Assembly (NCBI RefSeq): GCF_023721415.1
Contig: NZ_JAMQVC010000004.1
Location: forward strand, 62,001-126,000
Source of the DNA: Galbibacter mesophilus
GTDB taxonomy: Bacteria > Bacteroidota > Bacteroidia > Flavobacteriales > Flavobacteriaceae
Direction: 5' to 3'
Length of the DNA: 64,000 nt
The notes under the pieces were generated by a model, which saw only the letters and a list, made by a program, of their open reading frames with translations, had not been told where the DNA came from and searched no databases. A program made the position numbers and the translations under genes. Below are positions 1-64,000 of the stretch, piece after piece (the first letter of the stretch is position 1; each line of letters opens with the position of its first letter).

Positions 1-1569
1 TGGAACCTCCTTCAAAGCATCGGTGCACGCTAAATTTAAAATTCCTGAAACAGCCCAAAACCGAAATGAAGATCTTTTATTTTCGAGATTTTCCAAGAAT
101 AACGGCAAGTATTCTCGATTTCCACTGGACGCTTTTTCTGCTAAAGAAATCAAATCTGTTAAGGGATAGTTTGTCTCCCGAACCCAACTGTATAGATCTA
201 TCCCCTTATCTGTTAATTCGGCACGTTTCTCCCATGATAAAAACCCTAAATCTTTTACCTCTCTAATATAAGTTGAATTTACTTCCCGAAGTTCTTCCAA
301 TTTATCCTTAAATTTTGGATCGGCGGCCAAATTCTTTGCTTCCCAAGGATCGGTTTTTAAATCGTATAAAGCCTCGACAGGATGTGGTTCGTAATACTGA
401 CTGTGAAACTCTGAAGCCTTCCCAGACATATAATACTCGTCCCAAGCCAGCTGCGAAGGCATTTGCCATTGAAAAGTTTGTGTTAAAGCATGTCTTTTGT
501 GTGGAGTGTAGTATTTTATATACTGAAAACGTTTGTCGAATACACTTCTAGAGGCGTCAAAATGGCTTCCCGTATTGGTACGGAATGTTTCTACATATTC
601 CCTTGGAGTCTCTTCATATTTGCCCATAAATGGCTTTCCGGTAACATAAGCTGGTTTCTTTAAACCGGCAATACTCATTACCGTAGGAATAAAATCATCA
701 AAACTCACCATTCTATCCGTTCTTTCACCAGGTCTGGTTGGTAACATATTTTTATACTTTTCTGGAGCGTAAACCACAAGCGGAACCCTATAACCAGTAT
801 CAAAAGGAAATGCTTTTCCCCTAGGCAAACAGCCTCCGTGGTCTGAAAAGAAAAATATAATGGTATCCTCCAGCAGTGAACGGTCTTTTAAATCCTTTAA
901 AAAAAAACCGACCCATTTATCTATATCTTGGACCCCTTCCAAATGCAATGCATAGTCTGCACGCATCTCTGGAAGGTCTGGAACATGGGGAGGTAGTTCT
1001 ATAGTTTCAGGGTTTACCTTGCACTCCAAGCGTTTATCTATAGTTACCGTAGTTATTCTACTCATGTGGGTGGAAAGATTGTTAAATTGACCAAAAAATG
1101 GCTTTCCGTTTCGGGAAGCATCATTATAAGTTGCATCCTTACCGTTCATGGACCATGTTTTATCGACTAATTCCTTACTTTCTTTTCCTGTTATGTTGTA
1201 ATCTGTTTTTGTTTTATTCACAGTAAAATATCCGGTATCCCTTAACTTCTTAACTAAAAAATACTGTTCTTTCTGTATGTGCTTTTGTCTATGAATATCG
1301 TTCCCATACACAGTAGCTTGTGTTCCACTTATTAAAGTTGATCGCGCAGGAGAACAATAGGGAGCATTAGCGAAAGCATTGTCAAAAACTACCCCGTTTT
1401 CTGCCAACCAATCTAAATTTGGAGTATGTATAGATTCATTACCATACATAGGAAATAGATAATTTGATGTATCCTCTATAACCAAAAATAACACATTTGG
1501 TTTTTTCTCCTGAGCACAGGAAAGTGAAACTTTTAAAAGAAATAAAAAAAATAGAGCGTTTTTCTTCAT
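1..1569 (-). CDS. S1-type sulfatase, 3' end outside window (partial)
   Basis: The minus strand is open from the ATG at 1569 to the window edge, giving about 523 residues. An N-terminal signal peptide (KKNALFFLFLLKVSLS) is followed by the PNVLFLVIED metal-site strand near residue 24. The sulfatase signature CSPAR has its cysteine at about residue 72; this Cys is matured to formylglycine in the family. A second metal and active-site block, DHGG, lies near position 843. The last visible residues (RSSFRFWAVSGILNLA) resemble the HEAT-like tail of the sulfatase at 40324-42321, so the two probably belong to the same subgroup. It is a predicted periplasmic or outer-membrane enzyme removing sulfate esters from carbohydrate. 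The family is certain; the substrate is not. Confidence 0.9.
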   Translation of the reverse strand, partial: MKKNALFFLFLLKVSLSCAQEKKPNVLFLVIEDTSNYLFPMYGNESIHTPNLDWLAENGVVFDNAFANAPYCSPARSTLISGTQATVYGNDIHRQKHIQKEQYFLVKKLRDTGYFTVNKTKTDYNITGKESKELVDKTWSMNGKDATYNDASRNGKPFFGQFNNLSTHMSRITTVTIDKRLECKVNPETIELPPHVPDLPEMRADYALHLEGVQDIDKWVGFFLKDLKDRSLLEDTIIFFFSDHGGCLPRGKAFPFDTGYRVPLVVYAPEKYKNMLPTRPGERTDRMVSFDDFIPTVMSIAGLKKPAYVTGKPFMGKYEETPREYVETFRTNTGSHFDASRSVFDKRFQYIKYYTPHKRHALTQTFQWQMPSQLAWDEYYMSGKASEFHSQYYEPHPVEALYDLKTDPWEAKNLAADPKFKDKLEELREVNSTYIREVKDLGFLSWEKRAELTDKGIDLYSWVRETNYPLTDLISLAEKASSGNREYLPLFLENLENKRSSFRFWAVSGILNLACTDALKEVP

Positions 1570-2326
1570 AATAATTTGATTTGATATTTTTAAGAGCAAT
1601 AAAGGTGAAATTTACATTTTTTATGAAATTTTATGGATGTACCTAAAATTGAGAGTTTTTTAATACTTAAATCAACCATCGATTTCAAATACTTTTGAGT
1701 GAGGAATTAAATAGAATAACGAATCTATTTAACGCTTCTCCCAAAAAATACCATTATAAATTTTTCATTTTCAATCGATATAATCCAAAATTTCAAATCC
1801 CTTCAAAAGGAAATTTCTTTTCGATTGAAAATTCATAAAAAAGCAAAAATCTAACTTTTATTTTACCAAAAATATTTAAAGTATGCCAATATATTTTAAA
1901 ATCATCAAAAGAAAAGCAAAATCATCCATATATATAGTTATTATATCCATTGATACCATATTCTCTAAACCATATATTTGGGAATAAATTAACATTACTA
2001 ACCAAATTGCTTCCTTCGGATCAATCAACTGCTAATTAAATTATACTTAAAATGGACAGAAACAATTTAAAAATGACCACAACAAAAACATCTGCGAATC
2101 TCATTTTTTTAATGTAGAAACTATAACGTTTGCGTATCAAAAGAACTCATCCAATTTTTAAAATGTAAAATCAAAGAGTGAAACTAAATTGTTTAAAATG
2201 CTATTCTATAGATTTTTTTTGCAATAAAAAATAATAGTTAAAAGTACTTTTAATTTTTAATTGATTGAAGTTTTCAAAACGCGTAAACTCCGGAAATTAA
2301 ACAATGATTATAATAAACTTAAACAT
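1570..2326. other. Divergent intergenic region upstream of the SusCDCD operon
   Basis: This AT-rich stretch of about 757 bp lies between a minus-strand sulfatase and the plus-strand SusC gene. It contains no convincing gene. It holds the 57-bp promoter module at 1924-1980, and the implied leader of the SusC transcript is about 340 nt. On the minus strand a TATTTTTG box (1874-1867) could be a -7 element for the sulfatase, but it has no associated repeat. Confidence 0.7.
1924..1980 (+). promoter_or_regulatory. Promoter module 1: 21-bp direct repeat plus -7 box
   Basis: ATCCAT at 1924-1929 is repeated at 1945-1950, exactly 21 bp later. TATATTTG, a match to the Bacteroidota -7 consensus TAnnTTTG, lies at 1973-1980, 28 bp after the start of the second hexamer. 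TTG at 1950-1952 sits 20 bp before the -7 box and can serve as the -33 element, overlapping the second half-site. The same geometry occurs at three other promoters in the window. It is predicted to drive the SusC-SusD-SusC-SusD operon. Confidence 0.75.
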
Positions 2327-5300
2327 ATGAATATAAAGTATTACAAAAGACTTTCACCAGAAAGAAGTTTTTACATTGTAATAGGCTTATTGTTGTTATT
2401 TGGAACCAAAATGATTGCTAAACCTATAAGCAATTCAACAATTTCCAAAAAAACAAATTATTCCTTTTCCCTTGTAGAATTTCAAACTCAAGAATTAACA
2501 ATTACTGGAACGGTAAAAGATGAGAACGGAGTGACCATCCCCGGGGTAAACGTGTACGAAGACGGAAATGGTGGAAATGGGGTTATGACGGATATGAACG
2601 GTAACTATTCCATTAAAATGAAAAACCGAGAGGGTGAACTGGTTTTTTCATTTATTGGTTTTGCTGAAGTTAAAGCATCAATAAATGGAAGGACCGAAAT
2701 AAACATAACACTTCAAGAACAAACCACAGATCTCGAAGAGGTGGTTGTAGTAGGGTATGGTAAACAGAAAAAAGTTACCGTAACAGGAGCCATTTCTTCT
2801 GTAAGCACAGAGGAGTTAACAAGTTCCCCTAGTTCAAGCGTAGCCAATGCCCTTGCAGGTAAAGTCACTGGCTTAAGTTCCATTCAGTATTCAGGGCAAC
2901 CGGGTGCAGACAACGCCAATCTATTAATACGCGGTGTGGGTACACTCTCGCAAGGCAACTCTTCCCCTCTCATTATGGTAGATGGTGTAGAACGGGATTT
3001 TACACAAATAGACCCTGAAGAAATTGATAATATAACCATTCTAAAAGATGCATCTGCTACAGCGGTTTATGGTATCCGTGGTGCAAATGGGGTGATTTTG
3101 GTAACTACTAAACGAGGTAAAATAGGCGAAGCCAGAATATCCGCCAGTTTTAATTACGGTATACAAGAACCAGTGAGGCTGCCCGATTTTGCAGATAGTT
3201 ATACCTATGCTACTGCCTTTAACCGTGCTCAAATTAGTGATGGCGTACCAGAAGATCAGGTACGTTTTACGCCAGATGTGGTAGAAGCTTTTAGGACAGG
3301 TTCCGATCCGATCTTATTTCCAGATATTGATTGGATGGATTATCTCATTCGGTCATCCGCACCGCAGACCAGAGCCAACTTCAACGTTAATGGGGGTACA
3401 GAACGGATAAAGTACTTTTTGTCTTTCAGCCATTTAAATCAAGAAGGAATGTTTAAAACCTTTGATACGGGCACTGGTGAAAACTTTAACTACGAAAGGT
3501 ATAACTACCGCTCGAATATAGATATTGACGTTACCAAATCTACACAACTTTCCATGACTCTAGGCGGTAGAAGCGAAATAAGACAAGAGCCAAATGTAAG
3601 GGAAACCCAAGATCAATTTTTCAGATTTTTATACCGAGCCACTCCCTTCGCATCTCCGGGTATTGTAGATGGTCGCTATATTGTAGACAATGGGGAGTAT
3701 ATTCCCGGCCCTGAGATAATAGATGGTTTGCGGCCGTATTATGGTCGCGGTGGTTTTGTTAGCACAAACACAGTTTATAATTTCGATGCCTCCCTAACAC
3801 AAAAACTGGATGTAATTACAAAAGGATTGGAGTTTAGTGTAAAAGGGTCCTATAACCGTAATGCACGTCAAACCAAAATACGTAATGCATCGCCAGATAC
3901 ATATACCGCATTCTACCTAAAGGATTTTGACGATACTTTACCCGAAGACGATAAAACACTTGTTTTTCCACTGGTATCCAAAGGCGGTAGGTTAAACTAC
4001 AACGAAACGTATGGAAAAAACAGAAGCTGGTATTTTGAAGCCGCTTTTAATTACAACCGCAGGTTTGGAAAACATGAGTTTAGTGGCCTTTTAATGTACA
4101 ACCAACGTTCTAATTACTATCCTGGAGGAAGCTTTAATTATTTGCCAACTGGTTACGTTGGAACAGCTGCAAGGGTTACCTATAACTACGATCGTAGATA
4201 TTTATTGGAGGCCAATTTTGGTTACAATGGTTCAGAGAATTTTGCTGAAGAAAACCGATATGGTTTATTCCCAGCTTTTTCCTTTGGTTGGGTAATCAGT
4301 GAAGAGCAATTCATGAAAAACAACCCGGTAATAGACTATTTTAAACTAAGGGGATCCTATGGTAAAGTGGGAAGCGATAGGCAGGGAAACAATAGGTTTT
4401 TGTATTTACCCGATGGCTACGGAAGAGGTGATGGTTACAGTTTTGGTATAGATGTACCGTCAGACCAACCTGGGTTCGTAGAAACAAAACTTGGAAACCC
4501 CAATGTAACTTGGGAAACCGCTATTAAGCAAAATTATGGTATGGATATAAGAATCCTTAATAATCAATTAGAGTTTAACGTAGATTATTTCTGGGATAAA
4601 AGGCGGGATATCTTAACCACTAGAAACACCGTTCCAGGTTATGTGGCAGCCGTACTGCCCGCAGTAAACATTGGTGCCGTAGACAATAGCGGTTATGAAT
4701 TGAATGTTACCTGGACCCAAAACTTCACCAATTTCAACTATTGGATAAACCCTAATATCTCTTACGCCAAAAACGAAATTGTATTTATGGATGAAGTAAA
4801 ACAGGAATACGATTATCAGTATAGAACCGGAGGAAGGGTAGGCCAGCCTTTTGGTTTTGTTTCTCAAGGTTTTTTTAGCAAAGACGATTTTAATGCCGAC
4901 GGAACCCTTAAAGATGGTTTTCCAGAATACGCAGGTAATGTACAGCCCGGAGATGCCATGTATGAAGATATTAATGAAGATGGAGTAGTAAATGACCTCG
5001 ATCAAAGAGCTATTGGATTTCCGGAATATCCAGAATACACCATAGGTATCAATGCCGGTTTTAAATATAAAAACTTCGACTTTAGGATGTCTTGGGCCGG
5101 AGCAAAAAACACATCGAGGATGCTGGAGGGAGAATTGAGGGTGCCGTTTGGATCCAAAGACGATTTTGGCTTATTAAGTTATTTTGCTGAAGACACCTGG
5201 ACACCTGAAACAGCGGAAACTGCCCGATTCCCAAGACTGACCTTTTCCAACAAAGACAATAATTTTTCCAAAGCTTCCACTATTTATCAATTGGATGCTT

Positions 5301-5518
5301 CCTACTTGCGATTAAAGACCTTAGAAATGGGATATAACCTTAAATCCAAATTTATACGTAAAGCTGGTATTAAAACCCTAAGGTTTTTCTTCAGCGGTTA
5401 CAATCTACTCACCTTCGATAAGTTAGATGGTATGGTAGACCCGGAATCGAAGATAGGTAACAGACCCACACATCCGGCCATGAAGATTTACAATTTTGGA
5501 GTGAAGTTTAATTTTTAA
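2327..5518 (+). CDS. SusC/RagA-family TonB-dependent outer-membrane transporter (first pair)
   Basis: This protein of 1063 residues starts at the ATG at 2327. An upstream in-frame TTG at 2261 would add 22 residues ahead of the signal segment (SFYIVIGLLLLFG) and is less likely. A carboxypeptidase-regulatory-like domain begins at about residue 57 (ITGTV), a TonB-box-like VVVVGYG follows near 139-145, then the plug domain (VDGVERDFTQIDPEEIDNITILKDASATAVYGIRGANG region) and the 22-strand barrel ending in aromatic FNF. It pairs with the SusD 12 bp downstream to import oligosaccharides through the outer membrane using TonB energy. It is the first gene of a four-gene operon under promoter module 1. 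Confidence 0.95.
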   Translation: MNIKYYKRLSPERSFYIVIGLLLLFGTKMIAKPISNSTISKKTNYSFSLVEFQTQELTITGTVKDENGVTIPGVNVYEDGNGGNGVMTDMNGNYSIKMKNREGELVFSFIGFAEVKASINGRTEINITLQEQTTDLEEVVVVGYGKQKKVTVTGAISSVSTEELTSSPSSSVANALAGKVTGLSSIQYSGQPGADNANLLIRGVGTLSQGNSSPLIMVDGVERDFTQIDPEEIDNITILKDASATAVYGIRGANGVILVTTKRGKIGEARISASFNYGIQEPVRLPDFADSYTYATAFNRAQISDGVPEDQVRFTPDVVEAFRTGSDPILFPDIDWMDYLIRSSAPQTRANFNVNGGTERIKYFLSFSHLNQEGMFKTFDTGTGENFNYERYNYRSNIDIDVTKSTQLSMTLGGRSEIRQEPNVRETQDQFFRFLYRATPFASPGIVDGRYIVDNGEYIPGPEIIDGLRPYYGRGGFVSTNTVYNFDASLTQKLDVITKGLEFSVKGSYNRNARQTKIRNASPDTYTAFYLKDFDDTLPEDDKTLVFPLVSKGGRLNYNETYGKNRSWYFEAAFNYNRRFGKHEFSGLLMYNQRSNYYPGGSFNYLPTGYVGTAARVTYNYDRRYLLEANFGYNGSENFAEENRYGLFPAFSFGWVISEEQFMKNNPVIDYFKLRGSYGKVGSDRQGNNRFLYLPDGYGRGDGYSFGIDVPSDQPGFVETKLGNPNVTWETAIKQNYGMDIRILNNQLEFNVDYFWDKRRDILTTRNTVPGYVAAVLPAVNIGAVDNSGYELNVTWTQNFTNFNYWINPNISYAKNEIVFMDEVKQEYDYQYRTGGRVGQPFGFVSQGFFSKDDFNADGTLKDGFPEYAGNVQPGDAMYEDINEDGVVNDLDQRAIGFPEYPEYTIGINAGFKYKNFDFRMSWAGAKNTSRMLEGELRVPFGSKDDFGLLSYFAEDTWTPETAETARFPRLTFSNKDNNFSKASTIYQLDASYLRLKTLEMGYNLKSKFIRKAGIKTLRFFFSGYNLLTFDKLDGMVDPESKIGNRPTHPAMKIYNFGVKFNF

Positions 5519-5530
5519 AAAATTAAGAAA

Positions 5531-7282
5531 ATGAAAAAGTATACATTTTTATTAGGCACAATAGCATTCTTTTCTTTATTGATAGGATGTGAAGAAATGA
5601 GACTGGGTGATGAGTTTTTATCGAAACCTCCTGGAGGGGATATTACAATCGATACTGTTTATGCCAACATAGAAAATGCTCAAGATGCCTTAACAGCTGC
5701 CTACAATACGTTACCTTATGGATTACCTACGGGATGGGGCATCGAAGATTCCCAGATGAACATCGATATTCAAGAAAGCTTAACGGACCTTACCCAGAGT
5801 TATCTTGATTGGGGTGGGGCTGTTGCAGCCTATTACAATGGTACATACACCGCTTTTTTGGAGCAAGAAGGTGTTTTAGGGCAGAAACGACCTAAATATA
5901 AATTTATTGCTGAAAGAGCTTGGGAAGGTATTAGACGATCCTACTCTTTTATTAATAATATAGACCAGGTACCCGATGCAAACCAAGCTACCAAAGACCG
6001 TTTAAAAGGTGAAGCTATGATGGTCGTGGCAACACACTATTGCGAAATGTTCAGAAATTACGGAGGTATGCCATGGATCAATAAAACCTTCTCTCCTTCA
6101 GATGATACCAGCTCTCCCCGTTTAACTGCAGAAGCTACTATGGATTCTATTGTGGCGCTTTGCGATCGAGCTGCAAAATTGTTGCCTTGGCAAGTGCAGG
6201 ATATTAGCAACAATGAAGGCCGTTTTTCCCGTGCAGCTGCCAAAGCTTTAAAAATAAGAGTACTGCTTTTTGGGGCAAGCCCCTTATTTAACTCCAGTGC
6301 TCCATACCGAGCTGGGGAGGCTTCCGATTTAAAAATGACGTGGTTCGGTGGATACGATGCCAGTATATGGAGGGACGTGGTAACGGCCTGTGAGGATTTT
6401 TTAAACGAACTAGCTGCCAATGGAGGGTATTCATTGGTAAATACGGGAAATCCCAGAACAGATTTTACCACCGCTTATTATGAAAGAGGTAGTAGCGAAC
6501 TGCTTATTTCAACCCGAAAAAGGTACAGAACACATAACTTATTCTTTAGATTGGCAAATGAAGGGGCCGCAAGACCATCTCAAGAACTTGTGGATATGTA
6601 CCCCATGGTAAACGGAATGCCCATTGACGATCCTTCCTCGGGATACGACCCCAACAATCCTTATGCCAATAGAGATCCTCGTCTATATGAAACAGCGATT
6701 GTGAATGGGGATGCCTACAGAGGGCGTACGGCAGAACTTTACTTAGGCGGACGTGAAAGAAGGGACAAAAACGTTAAAATCTCAGCAACAGGATACATGC
6801 AGCGTAAGTTTTATCTAGATGGAGATAATGCTACATCTAGGGGTTCTATCGTACAGTGGCCTTATTTACGTTTACCGGAAGTGTTTTTAAGTTATGCTGA
6901 AGCTTTGAATGAAGTTAATGGCGGGCCCACAGCCAAAGCCTACGAATACCTTAATAAAACACGTGAACGTGTGGGTGTGGGCGGTACACCAGAGGGAATG
7001 TCGCAAAAAGAATTTAGGGAAGAAGTTCTTACTGAACGCGCCCGTGAATTTGCTTACGAAGAAATACGCTGGTACGACCTAGTACGATGGAAAATACCTT
7101 TTATACAGCCGCACGGCACGAATATAATTGGTAATAAAAATCAAGTTACCGATCGTGAACTTTTTGAAACCACACCGAGAAGATATTGGATAGACAACTG
7201 GGACCCTAAATGGTATTTAAGTGCATTCCCTCCCAACGAGATCAATAAAGATTATGGTTTGGTTCAAAACCCAGGCTGGTAG
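5531..7282 (+). CDS. SusD/RagB-family surface glycan-binding lipoprotein (first pair)
   Basis: This protein of 583 residues has a lipoprotein signal with the acylated Cys at residue 20 (FFSLLIGC). It shows the usual SusD features: helical TPR-like regions, a C-terminal LTERAREFAYEEIRWYDLVRW block and a PNEINKDYGLVQNPGW ending. It is predicted to sit as a lid over the SusC barrel encoded just upstream and bind the glycan. Gaps of 12 bp upstream and 56 bp downstream support co-transcription with both SusC genes. Confidence 0.93.
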   Translation: MKKYTFLLGTIAFFSLLIGCEEMRLGDEFLSKPPGGDITIDTVYANIENAQDALTAAYNTLPYGLPTGWGIEDSQMNIDIQESLTDLTQSYLDWGGAVAAYYNGTYTAFLEQEGVLGQKRPKYKFIAERAWEGIRRSYSFINNIDQVPDANQATKDRLKGEAMMVVATHYCEMFRNYGGMPWINKTFSPSDDTSSPRLTAEATMDSIVALCDRAAKLLPWQVQDISNNEGRFSRAAAKALKIRVLLFGASPLFNSSAPYRAGEASDLKMTWFGGYDASIWRDVVTACEDFLNELAANGGYSLVNTGNPRTDFTTAYYERGSSELLISTRKRYRTHNLFFRLANEGAARPSQELVDMYPMVNGMPIDDPSSGYDPNNPYANRDPRLYETAIVNGDAYRGRTAELYLGGRERRDKNVKISATGYMQRKFYLDGDNATSRGSIVQWPYLRLPEVFLSYAEALNEVNGGPTAKAYEYLNKTRERVGVGGTPEGMSQKEFREEVLTERAREFAYEEIRWYDLVRWKIPFIQPHGTNIIGNKNQVTDRELFETTPRRYWIDNWDPKWYLSAFPPNEINKDYGLVQNPGW

Positions 7283-7338
7283 CACTATAGCAGTGCTTAG
7301 AAATATAGAACTTTTAAGCTAATAGAAAAAAACACATA

Positions 7339-10161
7339 ATGAATACGAATTCGAGAATAAAATACATCGCTTTTTGGTGTTTGTTCGTAGCGCTACCATG
7401 CCTTACATATAATTCTGTGGCGCAAACTACAAATACCGTTAAACAATACTTCTCAGAGGAAGGAAACAAGTTGATAGAACAATTATCTTCCGATACAATC
7501 TATTTGGGTAATAACAACCAATTAAAAAAACAGGAAGTAACAGGTGCTATAGATAAAGTTTCGGGTAAAGAGTTACAAAAAACCAACTCTTTTAATCCAG
7601 CCAATTCCTTGTACGGACTTTTACCGGGATTAACTGTTTTACAAAATCAGGGCGTTACCGGTTCTAGAAACCCATCTATTTTTATCAGGGGACTAAACAC
7701 ATTAAACAACAATGTCCCACTTGTTTTAGTAGATGGTGTCGAAACAGACATTACATACTTAAATACCCTCTCCATAGAAAGTGTAGAGGTTTTAAAAGAT
7801 GCGGCAGCCTTAGCAATTTACGGTCAGAGAGGGGCCAATGGTGTTCTCCTTGTAACTACCAAAACTGGTATAAAGCAAAAAATGGATGTTAATATATGGT
7901 TTGAAAACGGCCTTACATCAGCCACCCAATTACCCGACTTTTTAAATGCAGGAGACTATGCCAATGCAGTAAACACGGCTAGAAAATACGATGGCCTACA
8001 GCCTTTATATTCCGCTGTAGATATACAAGGTTACAGAAACGGAGGGTCAAACGATTTTTACCCTAATGTAGACTGGCTTGGTGAAACCCTAAGAAGTACA
8101 GGCACCAAAACAAACTTTAACGCTTCTTTTCGTGGTGGTAGCGACAAATTATTGTACTATGCCGCCCTGGGATACCAAGCAGAAGATGGCTTGTTTGACG
8201 ATAAAGGTATGGAACCCTATGCTACTAATGTTAAGTACGACAGGGTAAACTTTCGCACAAACTTAGATGTAGACCTTACCCCTACTACCCTACTTAAAAT
8301 GGGTGTCTTTGGTGCTATTGATGAACTCTACACCCCCGGAAGTGGTGCCGGTGCTGTAATGAATGCTATTTACAATACTCCATCCAACGCATTTCCGGTT
8401 ATAAACTCCAATGGAAATTGGGGAGGAACCAATATTTATGGCAATAATCCAGTAGCAATGGTAAACTCAACAGGATATTCTAAAGATCAAGGAACTATCA
8501 TAGGGGTAAACGGTTTGTTGAATCAAAATTTAGATGGCATTTTAAAAGGCCTTTCGGCCGAGCTTAGCATTGGGCACAACAACCGAGCTACTTCTTTTGA
8601 TGGGCAACGCAAAAGTTATCGTTATGAAGACCTTGATTATAATGAAATGACTATGGACACCATTTCCCAGATTTTTGATGAAGACTCAAACCTTGAACCA
8701 TATTCTGGCAATGGCTATACGGCCAAATTTACACGCTTTTATGGAAAAGTAAAATACGATCGGCAAACTGATACGCATAGTTTTAACACTTTTGCAATGT
8801 ACTCACAAGAAAAATTTGTAGGTCGTGGTCAATACACCACCTTTCTTCGACAAAATATAGCAGGGAATTTCCATTACGATTTTAAAGATAAATACATTGC
8901 AGAGGTTACTTTATCGTATGCCGGTTCCAGTGTGCTTCCAGAAGATCGTTTTGAATTCTATCCTGCAGTATCTGCTGGGTGGGTAATTTCAGAAGAAGAC
9001 TTTGTAAAAAACGATGGATGGCTACAATACCTTAAGCTTCGTGGTTCCTTTGGTTATGCTGGGAGCGATCGTATTGTTTTAAACACAGAGGACCAAAGTT
9101 ATAGTGGTGTAGGCGGTTACAACTTTACCGCTAACAATAACACGCAATGGAGCGTGGGTGAAGGCCGTTTGGCAGGAAACCCAAAAATGGAAAAAGCAAT
9201 GATGGGAAATATTGGCTTAGACCTAAATTTGTTTAAAAAACTAAACCTTGTGGTTGATGGTTTTTACAACAAACGTACCAATATTTTGGTGTCTACAGAC
9301 GGACAATTAACAAGCTTAATTGGTGTTGCCCCACCAATTCTTCCTAATGGAGAAGTGAGCAACAGAGGTGTTGAAGCTACCTTAACATGGCAGGATAATA
9401 TTAAAGACTTTAATTACTCGGCAACGGGAATGTTCTCTTATGCCAAAAATACGATTGAAGAAATGGGCGAAGTGCAGCGCCCATACGATTACTTGGAAAG
9501 AACAGGAAATTCCATTGGGCAAGCCTTTGGATTGGTAACCGATGGCTTTTTTGACAGTCAAGAAGAAATAGACAATAGCAACCAACAATTGTTTTCTACA
9601 GTTTCCCCTGGGGATGTAAAATATGTAGATCAAAATGGAGACAACCTAATAGATGAATTTGATGAAGTAGCCCTTGGCCATAGCACTAGAATTCCAGAGA
9701 TATACTATTCTTTTAACCTGCATGCAGAATATAAAGGCATAGGTGTTAATGCAATTTTTCAAGGAACAGCAAACCATACCGTTTATTTAAACACACAAAA
9801 TGTGTATCGGCCGTTAATAAACAATAACAATATTACGAGCTTCTCTAATAATACGTGGACAGAAAACAATATGGATACCGCTACCCTACCAAGGCTCACT
9901 ACGTTGGATAATGATAATAATTACAGAAGTAACGATATTTGGTTAAAAGACGGTGATTATTTAAAACTCCGTACACTCGAAGTTTATTACGCAATACCAA
10001 CAGGAGTAACCAAGAAGTTTGGAATTGAATATTCCAGATTGTTTTTTAGAGGAACTAACCTTGCATCTTGGGATAGTTTGGATCAATTGGATCCAGAGGC
10101 ACTTTCAAACAGTTATCCGCTTTTAAAAACCATGAGCTTGGGCCTTGAGTTTACATTTTAA
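7339..10161 (+). CDS. SusC/RagA-family transporter lacking the N-terminal regulatory-like domain (second pair)
   Basis: This protein of 940 residues has a signal peptide (IAFWCLFVALPCLTYNSVAQ). Unlike the SusC proteins at 2327 and 59067, it has no ITGTV carboxypeptidase-like domain and no VVVGYG segment. About 45 residues of linker lead straight into the plug (EVTGAIDKVSGKELQ, then NPSIFIRGLNTLNNN and VLVDGVE). The plug and barrel are otherwise complete, with SVEVLKDAAALAIYGQRGANG and a final aromatic EFTF. It is probably a functional transporter paired with the SusD at 10287. The missing domain may change TonB coupling or substrate specificity. Confidence 0.92.
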   Translation: MNTNSRIKYIAFWCLFVALPCLTYNSVAQTTNTVKQYFSEEGNKLIEQLSSDTIYLGNNNQLKKQEVTGAIDKVSGKELQKTNSFNPANSLYGLLPGLTVLQNQGVTGSRNPSIFIRGLNTLNNNVPLVLVDGVETDITYLNTLSIESVEVLKDAAALAIYGQRGANGVLLVTTKTGIKQKMDVNIWFENGLTSATQLPDFLNAGDYANAVNTARKYDGLQPLYSAVDIQGYRNGGSNDFYPNVDWLGETLRSTGTKTNFNASFRGGSDKLLYYAALGYQAEDGLFDDKGMEPYATNVKYDRVNFRTNLDVDLTPTTLLKMGVFGAIDELYTPGSGAGAVMNAIYNTPSNAFPVINSNGNWGGTNIYGNNPVAMVNSTGYSKDQGTIIGVNGLLNQNLDGILKGLSAELSIGHNNRATSFDGQRKSYRYEDLDYNEMTMDTISQIFDEDSNLEPYSGNGYTAKFTRFYGKVKYDRQTDTHSFNTFAMYSQEKFVGRGQYTTFLRQNIAGNFHYDFKDKYIAEVTLSYAGSSVLPEDRFEFYPAVSAGWVISEEDFVKNDGWLQYLKLRGSFGYAGSDRIVLNTEDQSYSGVGGYNFTANNNTQWSVGEGRLAGNPKMEKAMMGNIGLDLNLFKKLNLVVDGFYNKRTNILVSTDGQLTSLIGVAPPILPNGEVSNRGVEATLTWQDNIKDFNYSATGMFSYAKNTIEEMGEVQRPYDYLERTGNSIGQAFGLVTDGFFDSQEEIDNSNQQLFSTVSPGDVKYVDQNGDNLIDEFDEVALGHSTRIPEIYYSFNLHAEYKGIGVNAIFQGTANHTVYLNTQNVYRPLINNNNITSFSNNTWTENNMDTATLPRLTTLDNDNNYRSNDIWLKDGDYLKLRTLEVYYAIPTGVTKKFGIEYSRLFFRGTNLASWDSLDQLDPEALSNSYPLLKTMSLGLEFTF

Positions 10162-10286
10162 GCCTATTTTATAACAATGAACAAAAAATTTACAATATGA
10201 AATGCCTATTAACAAATTGTAAACCCATCGATATAATTAACGGGGCATTCCATGTGACATATATAACAAACAATAAATAAAAACAC

Positions 10287-11936
10287 ATGAAATATTCAAC
10301 AATATTAATTCTTATTATAACCCTGTCGCTAGGCTCTTGCGATTATACAGACTATAATGAGAAAGATTATCTTTTGAAAGATGATATCTATTCTGATTTA
10401 GACCGGGTTAAATCAGCTCTTACAGGAGTTTATACAGATCTTCCCGCCGGGTTTACCCAAGTGGGACAAGCAATGATTGCTTCCGCTAGTGATGATGCTG
10501 TTTTTGCCAACGATGCAGATCCAATACATAGATATTTTAATGGAGCTTGGAGTACGTCCAGACCATTGGATTCCAAATGGAATTTTTATTATCCCATAAG
10601 AAGGGCCAATCAACTCTTGGATGAGGTTGAAAACTACACCTACGAAGAGCGTTTGTATGATAAAGACCCAACCTATGAGGTATTAATGCAAGAACTGGAA
10701 CGCTACAAATATGAAGCGAGGACATTGCGCGCTTTTTATTATTTTGAATTGGCAAAGCGTTACGGCGATATCCCTTTTTACACATCTGTTCTAACGGAGG
10801 AAGAAGCAAATACCATTGAAAGAACCCCTTTTGAAGAAATTATTGATTTTATTGTGCAGGAGTGTGATTCTGCCGCTGCAGTTCTACCAGATTCTTATAT
10901 TGACCAACGTGACAAAGAAACCGGTAGGGTAACCAAAGGAGCGGCAATGGCCATAAAAGCCAAGGCATTGTTGTATGCCGCCAGCCCACTACACAACGAA
11001 AGCAGAAGCACAGAAGCTTGGGAAAAAGCGGCCGAAGCAGCTTATGATATTATCAACTCTGGAACATATTCACTACTAAATAACTATTCTGATGTTTTTA
11101 ATAACTACAGCAATGGAAATTCAGAATTAATATTGGAGCGCAGACAGGGAAATAGTAATAATTTCGAACGCATCAATTTCCCCGTGGGTTATGTGGGAGG
11201 TAGCTCTGGAAACACTCCAACCCAAAACTTGGTAGACGCTTATGAAATGAAAGATTCTGGAATGAATATTAACGATGCAGGCTCTGGTTACGACGCCGCC
11301 AACCCCTACCAAGGAAGGGATCCCCGATTTGAAGCTTCCATACTCTATAATGGAGCAACTTTTAAAGGACAAACCATTGAAGTATTTAATGGTGGAACTA
11401 ATGGTGCCCCACAGCGCTACGCAACTCCTACGGGGTACTACCTTAAAAAATATCTAATTGAAAGTATTAATTTAGAAGCTCCCAATGTTACCGAAAAAGA
11501 GCACACTTGGGTATTGTTCCGTTATGCGGAAGTATTGCTGAATTACGCAGAAGCGATGAATGAAGCTTATGGTCCTGAAAGCCCGGGTAGTTTTGGTATG
11601 ACAGCGCTTCAGGCAGTAAATATGGTAAGAGCGAGGTCGGGTATGCCAGATTTTCCCTCAGGATTGTCTAAAGACGCTTTTCGAACTAAATTGAGAAACG
11701 AAAGACGTGTGGAGCTCGCTTTCGAAGGACACCGTTTTTGGGATATTCGCCGATGGGAAATTGGGGAACAAACCAACCAAATATACAAAATGGAAGTAAC
11801 ACAGGAAGGCAATAATTTTTCTTACAGCAAAGAATTATTGACCACGAGAAACTTTGAACCTAAAATGTACCTGTACCCAATTCCTTTCAACGAAACGGTA
11901 ATTAATACCAACCTTACTCAAAATCCAGGTTGGTAA
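10287..11936 (+). CDS. SusD/RagB-family surface glycan-binding lipoprotein (second pair)
   Basis: This protein of 549 residues has a lipobox ending at Cys18 (SLGSC). Typical SusD helical blocks are visible: KYEARTLRAFYYFELAKRYGDIPF near 140-165, RNERRVELAFEGHRFWDIRRWE near the C-terminus, and a terminal NPGW. It lies 125 bp after its SusC partner and is the last intact gene before the terminator at 11961-12005. The likely role is surface capture of oligosaccharide and delivery to the SusC at 7339-10161. Confidence 0.93.
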   Translation: MKYSTILILIITLSLGSCDYTDYNEKDYLLKDDIYSDLDRVKSALTGVYTDLPAGFTQVGQAMIASASDDAVFANDADPIHRYFNGAWSTSRPLDSKWNFYYPIRRANQLLDEVENYTYEERLYDKDPTYEVLMQELERYKYEARTLRAFYYFELAKRYGDIPFYTSVLTEEEANTIERTPFEEIIDFIVQECDSAAAVLPDSYIDQRDKETGRVTKGAAMAIKAKALLYAASPLHNESRSTEAWEKAAEAAYDIINSGTYSLLNNYSDVFNNYSNGNSELILERRQGNSNNFERINFPVGYVGGSSGNTPTQNLVDAYEMKDSGMNINDAGSGYDAANPYQGRDPRFEASILYNGATFKGQTIEVFNGGTNGAPQRYATPTGYYLKKYLIESINLEAPNVTEKEHTWVLFRYAEVLLNYAEAMNEAYGPESPGSFGMTALQAVNMVRARSGMPDFPSGLSKDAFRTKLRNERRVELAFEGHRFWDIRRWEIGEQTNQIYKMEVTQEGNNFSYSKELLTTRNFEPKMYLYPIPFNETVINTNLTQNPGW

Positions 11937-11960
11937 GTTTAATATTAACTTGACTACACC

Positions 11961-12005
11961 AAAACGCATCTAATTACCAACTATTAATTAGATGCGTTTT
12001 TTTAT
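11961..12005 (+). terminator. Intrinsic terminator of the SusCDCD operon
   Basis: A perfect 16-bp inverted repeat (11961-11976 with 11985-12000) has an 8-nt loop, a GATGCG core and a T-rich tail. It is 24 bp after the SusD stop and therefore separates the operon from the pseudogene that follows. Confidence 0.9.
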
Positions 12006-12045
12006 TAATTTAATCACACATTAACAATTTCCAAATAAATACATT

Positions 12046-13327
12046 ATGGCAAAATCCAGAAGAAAATTTTTAACTTCCATTAGCCTACTGGGAGCAATTA
12101 AGACCATCCCTCTTTCTGTTTTAGCTTTAGCATCAAAAAAGAAAAGCTAAAAATTGTATTGTTAGGCACTGGTAATAGGGGAACCTGTTTTTGGGAAAAA
12201 GACTTGTAGATGAATATTCCAACATCCTAGAATTTGTTGGCTTATGCGAAATTAATCCTGGAAAATTGGCGTCCGGCAAAAAATATATTGAACCTCCTTC
12301 CCTACTTTTACCAATTTTGATAAAATGATTAACAAAACCAAGTCAGATCCTATAATTGATACTATAAAAGAATCCACACACCACGAATTTATTATTAAGG
12401 ACTCGAATCACGGTAGTGATGTACTTACAGAAAAACTCCTAACGACAGATGAAAACAAATATCAAAAAATAATTGATGCAGAAAGAAGGTCCAAAAAAAA
12501 CCTAATTACTGGGTTTAATTATAGATGGAGCCCATACATTAAAGAATTATTGGTAAATAACACTGTAGGGATAATCACCTAAGTAGATTCTCACTGGTAC
12601 TTAAACACTTACCATGACGCTTCCTATTTTCGAACATCCCCTGGACTGAGCGAAACAGGAGAAACGTTTGGGTTTCATAAAGCTACCCATCATTTTGATT
12701 TGTTGAACTTGTGGGTAGACTCAGACCCCATTAAGTGTTTGCTTATGAAGCCTTGGAAAACGAATGTAAAAATGGACGTTTTCGAGGAAATAATTATCGT
12801 GATTGTAATTATAAGTCCGAGTGCGACTTCCACAATAGACAAAAGGTCTATGGATCTAATTGTTGCCTTTGAATAGTACGATGGTTAGATAAGGGACAAT
12901 TGTTTGTTTAGAAAAGAAATCAAAATATACGATAAAATGTCTGCCCAAGTAAAATATAAGAACAACGTTTCCTTGAATTATTCCCTATGATAAAGATTTA
13001 GATATTAATCAAGCAGAAATGCACGCTAATGTAGCCCAAACCTCTAAAGATGCAGATAAACATAAACCCATTTATGTACACAATCTTTGGAAAGATTACC
13101 AAGTAATGAAGATTACCTTTTCCAATGCAGACCATGGAGGTGACAATGCCACCCTACACCATAAAATATTTAAAAATCCAGACGCTACCGATCCTTACGT
13201 CCATTTCGCAGGGATAAGGCAATGGGGTAATGCTTATTTTTATGGCATAGCAGCTAGAAAAAGCATTGAATCTGGAGACCCAATAAACATCGCTGAGTTA
13301 ACCGATTGGAACCTAGGGAAAAAAGAA
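12046..13327 (+). pseudogene. Degenerate Gfo/Idh/MocA-family oxidoreductase
   Basis: An ATG at 12046 opens a leader resembling a twin-arginine-like N-terminus (SRRKFLTSISLLGA) but stops at 12148. Fragments of one protein continue in shifting frames: KIVLLGTGNRG (NAD-binding glycine motif), EFVGLCEINPGKL, a 12325-12582 piece ending in GFNYRWSPYIKELL, then VDSHWYLNTYHDASYF after an in-frame stop at 12580. Next come LWVDSDPIK, a frameshifted FRGNNYRDCNYKSECDF-like block, and a C-terminal piece (DHGGDNATLHHKI to YGIAARKSIESGDPINI). The order matches secreted oxidoreductases of this family, some related to GH109. At least five disruptions make a functional product very unlikely. The 3' end runs up to the convergent sulfatase at 13337. 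Confidence 0.88.
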
Positions 13328-13336
13328 TATAAGTTG

Positions 13337-14926
13337 TTATTTCGGTTTTGGAAAATATCGCATCTTACTATACCTAGGATATTCATCAAAGTTCTCAGGG
13401 TTCTCATCTCCTACTCTAGCATCCTTGGTTTGCTTTAATTCATTTACCAATTGTTCGTGCAATTGCTTTGAAATTTCAATATGCTCTTTATCTTCATATA
13501 GATTATCTATACAGTCTGGATCTTCCTTAACATTATACAGTTCGAATTCCGGTCTATAATCAAATGAGAAATCGAAAAATGGTACTATCGAAGGATTGGA
13601 ATAGTTCTCTATTAAAAACGTCTTGGAAGGCGAATCGTCTACATCGGCAAAAATGGTTCCCTGTGTATATTTTCCATTTTCATCAAGGGAATACCTATTT
13701 AAAAGCGTGCCATCTTTTTTGTCATATCGTTGTGGTGCCCCTGCCGGCCACCGGTTGGGTTTTACGTTCCAAATAAGTAAATAGTCTCCTTCTATCACTG
13801 CCCGTTGCGGATATCCCCAATTTTTGTAGCGGGAGGAAGAGTGTCTTTCCCGGGAGGAAAAAACAGGTACTCTAGATACTTTTCCTTCCAGTTGGGAAAC
13901 CAGAGAGCTATTAGATATGGGTAGCATCCCTTTTGAACTTACATTGGTAAGCTCCAAAACTGTTGGTGCTAGCTGAGCAAGACTCACATTTCCACGATAC
14001 TCCATTTTATTAAGATTAGAATTTTTAGGGAACTTAATAGCCAAGGGAACATGTATTCCGTATTCATAACAATTGGCCTTGGTTCGGGGGAAAGGCATTC
14101 CGTTATCGGAAGTAACTATAATTATTGTATTGTCGTACTCGCCTATCTTTTTTAGATAAGAGACCATACGATCTAAATGACTATCAAACCATTCTATTTC
14201 TACGGCGTAATCCAATAAATCACCTTTAACCAAATCGTTATCCGGTAGAAACTTTGGCACCTTTGCATTTTTTAGGCTTTTATTATTTCTTTTCCAAGAG
14301 TCTAATTCATACCCTCTATGTGGTTCTCGTGCTCCATACCAAAAGAAAAATGGTTTTTCACTGGTTTTGTTTTTAGAAACAAACGCTTTAAATTCCTCCG
14401 CATAGTTGATACTACTTATTCCATACGCACTACGATCGTCCTTACTGTCATAATTGATCTTTGCAGTTACAGGCCCAGCCGGGTTATCCATCCTCAGGGA
14501 ATCATTTTCACTATCTGCAAACTTAAATGGGTCTACTCCCTTTCCCGTTCTTCCAACGAGATATCCAGCATTTTTTAGAAGATCTACAAAGGAGATATAT
14601 TTTTTTGGCCACCAAGAAGCGTGTTGCCCTGCCTGTTCGTTCTGCCAAGGATATCGTCCTGTTACTATAGCACTTCTGGAAGGTGCACAGCCAGGGGATG
14701 CCGCATAGGCCTTTGGGAAATAAACACCTTCTTTGGCAATCCTATCAAAAGCGGGGGTTTTTACAAAGCTACAGCCAGCATAAGAAGTATGCGCAAAAGA
14801 CTGATCGTCGCTAATGGCAAATAAAATGTTGGGTTGTTTTTGTGCCGATAAAGAAACGTTGTATAGCAAGGCAAAGCATATCATTAAAACCTTGTATGTA
14901 TGGTAGTATGGATTTACTTTTTTCAT
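13337..14926 (-). CDS. S1-type sulfatase, N-sulfoglucosamine sulfohydrolase-like
   Basis: This protein of 529 residues has a signal peptide ending near VSLSAQ. The metal-site strand is NILFAISDDQ (about residues 33-42). The signature CAPSR has its Cys at residue 80. TSDNGMPFPRTKANCYEYG and the short C-terminal subdomain resemble the heparan N-sulfatase (SGSH)-like group, although marine members of that group act on other sulfated glycans. Its stop abuts the decayed oxidoreductase, and it is divergent from the GH43 gene at 15256. No copy of the promoter module faces it. Confidence 0.92.
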   Translation of the reverse strand: MKKVNPYYHTYKVLMICFALLYNVSLSAQKQPNILFAISDDQSFAHTSYAGCSFVKTPAFDRIAKEGVYFPKAYAASPGCAPSRSAIVTGRYPWQNEQAGQHASWWPKKYISFVDLLKNAGYLVGRTGKGVDPFKFADSENDSLRMDNPAGPVTAKINYDSKDDRSAYGISSINYAEEFKAFVSKNKTSEKPFFFWYGAREPHRGYELDSWKRNNKSLKNAKVPKFLPDNDLVKGDLLDYAVEIEWFDSHLDRMVSYLKKIGEYDNTIIIVTSDNGMPFPRTKANCYEYGIHVPLAIKFPKNSNLNKMEYRGNVSLAQLAPTVLELTNVSSKGMLPISNSSLVSQLEGKVSRVPVFSSRERHSSSRYKNWGYPQRAVIEGDYLLIWNVKPNRWPAGAPQRYDKKDGTLLNRYSLDENGKYTQGTIFADVDDSPSKTFLIENYSNPSIVPFFDFSFDYRPEFELYNVKEDPDCIDNLYEDKEHIEISKQLHEQLVNELKQTKDARVGDENPENFDEYPRYSKMRYFPKPK

Positions 14927-15255
14927 AAAGATGTTTAATTATGGCTACAAGATACTTACAAAAAAGATACTTTTCTCAACAGAGCTATTTATGCCATTTA
15001 AAAGAATTCACCTCTATTAAGTACATAAGAAATTAAAAACCAACAATATAAGATTTCTAAAAATAACCTTCAAAAGCTAAAAATATCCATATCAAAAGCA
15101 ATAACATCCATTTTTTCAACCTCATTTCCATCGTAAATTTGATAGGCTCTATGAAATACGCTAACAATATATTTCATTGAAAACCAATTGAATTACACCG
15201 GACATAGCTAAACGGTCTGGTTCAGAAAAATATACAAACCAAAAACTCAAAATCC
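14927..15255. other. Divergent promoter region between sulfatase and GH43-CBM32 genes
   Basis: About 330 bp of AT-rich DNA without a gene. It contains promoter module 2 (15085-15141) pointing towards the plus-strand GH43 gene. I see no clear -7 box facing the minus-strand sulfatase. Confidence 0.7.
15085..15141 (+). promoter_or_regulatory. Promoter module 2: 21-bp direct repeat plus -7 box
   Basis: ATCCAT at 15085-15090 is repeated at 15106-15111, 21 bp apart. TAAATTTG (TAnnTTTG type) is at 15134-15141, again 28 bp after the start of the second hexamer. Spacing is identical to modules 1, 4 and 5. It is predicted to drive the GH43-CBM32 gene starting at 15256, with a leader of about 110 nt. 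Confidence 0.75.
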
Positions 15256-17898
15256 ATGTTAAAAAAATTACTTTTTGTTGCAATATGCTTTTCGCTGTTA
15301 CAACAATCCTATGCACAAAAACAATCCATACGAAATGGTATTCTGTGGAAAGACACTAATGGGCTTGATATACAAGCACATTCAGGGGACATCATGACGC
15401 ACAATGGTCGTTTTTATTGGATTGGCCTTGACCGATCGCAAAACTTCAATTATGAAGGAATTAACCTTTACGTTTCAGATGATTTGACCAATTGGGAGTT
15501 CTTGAATAAAGTAGTTGATAAAAACACCAACGACCAAATGGGAAATCCGAACCTTCCTCGGGAAGAAAAACGCTTTACCGAACGACCAAATTTGGTATAT
15601 AATGAAATGACAGGACTATTTGTAATTTGGGCCAAATACCAAAACCCTGGATACACTGCTGGGGAAGTGGCCATCTTTACAAGTCCTACTATAGATGGTG
15701 ATTACACCTTTGTAAAAGCGTTTCAACCTGCCGGATTCGACTCAAATGATTGCAGCTTTTTTAAAGATGAAGATGGTAAAGTTTATTTTATCTCGAACCA
15801 TAAAGGGGTAAACACCCCAGACGACCCTACCGATAATGAATCTTTAAACCTATATCAATTAACAGATGATTATATGGATGTGATAGGAGATCCGGTACAT
15901 TTATTTGCTGGGCAGAAAAAGGAAGCTCCCGCCATTTTTAAACAAGATGGCACCTATTACCTTATTTCTTCCGGGAAAACAGGCTGGAGACCCAACCAAT
16001 GTGCTTACACCTGGTCTAAATCCTTAACAGGAGGATGGGCCAATTGGAAAGCATTGGGTAATAAGGTTACATACGACACCCAGGCTAATGATGTAATTAC
16101 CCTCACAGATGATGATGGGAACCCATCTTACTACTATGTCGGCGACAGACACAAAGATCCAGAACTCCCAGAATCCAAATACCTATTCTTGCCACTTACT
16201 TTAGGGACTAATAATAATCTGGATCTGGAATATGTGCACGAATTTAAAATTGACATGGAAACAGGGCGTTGGGAAGCTTTCGACGATAATATCTATGTTC
16301 CACAGAACGATTGGAGTTTGGTATCCGTTTCCAGTGAAGAGACCTCTGCCGCCGATAGACCAGCCACCAATGCGTTCGATAATGACATCAATACTTTTTG
16401 GCACACTAAATATAGTGACGGTAGCGATCCCTACCCACATGAAATTGTAATCAATTTAGGTGCCGAATACGAAGTGTCTGGCTTTACCTATATTCCCAGA
16501 CTTGATAGAAGCAACAACGGTCTCGTTGCTGAATTTCAATTATTTCTTAGTTCAGATGGGGAGAATTGGGGCGCACCGACTGCTTCCGGTAATCTAGGGT
16601 ATTGGACAGAGCTCTACTTCGAGACCACTTCTGCCCATTATATGAAATTCGTAGCAATTGCACCCATGGAAAAAACAGCCGAAAATCTCGCTACGGCTAC
16701 AGAGTTAAGACTTATAAAAAGTTCAGAATACACAAAAACCGACGTTATTTTGCCTTACAACAACCCAGACCAAAGAGGATGGAACAGCAATACTTCCATT
16801 ACAGTATCTAAAGGAGGAGAGATTTTTTTCGGCCCACAAACACAATACCACGAAGGGCAAACAAAGTTTTTTGGCTTTTACAGCTGGCATGGTCCCAACG
16901 ATTTTTACGCTACGGGTAGATCGGTGAAAATCACCGACATTCAAGAGGAGCAATTAGGGGAGTACACCTTAAACTTTTTGGATGACAACTTTAATGTTCA
17001 AAAGCAAACCTTTCAAATTGCTTTTAATATGGAGGTTACTTCCGTGGAAAAATTGGACGAAGCTTGTAATGGTGCCAACAACGGAGAGGCCACCGTAACC
17101 GTTACCAACGGTATCCCTCCTTACTCCTATGCTTGGGATGATGGCCAAACCACACAAACCGCTACCAATTTAACTCCGGGAATCCATACTGTAACCATTA
17201 GCGATGCTGCCGGTTATTCCTTAACCCAAGAGATAACCATAGAAGAAGCCAGTGAAGTAACTGCAACACTAACCGAAAACCAAACCGTATTCCTTGGTTA
17301 TGGCAAAGAAAATTGTACTGCTTTGGAGGTGTTAAGCGTTCAAGGAGGTTCAGGTGATTATACTTATAGCTGGAATACTGGTGATTCCACCCCAAAAATT
17401 GATATTTGCCCGGAAAGCACCACCGTTTATACCGTAACCATTACCGATACTGAAACTGGATGCAATATTGATAAAGAAGTTGTGGTGGAGGTAATAGACA
17501 TTAACTGTGGGAACAGCAGCTGGATTGAAAAAGTGGAAGTATGCTTTAAAGGAAGAAGTTTGTGCGTGAGCAAACATGCCGTAGCTGCATTGCTTAGAAA
17601 TGGAGGCGTATTGGGCAACTGCAACGATAACAATAGTATTGTATTTACTGAAGTTAAAGTGGCTCCAAACCCTGTTACCAATTATGCAAACGTATACATA
17701 CAAAGCAAATCTCAGGCAACGGTAAACTTAGAACTATTTGATTTTAGAGCACAAAAAGTATTCTCCCAAGAAGCATCCATTAATGAAGGGGACAATCAAA
17801 TACAGTTGGACCTCAGCAATTTGCCAAGGGGAATCTATATACTGAAGCCCCTCGTAAATGGCGTGGAACAAAAAACAAGACTGCTTATTAAAAAATAA
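15256..17898 (+). CDS. Secreted GH43-like glycosidase with CBM32, SprB-like repeats and T9SS sorting domain
   Basis: This protein of 880 residues has a signal peptide to about residue 20. Residues about 25-345 form a five-bladed GH43-type catalytic domain (DIQAHSGDIM near the start, then RPNLVYNEMTGLFVIWAK and EAPAIFKQDGTYYLISSGKTGW). This AH-containing start resembles the exo-beta-1,3-galactanase branch of GH43. Residues about 353-487 are an F5/8-type CBM32 module (ATNAFDNDINTFWHT). SprB-like PYSYAWDDGQTT repeats follow at about 590-700, then a Cys-rich VCFKGRSLCVS segment and a C-terminal type A T9SS sorting domain (VAPNPVTNYANVYI, final RLLIKK). It is therefore predicted to be exported by T9SS, probably to the cell surface. 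The catalytic residues were not assigned. Confidence 0.88.
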   Translation: MLKKLLFVAICFSLLQQSYAQKQSIRNGILWKDTNGLDIQAHSGDIMTHNGRFYWIGLDRSQNFNYEGINLYVSDDLTNWEFLNKVVDKNTNDQMGNPNLPREEKRFTERPNLVYNEMTGLFVIWAKYQNPGYTAGEVAIFTSPTIDGDYTFVKAFQPAGFDSNDCSFFKDEDGKVYFISNHKGVNTPDDPTDNESLNLYQLTDDYMDVIGDPVHLFAGQKKEAPAIFKQDGTYYLISSGKTGWRPNQCAYTWSKSLTGGWANWKALGNKVTYDTQANDVITLTDDDGNPSYYYVGDRHKDPELPESKYLFLPLTLGTNNNLDLEYVHEFKIDMETGRWEAFDDNIYVPQNDWSLVSVSSEETSAADRPATNAFDNDINTFWHTKYSDGSDPYPHEIVINLGAEYEVSGFTYIPRLDRSNNGLVAEFQLFLSSDGENWGAPTASGNLGYWTELYFETTSAHYMKFVAIAPMEKTAENLATATELRLIKSSEYTKTDVILPYNNPDQRGWNSNTSITVSKGGEIFFGPQTQYHEGQTKFFGFYSWHGPNDFYATGRSVKITDIQEEQLGEYTLNFLDDNFNVQKQTFQIAFNMEVTSVEKLDEACNGANNGEATVTVTNGIPPYSYAWDDGQTTQTATNLTPGIHTVTISDAAGYSLTQEITIEEASEVTATLTENQTVFLGYGKENCTALEVLSVQGGSGDYTYSWNTGDSTPKIDICPESTTVYTVTITDTETGCNIDKEVVVEVIDINCGNSSWIEKVEVCFKGRSLCVSKHAVAALLRNGGVLGNCNDNNSIVFTEVKVAPNPVTNYANVYIQSKSQATVNLELFDFRAQKVFSQEASINEGDNQIQLDLSNLPRGIYILKPLVNGVEQKTRLLIKK

Positions 17899-17947
17899 GA
17901 GCTCTTGTAAAATACTGCTATATTTTGTGGTTTTATATAGCAAGCCC

Positions 17948-17994
17948 ATGAGGCTGTTTTAAAAGTGTTTGCTTTTGAACAGCCTCATTTTAAT
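17948..17994 (+). terminator. Intrinsic terminator after GH43-CBM32 gene
   Basis: The inverted repeat (17948-17965 with 17972-17988, core ATGAGGCTGTT) is followed by TTTTAAT. It lies 50 bp after the stop of the upstream gene. It also shows that the in-frame ATG at 17965 is not the start of the next gene. Confidence 0.85.
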
Positions 17995-18087
17995 AAAGCA
18001 GTCCCTTTATGTTATGCTAAATTTAAAATGATTTCAAGAACCCTAAATTTTAATATTTACGCTGTGATACAGTCTGAAGGAAAAAAC

Positions 18088-20415
18088 ATGTCTACTTTTA
18101 TGTTCCCATTAATTTGGGCGCTAATGTTTGTGGCACTCCCTTTAAAAGCTCAACTTTCTAAAGAAACATTGGAAAATGCAGCAGAACGCTGTATCGTCAC
18201 AAATGATCCTGTAAGTTTGGTATATCCTTTTTTAGACACCGAACATTCTCGATGGTTCTATTTTTCATCCGCTAGTAGGCCTTTTGGCATGGTAAATTTA
18301 AGTCCAGACACAGCAACAGATGGTGCTTGGAATAGTGGTTACCGCTACCAGATAGATACCATACAGGGATTTAGTCATGTACATGCATGGCAATTATCGG
18401 CGCTTTCTGTAATGCCGGTACAAGTATCAAAAAACAACGAGACAAATATATTTACCGACTATTATTCCCAATTTTCACATGAAAAAGAAATCGCTTCACC
18501 AGGCTTTCATTCTGTTTATTTAGAACGTTACGGTGTTCATACTGACTTAACAAGTACCAAGCGAGTGGGCTTCCACCGATACCGCTTCCCAAATGGCACT
18601 GTGCCAACGGTACTTTTCAATCTCAACAAACAATTGGGTCCATGTAAAAATATGGCAGGGCGTTTACAACAGTCTGGAGACAAAAGTCTTTCTGGAGAAC
18701 TTACAATGTCGGCAACCTCACGTCGTCCTAAGCCTATAAAAGTTTATTTTCAAATTGACTTTAATGTGGAAATTGATTCTTTACATCGGGATAAAACTAC
18801 AGGAAATTACCTTGCATTCACCAAGAAGGAAAGCCAAGAAACACTAATGAAAGTAGGAATTTCTTACACATCCCTTGACAATGCGCGAACCAATATATCC
18901 AAAGAACTTCCAGGGTGGGATTTTGAGGCTGCAGTGTGCCAATCCCTTCAAGATTGGAACAAAATGTTAAGCCGAATTAAAGTATTTGGAAACAGTAAAA
19001 CACACCAACGTAGGTTTTATACTGACCTTTGGCACGCTTTACAAGGACGTAGAATTATTAGCGATGCCAATGGAGCATATCCAGACTATACAGGAACTGC
19101 TTTTAGAATTGGCCAAATTCCACTTGATAAATTCGGTACACCAACGTTTAACCACTACAACTCCGATGCTTTTTGGGGTGCGCAGTGGACTATTCAAACT
19201 TTATGGGGGCTCGTTTACCCTTCAATAATGAAAAATTTTTCACTTTCTTTGCTCCAATATCAAAAAGACGGAGGTTTGGTGCCCCGTGGGCCTTCTGGCG
19301 GAAACTACACAAATGTAATGACTGGAGCATCTTCTACCCCATTCATCGTGGGCGCAGTACAACGAGAAATCCTAAAAGAAAATCTAGATCAAGTTTATAC
19401 AGCTCTTAAAAAAAACCATGTCATGAATGGAATGATGTCCAAAGCCGGTTATGAACATAACACTGCTATTGGAGGTGGATTAGAATATTATCTCGAAAAA
19501 GGATATGTACCATATCCTTTGCCCGAAAAAGTGAAGGCCCATCATAAAAATGGAGCATCCATGACGCTTGAATATTCTTATCAAGATTGGGCATTGGCAC
19601 AATTCGCCAAAAAATTGAACTTACAAAAAGACTATCGTATTTATAAAAAACGTTCCGAAAATTGGAAAAATGTTTTTGACGCTTCCGTGGGTTGGATTCG
19701 ACCTAAAAATAGAGATGGAGTTTGGAAAAAAGAGTACGACCTCTACCAAATAGGCCATGGTTTTACAGAAGCAAATGGTGCACAAAACACTTGGTTTGTA
19801 CCCCACGATCTTCCAGAGCTGGCAAAACTTATGGGTGGTAACGAAAAAGCCAGTGAAAAACTCAATGAACAATTTAAAACAGCAGAAAAATCAGGTTTTA
19901 CGGCAGGTGATTCCCATGGGCAAGAAAAAAACCCAAAATACAGCCGAATTCCCGTCAATTATGGAAACGAACCTTCTATGCAAACGGCTTTTATTTTCAA
20001 TCATTTAGGCAGACCGGATCTTACACAATACTGGTCGCGAAAGGTCATAGACAGTGTTTTTAGTGGGTTGTCACCTGAAACCGGCTATAGTGGCGATGAA
20101 GATCAAGGTATTTTGGGAAGTCTAGCTGTATTAATGAAAATTGGACTTTTTCAAATGAACGGTGGTGTAGAATCGAATCCAAAGTATGAATTTGGAAGTC
20201 CGATTTTTGATAAAATTGTTATTACCCTTGAAAATAATAAAAAACTGATAATCAAAGCTCTTGGATCAGCGTCGGGAAAAAAATACATCGAAACCGTGAA
20301 ATGGAACGGAAAACCTTTACAATCGGATTCGGAACAAAAACACATTCAGCATAAAGAAATTATACAGGGCGGAACCTTAGAATTTATAATGAAATCTTCT
20401 AATCCCGTAAAATAG
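18088..20415 (+). CDS. GH92-family glycoside hydrolase (alpha-mannosidase type)
   Basis: This protein of 775 residues starts at the ATG at 18088. That start has an AAGG-like ribosome site just upstream and gives a clean signal peptide (STFMFPLIWALMFVALPLKAQ); the upstream ATG at 17965 lies inside a terminator. GH92 hallmarks are present: RPFGMVNLSPDT, GFSHVHAW, NSDAFWGAQWTIQTLWGLVYP, GNEPS (Glu at about 628) and GDEDQG near 669-674. These correspond to the catalytic acid and base regions of this calcium-dependent exo-alpha-mannosidase family. GFSHVHAWQLSA departs from the commoner histidine-glycine form, so specificity may differ. No promoter module was found upstream. Confidence 0.88.
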   Translation: MSTFMFPLIWALMFVALPLKAQLSKETLENAAERCIVTNDPVSLVYPFLDTEHSRWFYFSSASRPFGMVNLSPDTATDGAWNSGYRYQIDTIQGFSHVHAWQLSALSVMPVQVSKNNETNIFTDYYSQFSHEKEIASPGFHSVYLERYGVHTDLTSTKRVGFHRYRFPNGTVPTVLFNLNKQLGPCKNMAGRLQQSGDKSLSGELTMSATSRRPKPIKVYFQIDFNVEIDSLHRDKTTGNYLAFTKKESQETLMKVGISYTSLDNARTNISKELPGWDFEAAVCQSLQDWNKMLSRIKVFGNSKTHQRRFYTDLWHALQGRRIISDANGAYPDYTGTAFRIGQIPLDKFGTPTFNHYNSDAFWGAQWTIQTLWGLVYPSIMKNFSLSLLQYQKDGGLVPRGPSGGNYTNVMTGASSTPFIVGAVQREILKENLDQVYTALKKNHVMNGMMSKAGYEHNTAIGGGLEYYLEKGYVPYPLPEKVKAHHKNGASMTLEYSYQDWALAQFAKKLNLQKDYRIYKKRSENWKNVFDASVGWIRPKNRDGVWKKEYDLYQIGHGFTEANGAQNTWFVPHDLPELAKLMGGNEKASEKLNEQFKTAEKSGFTAGDSHGQEKNPKYSRIPVNYGNEPSMQTAFIFNHLGRPDLTQYWSRKVIDSVFSGLSPETGYSGDEDQGILGSLAVLMKIGLFQMNGGVESNPKYEFGSPIFDKIVITLENNKKLIIKALGSASGKKYIETVKWNGKPLQSDSEQKHIQHKEIIQGGTLEFIMKSSNPVK

Positions 20416-20862
20416 CCAGTTTAATATGGTATTGTATTTCTACTACCCTATGCGAGGAAATACTTTTTTAATTTACATCGGCCGGCCTTCTGTCTGTTTA
20501 GAATCTTTGGGGTACCGCTCAGAGTTTTATTGTCGCTACTGACCATCGCTCCACTTTCTCGCTCTCAATATTCTTAAAATCCTACGTTTTGGGACTCCTG
20601 TCCATTTTATTGGCCTTGTTCCAGGCTTACTTCCCCAGCTCTTACTGTTGTTAAATCATTTTCTCCTCACTTATCTTGATGATACTTATCCAAAAGTTAT
20701 TAATTCGATACTTTAATGAAACGAATGTAATTGAAGAAAATGTAGTTGTACTACCTGAGATACTTAAATAGCCCCTTGGGATGAATTATATAACCCCTCC
20801 CATTACGTTAAACCTAGCTAAATTTAAGTATTTAATAATTTATCAACTAAAACTTATCCATT
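20416..20862. other. Intergenic region with an unexplained less AT-rich stretch
   Basis: About 447 bp. The part from about 20475 to 20650 has a base composition closer to coding DNA than other spacers here, but no reading frame longer than about 40 codons and no family I recognise on either strand. The remainder is AT-rich leader of the GH30 gene. It may be a decayed gene or mobile-element remnant; this is not established. Confidence 0.4.
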
Positions 20863-23646
20863 ATGAAGTACTATTTACGTAAAGTTATTTTTTCATTCAT
20901 GGCCATATTATGGTTTATTACTGTTAAAGGACAAACAAATCCCTATACCGTCAGGGTAAATGCAGACGGCTACAAACACATCTTTGAAGGGGCTGGTGCT
21001 TCCTTTAGCAAATGGGTCGGCGACCATAATAATATGAGTGCAGCAGACCAAGATAGTGTTATGAGGTGGGCTGGAAAAGACTTGAATATGCAATATTTGC
21101 AAGATTATACAGGTATATATCCATCTGATGATCCTTCATACTACGATGCTAATGCTAATTATATAAAGACAATGAGAGCCTACAGGCCAGAGTTGAAAAT
21201 GTCTTTGGTAGTTAACAATCTTCCCGATAACCTATGTACTACCATAGATGTAAACGGGACTCCAACGAAAGCATTGGATTATACTAGAACCGGTATTTAT
21301 GATGAGGTAGCCGACTGGTACTTTAAGGCTTTAGAGGGGTATTTTGTTCGTGGAGTACCCGTAGATATTCTTAATATTGTAAATGAACCCGATCATAACA
21401 AAGACAATAAATTTTACTTGTACGGCCATGGTAACAATAAAGAAAAAGGTGTGGCTTTTTTGTTAAAGGAAGCCATACCCCGGCTCCGAACGATGGTCAA
21501 CAATCCATCGATAAATGTTCATGGGATACCTATGCCAGAAATAATGGCCTTCAGTGCGTTGAGCGCAAGGAGAACCCCAGAATGGGTGGATGAGGTGAAG
21601 AACAATTATCCAGATGCTTGGAATGAAGTTGATATCTTAAGTACACACCAGTACGCTCAAGGATCAAATAACGCTTATTTCGATCAGATGAGAAACCAAT
21701 TGGAAGGCAGAAGATTTATTCAGTCAGAAATGCATGCAGGTCGAGGGGAAGATATAGGCTACTTGGAAGATATTTTGGGACAGCGGCATTACACAGCTAT
21801 GTCGGCAGCAAATCTAGTTATTTGTGGTGTCAATGCAGGGTTGAATTCATGGTGGTACTTTTTCGTAGCCGCATCGGGAAACTACAAAAAAAGTTCCTTA
21901 ATAATTATGCCCGATGATGGTCAAAACCCATATAGAACTCATCAATATTACGCATTTAAGCAAGTGACTTCCTTACAGCCACCTAATTCGCATGTAATGG
22001 AACGTACAATCGATGGCAATGAAACAGATGATGAAGTTATTGTCTTTAGGAAACAAGGGGATAACCATGCTTACGTAACCATTGTGAATTATTCCGATCA
22101 GCCTTCTCCTGCGGAAGTGATCATCGAAAATGATAATGGAGACATATTAAAAATAAAATCCATAGAACTCCATACCACTGATGCCCAGTTGAAAGATGTA
22201 ATTACGGATTCGCAAAATTTCACTAATCAGGTTGATGAATATACATTTACAATGCCTCCATACAGCGTAAATACGTTGAAAGTTGAATTTATGGAACTAA
22301 ACAGTGCTTCTAAAATCCCTCAGTCTGCATGGAGTCTGCACTCGGTAGATAGTGAGGCCGGTAGTGATCCAGCAATAAATGCTTTTGATGGGAATCCCAA
22401 TACGATTTGGCATACTCCATGGGGAGAGAATGAAACAACATTTCCTCATCAAATATCCATTAATTTAGGGGCGACCTATAATATTTCTGAGTTTCGTTAT
22501 TTGCCACGGCAAAATGCTTCCCAAAATGGAACCATTTCGCAATATGAAATTTACCTTAGTACAGATGGTTCCAATTGGGGGAGTCCCGTAGCAAATGGAA
22601 CTTGGGCCAATTCAAAAACTGAAAAATCCTTAAATTTTACAACCACAATAGCAAAATATGTTAGACTGGTCGCCCTCAGTGAAGTGAACAATAAAGCATG
22701 GGCTTCAGCCGCTGAAATTAATCTCTACGGAACAGCAACATCTGCTTTGGAAGCCAAATATCTGTTTAATGGCGATGCCAACGATGCAACTGGAAATGGA
22801 TATGATGGAGCAATTAATGGTACAACTTTTACTACAGATGCCGTTCGTGGTCAGGTTGCTAGTTTTAATGATACCTATATACAAGTAAATAATCACGAAG
22901 GAGTTATCGGTACTAATTCCCGTACTATATCGGCATGGATAAAAACAACCGAAAATAATAGTGCTATAGTATGTTGGGGACCCAATACAAACGGAAACAA
23001 GTGGCTGTTTCGTATATATCAAGGGAAACTGCGAGTGGAAGTGAAAGGCGGACATACAATAGGTAGTACTACCATTAATGACGGTCAATGGCACCATGTG
23101 GCCTGCACTTTTGAAGATGATGGTACACCGAATGTAACCGATACCAAGCTATATGTAGATGGTCTATTTGATAATGTTTCATCATCCTCTGGACAAATTA
23201 TCAACACTTTAGGAGGAAGGGCATTACAAATTGGACAAGATCATGATAACCGCAAGTTTAGTGGGTATATGGATAATGTACATATTTATGAAAGAGTTCT
23301 CAGTGCTTCTGAAATAGCAAATGAATTTCAACAAACGCTGAGCAGTTCTTCCCAACTAAAACAGTCAAATGAATTGAAACTATCCACCTCGAGCGCAGTT
23401 GACGAAATTGGTGATTTTGAAGTTTATCCTAACCCGACCAAATCTGAATTCAACTTAAATTTTAAGAATATAAATAATGCCAAAGTGTTCGTTTATGATT
23501 TTAACGGTAGGTTAGTTCACACTGCCAACACAAGTAAACAATCAATTCATTTATCAAACCCTTTCTTATTTAAATCTGGCATGTATGTAATTAAAGTTAT
23601 TGATGATAAAAATAAAGTTTACTATAAAAAAATATTGATTGAATAG
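20863..23646 (+). CDS. Secreted clan GH-A (GH30-like) glycosidase with CBM32, LamG-type domain and T9SS sorting domain
   Basis: This protein of 927 residues has a signal peptide to about residue 23. A (beta/alpha)8 clan GH-A domain covers about 25-475. Its predicted acid/base is Glu175 in IVNEPDH and its nucleophile is Glu289 in FIQSEMHAG, a GH30-like pattern. Residues about 485-625 form an F5/8-type CBM32 (AINAFDGNPNTIWHT). Residues about 630-825 form a concanavalin/LamG-type fold (LFNGDANDATGNGYDG, GQWHHVACTF). A T9SS sorting domain ends the protein (VYPNPTKSEFNLNF). The family is likely but less certain than for the GH30 at 50765. Export by T9SS is predicted. Confidence 0.85.
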   Translation: MKYYLRKVIFSFMAILWFITVKGQTNPYTVRVNADGYKHIFEGAGASFSKWVGDHNNMSAADQDSVMRWAGKDLNMQYLQDYTGIYPSDDPSYYDANANYIKTMRAYRPELKMSLVVNNLPDNLCTTIDVNGTPTKALDYTRTGIYDEVADWYFKALEGYFVRGVPVDILNIVNEPDHNKDNKFYLYGHGNNKEKGVAFLLKEAIPRLRTMVNNPSINVHGIPMPEIMAFSALSARRTPEWVDEVKNNYPDAWNEVDILSTHQYAQGSNNAYFDQMRNQLEGRRFIQSEMHAGRGEDIGYLEDILGQRHYTAMSAANLVICGVNAGLNSWWYFFVAASGNYKKSSLIIMPDDGQNPYRTHQYYAFKQVTSLQPPNSHVMERTIDGNETDDEVIVFRKQGDNHAYVTIVNYSDQPSPAEVIIENDNGDILKIKSIELHTTDAQLKDVITDSQNFTNQVDEYTFTMPPYSVNTLKVEFMELNSASKIPQSAWSLHSVDSEAGSDPAINAFDGNPNTIWHTPWGENETTFPHQISINLGATYNISEFRYLPRQNASQNGTISQYEIYLSTDGSNWGSPVANGTWANSKTEKSLNFTTTIAKYVRLVALSEVNNKAWASAAEINLYGTATSALEAKYLFNGDANDATGNGYDGAINGTTFTTDAVRGQVASFNDTYIQVNNHEGVIGTNSRTISAWIKTTENNSAIVCWGPNTNGNKWLFRIYQGKLRVEVKGGHTIGSTTINDGQWHHVACTFEDDGTPNVTDTKLYVDGLFDNVSSSSGQIINTLGGRALQIGQDHDNRKFSGYMDNVHIYERVLSASEIANEFQQTLSSSSQLKQSNELKLSTSSAVDEIGDFEVYPNPTKSEFNLNFKNINNAKVFVYDFNGRLVHTANTSKQSIHLSNPFLFKSGMYVIKVIDDKNKVYYKKILIE

Positions 23647-23678
23647 AAATAAGTTTTCAAACAAAAAAAAGTTAATAA

Positions 23679-24210
23679 TCCTCGGGGCAAGCCCCGAGGC
23701 ATTAGTTTAGAAAAGATTCAATTGAATGTCATTGTCTTTGTGTAAAATCTGATAATCCTTCTCGGTTCCTTGATTTTTTACATATGCAGCTATTACTTTC
23801 TCACTACTATGCCTTCCCACTGTATTAATGTAGAATCCACTGCCCCAAAAGGCTCCACCCCATAATGCTCGTTTAACACCAGGGGCTTGGGAAAAAATTT
23901 CCCTAGCAGTAATGCTTTTTATTGTTCTTGCAATCTTTGTGGGGCTATAGGTGGGAACACTTTGTAGCAGAAAATGAACGTGATTCCTGTCAGAACCTAT
24001 TTCCAGAATGTGAATTTCATATCTTTTCTCGATTTCAATACAGGTCCTTTTTAGTATGCGATCAACTTTTCGACTCAATACAAATCGACGATACTTTGCA
24101 GAACATACCAAATGGTAAAGCAACAAAGATACATTATGACTTTTATGAAAATGCTTACTTGAGCTCACGCTCAAAGATTACTATTTTTTTCGTACGAGGC
24201 AAGCCTCGGG
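23679..24210 (-). mobile_element. IS200/IS605-type insertion element with hairpin ends
   Basis: A single tnpA gene is bounded by related subterminal hairpins, CCTCGGGGC-AA-GCCCCGAGG at 23680-23699 and CGAGGC-AA-GCCTCG at 24195-24208. That is the arrangement of IS200-type elements moved by single-strand transposition. No TnpB/IscB gene and no target duplication is expected or seen. It sits between convergent PUL genes and disrupts no gene. Exact cleavage sites were not determined. Confidence 0.75.
23707..24174 (-). CDS. tnpA: IS200/IS605 family transposase TnpA (HUH-Y1)
   Basis: This protein of 155 residues has the usual length of the family. It carries the HUH motif HVHFLLQ and a downstream catalytic Tyr in GFYINTVGRHS. 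Conserved HNVSLLLYHLVCSAKYRR is near the start. There is no ATG at the expected place: translation probably begins at TTG 24174, or at GTG 24168. The enzyme would cut and rejoin single-stranded element ends at the flanking hairpins. The reading frame is intact. Confidence 0.9.
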   Translation of the reverse strand: MSVSSSKHFHKSHNVSLLLYHLVCSAKYRRFVLSRKVDRILKRTCIEIEKRYEIHILEIGSDRNHVHFLLQSVPTYSPTKIARTIKSITAREIFSQAPGVKRALWGGAFWGSGFYINTVGRHSSEKVIAAYVKNQGTEKDYQILHKDNDIQLNLF

Positions 24211-24225
24211 GTATTTACCCTCCTA

Positions 24226-24265
24226 GAATAAAAAAGCCTACTTAGCAATTTGCTAAGTAGGCTTT
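24226..24265 (-). terminator. Terminator of the six-gene sulfatase/GH operon
   Basis: A 16-bp inverted repeat (24233-24248 with 24250-24265, core GCCTACTTAGCAA) lies just downstream of the last sulfatase gene. Read on the minus strand it is followed by a run of T. It marks the end of the operon that begins at 34797. Confidence 0.88.
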
Positions 24266-24288
24266 CTAACCTCAAAATAGTAAACAAA

Positions 24289-25746
24289 TTATTTACGCAC
24301 TCGGCGTTCGTTTTCGGGTCTGTTTTTAAAAGCAGGGTCCCAAACGCCTTTATAGCGTACTTTTTCATTTAACATAAGTTGCTTATGAATGTGGTAGGTA
24401 ACATCCATCCATTGGTTTCCTTCGTCCCACAAAGGTTGTATTAATTCGGACTTCCAAGAATTATAAGTATTTAAAAGCTCTTCAAATTCCTCAGGTTTTT
24501 TCTTCGATAAGTCGGTAGTTTCCCCAAGGTCATCTTTTAAATTATACATTACCGAGCCAAAACCATCAAGGTTGATAAGTTTGTAATCCCCTATTCTAGC
24601 CGCAGAATTTTCAAGTTTTTTCCAAAATAATTTATCGTGCGGGTCACCTTGTTTTTTACCAGTGACATAGGGCAGTAAATTGGCTCCATCCAATTGTAAA
24701 TCTGCTGAAGGTTCAATACCTGCCGCTGCTAAAGAGGTGGTAAAAATATCAAGGGAAGAAGATAATCCGTCAAAAGTTTGTCCACCTTTTATAGCCTTAG
24801 GCCAGCTAACCACAAAAGGTACCCGGTGCCCACCTTCAAATTCATTACCTTTCCATCCTTTTAGCGGGCCTTCTTTAGATTGATTGTTATGAGCACCACC
24901 GTTATCGCTTAAAAAATAAATAAGAGTATTATCCAATTCGTTCAATGCTTCCAACTTATCTACTAGCTTCCCCACATTCTCATCCAAAGACCATGTCATA
25001 GCCGCCAATTCCTTTCGGGGATGCTCTTTAAACTTCTCCAGATCCTCTTCTTTAGCATGCATAGGCGTATGAACCGCGTTATAGGCCAAATACATAAAGA
25101 ATGGTTTATCGCCACTTTCTTCTGCAAATTTCACTGATTGATCCCCCAGAACATCGGTCATATATCCTTCAAAAACCACCCTCTCCCCATTGTGCTGTAG
25201 CATTTTATCTTCAGAAGGGTTTTTAATAGGAAAATAAGAACGGCTTCCAGTTAAAAAGCCATAAAACTCATCAAAACCTCTCTGGTTGGGTTGGTCGGAT
25301 TTATCGTTCCCCAAATGCCATTTACCCAAAGCATAAGTATTATAACCATTATCTTTAAAAACATCTGCCATGGTTTGTACATCATCGCTTAAGCCTATCC
25401 CTCCAGTTCCGTTGGCCTCAAAACCAAAACGCTGTTGGTATTTCCCGGTCATTAATCCAGCCCTGGAAGGCGCGCATACCGTAGAACTCACGTGAGCGTC
25501 GGTAAATGTAACCCCACGAGCTGCCAAAGCATCTAAATTGGGGGTCTGCAAGTCTTCGCTACCCATAAAACCAAAATCAATATAGCCAGCATCATCTGCC
25601 AATATTATAATTATATTTGGTTGGTTGGATGATTCTATTATAGAAGTACTTTCCGCTACGTCTTTATCCTTTTTTGGATTCTCTTTACAAGAGAAAAGAA
25701 TGCTCACTATGCAAGGTAAAACCCACTTAGTATATTTATTTTTCAT
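24289..25746 (-). CDS. S1-type sulfatase, lipoprotein
   Basis: This protein of 485 residues has the lipobox Cys at residue 20 (SILFSC). The metal strand is NIIIILADDAG (about residues 44-54). The formylglycine signature CAPSR has Cys91. LSDNGGAHNN and KWHLG complete the active-site set. It is the last gene of the six-gene operon, 22 bp after the preceding sulfatase, and is followed by a strong terminator. It is predicted to be membrane-anchored and to remove sulfate esters from galactan oligosaccharides; the substrate is inferred from context only. Confidence 0.92.
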   Translation of the reverse strand: MKNKYTKWVLPCIVSILFSCKENPKKDKDVAESTSIIESSNQPNIIIILADDAGYIDFGFMGSEDLQTPNLDALAARGVTFTDAHVSSTVCAPSRAGLMTGKYQQRFGFEANGTGGIGLSDDVQTMADVFKDNGYNTYALGKWHLGNDKSDQPNQRGFDEFYGFLTGSRSYFPIKNPSEDKMLQHNGERVVFEGYMTDVLGDQSVKFAEESGDKPFFMYLAYNAVHTPMHAKEEDLEKFKEHPRKELAAMTWSLDENVGKLVDKLEALNELDNTLIYFLSDNGGAHNNQSKEGPLKGWKGNEFEGGHRVPFVVSWPKAIKGGQTFDGLSSSLDIFTTSLAAAGIEPSADLQLDGANLLPYVTGKKQGDPHDKLFWKKLENSAARIGDYKLINLDGFGSVMYNLKDDLGETTDLSKKKPEEFEELLNTYNSWKSELIQPLWDEGNQWMDVTYHIHKQLMLNEKVRYKGVWDPAFKNRPENERRVRK

Positions 25747-25768
25747 CTTTTTAGTATTATTTAGTTTA

Positions 25769-27223
25769 TTAATTATTTTTAATTTGCTTTCTATATTCTA
25801 AGCGTTTTTTGATGTCGAATTTTTCATCATACTCTGGATTTTTTTCCTTCGGAATAGGGGCATTCATTTCAATACGCCACTCATTAAGCTCCTGCAATAA
25901 TTCTGAAGTTTTTTCGGGATGTTGTTGTACCAAATTATTTCGCTCCCCTATATCGTCATTAAGATTATACAACTCTACGGAATTATCTTCAAAATATTGA
26001 TGAAGTTTCCAATTCCCGCGGATAATTACCGAACCCGGCCGCGTTCTAAACAAAGGGTCCCGACCATCATCTTTTACAGGATTATAGGCCTGAAGGTAAA
26101 TGGGAAAGTGAAAAAATAACGGTCTCTTTGAAAGTTTCTCCCCATTAAAAATAGGCATTAGGGAAACTCCATCCAGCTTAAAATCCTTAACAGGAATTCC
26201 TGCTACTTCCAGTAAGGTAGGAAAAATATCTAAGTTGGAAATAGGGGTTTCATTTCTAGTATTTGGCGCAACCACCCCATCCCATCTTACGATATACGGC
26301 ACCCTAATTCCACCTTCATAATAAGAACCTTTACCGCCTCGTAATGGTTTTTGACTACTGGTATCTGCAATACCTCCGTTGTCTGAAGTAAAAATTATTA
26401 GTGTATTTGCAAGCAATCCGCTTTCTTTGAGATAGTTTAATATCTTACAGATATTGGTATCTACGGTTTCTATCATCCCTGCATATACCGCATCATTCTG
26501 AAAAGGGTTACCTTTTTTACTGGTATATTTATCCTTTAACTCCGGAAATGTTGCTAATGGGTTGTGCACTGCATAGTACGGAAGGTAAACAAAGAAAGGT
26601 TCTCCAGAAGTGTTTTTCATAAAATTGATGGCTTCATCTGTTAACCTATTGGTAAGGTTTTCGCCTTTCGGGCCATATTCCATATTTGGCACATTGTAGG
26701 GAGAAAAATAACCATTTTTACCTGGTCCTCCATTTTTACCTCCTGCTACATTTACATCGAAACCCTGTGTTTTCGGATCTTCCCCCAAATGCCACTTTCC
26801 AAAAGTGGCCGTAGTATACCCTTTATTTTTCAAAGCTTCTGCAATGGTTATAATAGAATCTGGTAACACCGTTTTATTAGGTGTTGGAACAAGCTTTCGA
26901 AAACGCTTGTTCCCCCTATCTGAATTTCCTACAGTGTAAATTTCATGTCTAGGTGTATTTAAACCGCTCATTAAGCAAGCCCTGCTGGGGGCACAGTTAG
27001 CAGCCCCTGCATACCCTCTTGTAAGAGTGAGCCCATTGGCTGCGAGTTCTTTAATATGTGGAGTTTCATAAAACTCACTCCCATATGCTTCGGTGTCTTT
27101 ATAGCCTAAATCGTCTACGTTAATAAAAACTATATTGGGCGTTTTTTCTTCCTGTGCCGATAATCCCGAAGAAAAAAAAAATACGATAATAAAACTACTA
27201 AACAGGCGGCTGGTTTTAATCAT
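25769..27223 (-). CDS. S1-type sulfatase
   Basis: This protein of 484 residues has a signal peptide ending near GLSAQ. The metal strand is NIVFINVDDLGY (30-41). The signature CAPSR has Cys77. The TFGKWHLG and TSDNGG motifs are intact. It is 27 bp after the preceding sulfatase and in the same operon. Its sequence is clearly distinct from the neighbouring sulfatases, which suggests different sulfate positions rather than recent duplication. Confidence 0.92.
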   Translation of the reverse strand: MIKTSRLFSSFIIVFFFSSGLSAQEEKTPNIVFINVDDLGYKDTEAYGSEFYETPHIKELAANGLTLTRGYAGAANCAPSRACLMSGLNTPRHEIYTVGNSDRGNKRFRKLVPTPNKTVLPDSIITIAEALKNKGYTTATFGKWHLGEDPKTQGFDVNVAGGKNGGPGKNGYFSPYNVPNMEYGPKGENLTNRLTDEAINFMKNTSGEPFFVYLPYYAVHNPLATFPELKDKYTSKKGNPFQNDAVYAGMIETVDTNICKILNYLKESGLLANTLIIFTSDNGGIADTSSQKPLRGGKGSYYEGGIRVPYIVRWDGVVAPNTRNETPISNLDIFPTLLEVAGIPVKDFKLDGVSLMPIFNGEKLSKRPLFFHFPIYLQAYNPVKDDGRDPLFRTRPGSVIIRGNWKLHQYFEDNSVELYNLNDDIGERNNLVQQHPEKTSELLQELNEWRIEMNAPIPKEKNPEYDEKFDIKKRLEYRKQIKNN

Positions 27224-27250
27224 AATCCAAACAATTACAATATTTAAAAT

Positions 27251-28783
27251 TTACTTTCTTGTAGGTTTCTCTAAAACTTTTTCTAAATATGCTGCCATCT
27301 CTTTGACCATTTCAGGGTGGGATTCTGCAATATTTTGAGTTTCCCCAGGATCTTTATCCAAATTAAAAAGCATGGGAACCGTACTATACCCAGGGTCTAC
27401 AAACTTATTTTTAATCCATTCAGGTAGTTTGTCGGATTTCTTAGGGTGGATGTATTTGTAGTTTCCTTTTCGTATTCCGTAGGCATAGGCTTGCTCAAAC
27501 AACATTTCCCTTCCTTTTTGAGATTTCCCCAACCACGCGTCTAGCAAGTTTTCACTGTCGGGGGCATCTGCCTTTTTCAGTTTTTGCCCTACCAATGCTG
27601 CTAGGGAGGCATACAAATCTACTTGCGATAAAAGCGCATTGCTTGTACCCGGTTGTATTCCTGCTGGCCAAGAGATCACCGTTGGCATTCGGGTACCAGC
27701 TTCGTATACCGAATATTTAGAACCTCTATATGGCCCGCCCGGATTGTGCTCCCCAAGCAATTCAATAGCATAATCTAGATATCCATCATCTAAAATAGGC
27801 CCATTATCACTACTGAAAATAATCATGGTGTTTTCTTTAATACCATTCTTATCTAATTGTTTCATAATCTCCCCAACACACCAATCCATTTGTGTAATAA
27901 CATCGCCACGAGGTCCCATTTCACTGGACTCTACAAACTTTTTATTGGGTGTTCTTGGTTGATGAATGTCATGTAACGAGAAAAACAGGAAAAAAGGATT
28001 TTCTTTATGTTTATCTATAAAATGAGTAGCCTTATCCGTTAATACAAAAGGAATGTTTTCATCTATCCACAAGGCATTCTCTCCCCCTTTCATATACCCA
28101 ATTCTACTAATTCCATTGGTAACCGAAGAAGCGTGTTGATCATCTGCATGCTGCTTTAACAATTCAGGATGCTCTCTCCCTACAGGATATCCTCCGGGAA
28201 TATTTTTCTTATAATCTACCGTTATTGGGTCTTCCTTTTCCAAACCAACTACTTCTTGATTTTCCATAAATACCGTTGGCACCCTGTCTCCAGTGGCGGG
28301 TATTAAAAAGCTATAATCAAAACCTACTTCTTTTGGTCCTGGGGTTACTTTAGTGTTCCAGTTTACATTACCATCACCTAACCCCAAATGCCATTTTCCC
28401 ACAACACCTGTTTTGTAGCCAGCATCTTTTAGCATATCTGGTAGCGTTCTCATTTCAGTATCTATAATTAGCGGGGCATCTCCTGCCAAAATAGCCGCTT
28501 TACCACGAAAAGCATAACTTCCTGTAAGCAACGAATAGCGTGAAGGTGTACAGGTAGCTGCTGAAGAATGTGCATCGGTAAAATTAATACCGTTGGCCGC
28601 CAGGGCATCTACATTTGGGGTCTTTACCCCTACAGCACCGTTTACCCCAAGATCGCCAAACCCTAAATCGTCTACGTAAATAATCACGATGTTTGGGTTC
28701 TTCTTCTTTTGAGCATTAACACTTGCAAAACATATCGTTATTAATAGTACCCATGCTATTTTATGCAGTATCGAATTTTTCAT
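27251..28783 (-). CDS. S1-type sulfatase (arylsulfatase A-like)
   Basis: This protein of 510 residues has a signal peptide ending near ASVNAQ. The metal strand is NIVIIYVDDLGFGD. The signature CTPSR has Cys78, and the VGKWHLG and SSDNGP motifs are intact. YSLLTGSYAFRG after the signature is typical of the arylsulfatase A-like branch. It starts 9 bp after the GH43 stop in the six-gene operon. Confidence 0.92.
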   Translation of the reverse strand: MKNSILHKIAWVLLITICFASVNAQKKKNPNIVIIYVDDLGFGDLGVNGAVGVKTPNVDALAANGINFTDAHSSAATCTPSRYSLLTGSYAFRGKAAILAGDAPLIIDTEMRTLPDMLKDAGYKTGVVGKWHLGLGDGNVNWNTKVTPGPKEVGFDYSFLIPATGDRVPTVFMENQEVVGLEKEDPITVDYKKNIPGGYPVGREHPELLKQHADDQHASSVTNGISRIGYMKGGENALWIDENIPFVLTDKATHFIDKHKENPFFLFFSLHDIHQPRTPNKKFVESSEMGPRGDVITQMDWCVGEIMKQLDKNGIKENTMIIFSSDNGPILDDGYLDYAIELLGEHNPGGPYRGSKYSVYEAGTRMPTVISWPAGIQPGTSNALLSQVDLYASLAALVGQKLKKADAPDSENLLDAWLGKSQKGREMLFEQAYAYGIRKGNYKYIHPKKSDKLPEWIKNKFVDPGYSTVPMLFNLDKDPGETQNIAESHPEMVKEMAAYLEKVLEKPTRK

Positions 28784-28792
28784 TCTGTTTAC

Positions 28793-29935
28793 TTATTTAT
28801 CAAAAAAATCCAGTTTCCACTCGTTGTACCATTTCAAAATAGGTTTGCCATCTTCAAATTGTACGGGTAACCAAATGTATCTTCCATCGATTGGGTTTTT
28901 AGGCGTCCATCTATCCGCCATAAAAATAAAAGCATCTTTTTTTCCTACAACGGGCAGCACATAAGTACTCTGACTTCTGAAAGTGGTTTCCTTTTCTTCT
29001 TCTGAACCCCGAACAGGATTCCCTAAGGATTTCCAAGGCCCCAACATACTATCTGCCATTGCAGATCTAGCTGGGTTGGGATCCCATCCTGTTAAACCAG
29101 AACTAAACATATAGTATTTGCCGTCCTTTTTAAAAATAGCTGGAGCCTCGTTGTTCCCTCCTGGAAACACTCTTACATATTCATTGGATAAGGAAAGGTA
29201 ATCATCGGTTAATTTGGAAATAATCAGTGTCCCATTCTCTTCTGATGCCGTGATATGATAAGCTGATCCATCCTCGTCTTTGAACAAAGTCATATCCCTA
29301 GACATCTGTCCGCCTTCAAAATCCCTCAAGAAGTACACCCCGTGCTTAGACCTTTGTCCCCATTTTAAATCTTCTTTTTTTGCATACGTTTCTGCATGGG
29401 CTTTTTCTTCTTCTGAAAAGTTTTTGGGCCATACCCCTGGATGCATACGGAAGCTATCTATATATTCATAAGGCCCCGTAATGTTGTCTGAGACCGCAAC
29501 ACCCGTAAGTGCTGCTTTATAACCTTGCCCCTTCAGTTCATGATGAAACCATAGGACATACTTATTGGTTTTATCATTATAAATTACTTTTGGGCGCTCT
29601 AATACCGAGCCTTTTTGCAATTTAGACGAAGTGTCTTCCTTCATTTTAAGGGCTACACCTTCATCTTTCCAATTGTAAAGATCTTTAGAGGAATACACAT
29701 GCACTCCCACAAGCGCTTGGTTGTTGTTTCCTTTGTGTTCACCAAACCAATAATAGGTATCGTTAACAACAGTAATCCCCCCACCGTGAGCGTTAATGTG
29801 TACTCCGTTATTGTCTTCCCAAATTTCCCCAGGTTGAAAACTTTTATAATCAGTTTGTGCGAAAGTTAAGGTTACACAACACATGGTAAGGAGTTGGAAT
29901 AATCTTCTGCTTAGCTTCATTTGTTTTATATTCAT
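28793..29935 (-). CDS. GH43-family glycosidase, exo-beta-1,3-galactanase-like
   Basis: This protein of 380 residues is a signal peptide plus a single GH43 beta-propeller. An alternative ATG at 29920 gives a tighter signal (KLSRRLFQLLTMCCVTLTFAQ). The block GEIWEDNNGVHINAHGGGI and YYWFGEHKG match the GH43 branch that includes exo-beta-1,3-galactanases. ERPKVIYNDKTNKYVLWFHHE and EAPAIFKKDGKYYMFSSGLTGW follow. It is related to the catalytic domain of the protein at 15256 but lacks CBM and T9SS modules, so it is probably periplasmic. It sits between GH2 and sulfatase genes of one operon. Confidence 0.88.
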   Translation of the reverse strand: MNIKQMKLSRRLFQLLTMCCVTLTFAQTDYKSFQPGEIWEDNNGVHINAHGGGITVVNDTYYWFGEHKGNNNQALVGVHVYSSKDLYNWKDEGVALKMKEDTSSKLQKGSVLERPKVIYNDKTNKYVLWFHHELKGQGYKAALTGVAVSDNITGPYEYIDSFRMHPGVWPKNFSEEEKAHAETYAKKEDLKWGQRSKHGVYFLRDFEGGQMSRDMTLFKDEDGSAYHITASEENGTLIISKLTDDYLSLSNEYVRVFPGGNNEAPAIFKKDGKYYMFSSGLTGWDPNPARSAMADSMLGPWKSLGNPVRGSEEEKETTFRSQSTYVLPVVGKKDAFIFMADRWTPKNPIDGRYIWLPVQFEDGKPILKWYNEWKLDFFDK

Positions 29936-29941
29936 CCTACC

Positions 29942-34797
<4,856 letters not shown>

Positions 34798-35334
34798 TAA
34801 TTTGTAATTTGTTGTTTAATTGAAGGGTGAATATAGTTTTTCTTTCGCAGTCATGATTTATTGTATACAAAAAGAACCGATTTCCACCCTAAGTAGAACT
34901 ATATGCCCTATTCGGACATGGATCATCTAAAGACTTAAATAATGTTTTATAAAATGAACCATCTGGCTATAATTTGTATTTAGCATATCATTCATAGACT
35001 ATATTTTAATACTTCCAATTAAGAACAAGTTTTAATGGGGTTTTTCAAATATATAGATTTGCCAATAGCCAAAAAATAGACAAAAGCTTTAAAAACATGG
35101 ACAATAATCCTATCTGCATTTATTTCATAACTGTGTTAATTGAATCATATATTATTCAGTACATATCCATATAAAATAAAAACCTCCAATGCTATTAAAT
35201 AACCTTAATTGTTTAAAAGTATATTTGACTTTTAATTTATTTTTGTACCTTTTGCCATCACTTAGACTTAACTATAAAAGTAAGATGCATTTACAATTAA
35301 TAAAATTTAAATAGACTGAAACTCCAACTATATT
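34798..35334. other. Divergent intergenic region between two sulfatase genes
   Basis: About 537 bp of AT-rich DNA with no gene. It contains promoter module 4 facing the minus-strand operon. A degenerate version may face the plus-strand sulfatase: ATCCAT at 35165-35170 with an imperfect partner 21 bp upstream. TATATTTG at 35220-35227 and TATTTTTG at 35238-35245 are additional candidate -7 boxes on the plus strand. Confidence 0.65.
35046..35102 (-). promoter_or_regulatory. Promoter module 4: 21-bp direct repeat plus -7 box
   Basis: On the minus strand GTCCAT (35102-35097) is followed 21 bp later by GTCTAT (35081-35076), and TATATTTG (35053-35046) lies 28 bp after the start of the second hexamer. 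The geometry is identical to modules 1, 2 and 5. It is predicted to drive the six-gene operon from 34797 to 24289. Confidence 0.75.
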
Positions 35335-37365
35335 ATGAAAGAAATACTATTGAAATATAAGGTTGTATATATGATAACTTTAGCCTTTTTGATCAATCTA
35401 AACGTTACTATTGCCCAAGACCAGGAAATAGGAAAACCAAATATCCTTTTCATTTTAACGGATGATTTAGGATATGGAGATGTAGGCGTTTTCTATCAAC
35501 AGTTAAGGGCAAAAACCCCCGGACTGCCCTCCATTTCTACACCGAATCTCGATGCTTTAGCTGGAGAGGGAGCCATGCTTACAAATCATTATGCGGGCGC
35601 TCCTGTTTGTGCACCTTCACGAGCCTCTTTGTTTTCTGGCAAAAATCAAGGGCAAGCCAATGTACGGGATAACCAGTTTGATAAAGCCATTGAGGAAAAC
35701 TACACCTTGGGATCTGTACTACAACAAAATGGATATAAAACCGCACTCATTGGTAAATGGGGGTTACAAGGTCAAGGTAAAGGTCCCGATTGGCCTGCAC
35801 ATCCTTTAAAAAGGGGTTTTGATTATTACTTGGGTTATATAAGGCACGGCGATGGTCATGAACATTATCCAAAAGAAGGAATTTACCGTGGCACTAAAGA
35901 AGTTTATGAGAACAACAAAGTCATCACTCCTTCATTAGACAAAGCCTACACTGGCGATTTGTTTACTGCAAAAGCAAAAAATTGGATTATGGAACAAAAT
36001 ACTGAAAATAAAAACCAGCCTTTTTTCCTATTCCTTTCTCTTGACACTCCGCATGCTGTTTTGGAATTACCAACACAAGCCTACCCAAACGGGAAAGGTT
36101 TAAAAGGTGGCTTGCAATGGCTAGACACATCAGGAAAAATAATCAACACAGCATCTGGAAAACCAGACTCTTTTGTTAATCCGCTTTATAAAGACGCAAC
36201 ATACGATCATGACAAAAATCCAAATACAGCAGAAATTGCTTGGCCAGACACGTATAAGCGATATGCCACCGTTGTAACAAGAATTGATAATCAAGTTGGG
36301 GATTTAGTAGCATTATTAAAAGACCTTAATGTGTTTGAAGATACTATGATTGTTTTTACTTCTGATAATGGTCCTTCCAAAGAATCGTACCTACCAAAAG
36401 AATATGTTGAAAACAATCCAGAATTCTTTCAAAGCTTTGGTCCTTTTGAAGGAATTAAAAGAGACCTATGGGAAGGCGGCATGCGTGAACCCACATTAAT
36501 AAGTTGGCCAGCCCGAATTAAAGAGAATTCTATAAATGAAACACCTAGTGCCTTTTACGATTGGCTGGCAACATTTTGTGACGCAATAGAGGTACTTCCT
36601 CCTGCTGGAACTAATGGAAAATCGATACTGCCTACATTTACAAATTCAGACTTGAATAACGAAAGAACCGTCTATTCTGAATATTTCCAAAAATGGAATA
36701 CCCCCAATTATGATTCTTTTGCTGAAAATAAAAGAGGTAGCGCAAGAAAACAAATGCAATTAATACGTATTGGAGATACTTTGGGAGTTCGTTATAATAT
36801 TCAAAATGCGAATGATGACTTTCTCATTTTTGATATAAAAAACGATCCCGCGCAACGAAATCCGCTTACGCTCACCGATATGGAGTCTCTTCAAAAAAAG
36901 CTAAAACAACAAGCTCTAAAAATGCGTTTTAGAAACACATCGGCCCCTCGACCTTATGATGATGTTGCTATTTCTTCAAGCACAATTAAAGAAGATAATT
37001 GGGCATTTTATGAAGGTGAATTCCCTTGGGTTGCTGATGTTTCTTCAATTTCTCCTTCTAAAAACGGAAAGAAATTCAGCTTTAAAAAACCAAACTCTTT
37101 CGAAGAAGGAATTGTAAAAATCACCAAAACCATTACCATTGAAAAAGCTGGAAGGTATGAGTTCTCACTTAATACTGATGCGCCAACGGTTCTAAAATTT
37201 TACGAAATAAACCTTATTGATGCAGATTACAACTTTGCCGCTTCCAAAGTATACACCAATAGCTTAGTACTAGACGAAGGAAAACACAGCTATACACTTT
37301 ATTACAAAAATTCTGATACAAAAGCACCTAAAATAGATTTGTCATGGAAGCTTATTGAAAAATAA
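35335..37365 (+). CDS. S1-type sulfatase with C-terminal beta-domain
   Basis: This protein of 676 residues has a signal peptide ending near NVTIAQ. The metal strand is NILFILTDDLGYGDVG. The signature CAPSR has Cys92, and TSDNGPSKE is intact. IGKWGLQGQ replaces the usual KWHLG, so the active-site His of that motif is absent at this position. About 130 residues after the sulfatase fold (from about 545) are predicted to be beta-rich (KITKTITIEKAGRYEFSLNTDAPTVLKFYE) and may bind carbohydrate. It is monocistronic, ending at the shared terminator at 37386. Confidence 0.9.
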   Translation: MKEILLKYKVVYMITLAFLINLNVTIAQDQEIGKPNILFILTDDLGYGDVGVFYQQLRAKTPGLPSISTPNLDALAGEGAMLTNHYAGAPVCAPSRASLFSGKNQGQANVRDNQFDKAIEENYTLGSVLQQNGYKTALIGKWGLQGQGKGPDWPAHPLKRGFDYYLGYIRHGDGHEHYPKEGIYRGTKEVYENNKVITPSLDKAYTGDLFTAKAKNWIMEQNTENKNQPFFLFLSLDTPHAVLELPTQAYPNGKGLKGGLQWLDTSGKIINTASGKPDSFVNPLYKDATYDHDKNPNTAEIAWPDTYKRYATVVTRIDNQVGDLVALLKDLNVFEDTMIVFTSDNGPSKESYLPKEYVENNPEFFQSFGPFEGIKRDLWEGGMREPTLISWPARIKENSINETPSAFYDWLATFCDAIEVLPPAGTNGKSILPTFTNSDLNNERTVYSEYFQKWNTPNYDSFAENKRGSARKQMQLIRIGDTLGVRYNIQNANDDFLIFDIKNDPAQRNPLTLTDMESLQKKLKQQALKMRFRNTSAPRPYDDVAISSSTIKEDNWAFYEGEFPWVADVSSISPSKNGKKFSFKKPNSFEEGIVKITKTITIEKAGRYEFSLNTDAPTVLKFYEINLIDADYNFAASKVYTNSLVLDEGKHSYTLYYKNSDTKAPKIDLSWKLIEK

Positions 37366-37385
37366 CACTTCGGAATATTCCATTA

Positions 37386-37423
37386 AAAAACCGGTAGCGA
37401 GGTAAATTTCACTACCGGTTTTT
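37386..37423. terminator. Bidirectional terminator between convergent genes
   Basis: Stem AAACCGGTAG / CTACCGGTTT has a 14-nt loop and an A-run before and a T-run after it, so it can end transcripts on both strands. It separates the plus-strand sulfatase from the 3' end of the seven-gene minus-strand operon. Confidence 0.9.
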
Positions 37424-37454
37424 AATTAAACAAATAATTATCAACTTACCTCTA

Positions 37455-40283
37455 TCAATTATAAATATCTTCGGTAGAGAACCCATCACCTTTGGCGGCA
37501 AGCCTCAATCGTTTCAATTTTTCTAAATCTATTTCTTCTGAAGGGTTAAAATCTTTACTTTCCATATATTCCAACAAACTATGCCTAAGCTGTCTGGCTA
37601 CAGGTCTATTTTCCATATCTGAAATAAGATCCATGGAAGAGAAAACCAGTTTTCCTTTTCCCACATTTGCTTCAAAAAGATTAGACAATTTATGATTGGT
37701 CACAAAATTATCAACAACCCTTACCAAAGGTGTAACATTTAATGAATCTATTACCACAGATTTTGAACGAATACACAAATCCCACCACTGCCAGTTGGTG
37801 TATCCGTCCGTTGGAAAACTTCGGAATACTTCGTGGTTTTCGTCCATTAACAATCCCATAGTAGCGGGTTGGTCTGGAAAATGCACAGGACTCCAAAATA
37901 CGGGAACAAACCTTCCTTCAATACCTTTAAGCTCGGCATAATCTGGATTTAAAAGCACGTTCTTACCCTGCTCAAGTGCTTTACTAGCATCTGCAAAGGA
38001 ACTGGTTATCAAAACATTTTCAGAATTTGTTTTAACCTCACTTGGATAAATCCAAATTGGCCAACTATTTTTGTATTTTGTGCCTCTTAATTTCACCGTA
38101 ATAGCTAATTTTTGAGCAGTCTCGGTAGCAACAGAATATACAATCTCTCCAAGATCGTTATTATTACCAATTTGTAATTCTACATTATTTATAGTCCCTT
38201 TTTTAAGCTGTTCTCCATCACTGTTGGTAATTTCCCAATCAATGATTTGATCTTTTAACGGTTTATAGAAATTGGCGATTTCTATATTCGCATTCAATGT
38301 ATCCCCATGTTCAAGAACTGCCTTTTCAAAACGAATGAGCGGCACCAATTCACTATTGAATTCCCTAAATTCTTCAGCAGAAACCACACCTTTAGATTCC
38401 CAAAAAGCGTTTAACAATCCTACCAATGCCGTTCCTTGTCCAGGAAAATCTTGTAATTGCAACAATTGGAATCCATCAAAACTCGGTGTTTTCAGGGCCC
38501 TTTCTATTTCTTCTTTATAAAGAATAGTAGCCAATTTTCCAGATGCATGTGTAAAATCATCTGCTAAGGACAGCATTCCTTTTTTCTCCAAATCATTTTT
38601 AATTGCTTTAAAATTTAATGGATCCAGAACACCTGTGTATTTTGAAATTTCACTCATATCGGGATACACAGAATATTGACCTATTTCATGGGAAATAAGC
38701 GGTGTATTTATATGGGCACTGTTTTTAGAATAATCTTTGTTAAAATTTGGATACTGGCTATTAAAAATCCCTTGTCCGCGTATCCAGCCTTTATCCGTCC
38801 ATTGCGTCACAAAAAAATCATCTTGCGGTTCGGGCACAGTTCCAGTTGGCTTTTGAAATGAAAAAGCAGTTGTGGCATACAAATGTCTGTTGTCTTTTTC
38901 TTTTAAATCTTTCACCAAGGCATTCAATAATTCTATGTCGCCTTGAATTTCGTTACCCATTGCCATTAAAACAAACGAAGGATGGTTTCCGTAGTCTTTC
39001 AGCAGTTTATATGCTTCTTGCTTTAAAAACTGAACCGCTTCTTTATCTTTTCCGAAGTGCAAACTCCAATGTGGAAGTTCTACCTGAAAATAAAAACCTG
39101 CTTCATCGGCCGCTTCAAAAGCTGCTTTTGGAGGACACCAAGAATGGAAGCGAAGATGATTTAATCCATAATCTTTAGCTTGCTGAATGAGTTTTCCCCA
39201 AGCCTCTTTTTCCAAAGGAGGGTGACCGGTTAAAGGGAAAATAGAACACTCTAAATTTCCCCTTAAAAAAATACGGTTACCATTAAGCGTTAAAACTCCT
39301 TCGTTTTTAGCTATTTCCCGATAACCAAACCTCGTTTCTACAGCCCCTGCCGATGTGGTTACTTTTATAGTGTATAGGTTAGGATTAAATTCATCCCACA
39401 AAAATACATTAGTTGGTTTTTCCAAATGAAAGCTCACTTTACCTTCTTTTGAAGTAAATTCTGACATGGTACCTTGAAATACACTTTTTCCATCTTTATC
39501 GGTAATCTGGACTTGAAAATTCTCCGATGGTGAAACTGAAGCATCAAATTCCACGGCTATTCTATTCGCATCCAATTCTGGATAAACTTGAATGTTGTTG
39601 GGAGCTTTACTACTTGTTGCCTTTAATTCAATATTCCCCAAAATACCATTCCATTTTATTTGTGTATGGTTGGTGTATGCATGTGCCATATCTTGATTAA
39701 TACTATCTGGATACCTTTTCCCTTTTACATTTATTCCAGCGAATTTATTGGCGTTATCGATAAGTATTGTTAATACATGTTTTCCTGGGCTTAAATAATT
39801 AGAAAGGTTATAGACATGCGCTCCTATTAAACTGTTTTGTGAGTTTACTTTCTCTCCGTCTACAAAAACAGTAGATTCCCAAATAACACGTTCTAGAGTA
39901 AGCTGAACTTCCTTATCTTTCCAATTAGAAGGAATTTCAACTGTTCTTTGGTACCATGCTTTGCCTATGTATTGATGCTTTCTTGTTAAGTTGGAAAGCA
40001 CGTAGTTATTTAGTGCTGGCTTTAAAGTATTGGGTTTTCCTATTTGGGCATCATCCAACGTACCAGGTAACTTCACGGCAAACGGCTCAAAATTTTCATT
40101 GGCCCAATTTTCCTGTAAACCAAGGTTAAGGGAATCCAATTTCACATTCCAACCCCCCGCTAAGGAAATAGTATTATTTTGTTCTTCTGAACAACTACTA
40201 ACTAAAATTATTAGGGCAAAAATATACCCAAACTTTAGTAACAGTTTTATTGTTGTAGAAAAATGGTGGTTAATCTTCGTCAT
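37455..40283 (-). CDS. GH2-family glycoside hydrolase, lipoprotein
   Basis: This protein of 942 residues has the lipobox Cys at 31 (ILVSSC). It has a GH2 N-terminal jelly roll (AWYQRTVEIPSNW; WESTVFVDGEKV), an Ig-like domain and a TIM barrel. Acid/base is Glu445 (AMGNEIQGD) and the likely nucleophile Glu533 (SHEIGQ). The C-terminal part differs from LacZ and lacks a Bgal-small domain. It is a clear paralog of the protein at 45714-48566, with the same GTxLVGLLxAFWESKG block and similar ends. Linkage is unknown; beta-galactoside or another beta-glycoside is plausible. It is the last gene of the seven-gene operon. Confidence 0.88.
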   Translation of the reverse strand: MTKINHHFSTTIKLLLKFGYIFALIILVSSCSEEQNNTISLAGGWNVKLDSLNLGLQENWANENFEPFAVKLPGTLDDAQIGKPNTLKPALNNYVLSNLTRKHQYIGKAWYQRTVEIPSNWKDKEVQLTLERVIWESTVFVDGEKVNSQNSLIGAHVYNLSNYLSPGKHVLTILIDNANKFAGINVKGKRYPDSINQDMAHAYTNHTQIKWNGILGNIELKATSSKAPNNIQVYPELDANRIAVEFDASVSPSENFQVQITDKDGKSVFQGTMSEFTSKEGKVSFHLEKPTNVFLWDEFNPNLYTIKVTTSAGAVETRFGYREIAKNEGVLTLNGNRIFLRGNLECSIFPLTGHPPLEKEAWGKLIQQAKDYGLNHLRFHSWCPPKAAFEAADEAGFYFQVELPHWSLHFGKDKEAVQFLKQEAYKLLKDYGNHPSFVLMAMGNEIQGDIELLNALVKDLKEKDNRHLYATTAFSFQKPTGTVPEPQDDFFVTQWTDKGWIRGQGIFNSQYPNFNKDYSKNSAHINTPLISHEIGQYSVYPDMSEISKYTGVLDPLNFKAIKNDLEKKGMLSLADDFTHASGKLATILYKEEIERALKTPSFDGFQLLQLQDFPGQGTALVGLLNAFWESKGVVSAEEFREFNSELVPLIRFEKAVLEHGDTLNANIEIANFYKPLKDQIIDWEITNSDGEQLKKGTINNVELQIGNNNDLGEIVYSVATETAQKLAITVKLRGTKYKNSWPIWIYPSEVKTNSENVLITSSFADASKALEQGKNVLLNPDYAELKGIEGRFVPVFWSPVHFPDQPATMGLLMDENHEVFRSFPTDGYTNWQWWDLCIRSKSVVIDSLNVTPLVRVVDNFVTNHKLSNLFEANVGKGKLVFSSMDLISDMENRPVARQLRHSLLEYMESKDFNPSEEIDLEKLKRLRLAAKGDGFSTEDIYN

Positions 40284-40323
40284 TTTAATGTATTCTGATT
40301 TTTAGTTTGTTTGAGACGTTATA

Positions 40324-42321
40324 CTAACTTTGTTTAAAATCTGAAACCAGTCCTTCCAAGTCCATAAAATCTACACAAGCTGCTTTTACTTTATAATCAT
40401 TATCTTTTTCGTACGCCTTCTTTATCGTACTGGTAAAAGCCTCCCGATTCTTAAAATAAAGTGTGTAATTAATAGCACTCAACGCTAAACTAGGACTCGC
40501 ATCCAGCATAAATTCTTTTAACACTATTTCTGCCTTTTTATTCTGATTGGAGGCATACAAAGTAGCTGCTAAATTAAGACGAACAGGCGCATAACTATCA
40601 TCCAAGTTTTTCTGTATCGTTTTTAGTTCAGATGGGCTTAATTTATTGCTAATAGCATACAAACCGATAGAAGCCCAATAGCGTACAAATTTATTTGAAG
40701 ACTCCAAGCTTTTAAACAACTCCTTTTTTGTGTCATCTTTGCCTACCAAATTTGCCACTTCAAAAATTTCATTCAAAGGATAATTTTCATCATTCAATCT
40801 ATACTCATAAGGTGTTCCCGTTTTGGAAATCTGTTCCAGCTCATATTCTGGAGCAAAAAGAATGTCTTTATTCGCAAGTACTTTCTCTTCAAGTAATGCC
40901 CGCATTTTTTGAGCTATTGCAGAATAATCTTCCTTTTCAATAAGGTTTTCAGTCTCCCATGGATCGTTTTGCAGATTGTATAAAACTTCTGTAGGACGTG
41001 GCTCTAATAAAGATTTTTGTAACGAATCGAGTTTTCCTTCTTCATAGTCTTTATGCATTTGTTGTGTTATCTCCCCTATTTCTACATACCTTAAGTATTT
41101 AACTTCAGGAAAAAATGGTAAGAAATTTCTAGAATAAATAAATTCTCCATCTGTAATGGTTCGAACCAAATCAATTCCATTATCTGCCCGATCTGAAGAT
41201 AACAACTTATATTCTGGTGCATTCTCCCTTTTATCTCCCAAGAATGGTCTTCCTTTTAGGTAATCGGGAATTTTTGTTGCTGTTAAACTTAGCATGGTTG
41301 GCGCAAGGTCTTCAAAATTAATTAACTCATCGGTAACTACGCCTGTTCCCCACGGAGATAAGTGTTTGTATTTTTCCGGAAACCAAACCATAAACGGAAT
41401 TCTGTATCCAAGGCCAATTCCATTGGTTTTGGCTCGAGGTATTCCTTCACCGTGATCGGAAAAAATAAAAACAATGGTATTTTCCATAAGTCCGTCATTC
41501 TTTAACCGCTGAAGCAATCTACCCATTTTCATGTCGGCGAGTTTTAAAGAATTGTAGACCCTTGCCATCTGTTTGCGCATCTGCGGACTATCTTTATAAA
41601 ATGGAGGCATTTTAAAAGCATCTTCAGAAATCCAATGTTTTTTATGCAATCCTATAAATCCCGATTTTTCGGGATCCAGTGTAGAAAGATTGGTGTTTTT
41701 ATAATCGTAGACTTCATTGGAAATAGGTTGTGCGTTATTGGATTCTCTTGGTAAATAGGCAAGAACATTTTTTTCGTACCATTCGTATGTCATACTCATC
41801 GTTCGGGATTGGTGGGAGTCTTCCACATTAAACACCGAAAAGAATGGTCTATCCTCTTTTTTATTCCACCAACCAGCAGTTTTGGAGCTTTCATCCCAAG
41901 TATTTTTAATGAACTCCTGTGCATTTTCTACGTTGTAGTCAGTTTTTTTATTGTTGGTTGCGTAATATCCGTTTTCCTTCAAATACTTTGGAAATCCTTT
42001 TACAAAATCAGGAATTGCATAGTTGCTTCTATGGTTTCCCGTGCCTAATTTATAAGTAGGGATTCCAGTAATAATGGTACTTCTACTGGCGGAACATACA
42101 GTTCCTGTAGAAAATGCATTGGTAAAACGTACCCCTTCACTGGCCATTTTATCCATCACCGGAGTTTCTGCAACGGTGTTTCCGTAACAGCCGATAAATT
42201 GCGGTGAGGTATCTTCAAAAGTAATCCAAAGAATATTTGGTCGGTCTTGAGCTATAAGTAACTTTGAAAAAAATAATAACACAAAAACACCAATACATTT
42301 AATAATTGAAAGTCCTTTCAT
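40324..42321 (-). CDS. S1-type sulfatase with HEAT-like C-terminal repeats and CSASR signature
   Basis: This protein of 665 residues has a signal peptide ending near KLLIAQ. The metal strand is NILWITFEDTS, with Glu-Asp in place of the usual Asp-Asp. The signature is CSASR with Cys76; Ala in the third position is an accepted variant of C-x-P/A-x-R. FSDHGEGIPRAKT supplies the second metal site. From about residue 535 HEAT-like helices follow (FKSLESSNKFVRYWASIGLYAI; SYAPVRLNLAATLYA). The partial sulfatase at 1-1569 shares this build. It lies 8 bp after the DUF5107-TPR gene in the seven-gene operon. Confidence 0.9.
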   Translation of the reverse strand: MKGLSIIKCIGVFVLLFFSKLLIAQDRPNILWITFEDTSPQFIGCYGNTVAETPVMDKMASEGVRFTNAFSTGTVCSASRSTIITGIPTYKLGTGNHRSNYAIPDFVKGFPKYLKENGYYATNNKKTDYNVENAQEFIKNTWDESSKTAGWWNKKEDRPFFSVFNVEDSHQSRTMSMTYEWYEKNVLAYLPRESNNAQPISNEVYDYKNTNLSTLDPEKSGFIGLHKKHWISEDAFKMPPFYKDSPQMRKQMARVYNSLKLADMKMGRLLQRLKNDGLMENTIVFIFSDHGEGIPRAKTNGIGLGYRIPFMVWFPEKYKHLSPWGTGVVTDELINFEDLAPTMLSLTATKIPDYLKGRPFLGDKRENAPEYKLLSSDRADNGIDLVRTITDGEFIYSRNFLPFFPEVKYLRYVEIGEITQQMHKDYEEGKLDSLQKSLLEPRPTEVLYNLQNDPWETENLIEKEDYSAIAQKMRALLEEKVLANKDILFAPEYELEQISKTGTPYEYRLNDENYPLNEIFEVANLVGKDDTKKELFKSLESSNKFVRYWASIGLYAISNKLSPSELKTIQKNLDDSYAPVRLNLAATLYASNQNKKAEIVLKEFMLDASPSLALSAINYTLYFKNREAFTSTIKKAYEKDNDYKVKAACVDFMDLEGLVSDFKQS

Positions 42322-42329
42322 TTTACTTT

Positions 42330-45300
42330 TTATTTTTCTGCTTTAACTAGTGCTGATGCCATTTTTAAATGAATGGTAGCCGGTAAATGGTATAAATCTT
42401 TGTCCAGCACTTTTCGAAAACTATCACAGGCTTTTTCTATATTTTGAAGACCAAAATTACCTAACCCAATTAAGAATTCACAATGGATTTTATTACGCTC
42501 ATTTAAATCCTCTTCCCAAATCAATAAATCGGGTAGGGAAACCGCAAAGTAATCCAGCTTTACTTCATCGTTTATATGGCTCTCTCCATAGTTCTTCAAG
42601 TTTTCAAAACGCTCATTGGCTTCGTTTTCTCTTCCCAATTTAACCAGCGCCAAACCTTGGTAAAAAATCTTGTCGGGCTGCTGATCATTATAAAAAATAG
42701 CTTGTACGGGCTCACTTAATCCTTCAGAAGCTCTTTCCCAATATTGTATAGCTTTTTCGGTATCCCCTAATTCATTATGAGCACAGCCTAACCAATATAA
42801 AATATCGTTTTCTTGGGCTCCATGAAGTTTTCCTTCACCTAAATTATGTGGATACTTTTGCGCTTCCTCCAAGCATTTAATAGCTTCTTTAAAGCTTCCA
42901 ATTTTCATTAAATCTTTAGCCAACTCTACATTATTGGCAATATGTTGGGCGGGAACTTTACCTTCGCCACCTTCCCACGGATGAAATTGACGTTCACTCA
43001 ACAATTCCAAAGCCTCTTTGTGCTTTCCTAGAAAACCATAAATACTAAGGCGTTCTAAGTATAAATCGTCTCGCTTTAAAACCAATGGCAAGTTTTTTTC
43101 TAAAATATGCAACCTTTTGGTTAATGAAACGTTTTCCTTTTTATTGAATTGATCCAACTCCATTAACAACCTCGGATTTTGACTGTCTATTAAAAAAGCC
43201 TTTTCTAAATGCTCTCGTGACAAGTCTTTCTGCGATTTTTTATTGTAATAATATAAGGCTAGATTACGGTGGCAAATAGCATTTTCAGTATCATGCTTTA
43301 ATGCTTGTTTCCAGCAGTTTTCAGCCAATTCGTATTGTTTATGTGCATACCAAAAATTCCCTAAGAAGTAATTTGCATTGGCATCTGAAGGATTGAGTCG
43401 AATAGCTGATTGTAATACCACAACTTCTTCAAGCCTGTTAGGAAAACAATAATCCAACGGCATTTCTTGTGCCCTTCCATAATATTTCTTGGTTTGTGCA
43501 ACATTTCCTTTCTGCTCGTAATACCACCCTATAAAATATGGAACCATAGGGTATGATTTCATTTTACCATCATCAAAAGCTTTTAGTAAAGCAATTGCTT
43601 CATCGTAAAAACCGGCCTGTGCATAATCTAATGAAAACTCAATATAATTATGCTCATAATCGCGAATTACCGCTTGGAAATTAGCAAGTTCTACCTCTTT
43701 TTTGTTCAACAGATATTTTTCAAACAAGATTCCAAAACTAAATCCATCTATAGCTAAGGATTCTTCTATTAACTGTTTGCAGGCTTCATTACGGTTTAAT
43801 TTTCTTAACAGAATACACTTTAAGTGGCGTGCTTTATGGTTATGCCAGTTTTTAATAAGGGATTTATTCACCAACTCCAGTGCTTTTTCAAAATCGCCTC
43901 TTATGCAATCAATTTGTGCCAAATTAAAATATCCCGCGTCTTGCCAGGCGGCATTCCAACATCCTTTAAAAAAAGCATCATACGCTTCATCTATTCTACC
44001 GAGAAACTTTAAACTCAATCCTTTGTTGAAATAAGGTTCGCCATCGTACGGATTCGGATTGTGCTGTGTTAGAGTTTCTATGGCCGTTTCAAAATAAGGC
44101 AACGCTTTTTCAAACCTTCCTTTTCTCAAAAGCCAAAGCCCTAACGCATTGTTATTACGCACATCTTTGGGCTCTCTAGATAACGCTTCAAGGTAGTAAA
44201 CTGTTGGGTCGTAAGTAGCATGCCTATATTGTTCTAAATGCAGGCCACGAAGGTATAATTGTTCTACTGTTTCTATTTCTTTGGGAGGTTTGGCTGCTTT
44301 TGCTGCCTCGGGTATTTCTTCAGAAACAACTTTGGTATTGCTCCACCAAACCAAAAGTTTTCCTTTTTGATTAAAAACCTTTACGGTAAGGTCGTACCTT
44401 TTTTCAGGTTCTATTGAAATCTCTTTTTCAAAAACAGTTGAAGGATCCATGTCTAAAGTCTCCTCAAAAACGGCACTCCCTTTTGTTTCCAAGACTATTT
44501 TTATGCCTTTAAAAATACCGGTAGTATAAACTTTTAATACCGCGCTTTCTTCAGAAGTTTCTAAATTTAGTAGTACATCTTTTGTAGCATTTTTTACCAC
44601 CCCTACGTTGTAATACGGCATAAAATACTGTGTAAAACTTTTCTCTTCGTAAGGATGCATCCATGCAAAATCTGGTTGGTTATCGGTATAAACTCCACAC
44701 ATCAACTCTATGTAGGGACCATCTTTGTCGGTAAGGTTTCTATCCCAAGCTTGCCCAAAATCACCATTACCCCATGTCCATTGTTTCTTTCCGGGGGAAA
44801 CATGATGATCGGCAACGTGAAGTAGCCCCCCTTTGCTATCATTTTCGTAACCCCCAACAAAGTCATATTCAGAAGTAATGGCCATGTAAGAAGTCGGTAC
44901 AGGAATATTCTTATATCTTGAAATATCTGTTCCAGGGGAATAATCAACTTTGTAATATTCTCCTTTAGCGATGGGAAATTCTGAAACATCACGCTTTCCG
45001 TGGTCAAACACTGCATTCACATCGGGAGGAAAAACCGATTGGTAATGATCGTTTACCGCTACAGCTGGATTTGCCCACCATAAAAAGGTTTGTGGGTGCG
45101 GACTTCTATTGTACAATTGCGCTTTTATCTCTAAATAGGCTTTATCTGGATGAAGCGTAAAACCGGCCATTCCTTTGGTACGGAACATTCGCTCTACCTC
45201 ACTTACCCAAACCGTAACGCTTCCATCTTTATTTTCTTGAATGATGGAATCTACAGGATCGTAAGTACTTGGTCTATGATGCTGCGGCCAATTAAACTCT

Positions 45301-45668
45301 ATCCCCCCAGAAATCCATGGACCTGTTAAACCTACAAGTGCAGGTTTTATTACGTGGTTGTAATATACAAAATGACGTTCCCTTATTTTGTCGTAAGCCA
45401 TTTGTATTCTTCCCCCTAGTGCCGGAAGAACCATTATTTTTATAAAGTCGTTTTCAATATAAATTACGTCCCACTCTTTATCGATTTTTGTGTCACTAAT
45501 TTCTTCGATTACTGGATGGGGATAAACAGCTCCACTACTGGCTTGATAAACCCTTTTTTCTAGAAAAACTGGATATTTTTCCGGTTTACCAACCTCATAT
45601 GTAGGAATTATTATACGTTCCCTCCAAGCTTTAACATTTGCCATATTGATACTTTTAAGAGAACTCAT
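42330..45668 (-). CDS. DUF5107-domain protein with TPR repeats, probably cytoplasmic
   Basis: This protein of 1112 residues has no signal peptide. An alternative ATG at 45644 gives MANVKAW as N-terminus. Residues about 10-400 match the DUF5107 type (PALGGRIQMAYDKIRERHFVYYNHVIKPALVGLTGPWISGGIEFNWPQHHRPSTY region), which resembles sugar mutarotase-like beta-sandwich folds. From about residue 470 a long TPR array follows (NNALGLWLLRKGRFEKALPYFETAIE and later repeats). The domain is common in carbohydrate PULs. No activity is assigned here. With no export signal and a sugar importer in the same operon, a late step on imported sugar is possible. Confidence 0.85.
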   Translation of the reverse strand: MSSLKSINMANVKAWRERIIIPTYEVGKPEKYPVFLEKRVYQASSGAVYPHPVIEEISDTKIDKEWDVIYIENDFIKIMVLPALGGRIQMAYDKIRERHFVYYNHVIKPALVGLTGPWISGGIEFNWPQHHRPSTYDPVDSIIQENKDGSVTVWVSEVERMFRTKGMAGFTLHPDKAYLEIKAQLYNRSPHPQTFLWWANPAVAVNDHYQSVFPPDVNAVFDHGKRDVSEFPIAKGEYYKVDYSPGTDISRYKNIPVPTSYMAITSEYDFVGGYENDSKGGLLHVADHHVSPGKKQWTWGNGDFGQAWDRNLTDKDGPYIELMCGVYTDNQPDFAWMHPYEEKSFTQYFMPYYNVGVVKNATKDVLLNLETSEESAVLKVYTTGIFKGIKIVLETKGSAVFEETLDMDPSTVFEKEISIEPEKRYDLTVKVFNQKGKLLVWWSNTKVVSEEIPEAAKAAKPPKEIETVEQLYLRGLHLEQYRHATYDPTVYYLEALSREPKDVRNNNALGLWLLRKGRFEKALPYFETAIETLTQHNPNPYDGEPYFNKGLSLKFLGRIDEAYDAFFKGCWNAAWQDAGYFNLAQIDCIRGDFEKALELVNKSLIKNWHNHKARHLKCILLRKLNRNEACKQLIEESLAIDGFSFGILFEKYLLNKKEVELANFQAVIRDYEHNYIEFSLDYAQAGFYDEAIALLKAFDDGKMKSYPMVPYFIGWYYEQKGNVAQTKKYYGRAQEMPLDYCFPNRLEEVVVLQSAIRLNPSDANANYFLGNFWYAHKQYELAENCWKQALKHDTENAICHRNLALYYYNKKSQKDLSREHLEKAFLIDSQNPRLLMELDQFNKKENVSLTKRLHILEKNLPLVLKRDDLYLERLSIYGFLGKHKEALELLSERQFHPWEGGEGKVPAQHIANNVELAKDLMKIGSFKEAIKCLEEAQKYPHNLGEGKLHGAQENDILYWLGCAHNELGDTEKAIQYWERASEGLSEPVQAIFYNDQQPDKIFYQGLALVKLGRENEANERFENLKNYGESHINDEVKLDYFAVSLPDLLIWEEDLNERNKIHCEFLIGLGNFGLQNIEKACDSFRKVLDKDLYHLPATIHLKMASALVKAEK

Positions 45669-45713
45669 TGTAGAGTTCTTTTTATTATTTTTTTAGTTGA
45701 TATTTTGCTGTCT

Positions 45714-48566
45714 CTATAGAAAAAGACCTTTTATTTTCTCCTCGCTCAAGGTCACTTTAGGGTTGAATTGACTTTTAGACATATATTTTTTTATGCTGTA
45801 CAACAATTGCTGTGCCTCTAACCTATCTTCTAGATTGCTATGTAAATCTACTCCTGAAACAAAAAGCTTCCCTCCACCCACTTTGGCTTCAAAAAGTAGC
45901 GCAGCTCTTCTGTTTTCAAACCAATCGTCTATAATTCTCACCACAGGAGTTAACGCTGGGGAAAATTCATCTAAAACAATAGCATTGGCGTTGCTCATGG
46001 CATCCCACCATTGCCAATTGGAATGATATTCTGTAGGAAATTCTTTTAATGCGGGATGATTAGGATCACATAGGATTCCCAATGTATGAGGTTTCTGACC
46101 TTTTGTCCATGAAGTATTCCAGAAAATGCTTGAAAAACCTACCCCAATACTGCCTCCCTTTTCTGGTTTTACATCTCCTTTGTTAATGTTCAATAAAACA
46201 CTACCACCATCACGTAAATATTTCAATGTTATGGGGTCGAGCTTATCCGTTACTTTTATTTTATCTTCATCTTCGATTTTACCTTTTTCTCTTGGATAAA
46301 CCCAAACATCCCAAGTGTTTTTGGCATCTGCTACATTAACGGTTAAGGTTAATTTTTCCGCTTTTGTTATGTTGTTAAGGTCTACATTAATTTCTCCTAA
46401 CGGAATTCCATTACCAATTGGAATATCTTTTTTATTAAATTTTCCTTCTGAAAAAATGCTGCCTTCTTTGTTGGTTAACTTCCAAGAAGGAGTTGTATTT
46501 TTTAGTGGAGCAGCCGCAAAGTGAGCAATTTCAATTGATGCTTTAAAACTTTCTGTATTATAAAAAACATGCTTTTTCAACCGAGCCAAAGGAACCGTTT
46601 CACTACAAAATTCTCGGTATTCTTCAGGAGAAACATACCCCTTTTCTTCCCAAAATGCATCTAAAACACCCACTAATGCTGTTCCTTGACCTGGAAAGTC
46701 ATGTAAATCCAATAATTGAAATCCAGCGAAATTTTTTGTCCGTAATGCCGCTTCGATATCTGCTTTGTAGCATAATGTTTGTAATTTTCCAGAAGCGAAT
46801 AGTAAGCTATCGGCTAAAGCACCCATTTGATTTTCTTCAAGGGTTTCTTTAAAAATCTCGAAGTTTTTCGGTTTTAAAACTCCAGTGTATTTTTTCATTT
46901 CCTTAAAGTTTGGATACACACACCATTGTCCTATTTCATGTGCTACGTGCGGCATAGGAGTTTTTTTAACTATTTCGCTGTAATCGAAAGTAGTTTGCGG
47001 GGGTTTGCTGTTAATGATACTTTTTAACTGTTGATTCCAATGCTGAATTCTAGGTGCGGCACTATTATAAAAATCTGCATTTTCAATATACGGCCACCCA
47101 GCCCCACTGGTGTATACTTTTGTGCTATCAACCGCTTTAAAATGATTTACGAAGTCTACCAAATACTCTTTATGGTGATCCCCGCTAGGCTCATTACCAT
47201 AAGCCATCATAACAAAAGATGGATGGTTACCATATGTATCGATAATATGCTGTGCTTCTTTATACAACCATGTGTCAATTGGTTTTCCATCACCTATTTT
47301 AGCCCAAGCAGAAGCTTCCACCTGCAAATAAACTCCAGAGGCATCGGCAGCTTTAAATGCAGCTTCTGGCGGACAATAAGAATGAAAACGCATATGGTTT
47401 AACCCATGGTTTTTTATGGTTTTCATAATCTTCTGCCAAGAACCAACATCTGTAGGGACGTATCCTGTAAGGGGAAAAATAGCACACTCCAATGTCCCTC
47501 TTAAAAACACAGGTCTCCCATTAATAGTAAATTGGGTGCCTTCGGCTTTAAATTCCCGCATTCCAAATTCTACCTTTTTTACATCGGTGCCAGCTTCAGT
47601 TTCTAAAACCAATTCCATTTGGTATAGATTCGTATTAAACTCATCCCAAAGTGCAGGATCATCACCCATAGGATATACCAAACTGAAATCGTTTATCCCT
47701 TTTTCAAACTGAACCTTCTCCTTAAGGGAACTTATTTTATCAGTTAGATTTCCCATTCCTTTTGCGGTGATTAATAATTTTGCCGCTCCAGTCTTTTCAG
47801 AAGGATTATTTATTTTGCCTGTTACAGTAACTTGTTTGCCATTAATATCAGGGATAACTTTAATCTTTTCCAGATGAATTTTGGCCGTAGCTTCCAGCTT
47901 AATTTCCCCAACGACTCCGTTCCAATTGGTTTGGGTATTATCGGAAATACTGTGTGCGTCTTCCCCTACATTGATTTCTTTTATCCGGTTATCTATTCTT
48001 AAAGTAAGTGTGTGTTCCCCTGTTGTTAGTGGCTCACTAACGGTATAGATATGTGGCGTTCCTAATGTATTTTGCATCCCTACTTTTTTATCATCTACCC
48101 AGAGCGTAGTTTCCCAATGCGCCCTTTCAAGAGATAAAGTGATATGCTTATCTTGCCATTCTTCGGGTATGGTTATCTTTTTTTGATACCATGCAGCTCC
48201 TTTGTAAGTTTTATCAGGCTGAAGCCAAAAAGAAACTTTTAAATTATTTGGCTTCCGGTATTTGGCCATTTCAGGACTTTTGTACCACAAACTATCGTTC
48301 CACATATTTCCTGTCCAATGTGTTTGTAAGCTTATATCGTTGCCTTTGCCGTTTTCCGCCATTGAGCCTGGTAGGGATATCGAATCATTCAAATCCATAG
48401 AAAACCACTTTTCTTCCATTCCCTTGTCTAACGAGTCTATTTGAAAACTCCATTTTCCGGAAAGATCAATTACAGAAGTTTTACTTCCTCTCTCACAGGA
48501 TAACAGTACGAATATCCAAGAAAAGTAAATGATAATTTTAAACAGTCTATCAGAAAAAAACTTCAT
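45714..48566 (-). CDS. GH2-family glycoside hydrolase, lipoprotein (paralog of 37455)
   Basis: This protein of 950 residues has the lipobox Cys at 24 (FVLLSC). Its GH2 architecture parallels the protein at 37455-40283. An N-terminal jelly roll carries an insertion (GNMWNDSLWYKSPEM), followed by an Ig-like domain and a barrel with acid/base Glu459 (AYGNEPSGD) and nucleophile Glu544 (AHEIGQW). The C-terminal GGKLFVSGVDLHSNLEDR segment is shared with the paralog. The pair, in one operon with a sulfatase and a DUF5107 protein, suggests related but distinct bonds. Confidence 0.88.
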   Translation of the reverse strand: MKFFSDRLFKIIIYFSWIFVLLSCERGSKTSVIDLSGKWSFQIDSLDKGMEEKWFSMDLNDSISLPGSMAENGKGNDISLQTHWTGNMWNDSLWYKSPEMAKYRKPNNLKVSFWLQPDKTYKGAAWYQKKITIPEEWQDKHITLSLERAHWETTLWVDDKKVGMQNTLGTPHIYTVSEPLTTGEHTLTLRIDNRIKEINVGEDAHSISDNTQTNWNGVVGEIKLEATAKIHLEKIKVIPDINGKQVTVTGKINNPSEKTGAAKLLITAKGMGNLTDKISSLKEKVQFEKGINDFSLVYPMGDDPALWDEFNTNLYQMELVLETEAGTDVKKVEFGMREFKAEGTQFTINGRPVFLRGTLECAIFPLTGYVPTDVGSWQKIMKTIKNHGLNHMRFHSYCPPEAAFKAADASGVYLQVEASAWAKIGDGKPIDTWLYKEAQHIIDTYGNHPSFVMMAYGNEPSGDHHKEYLVDFVNHFKAVDSTKVYTSGAGWPYIENADFYNSAAPRIQHWNQQLKSIINSKPPQTTFDYSEIVKKTPMPHVAHEIGQWCVYPNFKEMKKYTGVLKPKNFEIFKETLEENQMGALADSLLFASGKLQTLCYKADIEAALRTKNFAGFQLLDLHDFPGQGTALVGVLDAFWEEKGYVSPEEYREFCSETVPLARLKKHVFYNTESFKASIEIAHFAAAPLKNTTPSWKLTNKEGSIFSEGKFNKKDIPIGNGIPLGEINVDLNNITKAEKLTLTVNVADAKNTWDVWVYPREKGKIEDEDKIKVTDKLDPITLKYLRDGGSVLLNINKGDVKPEKGGSIGVGFSSIFWNTSWTKGQKPHTLGILCDPNHPALKEFPTEYHSNWQWWDAMSNANAIVLDEFSPALTPVVRIIDDWFENRRAALLFEAKVGGGKLFVSGVDLHSNLEDRLEAQQLLYSIKKYMSKSQFNPKVTLSEEKIKGLFL

Positions 48567-48597
48567 AGCATTTTTAAATTTTAAAACTTCTTAATAA

Positions 48598-49311
48598 CTA
48601 GTAATTGAAGTATGCGTCAAAAATGGCGTCTGCCACAAGTTGATGTCCTTTTTGATTGACATGATTGTTTTGAGCCATAAAACCAGGCAAATGTTCTGTC
48701 TTGGCCAATGATTTAAAAAGCGCATAACTGTCTACCAACCCAACTTTATACTTTGCAGATAATTCCCTTATTTGTTCACTATATTTTGCCAGGTCTGCTG
48801 TTTCAGAAGAAATATCTTCCCGCAAATCCGGTGTGGGTGTTAGTAAAATAACCTTTGTCCCGTAAGCCAATGCTTCCTCAATCATCTTTTCCCAAGCAAC
48901 TTTTGCTCTATCTAATCCTATGGAGCGGTCGTTAAGTGCATAATCAATAAAAAGAACGTCTGGCTTATGCACAAAAACATCTTCCTGCATACGTTTAGCC
49001 CCTTGTTCAGACTGTTCTCCGCCAATTGAAGTAGTTATAGTGTTTACCACCGAATAAGGATAAGCATCATTAACTTTTTTTAGTGTTAGGTAAGGATAAG
49101 AATTTAGCCTATCCGTAACACCCTTGGTTAAAGAACCGGTAGGCACCGAGTGCCCATGAAAAACAAGGTTAATAGTTCTATGTTTGGGCCATGCTACCCG
49201 AAGTTCCTTTTTAAGGGAATCCAAATATTTTGAATTGGCTTTTTGGGCCTTTAATGTTGTGAGACTAGCAAATAACATTACGACCATTAAAATTGTAAAA
49301 GACTTCTTCAT
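48598..49311 (-). CDS. SGNH/GDSL-type hydrolase with unusual motifs
   Basis: From ATG 49311 the product is about 237 residues with a good signal peptide (KKSFTILMVVMLFASLTTLKA). An upstream ATG at 49347 adds 12 residues. Block I reads FHGHSVP instead of GDS, keeping the Ser. Block III is YALND. The final block is QNNHVNQKGH, keeping the His while the usual Asp is not in the DxxH position. The fold is that of carbohydrate esterases, and acetyl or other ester removal is plausible. It lies between MFS and GH2 genes of one operon. Confidence 0.82.
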   Translation of the reverse strand: MKKSFTILMVVMLFASLTTLKAQKANSKYLDSLKKELRVAWPKHRTINLVFHGHSVPTGSLTKGVTDRLNSYPYLTLKKVNDAYPYSVVNTITTSIGGEQSEQGAKRMQEDVFVHKPDVLFIDYALNDRSIGLDRAKVAWEKMIEEALAYGTKVILLTPTPDLREDISSETADLAKYSEQIRELSAKYKVGLVDSYALFKSLAKTEHLPGFMAQNNHVNQKGHQLVADAIFDAYFNY

Positions 49312-49348
49312 TATCATTTGCATAGTTTTCTTGATATTAATTTTCATA

Positions 49349-50746
49349 TTATTTTAAATCATTGAGTTCCATTTCTATTTCTTCCAAACTTTTCCCTTTT
49401 GTCTCTGGGAGTTTATTTCTGATGAAAAAATATCCCAAAACACAAATCCCACTATAAACCCAAAACGTTCCGTAAGCCCCCAATAAATCGTTTAGTATGG
49501 GAAAAGTGAATGTAAGAATAAAGGATGCCACCCAGAGAGAAAAGGTTGCAATGGACATCGCCACCCCACGCAAACGGTTGGGAAAGATCTCTGAAAGTAC
49601 CACCCAAGTAATGGGTGCCAAAGACATAGCATATATGGCTATCGCAACAATAACCAGTAACAACACAGGCCATCCGTTAAATTCAAAATAATATGCTCCA
49701 CCTAAAATGGCATACACCACCGCCAAGCCAATAGCGCCAAAAAGCATTAGTTTTCTTCGACCCCAGCTATCAACTGTTCGCATTGCTACAAAAGTGAAAA
49801 TAAGATTTACACTTCCAGTAATAATTATATTAAACAGCATATCCCCTACACTGTAACCTGCCGCAGTGAAAATTTCTTGGGCATAATTGAAAATTATGTT
49901 AATTCCACACCATTGTTGGAAAAATGCCAATACAACACCTATGATTAAAATGGGAAGAATAGATGGCTTGGTAAGTTCTGAAAGTTTCATCCTACCTGTA
50001 TCTTTTTTCAAAGTTGCTTCCATACTGGCGTATTCCTCTACAGCATACTTATTTCCACCTATTTTTGAAAGCACATCTGTAGCCTTGTTTTTATCTTGTA
50101 TTTTTGCTAAAAACCGCGGACTTTCGGGAACTGAAAACATCAGCATAAAAAATAGAATTGCTGGAATTAGTTCTCCCCAAAACATCCATCTCCACCCCCA
50201 TTGTCCGTTCCAAGAATTTAGAATTTCTTGATTCCCAAAACTATCTGGGATAGGTTCCGCAATGGCATAATTCGCAATTTGGGCAGCCAAAATACCCACA
50301 ACAATGGTCAATTGATTAATCGCCACAAACTGTCCGCGATACTTTGCCGGTGCAATTTCTGCTATGTACATTGGCGATAAAGTGGAAGCAAGCCCAATAC
50401 CAAGTCCGCCAACCAGCCTGTACAAGATAAACGGAGTGAAGTTATCTACGTATCCTGTTCCGAAAGCCGAAACCGTAAAAAGAAATGCAGCCAACAATAA
50501 CGGTTTTTTTCTGCCATATTTATCGGCTACCATTCCAGAAAGCACAGCTCCCAACACACACCCAACCAAGGCGCTACTCATTGCCCAGCCTTGTAAAGAT
50601 GGTAACTCCGTAATATCAAAATACAATTCGTAAAATGGCTTGGCCCCTCCTATAACTACCCAATCGTAACCAAAGAGAAAACCGCCCATGGCAGATACAA
50701 GTGCTAAAAAAAGTAAGTAAGTAAAGTTGAAATTTTTGTTTTGCAT
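49349..50746 (-). CDS. MFS sugar porter family transporter
   Basis: This protein of 465 residues has about 12 predicted membrane helices. Sugar porter signatures are visible: GFLFGYDWVVIGG in helix 1, DKYGRKK between helices 2 and 3, RLVGGLGIGLASTLSPMYIAEIAPAKYRG, VPESPRFL before the central loop, WGRRK, and the C-terminal PETKGKSLEEIE. It is predicted to move a monosaccharide such as galactose or another released hexose from periplasm to cytoplasm with a cation. It is the second gene of the seven-gene operon, 18 bp after GH30. Confidence 0.93.
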   Translation of the reverse strand: MQNKNFNFTYLLFLALVSAMGGFLFGYDWVVIGGAKPFYELYFDITELPSLQGWAMSSALVGCVLGAVLSGMVADKYGRKKPLLLAAFLFTVSAFGTGYVDNFTPFILYRLVGGLGIGLASTLSPMYIAEIAPAKYRGQFVAINQLTIVVGILAAQIANYAIAEPIPDSFGNQEILNSWNGQWGWRWMFWGELIPAILFFMLMFSVPESPRFLAKIQDKNKATDVLSKIGGNKYAVEEYASMEATLKKDTGRMKLSELTKPSILPILIIGVVLAFFQQWCGINIIFNYAQEIFTAAGYSVGDMLFNIIITGSVNLIFTFVAMRTVDSWGRRKLMLFGAIGLAVVYAILGGAYYFEFNGWPVLLLVIVAIAIYAMSLAPITWVVLSEIFPNRLRGVAMSIATFSLWVASFILTFTFPILNDLLGAYGTFWVYSGICVLGYFFIRNKLPETKGKSLEEIEMELNDLK

Positions 50747-50764
50747 AGAATAAGTATGTTTCGA

Positions 50765-52408
50765 TTAGGGATTTATGGCACCAACAAGTGTAGTAATACT
50801 TCTTGGTTGAAGATAAATTTTTTGATTCTCCACAGCTTCAAATCCTAAATTCTTATCTTCTGAAGTAGTATAAGATTTCTCAATTGTAATATTTTCATTT
50901 TCAAGATCAATACTTTTCTCTTCATCAGAATAATTGATGGCAACTAATACGATTTGATTGTTTTTAGGATTTTTATAAGCCGATACCAATACATCTAAAT
51001 ATTGCTCCTTGAGTGATTTTTCAGTTAATAATACTGAGGGAACCCTCACCATACCGGGCCGTACAAACCTAGAGTAATTACCCAAAGCCCACAGTAGTTT
51101 AGAATCGTGGAATTCACCATCGTATTTAAGGGACTCTTTATTGTACATATTATTTTTGTCGCCCGTGTCCAAATAGATAAGTCCATCCTTAAAATCGGCA
51201 ATTGTAATTGCTGTCCACCATTGCCATGACTTTGCGTTGGCCAAGGTTAAGTCTGCATGGATAACACGTGCTACATACAAAGCTGTTTTTATACCCAAAT
51301 CCCTTTTTTGCCCTTTTCCAATATCCTCCGTATTTTCAAGGATGCAGAATTCACTCTGCCAAAAATCAATTTGATGCTTCCCTAAACTTTTATTCAATTC
51401 TTTTCTGATGGAAATTAAGCTATCCACCGGCCAGGTCGTAAAATAGCTGTGACCTGAAACTTTTCTAGGCACTTTCGCATAATTCCCTACATAAGATTTA
51501 TCATCTTTGAATGATTCCCCAAAAAACGATTCTATTTGATTTGCTCTTGGAGCTCTGCCATGATTGGAATAAAGAAAACGTAAATCGGCGGCTTCAGGAA
51601 TTACAATTTCTGTTGCTAAAGATTTGTTCTCGATTCCATCATTCAGCATTCCCACTAATTTTGCAATATTCTCGTTGGTAGCAGGAGTTCCTTCTTGACT
51701 TGGTTTTTGCCAATCCCATTGCGGCTCGTTAATAGGACTCAAATAATCGAATGCAATACCTTCGTTTTCAAAATGGTCCAAAATTTCAACCATAAAATCG
51801 GCATAGTCTTGATAATGTTCCTCCTTTAAATTCAAAAACTTTTTATTAGCCTTGTTATACCCCGTACCGGTATTTGACCAAAATGTTGGGACCGCAATCG
51901 AAAACGCTAAAAACTTCTCAACGCCAGCCGCTTTAGCTTTCTTTAAAAACCACTGTTGCCCAGCTTGCTTAGACCAATCATAAGTCTCATTGTTATCTAT
52001 AAAAGATTCTGCCCTCCTCCACTCGTTCCTTATCTGGGAAGTATCGCCCTGCTCCGCAGTTCCCGCACCGATATAAAAACGCCATAAAGAAATTCCTATC
52101 CCTAAAGGATTTCCATCAGTATCAAAATCTTTACTGAAAAGCCATTTAGCCATCCTTTCTTTTTTGTGCTGAGGCCAATTTGCACCCACAAACTGGCAAC
52201 GCCAAGCATCTGAAGCACCGAAACCATCAATGGTTTGCATATTTTTATCGGTATCTATTTTCAAAGAGATGGATTGGGAAAATACATTGCCCGTTAGAAA
52301 CCAAAACGCTAATACCAAAAAGTAATTTATGCCACAAAGAATACTCCCTGAGCTATATCCTCTAGTAACCATAATTGATAGATTCTTTCTTAGTGTCTGA
52401 AAATCCAT
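50765..52408 (-). CDS. GH30 glycosidase, endo-beta-1,6-galactanase-like
   Basis: This protein of 547 residues starts at ATG 52408; an alternative ATG at 52372 keeps the signal (NYFLVLAFWFLTGNVFSQ). MQTIDGFGASDAWR at about residue 57 and NPLGIGISLWRFYIGAGT are typical of GH30. Acid/base is Glu228 (INEPQWDW) and nucleophile Glu353 (WQSEFCILEN). A C-terminal beta-sandwich closes the protein. The NEPQWDW/QSEFC combination resembles bacterial endo-beta-1,6-galactanases of GH30. It heads the seven-gene operon under promoter module 5, behind a long leader with a strong hairpin. Confidence 0.9.
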   Translation of the reverse strand: MDFQTLRKNLSIMVTRGYSSGSILCGINYFLVLAFWFLTGNVFSQSISLKIDTDKNMQTIDGFGASDAWRCQFVGANWPQHKKERMAKWLFSKDFDTDGNPLGIGISLWRFYIGAGTAEQGDTSQIRNEWRRAESFIDNNETYDWSKQAGQQWFLKKAKAAGVEKFLAFSIAVPTFWSNTGTGYNKANKKFLNLKEEHYQDYADFMVEILDHFENEGIAFDYLSPINEPQWDWQKPSQEGTPATNENIAKLVGMLNDGIENKSLATEIVIPEAADLRFLYSNHGRAPRANQIESFFGESFKDDKSYVGNYAKVPRKVSGHSYFTTWPVDSLISIRKELNKSLGKHQIDFWQSEFCILENTEDIGKGQKRDLGIKTALYVARVIHADLTLANAKSWQWWTAITIADFKDGLIYLDTGDKNNMYNKESLKYDGEFHDSKLLWALGNYSRFVRPGMVRVPSVLLTEKSLKEQYLDVLVSAYKNPKNNQIVLVAINYSDEEKSIDLENENITIEKSYTTSEDKNLGFEAVENQKIYLQPRSITTLVGAINP

Positions 52409-52453
52409 TATTTTTCGGTTTAATCTGTAATATTATTGCTGATAAACTTTGAT

Positions 52454-52504
52454 AGCAACTTTGTTTTCAGCCACTTTAAAAAAGTGACTGAAAACAAAGT
52501 TGCT
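52454..52504 (-). other. Long perfect hairpin in the leader of the GH30 operon
   Basis: The 24-nt arms at 52454-52477 and 52481-52504 are complementary with a 3-nt loop. The single mismatch on the plus strand becomes a G-U pair in minus-strand RNA, so the transcript can fold completely. It ends 46 nt before the GH30 start codon. No U-run follows, so it is not a normal intrinsic terminator. It may stabilise the mRNA, block ribosomes or bind a protein. Confidence 0.7.
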
Positions 52505-52739
52505 AACTAATCTAATTAAACTAAATTGGCAATTCCACTGTCTATAATAGGTTCAAATATCCTCTAATCTTTTTCTTTTCGATGAAAAATAACTAAACAT
52601 TTAAAACATAGATTATTAAATTCATCTTTAGCTAAAACAGTCTATCACTTAAAGAATATTCAAAACAAAAGTTTATTGTCAAATTCACAATTTTAAATAC
52701 TGTTTCTTACACAAGAAGAATATCTAAATATGATTTTTT

Positions 52740-52796
52740 CAAAAATATATATTTATAAATGTTAAAAAAATAGACATAAACTTCTTAAATATGGAT
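52740..52796 (-). promoter_or_regulatory. Promoter module 5: 21-bp direct repeat plus -7 box
   Basis: On the minus strand ATCCAT (52796-52791) is followed 21 bp later by GTCTAT (52775-52770). TATTTTTG (52747-52740) lies 28 bp after the start of the second hexamer. Total length is 57 bp, as in modules 1, 2 and 4. It is predicted to drive the operon from GH30 to the GH2 at 37455. Confidence 0.75.
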
Positions 52797-53119
52797 GATA
52801 TTACTTCAGTCAAAAAATAATTATTTAAATCTAATTTTTCGCGAAAATTTTAAAAGTCACAGTATTCATTAAATAGCAAAACAGGATGATTCTATGCCAT
52901 TCAACAACCTCAAAATAACACTTGCTTTATTAACGACTGGTTGAAGACTCTACTTAATAGAAAGTAGTTTTATATAAAAAAATGATTTTTAATCAAAAAA
53001 CACATTTAAAATTACTGATATTTGCAAACAAACATATATTTTTTTAAATATAATACAAGTGTAATATACTTTTAATATATTTACACTCTAAATCAAACTT
53101 ATATCACCTAAGACATTAT

Positions 53120-54004
53120 ATGGATAATCTAGCTTTAAAAGAAGGTTTTTTAGGACAACGAATGATTGCTTTTCCCAAATCAATCGTTACCATGATGAAA
53201 ACCAACCCTATTACGCGATACTTTTATGTGAGCGACTTAGGTTTCTATCCTCGAGCAAACCATCACCATCGAATCAGGAAAAAAGGTTCCAATGAATACA
53301 TTTTTATTTATTGTACTAATGGCAAAGGTGAAGTTAAAGTAAATAATAAAAAAGTAACCATTCATCCCAATCATTTTTTTATTATTCCAAAAAACACCAT
53401 GCACGAGTACAAAGCTGATGAGGAAGACCCTTGGAGTATATATTGGTTCCATTTTAAAGGCTTCCTAGCAGATGAGCTTTACGATAGATATATGCAACAT
53501 GTAGAACGCTCTATAAACATACCATTCTCCGGTGATCGAATTGAAGAATTCAACAAAATATTCAATCTGTTCAATACCAACTATAGAGAAAAACAAATAG
53601 AACATGCCAATATATTAAGCCTTCATTTTATCAGTTCATTCCTTTATCAACATGCAGAAGATTATCTGGGGAATGAACAGGGGGAAACTGTTATAGAATC
53701 GGTAAAAGAGTTCTTACTTGAAAATCTAGACAAAAACTATATGCTGGATGATATTGCAGAAAAATTCAATTATTCTGCTTCTTACCTTCACAGCAAGTTT
53801 AAAAAAGAAACCGGCTATCCAATTTTAGTGTTTTTCAATCTAAAAAAAATTCAGAAATCTTGTGAATATCTTAACTATACAGATTTGAGTATTAAAGAGA
53901 TAAGTTTTAAAATGGGATTTAAAGACCCATTGTATTTTTCAAGAATTTTTAAAAAATACATGGATTATTCCCCAAGACAATATAAAAAGACCCAACGTAA
54001 ATAA
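53120..54004 (+). CDS. AraC-family transcriptional regulator
   Basis: This protein of 294 residues has an N-terminal AraC-type cupin (about 30-160; RANHHHRIRKKGSNEYIFIYCTNGKGEVKVNNKKVTIHPNHFFIIPKNTMHEY region), predicted to sense a small sugar. The C-terminal two-HTH AraC domain covers about 190-290 (LDDIAEKFNYSASYLHSKFKKETGYP, then IKEISFKMGFKDPLYFSRIFKKYMDYSPRQYKK). It has no signal or membrane segment and is cytoplasmic. It is divergent from the seven-gene operon and next to the SusCD pair, and it is the only regulator in the window. It is the natural candidate to bind the repeated 21-bp elements; this is inference. Confidence 0.95.
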   Translation: MDNLALKEGFLGQRMIAFPKSIVTMMKTNPITRYFYVSDLGFYPRANHHHRIRKKGSNEYIFIYCTNGKGEVKVNNKKVTIHPNHFFIIPKNTMHEYKADEEDPWSIYWFHFKGFLADELYDRYMQHVERSINIPFSGDRIEEFNKIFNLFNTNYREKQIEHANILSLHFISSFLYQHAEDYLGNEQGETVIESVKEFLLENLDKNYMLDDIAEKFNYSASYLHSKFKKETGYPILVFFNLKKIQKSCEYLNYTDLSIKEISFKMGFKDPLYFSRIFKKYMDYSPRQYKKTQRK

Positions 54005-54426
54005 ACCCTGTTATTAAGAATACATAAAATATTATTCGTTTAATTTTCTACTATTCAACCCTTAAAAACTACCTTTTATAACTAATTAAAGCTATCTTAA
54101 AGACCTGGCAAGAAAGTATTTTGACACTTCCAAGATCTTAGAATATTGAAACCCATTACAGGTAACTATTAAAAAAACAAAAAAGAAGCCGTTTCAATTA
54201 GTTTGAAACAGCCTCTCTATTTACAAAATTCAATCTAAAACAAATAATTATATTACACTAAAAAAAGTAACTTAATCGAAGGTAAAAACCTCTGAGGGAC
54301 TTTGTGCCCCTTTAAAATAAGCTCTATTTCTTTCACAGCTTCAAGGTTCCCTCCTACTACGTTCTCTATTTTCCCAAAATCTGTAGAAAAGTTTTTACTT
54401 GATTATCGGCCAATAGTTCTTCGATT
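54005..54426. other. Spacer between AraC and SusD genes with coding remnant and terminator
   Basis: About 420 bp between convergent genes. It contains a minus-strand terminator (54175-54213) and, between that and the SusD stop, a frameshifted coding remnant (54272-54441). The first 170 bp after the AraC stop are AT-rich without visible features. Confidence 0.65.
54175..54213 (-). terminator. Probable terminator downstream of SusD
   Basis: In minus-strand RNA the segment GAGGCTGTTTCAAA pairs with TTGAAACGGCTTC using two G-U pairs across a short loop, and is followed by a T-rich run. It lies about 210 bp past the SusD stop, just beyond the coding remnant. Confidence 0.7.
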
Positions 54427-54441
54427 CTAGCGATACCCATT
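54272..54441 (-). pseudogene. Frameshifted C-terminal coding remnant of an unidentified protein
   Basis: Reading the minus strand from within the SusD stop region gives ARIEELLADNQVKTF. After a one-base shift it continues as STDFGKIENVVGGNLEAVKE, then IELILKG. A second shift gives AQSPSEVFTFD and a TAA at 54274-54272. About 50 residues of natural-looking protein in three abutting frames suggest the decayed end of a gene whose 5' part was replaced by SusD. I do not recognise the family. Confidence 0.5.
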
Positions 54442-55986
54442 GTTAGTAGGATCAGTATTCAACAGATTAGGGTTCAATTGAATTTCCTCTAAAGGAACTG
54501 GTAATAGCACATGGTACGGCTGAATATTGTCTGCCGGATTGTTCCAAGGCCTATGCTCTGTGTTTTTAACGACATCCAGTAAAATCCCCCATCGTATCAG
54601 ATCCATTTTACGGTGCCCTTCGGCAGCTAATTCAAACTTACGCTCGTCGTACATCGCTTCCCTAAAAGAGGTTTGAGTCATTCCGCTCCACGGCTTGTCC
54701 GGTTCAAAAGCCCTCGCTCTTACCGAGTTCACATAGGTATATGCGGCTCCAGGACCATTGAGCTCATTCTCAGCTTCCGCAGCCATAAGATAAACATCCG
54801 CCAAACGGAATACTATATAATTCTCTGGGTGATTATTACGTGGTGAATTTTCTTGGTCGAGATTCCAGTTTTTCCTGTAGTATGGAAAATTTAATTCAAA
54901 ACCTAAATGTTCTTTTACGATAGTGGCATCGTAACGTAAATCCCCTTCTTCCCAATTGGCTTGGTCTGCAATTTCCGGCAACGGTATTGCCCACCCAAAG
55001 CCTGTCATATCTTCATTTTGCTCGGCCATGGCTGCTTGTAAAAGTTGAAAATTTTGAGGTGTACCAGGTCCACCGGGACGCGCATTCCTGTTTTTTGGTT
55101 CATCGCGAATACGAGGATTATAATCATCTGTCCTAGAAGTGTTTCCATCCCCAAACACAGGATCTTTGGTGAAATCTACGGCAAAAATAATTTCATCGTT
55201 GTATTGATTTGCAGGATCAGCTTGGTTGAAAACCTCAGCATAATCATCCAACAAACGGTGCGGTGAGTCATCTATTACGGTTTTACATTCATCCAGCGCC
55301 AATTGCCATTCTTGATCGAACAAGTGGAGTTTTGCTTTTAAAGTAGCTGCCGCCCATTTACTGGCACGCCCTAAATCACTATTGGGATAAGAAGCAGGTA
55401 ATAATGTAAAAGCTCTTTCCAAATCTTCTTTCATATCGGTGCGGATCAAGTTTTTATCCACCCTTTCCAAGTTACCCAGCTCCTCTAAAGAAAGTAACTC
55501 CCTAAAATAAGGCACATCCCCCCAAAGGTTTGTAAGATGATAATAGGCCAATGCCCTAATAAACAACGCCTCCCCTAAAGTTTGGTTTCTTGTACTCTCG
55601 CTCAACGTTTCGTTGCCCTCTATATTTTCTATATGGAGGTTAGCGTTTCTCACAATTTCGTACAGAGCTGCCCAAGTACCATTTCCATCGGCAACACCTT
55701 CCGCAATTAGATAATTGTGTATTTGACCATTAACATTCCTGCTTGGGCCTACTTCATCGGCCCCGCTCAGGTAATAGTCATCCAATCCACGAGTCCTGTA
55801 CAAAGAACCTCTGTGCAAAATCCTGTAAAGTCCGTTTACAGCCAACAGTGCTTCTTCATCGTTTTGATAAAAATTATCGGTGGTTATTTGATTTCTTAAA
55901 TCTTCTTCCAAAAAATCATCGCAACTTACTATAACTAGTAAAATCAGTAACAGCGGTAGTAATTTATTATATGTTTTCATTTTCAT
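54427..55986 (-). CDS. SusD/RagB-family surface glycan-binding lipoprotein (third pair)
   Basis: This protein of 519 residues has the lipobox Cys at 22 (LLVIVSC). FLEEDLRNQITTDNFYQNDEEALLAVNGLYR is the typical SusD N-terminal helix pair. EALFIRALAYYHLTNLWGDVPYF and the C-terminal ERKFELAAEGHRKMDLIRWG confirm the family. It is 9 bp downstream of its SusC. The final NNGYR replaces the more usual NPGW or NPGY end and overlaps a decayed coding fragment, so the extreme C-terminus may have been altered. Confidence 0.93.
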   Translation of the reverse strand: MKMKTYNKLLPLLLILLVIVSCDDFLEEDLRNQITTDNFYQNDEEALLAVNGLYRILHRGSLYRTRGLDDYYLSGADEVGPSRNVNGQIHNYLIAEGVADGNGTWAALYEIVRNANLHIENIEGNETLSESTRNQTLGEALFIRALAYYHLTNLWGDVPYFRELLSLEELGNLERVDKNLIRTDMKEDLERAFTLLPASYPNSDLGRASKWAAATLKAKLHLFDQEWQLALDECKTVIDDSPHRLLDDYAEVFNQADPANQYNDEIIFAVDFTKDPVFGDGNTSRTDDYNPRIRDEPKNRNARPGGPGTPQNFQLLQAAMAEQNEDMTGFGWAIPLPEIADQANWEEGDLRYDATIVKEHLGFELNFPYYRKNWNLDQENSPRNNHPENYIVFRLADVYLMAAEAENELNGPGAAYTYVNSVRARAFEPDKPWSGMTQTSFREAMYDERKFELAAEGHRKMDLIRWGILLDVVKNTEHRPWNNPADNIQPYHVLLPVPLEEIQLNPNLLNTDPTNNGYR

Positions 55987-55995
55987 CGCTTTTAA

Positions 55996-58900
55996 TTAAA
56001 AGTCCATTTTAATTCCTGCCGTGATGGTGGTTGCATACGGATATTGCCCTGAAGCAAATCCTTGTGAGACCGACCCAAAGCCACTTCCCGCAGTAAAATT
56101 ATTAACTTCTGGGTCCCCCAATCTGAAATCGGAAAACAATAGGAGGTTGTTCCCTGACATGTACACGTTCAACCGTTTGAAAATATGGTCAATCCCAGCC
56201 TTCTCTACTGGGATATCATATCCCAAACTCACTTGTTTAAGCCTCAAAAAAGATCCATCTTCAATATTGACGGTACTGTTTGGGTTAAACAAACTCGTCG
56301 AGGTACCAGCCCTAGGAATATCTGAAGTCTCGTTAACCCCTTCCTGCCATCTATCCAGAACGATTGGGTCTAAATTTTGATCCCCTCTTCCGTAAAATGA
56401 AGTTTGCGATAGCACATTGAATATTTCACTACCATATTGACCTTGAAAGAAAATATCAAGGTTAATACCTTTGTACCTAAATGTATTCCTGAACCCTCCA
56501 TAAAAATCCGGTTGTGGACTACCAAGTACTTGATAATCTTCTTGATTAATGGTGCCATTGCCATCTAGATCCTCAAACCTGGGACTTCCTATAAAAGATT
56601 GCCCAACACGGTCATCCTCTAAAATCTCTTCAGCGGTTTTATAAGTACCTAAATACTTTGCCCCAATAAACACCGGAACTGCCTCCCCAACAATCAACCT
56701 AGCAGAAGGACCGCCTTGGCTTCCTGTTGACTGTATGTTTATAAAAGGTTCTCCTCCAAGATCCAAAACTTTACTTTTGTTGGTCGTTAGATTCAGCGAT
56801 GTTTCCCACGAAAAGTCCTTAGACCTAATATTGACCGTTGTTAAAGAAAATTCAAATCCTTTGTTTTCAATAGATCCTACATTCTTTAATTGTCTGCTCC
56901 CAGCGGTATTAGGCAAATCTGAGAACAACAGCAAATCTTCCGTTGTTTTGTTGTAGTAATCGGCTTCAAATATCACGCGGTTCTGGAACATGCCCAGTTC
57001 AAAACCAATATCCAATTGTTTGGTAGTTTCCCACTTTAAACCATCTGATCCAGGTCTGTCTAAAATAACTGCACCAACTAAATTTTCATTAAAATAGTTG
57101 TTCTGCGGATTAAATACATCGAAAGAATTATAAGGAGCAACCCCTTCTTCCCCAATAACACCATAGCTTGCCCTGAACTTTAAGGCATTAACAGCTTCCA
57201 CATTGCCCATAAAACTTTCCTGATCAACATTCCAAGCACCACCGATGGATGGGAAAAAGGCGTATTTATTACCTTCTTCAAATACTGAAGAGCCATCCTT
57301 TCTTCCCACTAAGGTCAAAATATATCGATCGTCGAAACCGTAAGTAACTCTTCCCAAAAAGGAAACCAAAGTTCTTTGGCTATATCCTGAAGATATTTGA
57401 TAGGTTGTAGCATCTGACCCCGTTTGTAGCGAATTGAATTTCACGGCATCATTGGGGAAACCCTGCGCCTCTGCACTTGATCCCTGGGAGGTAGATTTTT
57501 GCCATGTAAACCCTCCTAAGAATTTCAATGAATGTTTCCCAAGTTCTTTATCATAAGTAAACGTATTTTCATTCAGCAAGCTTTGCGACTGGTTTTGGTC
57601 AACACTGGCCAGACCTCCATTCGCACTATTTGCCAGCCTTTCGGGAGCGAATGCCGAAATATAAAAATTATTCTTAAAGTAATTCAGTTCTGCACCAAAG
57701 GTAGTTTTTAAAGTAAAGTCCTTGAATAATTCATACTCAAGGTACGCATTGGAAACAAAGTTGGTCACCAAGTCATGATCCTCCCTGAGCTCAATATCTG
57801 CAACGGGGTTTCTTTGTGCATTACCGCTTATCGGGTCTGTACCCGTATAATCACCTTCTTCATCGTAAACTGCCCTTACCGGCAAAACTTGGGAAATAAT
57901 GTTGCCAAAAGCCACTTTATTATTTTCCCTTCTGAACCGGGCTAGGTTTAACCGTACTCCTGTCTTCAGTCTATCGGATATTTTTACATCTAGGTTATTA
58001 CGAAATGATACCCTTTCCAGTCCGGAACCTTTTAGTATTCCTTTTTGGTTAAAATAGTTCATCGATATGTAATAGTTGGTGTTCTCCCCTCTACCGGTAA
58101 CCGATAGATCAGTATTGTTGATGGTCCCAAGCTGTTCCACCAACCCTAACCAATCTGTATCCGGGGATTCCCCTTCATCGTATTGCAATGGTAAGGAAGG
58201 GTCTGTCATACCAATCGGTACGTTGACTCCGTTTACATCCACACCGGGTCCTGGGACGAATTGTCCCGCTTCATTTACATAATCGATATAGCCCTGTCCC
58301 CTTAAAATATTAATCTCGTTGGCAATATTCTGGGTACTGGCATATTGGTTTATTGAAATGGTAGGTTTACCGGGCGGTAGCTTTGTACCGCTTTTTGTAG
58401 TAATCAATATTACCCCTGCGGCACCTCGAGTACCATAAATAGCAAGGGCGGTGGCATCCTTTAAAACTTCCACCGATTCTATATCGTTCACGTTCAGATT
58501 ATTCAAATTAAAATTGGTCCCAGCGATAAATCCATCCACCACGTAAAGCGGATTGTTGTTTCCCTGAATGGAACTTGCCCCCCTAATACGGATAGTGGAA
58601 GCAGCCCCTGGCGCACCATTGTTAGAGGTTACTTCTACCCCTGCGGCTCGACCCTGTAGGGCCTGGTCCAATCTCGCCACCGGTTGATTTTCCAAAACAT
58701 CGGATTTTACCGAAGCAACCGATGAGACTAAATCCTTTTTGGTGGAAGTACCATAACCAATTACAACAACTTCATCCAGTTGTTGTGAATCTTCTTTAAG
58801 TTGAACATTGATTTGGGACTGATTGCCCACCAATACTTCCTGCGCCTGGAAGCCTAGATAGGTAAACTCCAGTACATCCTTTGGCGAAGCCTGTATGGAA

Positions 58901-59067
58901 AAATTGCCATCAAAATCTGTGGAAACACCTTGAGAGGTGCCTTTAACCACTACATTGACCCCGGGCAACGGCTGCCCAAGGTTGTCTGAAACCGTTCCTG
59001 TTATGGTACTTTGCGCAAAAGCTCCATAAAGAAAAAACATTAAAAAGGTTGTTAGCGTTAATTTCAT
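55996..59067 (-). CDS. SusC/RagA-family TonB-dependent outer-membrane transporter (third pair)
   Basis: This protein of 1023 residues has a signal peptide (KLTLTTFLMFFLYGAFAQ). The carboxypeptidase-regulatory-like domain is at 20-95 (STITGTVSDNLGQPLPGVNV) and the TonB-box-like EVVVIGYG at about 99-106. The plug follows (STIRIRGASSIQGNNNPLYVVDGF; ESVEVLKDATALAIYGTRGAAG), then a barrel ending in IKMDF. It forms a two-gene unit with the SusD that follows. A 21-bp direct repeat of the locus type lies 75 bp upstream of the start codon. Confidence 0.95.
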   Translation of the reverse strand: MKLTLTTFLMFFLYGAFAQSTITGTVSDNLGQPLPGVNVVVKGTSQGVSTDFDGNFSIQASPKDVLEFTYLGFQAQEVLVGNQSQINVQLKEDSQQLDEVVVIGYGTSTKKDLVSSVASVKSDVLENQPVARLDQALQGRAAGVEVTSNNGAPGAASTIRIRGASSIQGNNNPLYVVDGFIAGTNFNLNNLNVNDIESVEVLKDATALAIYGTRGAAGVILITTKSGTKLPPGKPTISINQYASTQNIANEINILRGQGYIDYVNEAGQFVPGPGVDVNGVNVPIGMTDPSLPLQYDEGESPDTDWLGLVEQLGTINNTDLSVTGRGENTNYYISMNYFNQKGILKGSGLERVSFRNNLDVKISDRLKTGVRLNLARFRRENNKVAFGNIISQVLPVRAVYDEEGDYTGTDPISGNAQRNPVADIELREDHDLVTNFVSNAYLEYELFKDFTLKTTFGAELNYFKNNFYISAFAPERLANSANGGLASVDQNQSQSLLNENTFTYDKELGKHSLKFLGGFTWQKSTSQGSSAEAQGFPNDAVKFNSLQTGSDATTYQISSGYSQRTLVSFLGRVTYGFDDRYILTLVGRKDGSSVFEEGNKYAFFPSIGGAWNVDQESFMGNVEAVNALKFRASYGVIGEEGVAPYNSFDVFNPQNNYFNENLVGAVILDRPGSDGLKWETTKQLDIGFELGMFQNRVIFEADYYNKTTEDLLLFSDLPNTAGSRQLKNVGSIENKGFEFSLTTVNIRSKDFSWETSLNLTTNKSKVLDLGGEPFINIQSTGSQGGPSARLIVGEAVPVFIGAKYLGTYKTAEEILEDDRVGQSFIGSPRFEDLDGNGTINQEDYQVLGSPQPDFYGGFRNTFRYKGINLDIFFQGQYGSEIFNVLSQTSFYGRGDQNLDPIVLDRWQEGVNETSDIPRAGTSTSLFNPNSTVNIEDGSFLRLKQVSLGYDIPVEKAGIDHIFKRLNVYMSGNNLLLFSDFRLGDPEVNNFTAGSGFGSVSQGFASGQYPYATTITAGIKMDF

Positions 59068-59141
59068 TATTTTTTAATTAAAATTTAAAAAAACTATGTT
59101 TTAAAATTACTTTTTTAAAAAAACAATTAAAAAATTATTAT

Positions 59142-59168
59142 ATGGATGAAAAAAGTGATTATATGGAC
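59142..59168 (-). promoter_or_regulatory. Direct repeat 3 upstream of third SusC gene
   Basis: On the minus strand GTCCAT (59168-59163) and ATCCAT (59147-59142) are 21 bp apart, matching the hexamers and period of the other four modules. No TAnnTTTG box is found at the expected 28-bp offset, so the promoter is weaker, differently spaced or not assigned. Confidence 0.6.
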
Positions 59169-59948
59169 GAAAATTAATATCCTATTTAACTTTCTTACTT
59201 ATCAGACAATTAATACAAATAGGCCTAGAGTATAAAGAAAAATAGGGCTTCAAGCTTTATTACAAAAATTGTTATATCTAGTTATTTGATTTTAGGCCAA
59301 ACTGGTATATTAAATAAGCAGCACATAATTAATGGTCTCTTTTTTCTGCTTTAATTTTGTTGGTGACGTAAAGCTATACGTCCAGTGAACTAACATGCTT
59401 ATTTTGAAACTTCAAAAATCGTAACACAAATTTTTAATTTATAATAACGATACTTTCTCCAGTTTAAAACTGCCGCTTTAATAGTTAATGCGTTCTAAGA
59501 ATAGACTTTCTGATGGTTTACTGAAATCGCAGATAACGAAACCGCCACTTGAATCTAGAGCCATATGTAACAACATTCATTTATTTGGTCTGGCAAATCT
59601 TTTAGATCACTACAGAGGTTCATTCGCCCTTTCGGAAAACTGCTTTTTTAGGCTTGAACCATAGAGACATCTCTAAACCGATCTGTATATATTCTTCTTA
59701 CACATAAACACCTATAAACTTACTAGAATAATTTCCTTTGGTCAAAATTCAGCGATCTTTCAAATTAAGTTTTGTAGATTGTCTTTGACCAAAAAGGTTT
59801 AAGGTCTTAACTCTGTTCAATCAATCGCATTTAACCCCATCCAAACCTTAAAAGTTAAAAAATGTTAAATGTTTTCTAATTCGGTGTCAGTGTTTTTTTG
59901 ATTATCTGTGAGCTACTATAAACACTCAAAATATAAACTTAAAAATAG

Positions 59949-59964
59949 TTCCTCTTTCTCCGCT
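59949..59964 (+). other. tRNA-Ser-like 3'-terminal fragment, possible attachment-site remnant
   Basis: TTCCTCTTTCTCCGCT resembles the T-arm/acceptor 3' end of bacterial tRNA-Ser genes. No cloverleaf can be formed from the DNA upstream, so no intact tRNA is present. A terminator follows 3 bp later. Such fragments are left where an element inserts into a tRNA 3' end. The match is short and based on recall, not on alignment. Confidence 0.35.
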
Positions 59965-59967
59965 GAG

Positions 59968-59997
59968 AAAACCCATAACGAAAGTTGTGGGTTTTTT
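59968..59997 (+). terminator. Intrinsic terminator without an upstream gene
   Basis: AAAACCCATAAC pairs with GTTGTGGGTTTT (one U-G pair) across a GAAA tetraloop, followed by a T-rich tail. No plus-strand gene ends within several hundred bases upstream. It may belong to a lost RNA gene. Confidence 0.8.
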
Positions 59998-60232
59998 GTT
60001 TTTTGCAAATAACTATTTACTACATCAGAACTCGAATCATGGATTATAGCTAATTGCTACGTTTATAACAAGAATTGATTAGTTTATAAAAGAAAAATAG
60101 CTGTTTAACAATTCGTGAACTGACTAACCACTAAAAATCCAACCATTATCAAATAAAAAATCAAACACAACATATTTTTACTCCCGTACTTTAAAATTAT
60201 TGGGTATCTTGCCCTTAAAATATATTCATCTT

Positions 60233-60409
60233 ATGAAAGACTTAATCAATAAAATCGAAGCTGAATTTGAAGCTTTTCAAAAAGATTCCAATGCACAATT
60301 GGAAAGTGGAAACAAAGCGGCCGGAACTCGTGCCCGCAAATCCTCTTTAGAACTTACTAAACTTTTCAAAGAATTTAGAAAAGAATCTTTAGAAGCTTCT
60401 AAAAAGTAA
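60233..60409 (+). CDS. Small histone H1-like (Hc1-type) protein
   Basis: This protein of 58 residues starts at ATG 60233. It is helical and charged: KDLINKIEAEFEAFQKDSNAQLESGNKAAGTRARKSSLELTKLFKEFRKESLEASKK. It matches the short H1-like proteins found throughout Bacteroidota, proposed to bind DNA. The pattern GNKAAGTRARKSSLEL is characteristic. An in-frame TTG at 60200 is not needed. It is the first core-type gene after the PUL. Confidence 0.88.
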   Translation: MKDLINKIEAEFEAFQKDSNAQLESGNKAAGTRARKSSLELTKLFKEFRKESLEASKK

Positions 60410-60650
60410 TTTGCAACAGGCTACTTCATAAGTAGCCTGCTGTTTTAAACCTATCCTTGTTTGCCTTTTCTTGGGAAATCGCAATACCTCTTCACAATCA
60501 CACTTTCTCAAGATATTTAAGGTCTAAACCTATCTTGTTTTTATCTTCACTATTTTTTAGTATAAGTACTGAAAAGAGTTTCTTCTGTTTGATATTCAAT
60601 TTGAAAGAATCAATCATGCTTAAGTAGTAATAAAACTTTATTTTTACAGC

Positions 60651-61124
60651 ATGAACATCAAACTTATTGCGGTTGGCAAAACCGACGACAAAGATCTCGT
60701 TACTTTAATCGACAATTATGTAAAACGGTTAGGGTTCTATGTGAATTTTGATTTTGAAATCCTCCCAGACATTAAAAACGTTAAGAATCTTTCTGAAACA
60801 CAACAGAAAGAGAAAGAGGGCGAATTAATCTTAAAAAAATTAAACCCCACCGATGTTTTAATTCTTTTGGATGAAAACGGAAAACAATTTTCTTCGGAAG
60901 GGTTTTCAGATTATCTTCAAAAGCACATGAATAGCGGAGTTAAGCAGTTGATTTTTGTAATTGGTGGTCCTTATGGTTTTTCTGATGGAGTCTATCAAAA
61001 ATCAAGAGGAAAACTATCCTTATCTAAAATGACTTTTTCCCACCAAATGATACGGCTTTTCTTTGTGGAACAACTCTACCGCGGATTTACTATTCTTCGA
61101 AACGAGCCTTACCATCATAGGTGA
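60651..61124 (+). CDS. rlmH: 23S rRNA (pseudouridine1915-N3)-methyltransferase RlmH
   Basis: This protein of 157 residues has full family length. It uses S-adenosylmethionine to methylate pseudouridine 1915 in helix 69 of 23S rRNA. It shows the SPOUT knot signatures: LLDENGKQFSSEGFSDYL, FVIGGPYGFSDGVYQ with the cofactor-binding glycine loop, LSLSKMTFSHQMIRLFFVEQLYRGFTI, and the terminal NEPYHH. It is a single-copy housekeeping gene that marks the core genome side of the junction. Confidence 0.97.
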   Translation: MNIKLIAVGKTDDKDLVTLIDNYVKRLGFYVNFDFEILPDIKNVKNLSETQQKEKEGELILKKLNPTDVLILLDENGKQFSSEGFSDYLQKHMNSGVKQLIFVIGGPYGFSDGVYQKSRGKLSLSKMTFSHQMIRLFFVEQLYRGFTILRNEPYHHR

Positions 61125-61130
61125 TTTACG

Positions 61131-61168
61131 AATTACGAGTTAGGAATTACGAGTTGTGAGTTAGGAGT
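61131..61168. repeat. Short 14-bp tandem repeat after rlmH
   Basis: AATTACGAGTTAGG (61131-61144) is followed directly by AATTACGAGTTGTG (61145-61158) and a partial AGTTAGGAGT. It lies in the spacer between rlmH and the convergent hydrolase gene. Confidence 0.6.
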
Positions 61169-61215
61169 ATGTTTAAAAAATGTATTTATCCTTTGTTTTG
61201 AGGTCTAAAGCGAAA

Positions 61216-62187
61216 TTACTTAATTGACTTGGCCATCAGTAAAATTTCTTCATTTATTTTTTCAGCATTTTCTCTTTTCGTAAGGATTGAGCCGTGATTT
61301 GCATCTATATAAAAATGCTTTCCTTCAGAAGAAAGTGCTTTCAATTCTTTTTGCATTTCAAACCATATTTTAGAGTCCCCAAACTGCTCGGTTGCCGTAA
61401 AGACCAAAACAGGTAATGAATCGAGTTTATTTACTTTAGCTGCCCGCAAAAGAATATTATCATTTATCTGGGATTCTTTTAACATTCTCCTATAAACCTC
61501 CCCAGAATATGTAAGCAGTTCCATTTTTCGTTTTTTACTATCCCCTGGTAAATTCTTGTCCATAGAATTTGGATTCATCATGGCATTATATATTCCCAAC
61601 ATTCCCATATCGGCCAGTATCGCCATAAACTTTATTGAACCAATTTGGCTTTCATTTAATAAGCCGTTCTCTTCTAATCTTTCCCATTGCTCTGGATGGC
61701 TAGAATCTAGAAAGACCATTCCACTAACTTCATTAGGGTAAAGATCTCTGTATATCAAATTATAAGGACCTCCCATGGAGTGTCCTCCTAGAATATAAGG
61801 CGGTTTTTCGCCACTTTTTTCAAGTAATTTATGTAACTGACGAGCATAAAGTTCAGGTGTAAAATTGTCTTTACTTGATTCACTAAACCATTTCCCTTCC
61901 CTATCATATCGAACAATCCTAAAATGTTCTTTCAACCCCGCTACCATCCAATGGAAAACATCTGTATCTCCACCTGCGCCAGATTCAAGAACAAGGGTCG
62001 GTAAATTATTTTTTTCACCATCTACCCTTATATGGAGTTTAGTTCCATCCACATCTACCAATTTACCGGGAGGAAATGGCTTTGAACTGAATAAACGGAA
62101 AAAAGCTCCTGAAATCAGTAATAAAACAAAAAGACCGGCGAAAATTATACCGATCCATTTAAATATTTTCAAAATTATTTTTAACAT
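61216..62187 (-). CDS. Alpha/beta hydrolase, membrane-anchored
   Basis: This protein of 323 residues has an N-terminal hydrophobic anchor (about 8-30; FKWIGIIFAGLFVLLLISGAFF). The nucleophile elbow is GGHSMGG with Ser137. LVLESGAGGDTDVFHW forms the oxyanion-loop region. A late His in DANHGSILTKRE (near residue 303) probably completes the triad. It resembles proline iminopeptidase or lipase-like hydrolases; the substrate is unknown. It is 22 bp downstream of the OsmC gene and probably co-transcribed. Confidence 0.88.
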   Translation of the reverse strand: MLKIILKIFKWIGIIFAGLFVLLLISGAFFRLFSSKPFPPGKLVDVDGTKLHIRVDGEKNNLPTLVLESGAGGDTDVFHWMVAGLKEHFRIVRYDREGKWFSESSKDNFTPELYARQLHKLLEKSGEKPPYILGGHSMGGPYNLIYRDLYPNEVSGMVFLDSSHPEQWERLEENGLLNESQIGSIKFMAILADMGMLGIYNAMMNPNSMDKNLPGDSKKRKMELLTYSGEVYRRMLKESQINDNILLRAAKVNKLDSLPVLVFTATEQFGDSKIWFEMQKELKALSSEGKHFYIDANHGSILTKRENAEKINEEILLMAKSIK

Positions 62188-62209
62188 TCCTCTACTAATA
62201 TTTCAAAAA

Positions 62210-62614
62210 TCAGCCCCAATTAAAGGTTATGTTCTTTTCAATATCAGGGTGTAAGCTATAGTGAACTGGACAAGTATTTGCTGTGCGCTCCAAAATTTTC
62301 TTTGTTTTATCATCTACACTCACGGGTATATCAAAAATAATATCGATTTTGGAGATTCGCCTTGGTTCAGCAGCCATTGTTTTGGTTACAGTAGCAGTGG
62401 TTTCCGTAAGGTCTACTTCCAAATCCCTCGCTTTTATCCCCATAACTGTTAGCATACAACTTGCCAAAGCAGTGGCCACAGTATCTGTTGGAGAAAACGC
62501 CTCCCCTTTTCCATTGTTATCGGTTGGTGCGTCGGTAATAAAAGAATTGCTACTTTTTAAATGAACACATTTAGTTCTCAGTGCTCCCAAGTATGTTACT
62601 ATCGAGGTTGGCAT
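62210..62614 (-). CDS. OsmC-family peroxiredoxin-like protein
   Basis: This protein of 134 residues has the start TSIVTYLGALRTKCVHLKS, typical for the family. Conserved redox cysteines are Cys53 (ALASCMLTVMG) and Cys115 (ANTCPVHYSL). Members reduce organic hydroperoxides with these thiols in the cytoplasm. The first 44 bp overlap the end of the LysM gene, indicating translational coupling or at least co-transcription. Confidence 0.93.
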   Translation of the reverse strand: MPTSIVTYLGALRTKCVHLKSSNSFITDAPTDNNGKGEAFSPTDTVATALASCMLTVMGIKARDLEVDLTETTATVTKTMAAEPRRISKIDIIFDIPVSVDDKTKKILERTANTCPVHYSLHPDIEKNITFNWG

Positions 62615-64000
62615 CGTTTTTTGCTTCTTTAATTTCTAGGTTATCGTATTTTACAATATAAAGTGCTTGGTTATAATAACCTCCTGTAAGCTCTTTCTTG
62701 TAATCGAATTTGTTTTCTATGTACTCGGTTTCACTCACATGAGCGGATACATAATCCATGTTTTTATTATATCCGAGCCTCAAAATCACATCCATAGTTA
62801 AGTCAAATCCTCGAATAGCGTACCTATTAGGTGTAGTACCGTATTTTGACTCGTATTTTTTACTGAAACTCGTTTTTACATCAGATAATTTATCGACCGT
62901 AGGAAAGTGAAAATTAAGGTTAGACAAATGCATGTTTGAGATGTTGTCGCTATCGTATGCACTGCCCTTCAGCGTTGTTAACATTGTTATTTGATGTTCT
63001 TTTGTTTTTGCTGAATTAACAACCCCCGTAATATTGGTTAACAAAGGGATGCTATTAGTTTCTACGATTACCCAATTGTCTTTTTCAGAAGAAAGAAACG
63101 GATTGATTTCATCCAAACGGATAAACTTATCATCAATAGGATTAATGACTTTTGCTCCTGGAAACAAAGATTGCAATCTCGATTTTATAGGCGCACTCTT
63201 TGCATCAGCTACAATAATGATATTCTTGTTTACGCCGTGTTTCTTTAAATAAACCAGCATTTTCTCCCTAAGCAGCTCGTCTGGAGGTAAGGTTTGAAAA
63301 ACATTTCCATACAATTGCAGTCCTTTATTGGAAAAAGGCGCAAAAATAGGTGTATTTGATGATCGTACATCGCTAGCCATTCTGTTGAAAGTATTGGGCA
63401 TTACCGGCCCAATGATGGCATTCACTCCATTTAATTTCCCGCTAGTGGTTAGCTGACTTACTTTACTTGGGTTCGCACCGCTATCAAAAACTTTAACATC
63501 TAAAGACAGACCTATTTGTTTGGCAGAATCGATAGCCATTAAGGCACCGGTATAAAAATCCAATGAAACACTTAAAAGCTTATCTTTTTCAATTTTTGTT
63601 TTATTGGTACTTAAATCGTTAAAATCCAGTTCGTCCAGTTTAAATGGCAGCACCAATGCCAACGTAGCCTTTTCGTTATAATTTAGACTATCCAACAACG
63701 AAATTTTTTCGATAAGCTGTCCGTTGCTCACCGCCATTTCCCCCATTTTATCCTTAGGAAGTTTCAGCACCATTCCCGCTTTAAGTCCACCGTCTTTTAC
63801 CTCTGGGTTTAATGCTTCGATTTCCTCTTGCGTAACGCCTAACTTAACTTTAAGTCTATAAAACCCTTCTTTAGGAAGTACCGTGTAATAATTGTAATTA
63901 TCTACTTCAACTGGTTTTTTGTTATTCCCGGCCACGAAAGGAACCCATAAGGTATCTCCTTCTTTAAGCACTTCTTGCATATCCGGATTTAGAACTTTCA
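62571..64000 (-). CDS. LysM-domain protein with receptor/substrate-binding-like fold, 5' end outside window (partial)
   Basis: The frame is open to the window edge; KVLNPD precedes the first visible Met, so the true start lies beyond 64000. LysM-type repeats occur at the visible N-terminus (EVLKEGDTLWVPF; YYTVLPKEGFYRLKVKLGVTQEEIEALNPEV). About 350 residues like a periplasmic binding protein of the ABC amino-acid receptor type follow (LALVLPFKLDEL; GVNAIIGPVMPNTFNRMASDVRSSNTPIFAPFSN). This architecture is widespread in Flavobacteriia, and a peptidoglycan-linked role is likely. It is a core-genome gene. Confidence 0.9.
   Translation of the reverse strand, partial: KVLNPDMQEVLKEGDTLWVPFVAGNNKKPVEVDNYNYYTVLPKEGFYRLKVKLGVTQEEIEALNPEVKDGGLKAGMVLKLPKDKMGEMAVSNGQLIEKISLLDSLNYNEKATLALVLPFKLDELDFNDLSTNKTKIEKDKLLSVSLDFYTGALMAIDSAKQIGLSLDVKVFDSGANPSKVSQLTTSGKLNGVNAIIGPVMPNTFNRMASDVRSSNTPIFAPFSNKGLQLYGNVFQTLPPDELLREKMLVYLKKHGVNKNIIIVADAKSAPIKSRLQSLFPGAKVINPIDDKFIRLDEINPFLSSEKDNWVIVETNSIPLLTNITGVVNSAKTKEHQITMLTTLKGSAYDSDNISNMHLSNLNFHFPTVDKLSDVKTSFSKKYESKYGTTPNRYAIRGFDLTMDVILRLGYNKNMDYVSAHVSETEYIENKFDYKKELTGGYYNQALYIVKYDNLEIKEAKNDANLDSNILGSTEN

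Follow-up and report, generated by a model that had tools for sequence, protein, structure and literature searches.

Candidate operator-promoters shared by four transcription units of a Galbibacter mesophilus polysaccharide-utilization locus and their probable AraC-family regulator

Genes of the locus and layout of the four sites

The window, a stretch of 64,000 nucleotides of Galbibacter mesophilus (contig NZ_JAMQVC010000004.1), carries a gene cluster that looks built for the digestion of a sulfated galactan. The features discussed are arranged as follows.

1924 to 1980, forward strand: putative operator-promoter 1, exact pattern match, upstream of SusC-SusD-SusC-SusD (start TTG 2261 or ATG 2327, to 11936)
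15085 to 15141, forward strand: putative operator-promoter 2, exact match, 115 bp upstream of the GH43-CBM32 gene
15256 to 17898, forward strand: GH43-CBM32 enzyme, exo-beta-1,3-galactanase-like, with a T9SS sorting domain (Pfam; PDB 3vsf, E 8.8e-58; 7bys, 5flw)
28793 to 29935, reverse strand: GH43 enzyme of the six-gene operon, exo-beta-1,3-galactanase-like (PDB 6eug, E 6.1e-120; 3vsf, 7bys, 5flw)
35046 to 35102, reverse strand: putative operator-promoter 3, exact match, upstream of the six-gene operon
45714 to 48566, reverse strand: GH2 enzyme, exo-beta-galactosidase-like (NF049890, BT4151 exo-beta-1,4-galactosidase, 1215.7 bits, below the cut-off of 1500)
49349 to 50746, reverse strand: XylE-like MFS sugar porter (NCBIfam XylE model, 410 bits, below the cut-off of 608)
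50765 to 52408, reverse strand: GH30 enzyme, first gene of the seven-gene operon (Pfam; PDB 3clw, E 2.8e-108)
52740 to 52796, reverse strand: putative operator-promoter 4, exact match, between the AraC gene and the seven-gene operon
53120 to 54004, forward strand: AraC-family regulator and proposed activator, 294 aa, with a cupin sensor and double HTH (Pfam AraC_binding, Cupin_2, HTH_18, HTH_AraC)
59142 to 59168, reverse strand: fifth RTCYAT-N15-RTCYAT pair, half-pattern, 75 bp before a SusC gene (55996-59067)

The six-gene operon (34797-24289, reverse strand) encodes an S1 sulfatase, GH2, GH43 and three sulfatase-like proteins, and the seven-gene operon (52408-37455, reverse strand) encodes GH30, MFS, GDSL, GH2, DUF5107-TPR, S1 and GH2. 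Among the structures matched by the GH43 enzymes, 6eug is labeled 'Beta-glucanase' by its depositors, 7bys Galactan 1,3-beta-galactosidase and 5flw exo-beta-1,3-galactanase. The GH43-CBM32 gene is perhaps cotranscribed with the GH92 gene that follows (17965-20415).

The pattern RTCYAT-N15-RTCYAT-N22-TANNTTTG is present, as the initial annotation wrote it, at the four sites and nowhere else on either strand of the window, and each copy precedes a transcription unit as described there (SusCDCD, GH43(-GH92), the six-gene and the seven-gene operon). Not every unit of the locus has its own site, with no exact match assigned to the sulfatase genes 13337 and 35335, gene 20863, the AraC gene or the second SusCD pair. 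The half-sites form a direct repeat of 21 bp in all four copies, and the second hexamer ends 22 bp upstream of TANNTTTG, placing the promoter-proximal half-site against or over the -35/-33 region, as in the AraC class II layout. According to PMC9723704, TANNTTTG, found at all four sites, is the Bacteroidota sigma-A consensus box. The A-boxes lying 7 bp ahead of the TCYAT B-boxes are AAGC, AGCT, TAGG and AAGT in the order of the sites, the first half-site of 1924 reading AAGC-N7-TCCATA and site 15085 having a poor A-box or none. The earlier description of the bases between the elements as unconserved, and of the module as not a copied repeat, holds for five of the six pairs of sites, which share 9-18 of 37 spacer positions, but not for the pair 35102/52796, which shares 23 of 37 (0.1% of shuffles reach that) and may be related by copying; the flanks are also conserved in relatives.

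Rarity in the window and the genome

A comparison with shuffled sequence gives 0 matches to the full pattern in 300 dinucleotide-preserving shuffles of the window. The half-pattern RTCYAT-N15-RTCYAT occurs five times against a mean of 0.11 per shuffle (maximum 3), and among RTCYAT pairs 6-60 bp apart the spacing of 21 is found five times and every other spacing at most twice. Allowing up to three mismatches in the full pattern adds one match to the four (5 against 1.24 expected in all), and with up to one mismatch the half-pattern is hardly enriched (9 against 4.45 expected; 1 of 100 shuffles reaches as many).

The genome-wide scan suggested earlier was carried out with a model, R1, in place of the exact pattern. 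R1 was built only from 27 sites near AraC orthologs in other genera with the own genome left out. In the 3.77-Mb genome the four sites are the only matches it lists with E<0.2 (150 of 4653 candidates were scored, and R1 E-values are rough). Sites 35046 (35.5 bits; genome-wide E 3.3e-8) and 52740 (32.7 bits; E 2.4e-7) score highest, followed by 1924 (24.9 bits in the window; 22.0 genome-wide, E 6.0e-4) and 15085, the weakest (22.0 bits in the window; 21.8 genome-wide, E 6.7e-4). Weak sites may be missed because of the limited number of candidates scored per genome, which is 12 in the 397-genome search described below. A constitutive upstream promoter element or a chance pattern in AT-rich DNA, acting with no regulator, would draw on the 37% GC of the window and on the frequency of the -7 box, of which there are 77 copies of TANNTTTG in the window; set against the empty shuffles, the four stand-out genome sites, the single preferred spacing and the tie to one regulator, such an origin is extremely improbable. 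An RNA element was also considered and rejected, as no Rfam family reaches its gathering threshold in the window.

The fifth pair, at 59142, was missed by the initial annotation. No TANNTTTG box stands at the required distance from it, R1 does not detect it, and it scores 9.6 on a position weight matrix (PWM) of the AraC class, compared with 18.5-38.4 for the four sites and 14 for the lowest-scoring relative accepted. It is for these reasons probably not a member of the regulon and was rejected as one.

Conservation beside the regulator gene

The best NCBIfam model for the regulator is that of E. coli AraC (NF007860, residues 53-292, E 1.4e-29), the score of 102.9 bits lying below the curated cut-off of 208 and hence short of equivalog status. 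In its own genome the regulator is its sole match at E<=1e-20 (8 of 26 candidates scored), and a related-locus search of genome contigs with the AraC protein gave no match. Genes homologous to the MFS porter (64-81% identity) lie near the regulators of many relatives.

The surroundings of AraC orthologs in other genomes, 429,686 bases in total, contain 26 RTCYAT pairs at a spacing of 21 against about 1.4 expected, and every other spacing from 6 to 80 occurs at most six times. The box, with up to one mismatch, stands at offset 21 (bases after the second hexamer) in 13 and offset 22 in 10 of 32 pattern rows from the relatives, and at the same offsets in 17 and 2 of 20 further hand-picked sites, four of which come from the training genomes G115 and G153. 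R1 takes in 27 of the 32 rows, five being omitted (L032 19655 and 6609, L034 2871 and 11856, L037 19580) as they lie inside or antisense to coding frames. The 20-site test set derives from 26 pattern rows in L117-L133, of which one (L127) went to the class of hybrid two-component regulators (HTCS) and five were dropped (L119 15179, L121 4771, L130 3446, L131 17635 and 19030). One of the dropped rows, L119 15179, shows a perfect box at offset 21 and may be a genuine site.

Across 397 family genomes, R1 sites are found in 33 of 37 with an AraC ortholog and in 20 of 360 without (p 6e-30), the R1 and regulator searches (397 genomes each, agreeing handles) being treated as one draw, the regulator threshold of E<=1e-49 having been chosen after a gap was seen between 2.2e-50 and 7.5e-25, and stricter filters applying to searches of more than 40 genomes. 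Among regulator-bearing genomes outside the training set, the own excluded, 10 of 14 have R1 sites (p 2e-9), and with the own genome included 25 of 27 R1 matches lie within 100 kb; the sole match of G228 is 48 kb away and that of G127 on another contig. Four of the 37 (G020, G030, G203, G347) have no R1 site at E<=1e-3, the regulator gene of G347 having an in-frame stop, and the R1 match G374:C23:283709 has no RTCYAT pair in the stretch examined (L120). A phylum-wide draw gives R1 matches in 16 of 296 genomes, 8 of them in the same family. On our reading of the loci, the 20 genomes with a match and no regulator comprise 9 SusCD-GH92 or HTCS-linked cases, 1 other PUL, 6 of type B and 4 with no RTCYAT pair at the match (G059, G104, G288, G363).

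These cases bear on the specificity of the hexamers. The pair alone is not specific to this regulator since SusCD-GH92/HTCS loci and another AraC operon use RTCYAT hexamers with other flanks. SusCD-GH92 loci in genomes lacking the AraC ortholog carry RTCCAT-N15-RTCCAT and a -7 box, and two adjoining proteins of about 1344 aa that were scanned have the full HTCS architecture. An HTCS-type regulator could on this ground act on the four sites in place of the AraC protein, and the own genome has 23 AraC-type domains of which two belong to frames of HTCS size (1339 and 1334 aa), one of these lying some 22 kb ahead of the first site. However, the helix of that nearby gene differs (NDYKYFKDSFKK), the 26 kb around it, its own SusCD included, contain no RTCYAT pair, and site presence across genomes tracks the AraC ortholog. 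The flanks of the HTCS operators (spacer TTTTTGAAT, RTCCAT in both halves) are not reproduced by the four window sites, all of which score higher on the AraC-class than on the HTCS-class PWM (1924, 31.5 versus 19.8; 15085, 18.5 versus 10.3; 35046, 38.1 versus 27.0; 52740, 38.4 versus 21.5), where the HTCS (20 sites) and type B (6) classes were sorted by eye and the PWMs scored on their own sites. Control by an HTCS is accordingly very unlikely.

The same PWM preference at 1924 and 15085 bears on whether only the strong sites 35046 and 52740 are operators of the AraC protein, the other two being under another regulator or weak by-standers. Their lower R1 scores (22-25 versus 33-36 bits), ATCCAT in both half-sites and the poor A-box at 15085 point that way, but among the candidates scored in the 3.77-Mb genome they still rank third and fourth, with a margin of about 8 bits over the fifth, and in G115 an operator (L032:13192) lies upstream of a homologous GH43 gene that precedes SusCDCD, leaving the restriction to two sites unlikely.

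Proposed switch and its relation to known systems

An AraC-family gene, the putative cognate regulator, is encoded nearby and associated with the sites across genomes. The initial reading, in which a direct-repeat operator of the AraC type adjoins a sigma-A promoter and marks out a regulon, is supported by the four stand-out genome sites, the cross-genus conservation beside the regulator and the association with its presence. The four modules are very probably operator-promoters of the protein 53120-54004, which would sense a sugar, perhaps galactose-like, and activate the four units. Once released from the polysaccharide, a sugar would enter the cell through the XylE-like MFS porter and bind the cupin domain, and the sugar-bound dimer would occupy both half-sites, each made up of an A-box near (T/A)AGT (poor at 15085), 7 bp and the B-box TCYAT. 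With the second B-box 22 bp before the sigma-A -7 box, the promoter-proximal subunit would touch sigma-A/RNA polymerase and replace a poor -33 element, the class II mode of activation known from E. coli araBAD, switching on SusCDCD, GH43(-GH92), the sulfatase-galactanase operon and the GH30-MFS-GH2 operon.

The regulator is related to E. coli AraC over both domains, and a sugar porter lies within the proposed regulon, a feature shared with the E. coli system. The E. coli residues R38, H80, Y82 and W91 are identical in 16 of 16 aligned rows (E. coli and 15 relatives) and W95 in 15, and P8, T24, M42 and H93, some of which we take to be arabinose contacts, are not conserved. Among 50 structure matches listed, the best sensor-domain superposition is with BgaR, an AraC-family lactose sensor (6nwj, 6nx3; TMt 0.70, rmsd 3.9, 22% identity), which ranks by E-value below full-length CsvR, Rns and ToxT, although the whole-chain superposition of those three is poor (TMt below 0.4, rmsd about 24). 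Unlike E. coli araBAD, the regulator would control polysaccharide-utilization operons in another phylum from a promoter whose box, TANNTTTG, differs from the E. coli -10.

The window and relatives share the 21-bp direct repeat of araI1-araI2, and the first half-site consensus in relatives, (T/A)AGT-N7-TCCATA, resembles TAGC-N7-TCCATA of araI1. In the 27 relative sites the A-box letters T, A, G and T occur 14, 26, 15 and 21 times and the final A of TCCATA 14 times, TCYAT being fixed by the way the sites were picked and the RTCYAT columns conserved in part because the sites were chosen by that pattern. Of 42 relative sites, 8 have an exact TAGT and 12 an AAGT; exact TAGY boxes are a minority, a difference from araI, as is the score below the NCBIfam cut-off. 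The distance from the start of the second B-box to the promoter box is 27 bp in the window, 26 or 27 bp in relatives and, by a hand count from the presumed araBAD -10 position, 26 bp in E. coli.

The second recognition helix is DPLYFSRIFKK, compared with DQLYFSRVFKK in E. coli AraC. In 113 AraC-type loci (±1.5 kb; 23 from the own genome, where helices were read at 18 of 23 domains, and the 90 best-scoring of 311 in six others) the helix D(P/Q)LYFSRxFK is found twice, both times with an RTCYAT-21 pair, and the pair in 2 of the 111 others (p 0.0009); the link is weak because the positives consist of the window protein and an ortholog of it from G227, a training genome. Thirteen other YFSR helices among these loci have no site, and around the HTCS-sized own-genome protein with helix NDPNYFSRAFKK the 20 kb examined are free of RTCYAT pairs, which counts against the reading. 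A single operator code across phyla and regulator types, in which a D(P/Q)LYFSRxFKK second helix of E. coli AraC, the window regulator and the GH92-locus HTCS would read the TCCAT B-box at a 21-bp repeat and nearly fixed promoter distance, with the first helix and A-box setting specificity, is a tentative suggestion, less likely than not, its odds slightly lowered because exact TAGT boxes are a minority. Were it true, the window regulator would represent an AraC relative whose ligand had shifted from arabinose to a galactose-like sugar, the two having the same ring stereochemistry.

The HTCS of Bacteroides, as described in PMC3878776, have an AraC-type domain, and their operators, located ahead of PUL genes, are direct repeats whose sites are on average 21 bp apart; the likeness is one of layout, the published motifs being logos, and the window regulator differs from these membrane sensor kinases as a one-component AraC protein with no predicted kinase. 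In the marine flavobacterium Zobellia the AraC-family regulator CgrA (ZGAL_3159) similarly adjoins sulfatase and GH genes, and its deletion impaired growth on carrageenans, a substrate other than that of the window locus; the accessible part of that paper (PMC5698469) gives no operator for CgrA. Reports of the motif were not found in the small share of the literature covered, mostly abstracts and including a search directed at araI1, the hexamer GTCCAT gave unspecific matches, and PMC4760080 contained none of the wording looked for.

Few operators appear to have been mapped for the one-component PUL regulators of marine Bacteroidota. The specificity of the full motif would allow regulons to be deduced directly from sequence, even where a unit lies tens of kilobases from its regulator (G339 and G374 are examples), and promoters of known layout may serve sugar-inducible expression in flavobacteria. 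The same switch appears to be carried by many relatives, and as its layout resembles that of the E. coli arabinose switch, decades of work on AraC mechanism would become testable in a phylum whose primary sigma factor is unusual.

Proposed operator sites in the window and in the genome

The promoter module RTCYAT-N15-RTCYAT-N22-TANNTTTG reported in the initial annotation is present at all four of its proposed positions, each in the stated orientation, and nothing else in the window matches the pattern exactly. The full pattern occurs in none of 300 dinucleotide-preserving shuffles of the window; the hexamer pair alone averages 0.11 copies per shuffle (maximum 3) and is found five times in the real sequence.

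1924-1980 (+): module
15085-15141 (+): module
35046-35102 (-): module
52740-52796 (-): module
53120-54004 (+): AraC-family gene, 294 aa, proposed activator
59142-59168 (-): fifth RTCYAT-N15-RTCYAT pair, overlooked initially, 75 bp upstream of the second SusC gene

The fifth pair lacks a -7 box at the right distance; a TAATTTTA follows at 32 bp, further out by one helical turn than in the other sites. This pair behaves as a non-member and has a weight matrix score of 9.6.

A sequence-only model, R1, was built from an alignment (A2) of 27 sites near AraC orthologs of other genera, with the Galbibacter mesophilus genome contributing none. In the window the four modules score 22.0-35.5 bits and the runner-up 11.1. 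Across the genome (3,770,994 bases, 8 contigs) they have E-values of 3.3e-8, 2.4e-7, 6.0e-4, and 6.7e-4, with the fifth match at 0.21. Among the matches listed, with 150 scored out of 4653 first-look candidates, no others fall below E 0.2. The refuting condition proposed initially, matches across the genome as common as in shuffled sequence, therefore does not count against the module, with R1 substituted for the exact pattern.

Conservation with the AraC orthologs

A search of 299 family genomes with the AraC protein gave matches at E<=1e-20 in 33, including G. mesophilus itself, which has one such match (8 of 26 candidates scored). The pair RTCYAT-N15-RTCYAT is found in 19 of 30 loci spanning ~3.9 kb around the AraC genes, own locus included; larger regions of 15-20 kb each were taken around twenty. 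In the 29 relative loci (429,686 bases) there are 26 RTCYAT pairs at a spacing of 21, compared with ~1.4 expected per spacing and <=6 at every other spacing from 6 to 80. Spacings of 20-22 give 32 rows, and in these the TANNTTTG box (<=1 mismatch) follows the second hexamer at an offset of 21 bases in 13 and of 22 in 10, one row being counted at both. These operators precede MFS-GH2-DUF5107, GH30, SusC, or other operons adjoining the regulator. Among the twenty larger regions the pair is absent from L048 and L049 and lies only inside coding frames in L034; R1 matches G002, the genome of L034, three times, once close to the AraC gene there, and G228, the genome of L048, 48 kb from its AraC gene.

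The link to the regulator is also seen in 397 family genomes, taken as the same draw for both surveys. R1 (E<=1e-3) gives 85 matches in 53 genomes, with 12 candidates scored per genome, and an AraC ortholog (E<=1e-49) is found in 37. Matches occur in 33 of the 37 ortholog-bearing genomes compared with 20 of the 360 others (Fisher p 6e-30). Without the 22 training genomes they occur in 11 of 15 ortholog-bearing genomes, and with the own genome also removed in 10 of 14 (p 2e-9). Of 63 matches in regulator-bearing genomes, 57 lie <=100 kb from the regulator (25 of 27 in non-training genomes, own included). One genome (G339) has four matches along 44 kb of a single locus, and in another (G115) an operator stands before the homologous GH43 gene, itself preceding SusCDCD. 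The box (<=1 mismatch) follows at offset 21 in 17 of the 20 hand-picked test sites and at offset 22 in another 2.

AraC orthologs with operators at L043:10596 and L046:10460 lie in regions with frames of nearly the same sizes; the L043 operator, in a scanned region, precedes planctomycete-type cytochrome/DUF1553 and DUF1501 genes in place of GH genes. Homologs (58-71% identity) of the 1112-aa DUF5107-TPR protein (42330-45668, -) recur beside the regulator in many relatives.

Hexamers common to other regulators

The hexamer pair alone marks no single regulator, and sites of other regulators carry it. R1 matches 20 genomes that lack the ortholog, and 16 of these contain, on our inspection, ordered sites belonging to other regulators. 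One class comprises SusCD-GH92 loci, where two neighboring proteins, when scanned, have the full architecture of hybrid two-component regulators (HTCS; Reg_prop, HisKA, HATPase, receiver, and HTH_18). In another class the operator stands, at the scanned locus L151, ahead of genes encoding a carboxymuconolactone decarboxylase-like protein, DUF1348, and another AraC-type regulator. Conserved operators whose sequence is close to GAAAATTRTCCATCCATTAACGAAAATTRTCCATTTT are located as follows.

L137:8927
L138:9740
L143:842
L145:9441
L147:9175
L151:9871

In all six the box, with one mismatch, begins at offset 22 from the second hexamer; in scanned L137 and L151 they lie upstream of the decarboxylase-like gene, with the AraC-type regulator further on. 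The other-regulator sites differ in their flanks, and separate weight matrices place all four window sites in the AraC class.

The GH92 of the window (17965-20415, +) is 58-64% identical to GH92s of SusCD-GH92 loci bearing their own RTCCAT operators, and looks as if captured out of another regulon. An HTCS-sized gene of 1337 aa with its own SusCD (G000:C4:37395-41408; L181:1396-5409) lies ~22 kb before the first operator. Its recognition helix differs (NDYKYFKDSFKK), and the 26 kb examined around it contain no RTCYAT pair.

Likeness to E. coli AraC and the proposed signal

In the 27 training sites the first half-site has the majority consensus TAGT-N7-TCCATA (T 14, A 26, G 15, T 21; last A 14). 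Taken over 42 sites the consensus becomes AAGT-N7-TCCATA; the box is exactly TAGT in 8 of them and AAGT in 12. Taking TACTGT as the E. coli -10 box, a hand count places it 26 bp from the start of the second B-box (the TCYAT part) of araI, compared with 26 bp in offset-21 relatives and 27 bp in the window. A primer table gives araI1 as TAGCATTTTTATCCATA, with the following TAGC 21 bp on (PMC2893085), and the araI1 sequence is found in E. coli K-12.

The best NCBIfam model of the regulator is E. coli AraC across both domains, at 102.9 bits, below the required 208. The second recognition helix reads DPLYFSRIFKK, compared with DQLYFSRVFKK in E. coli AraC and DPLYFSRCFKK in three HTCS-sized GH92-locus proteins. 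In an alignment of E. coli AraC and 15 relatives, Arg-38, His-80, Tyr-82, and Trp-91 are identical in 16 of 16 rows and Trp-95 in 15, whereas Pro-8, Thr-24, Met-42, and His-93 are unconserved; some of these residues contact arabinose. By E-value the predicted structure (mean pLDDT 89.5) comes nearest to full-length CsvR, Rns, and ToxT, whose whole chains superpose on it poorly. Of the sensor domains among the matches listed, that of the lactose regulator BgaR gives the best superposition (TMt 0.70, compared with 0.57 for the arabinose-bound AraC domain), which is compatible with a galactose-like ligand.

The locus contains SusCD pairs, S1 sulfatases, GH43, GH30, GH2, GH92, an MFS porter, and the one AraC-family gene.

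13337: S1 sulfatase (Pfam)
24289: S1 sulfatase (Pfam)
33190: S1 sulfatase (Pfam)
35335: S1 sulfatase (Pfam)
40324: S1 sulfatase (Pfam)
25769: putative S1 sulfatase (translated start only)
27251: putative S1 sulfatase (translated start only)

Solved relatives of both GH43 proteins include exo-beta-1,3-galactanases (7bys, 5flw, 3vsf, 6eug; the depositors' names of 3vsf and 6eug differ from this). Two GH2 proteins score against a model for exo-beta-1,4-galactosidase, both short of its cut-off. Together with the gene content, these relationships suggest a sulfated beta-galactan substrate. A 139-aa frame (13019-13438, +), possibly a gene remnant, aligns at 59% identity with roughly one fifth of the 465-aa G115 protein at L131:12796-14193. 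A 155-aa frame (23707-24174, -), which separates gene 20863 from the six-gene operon, is by its sequence a putative IS200-type transposase.

How the regulator would bind and activate at these rare and conserved sites can be drawn from knowledge of AraC. The protein would occupy the direct repeat in a ligand-dependent manner and make a class II contact with sigma-A, substituting for a poor -33 element; near -33, TTTG is present in one of the four sites and TTG in two. The signal would pass from the galactanases and sulfatases through the porter to the cytoplasmic regulator.

In published work, Bacteroides HTCS have direct repeats averaging 21 bp (PMC3878776), TAnnTTTG is the flavobacterial sigma-A box (PMC9723704), Zobellia CgrA is an AraC-family PUL regulator whose operator does not appear in the text examined (PMC5698469), and Vibrio XylRA, a different regulator, has AT-rich direct repeats (PMC12125979). 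No report of this operator motif was found in the literature examined, a small share of that matching. The proposed regulon stands as a real signature, with four stand-out sites in the genome and an operator kept across many genera, and is an operator regulon of an already known kind. The surprise lies in the close resemblance to araBAD in another phylum and in a B-box common to one-component and hybrid two-component regulators.
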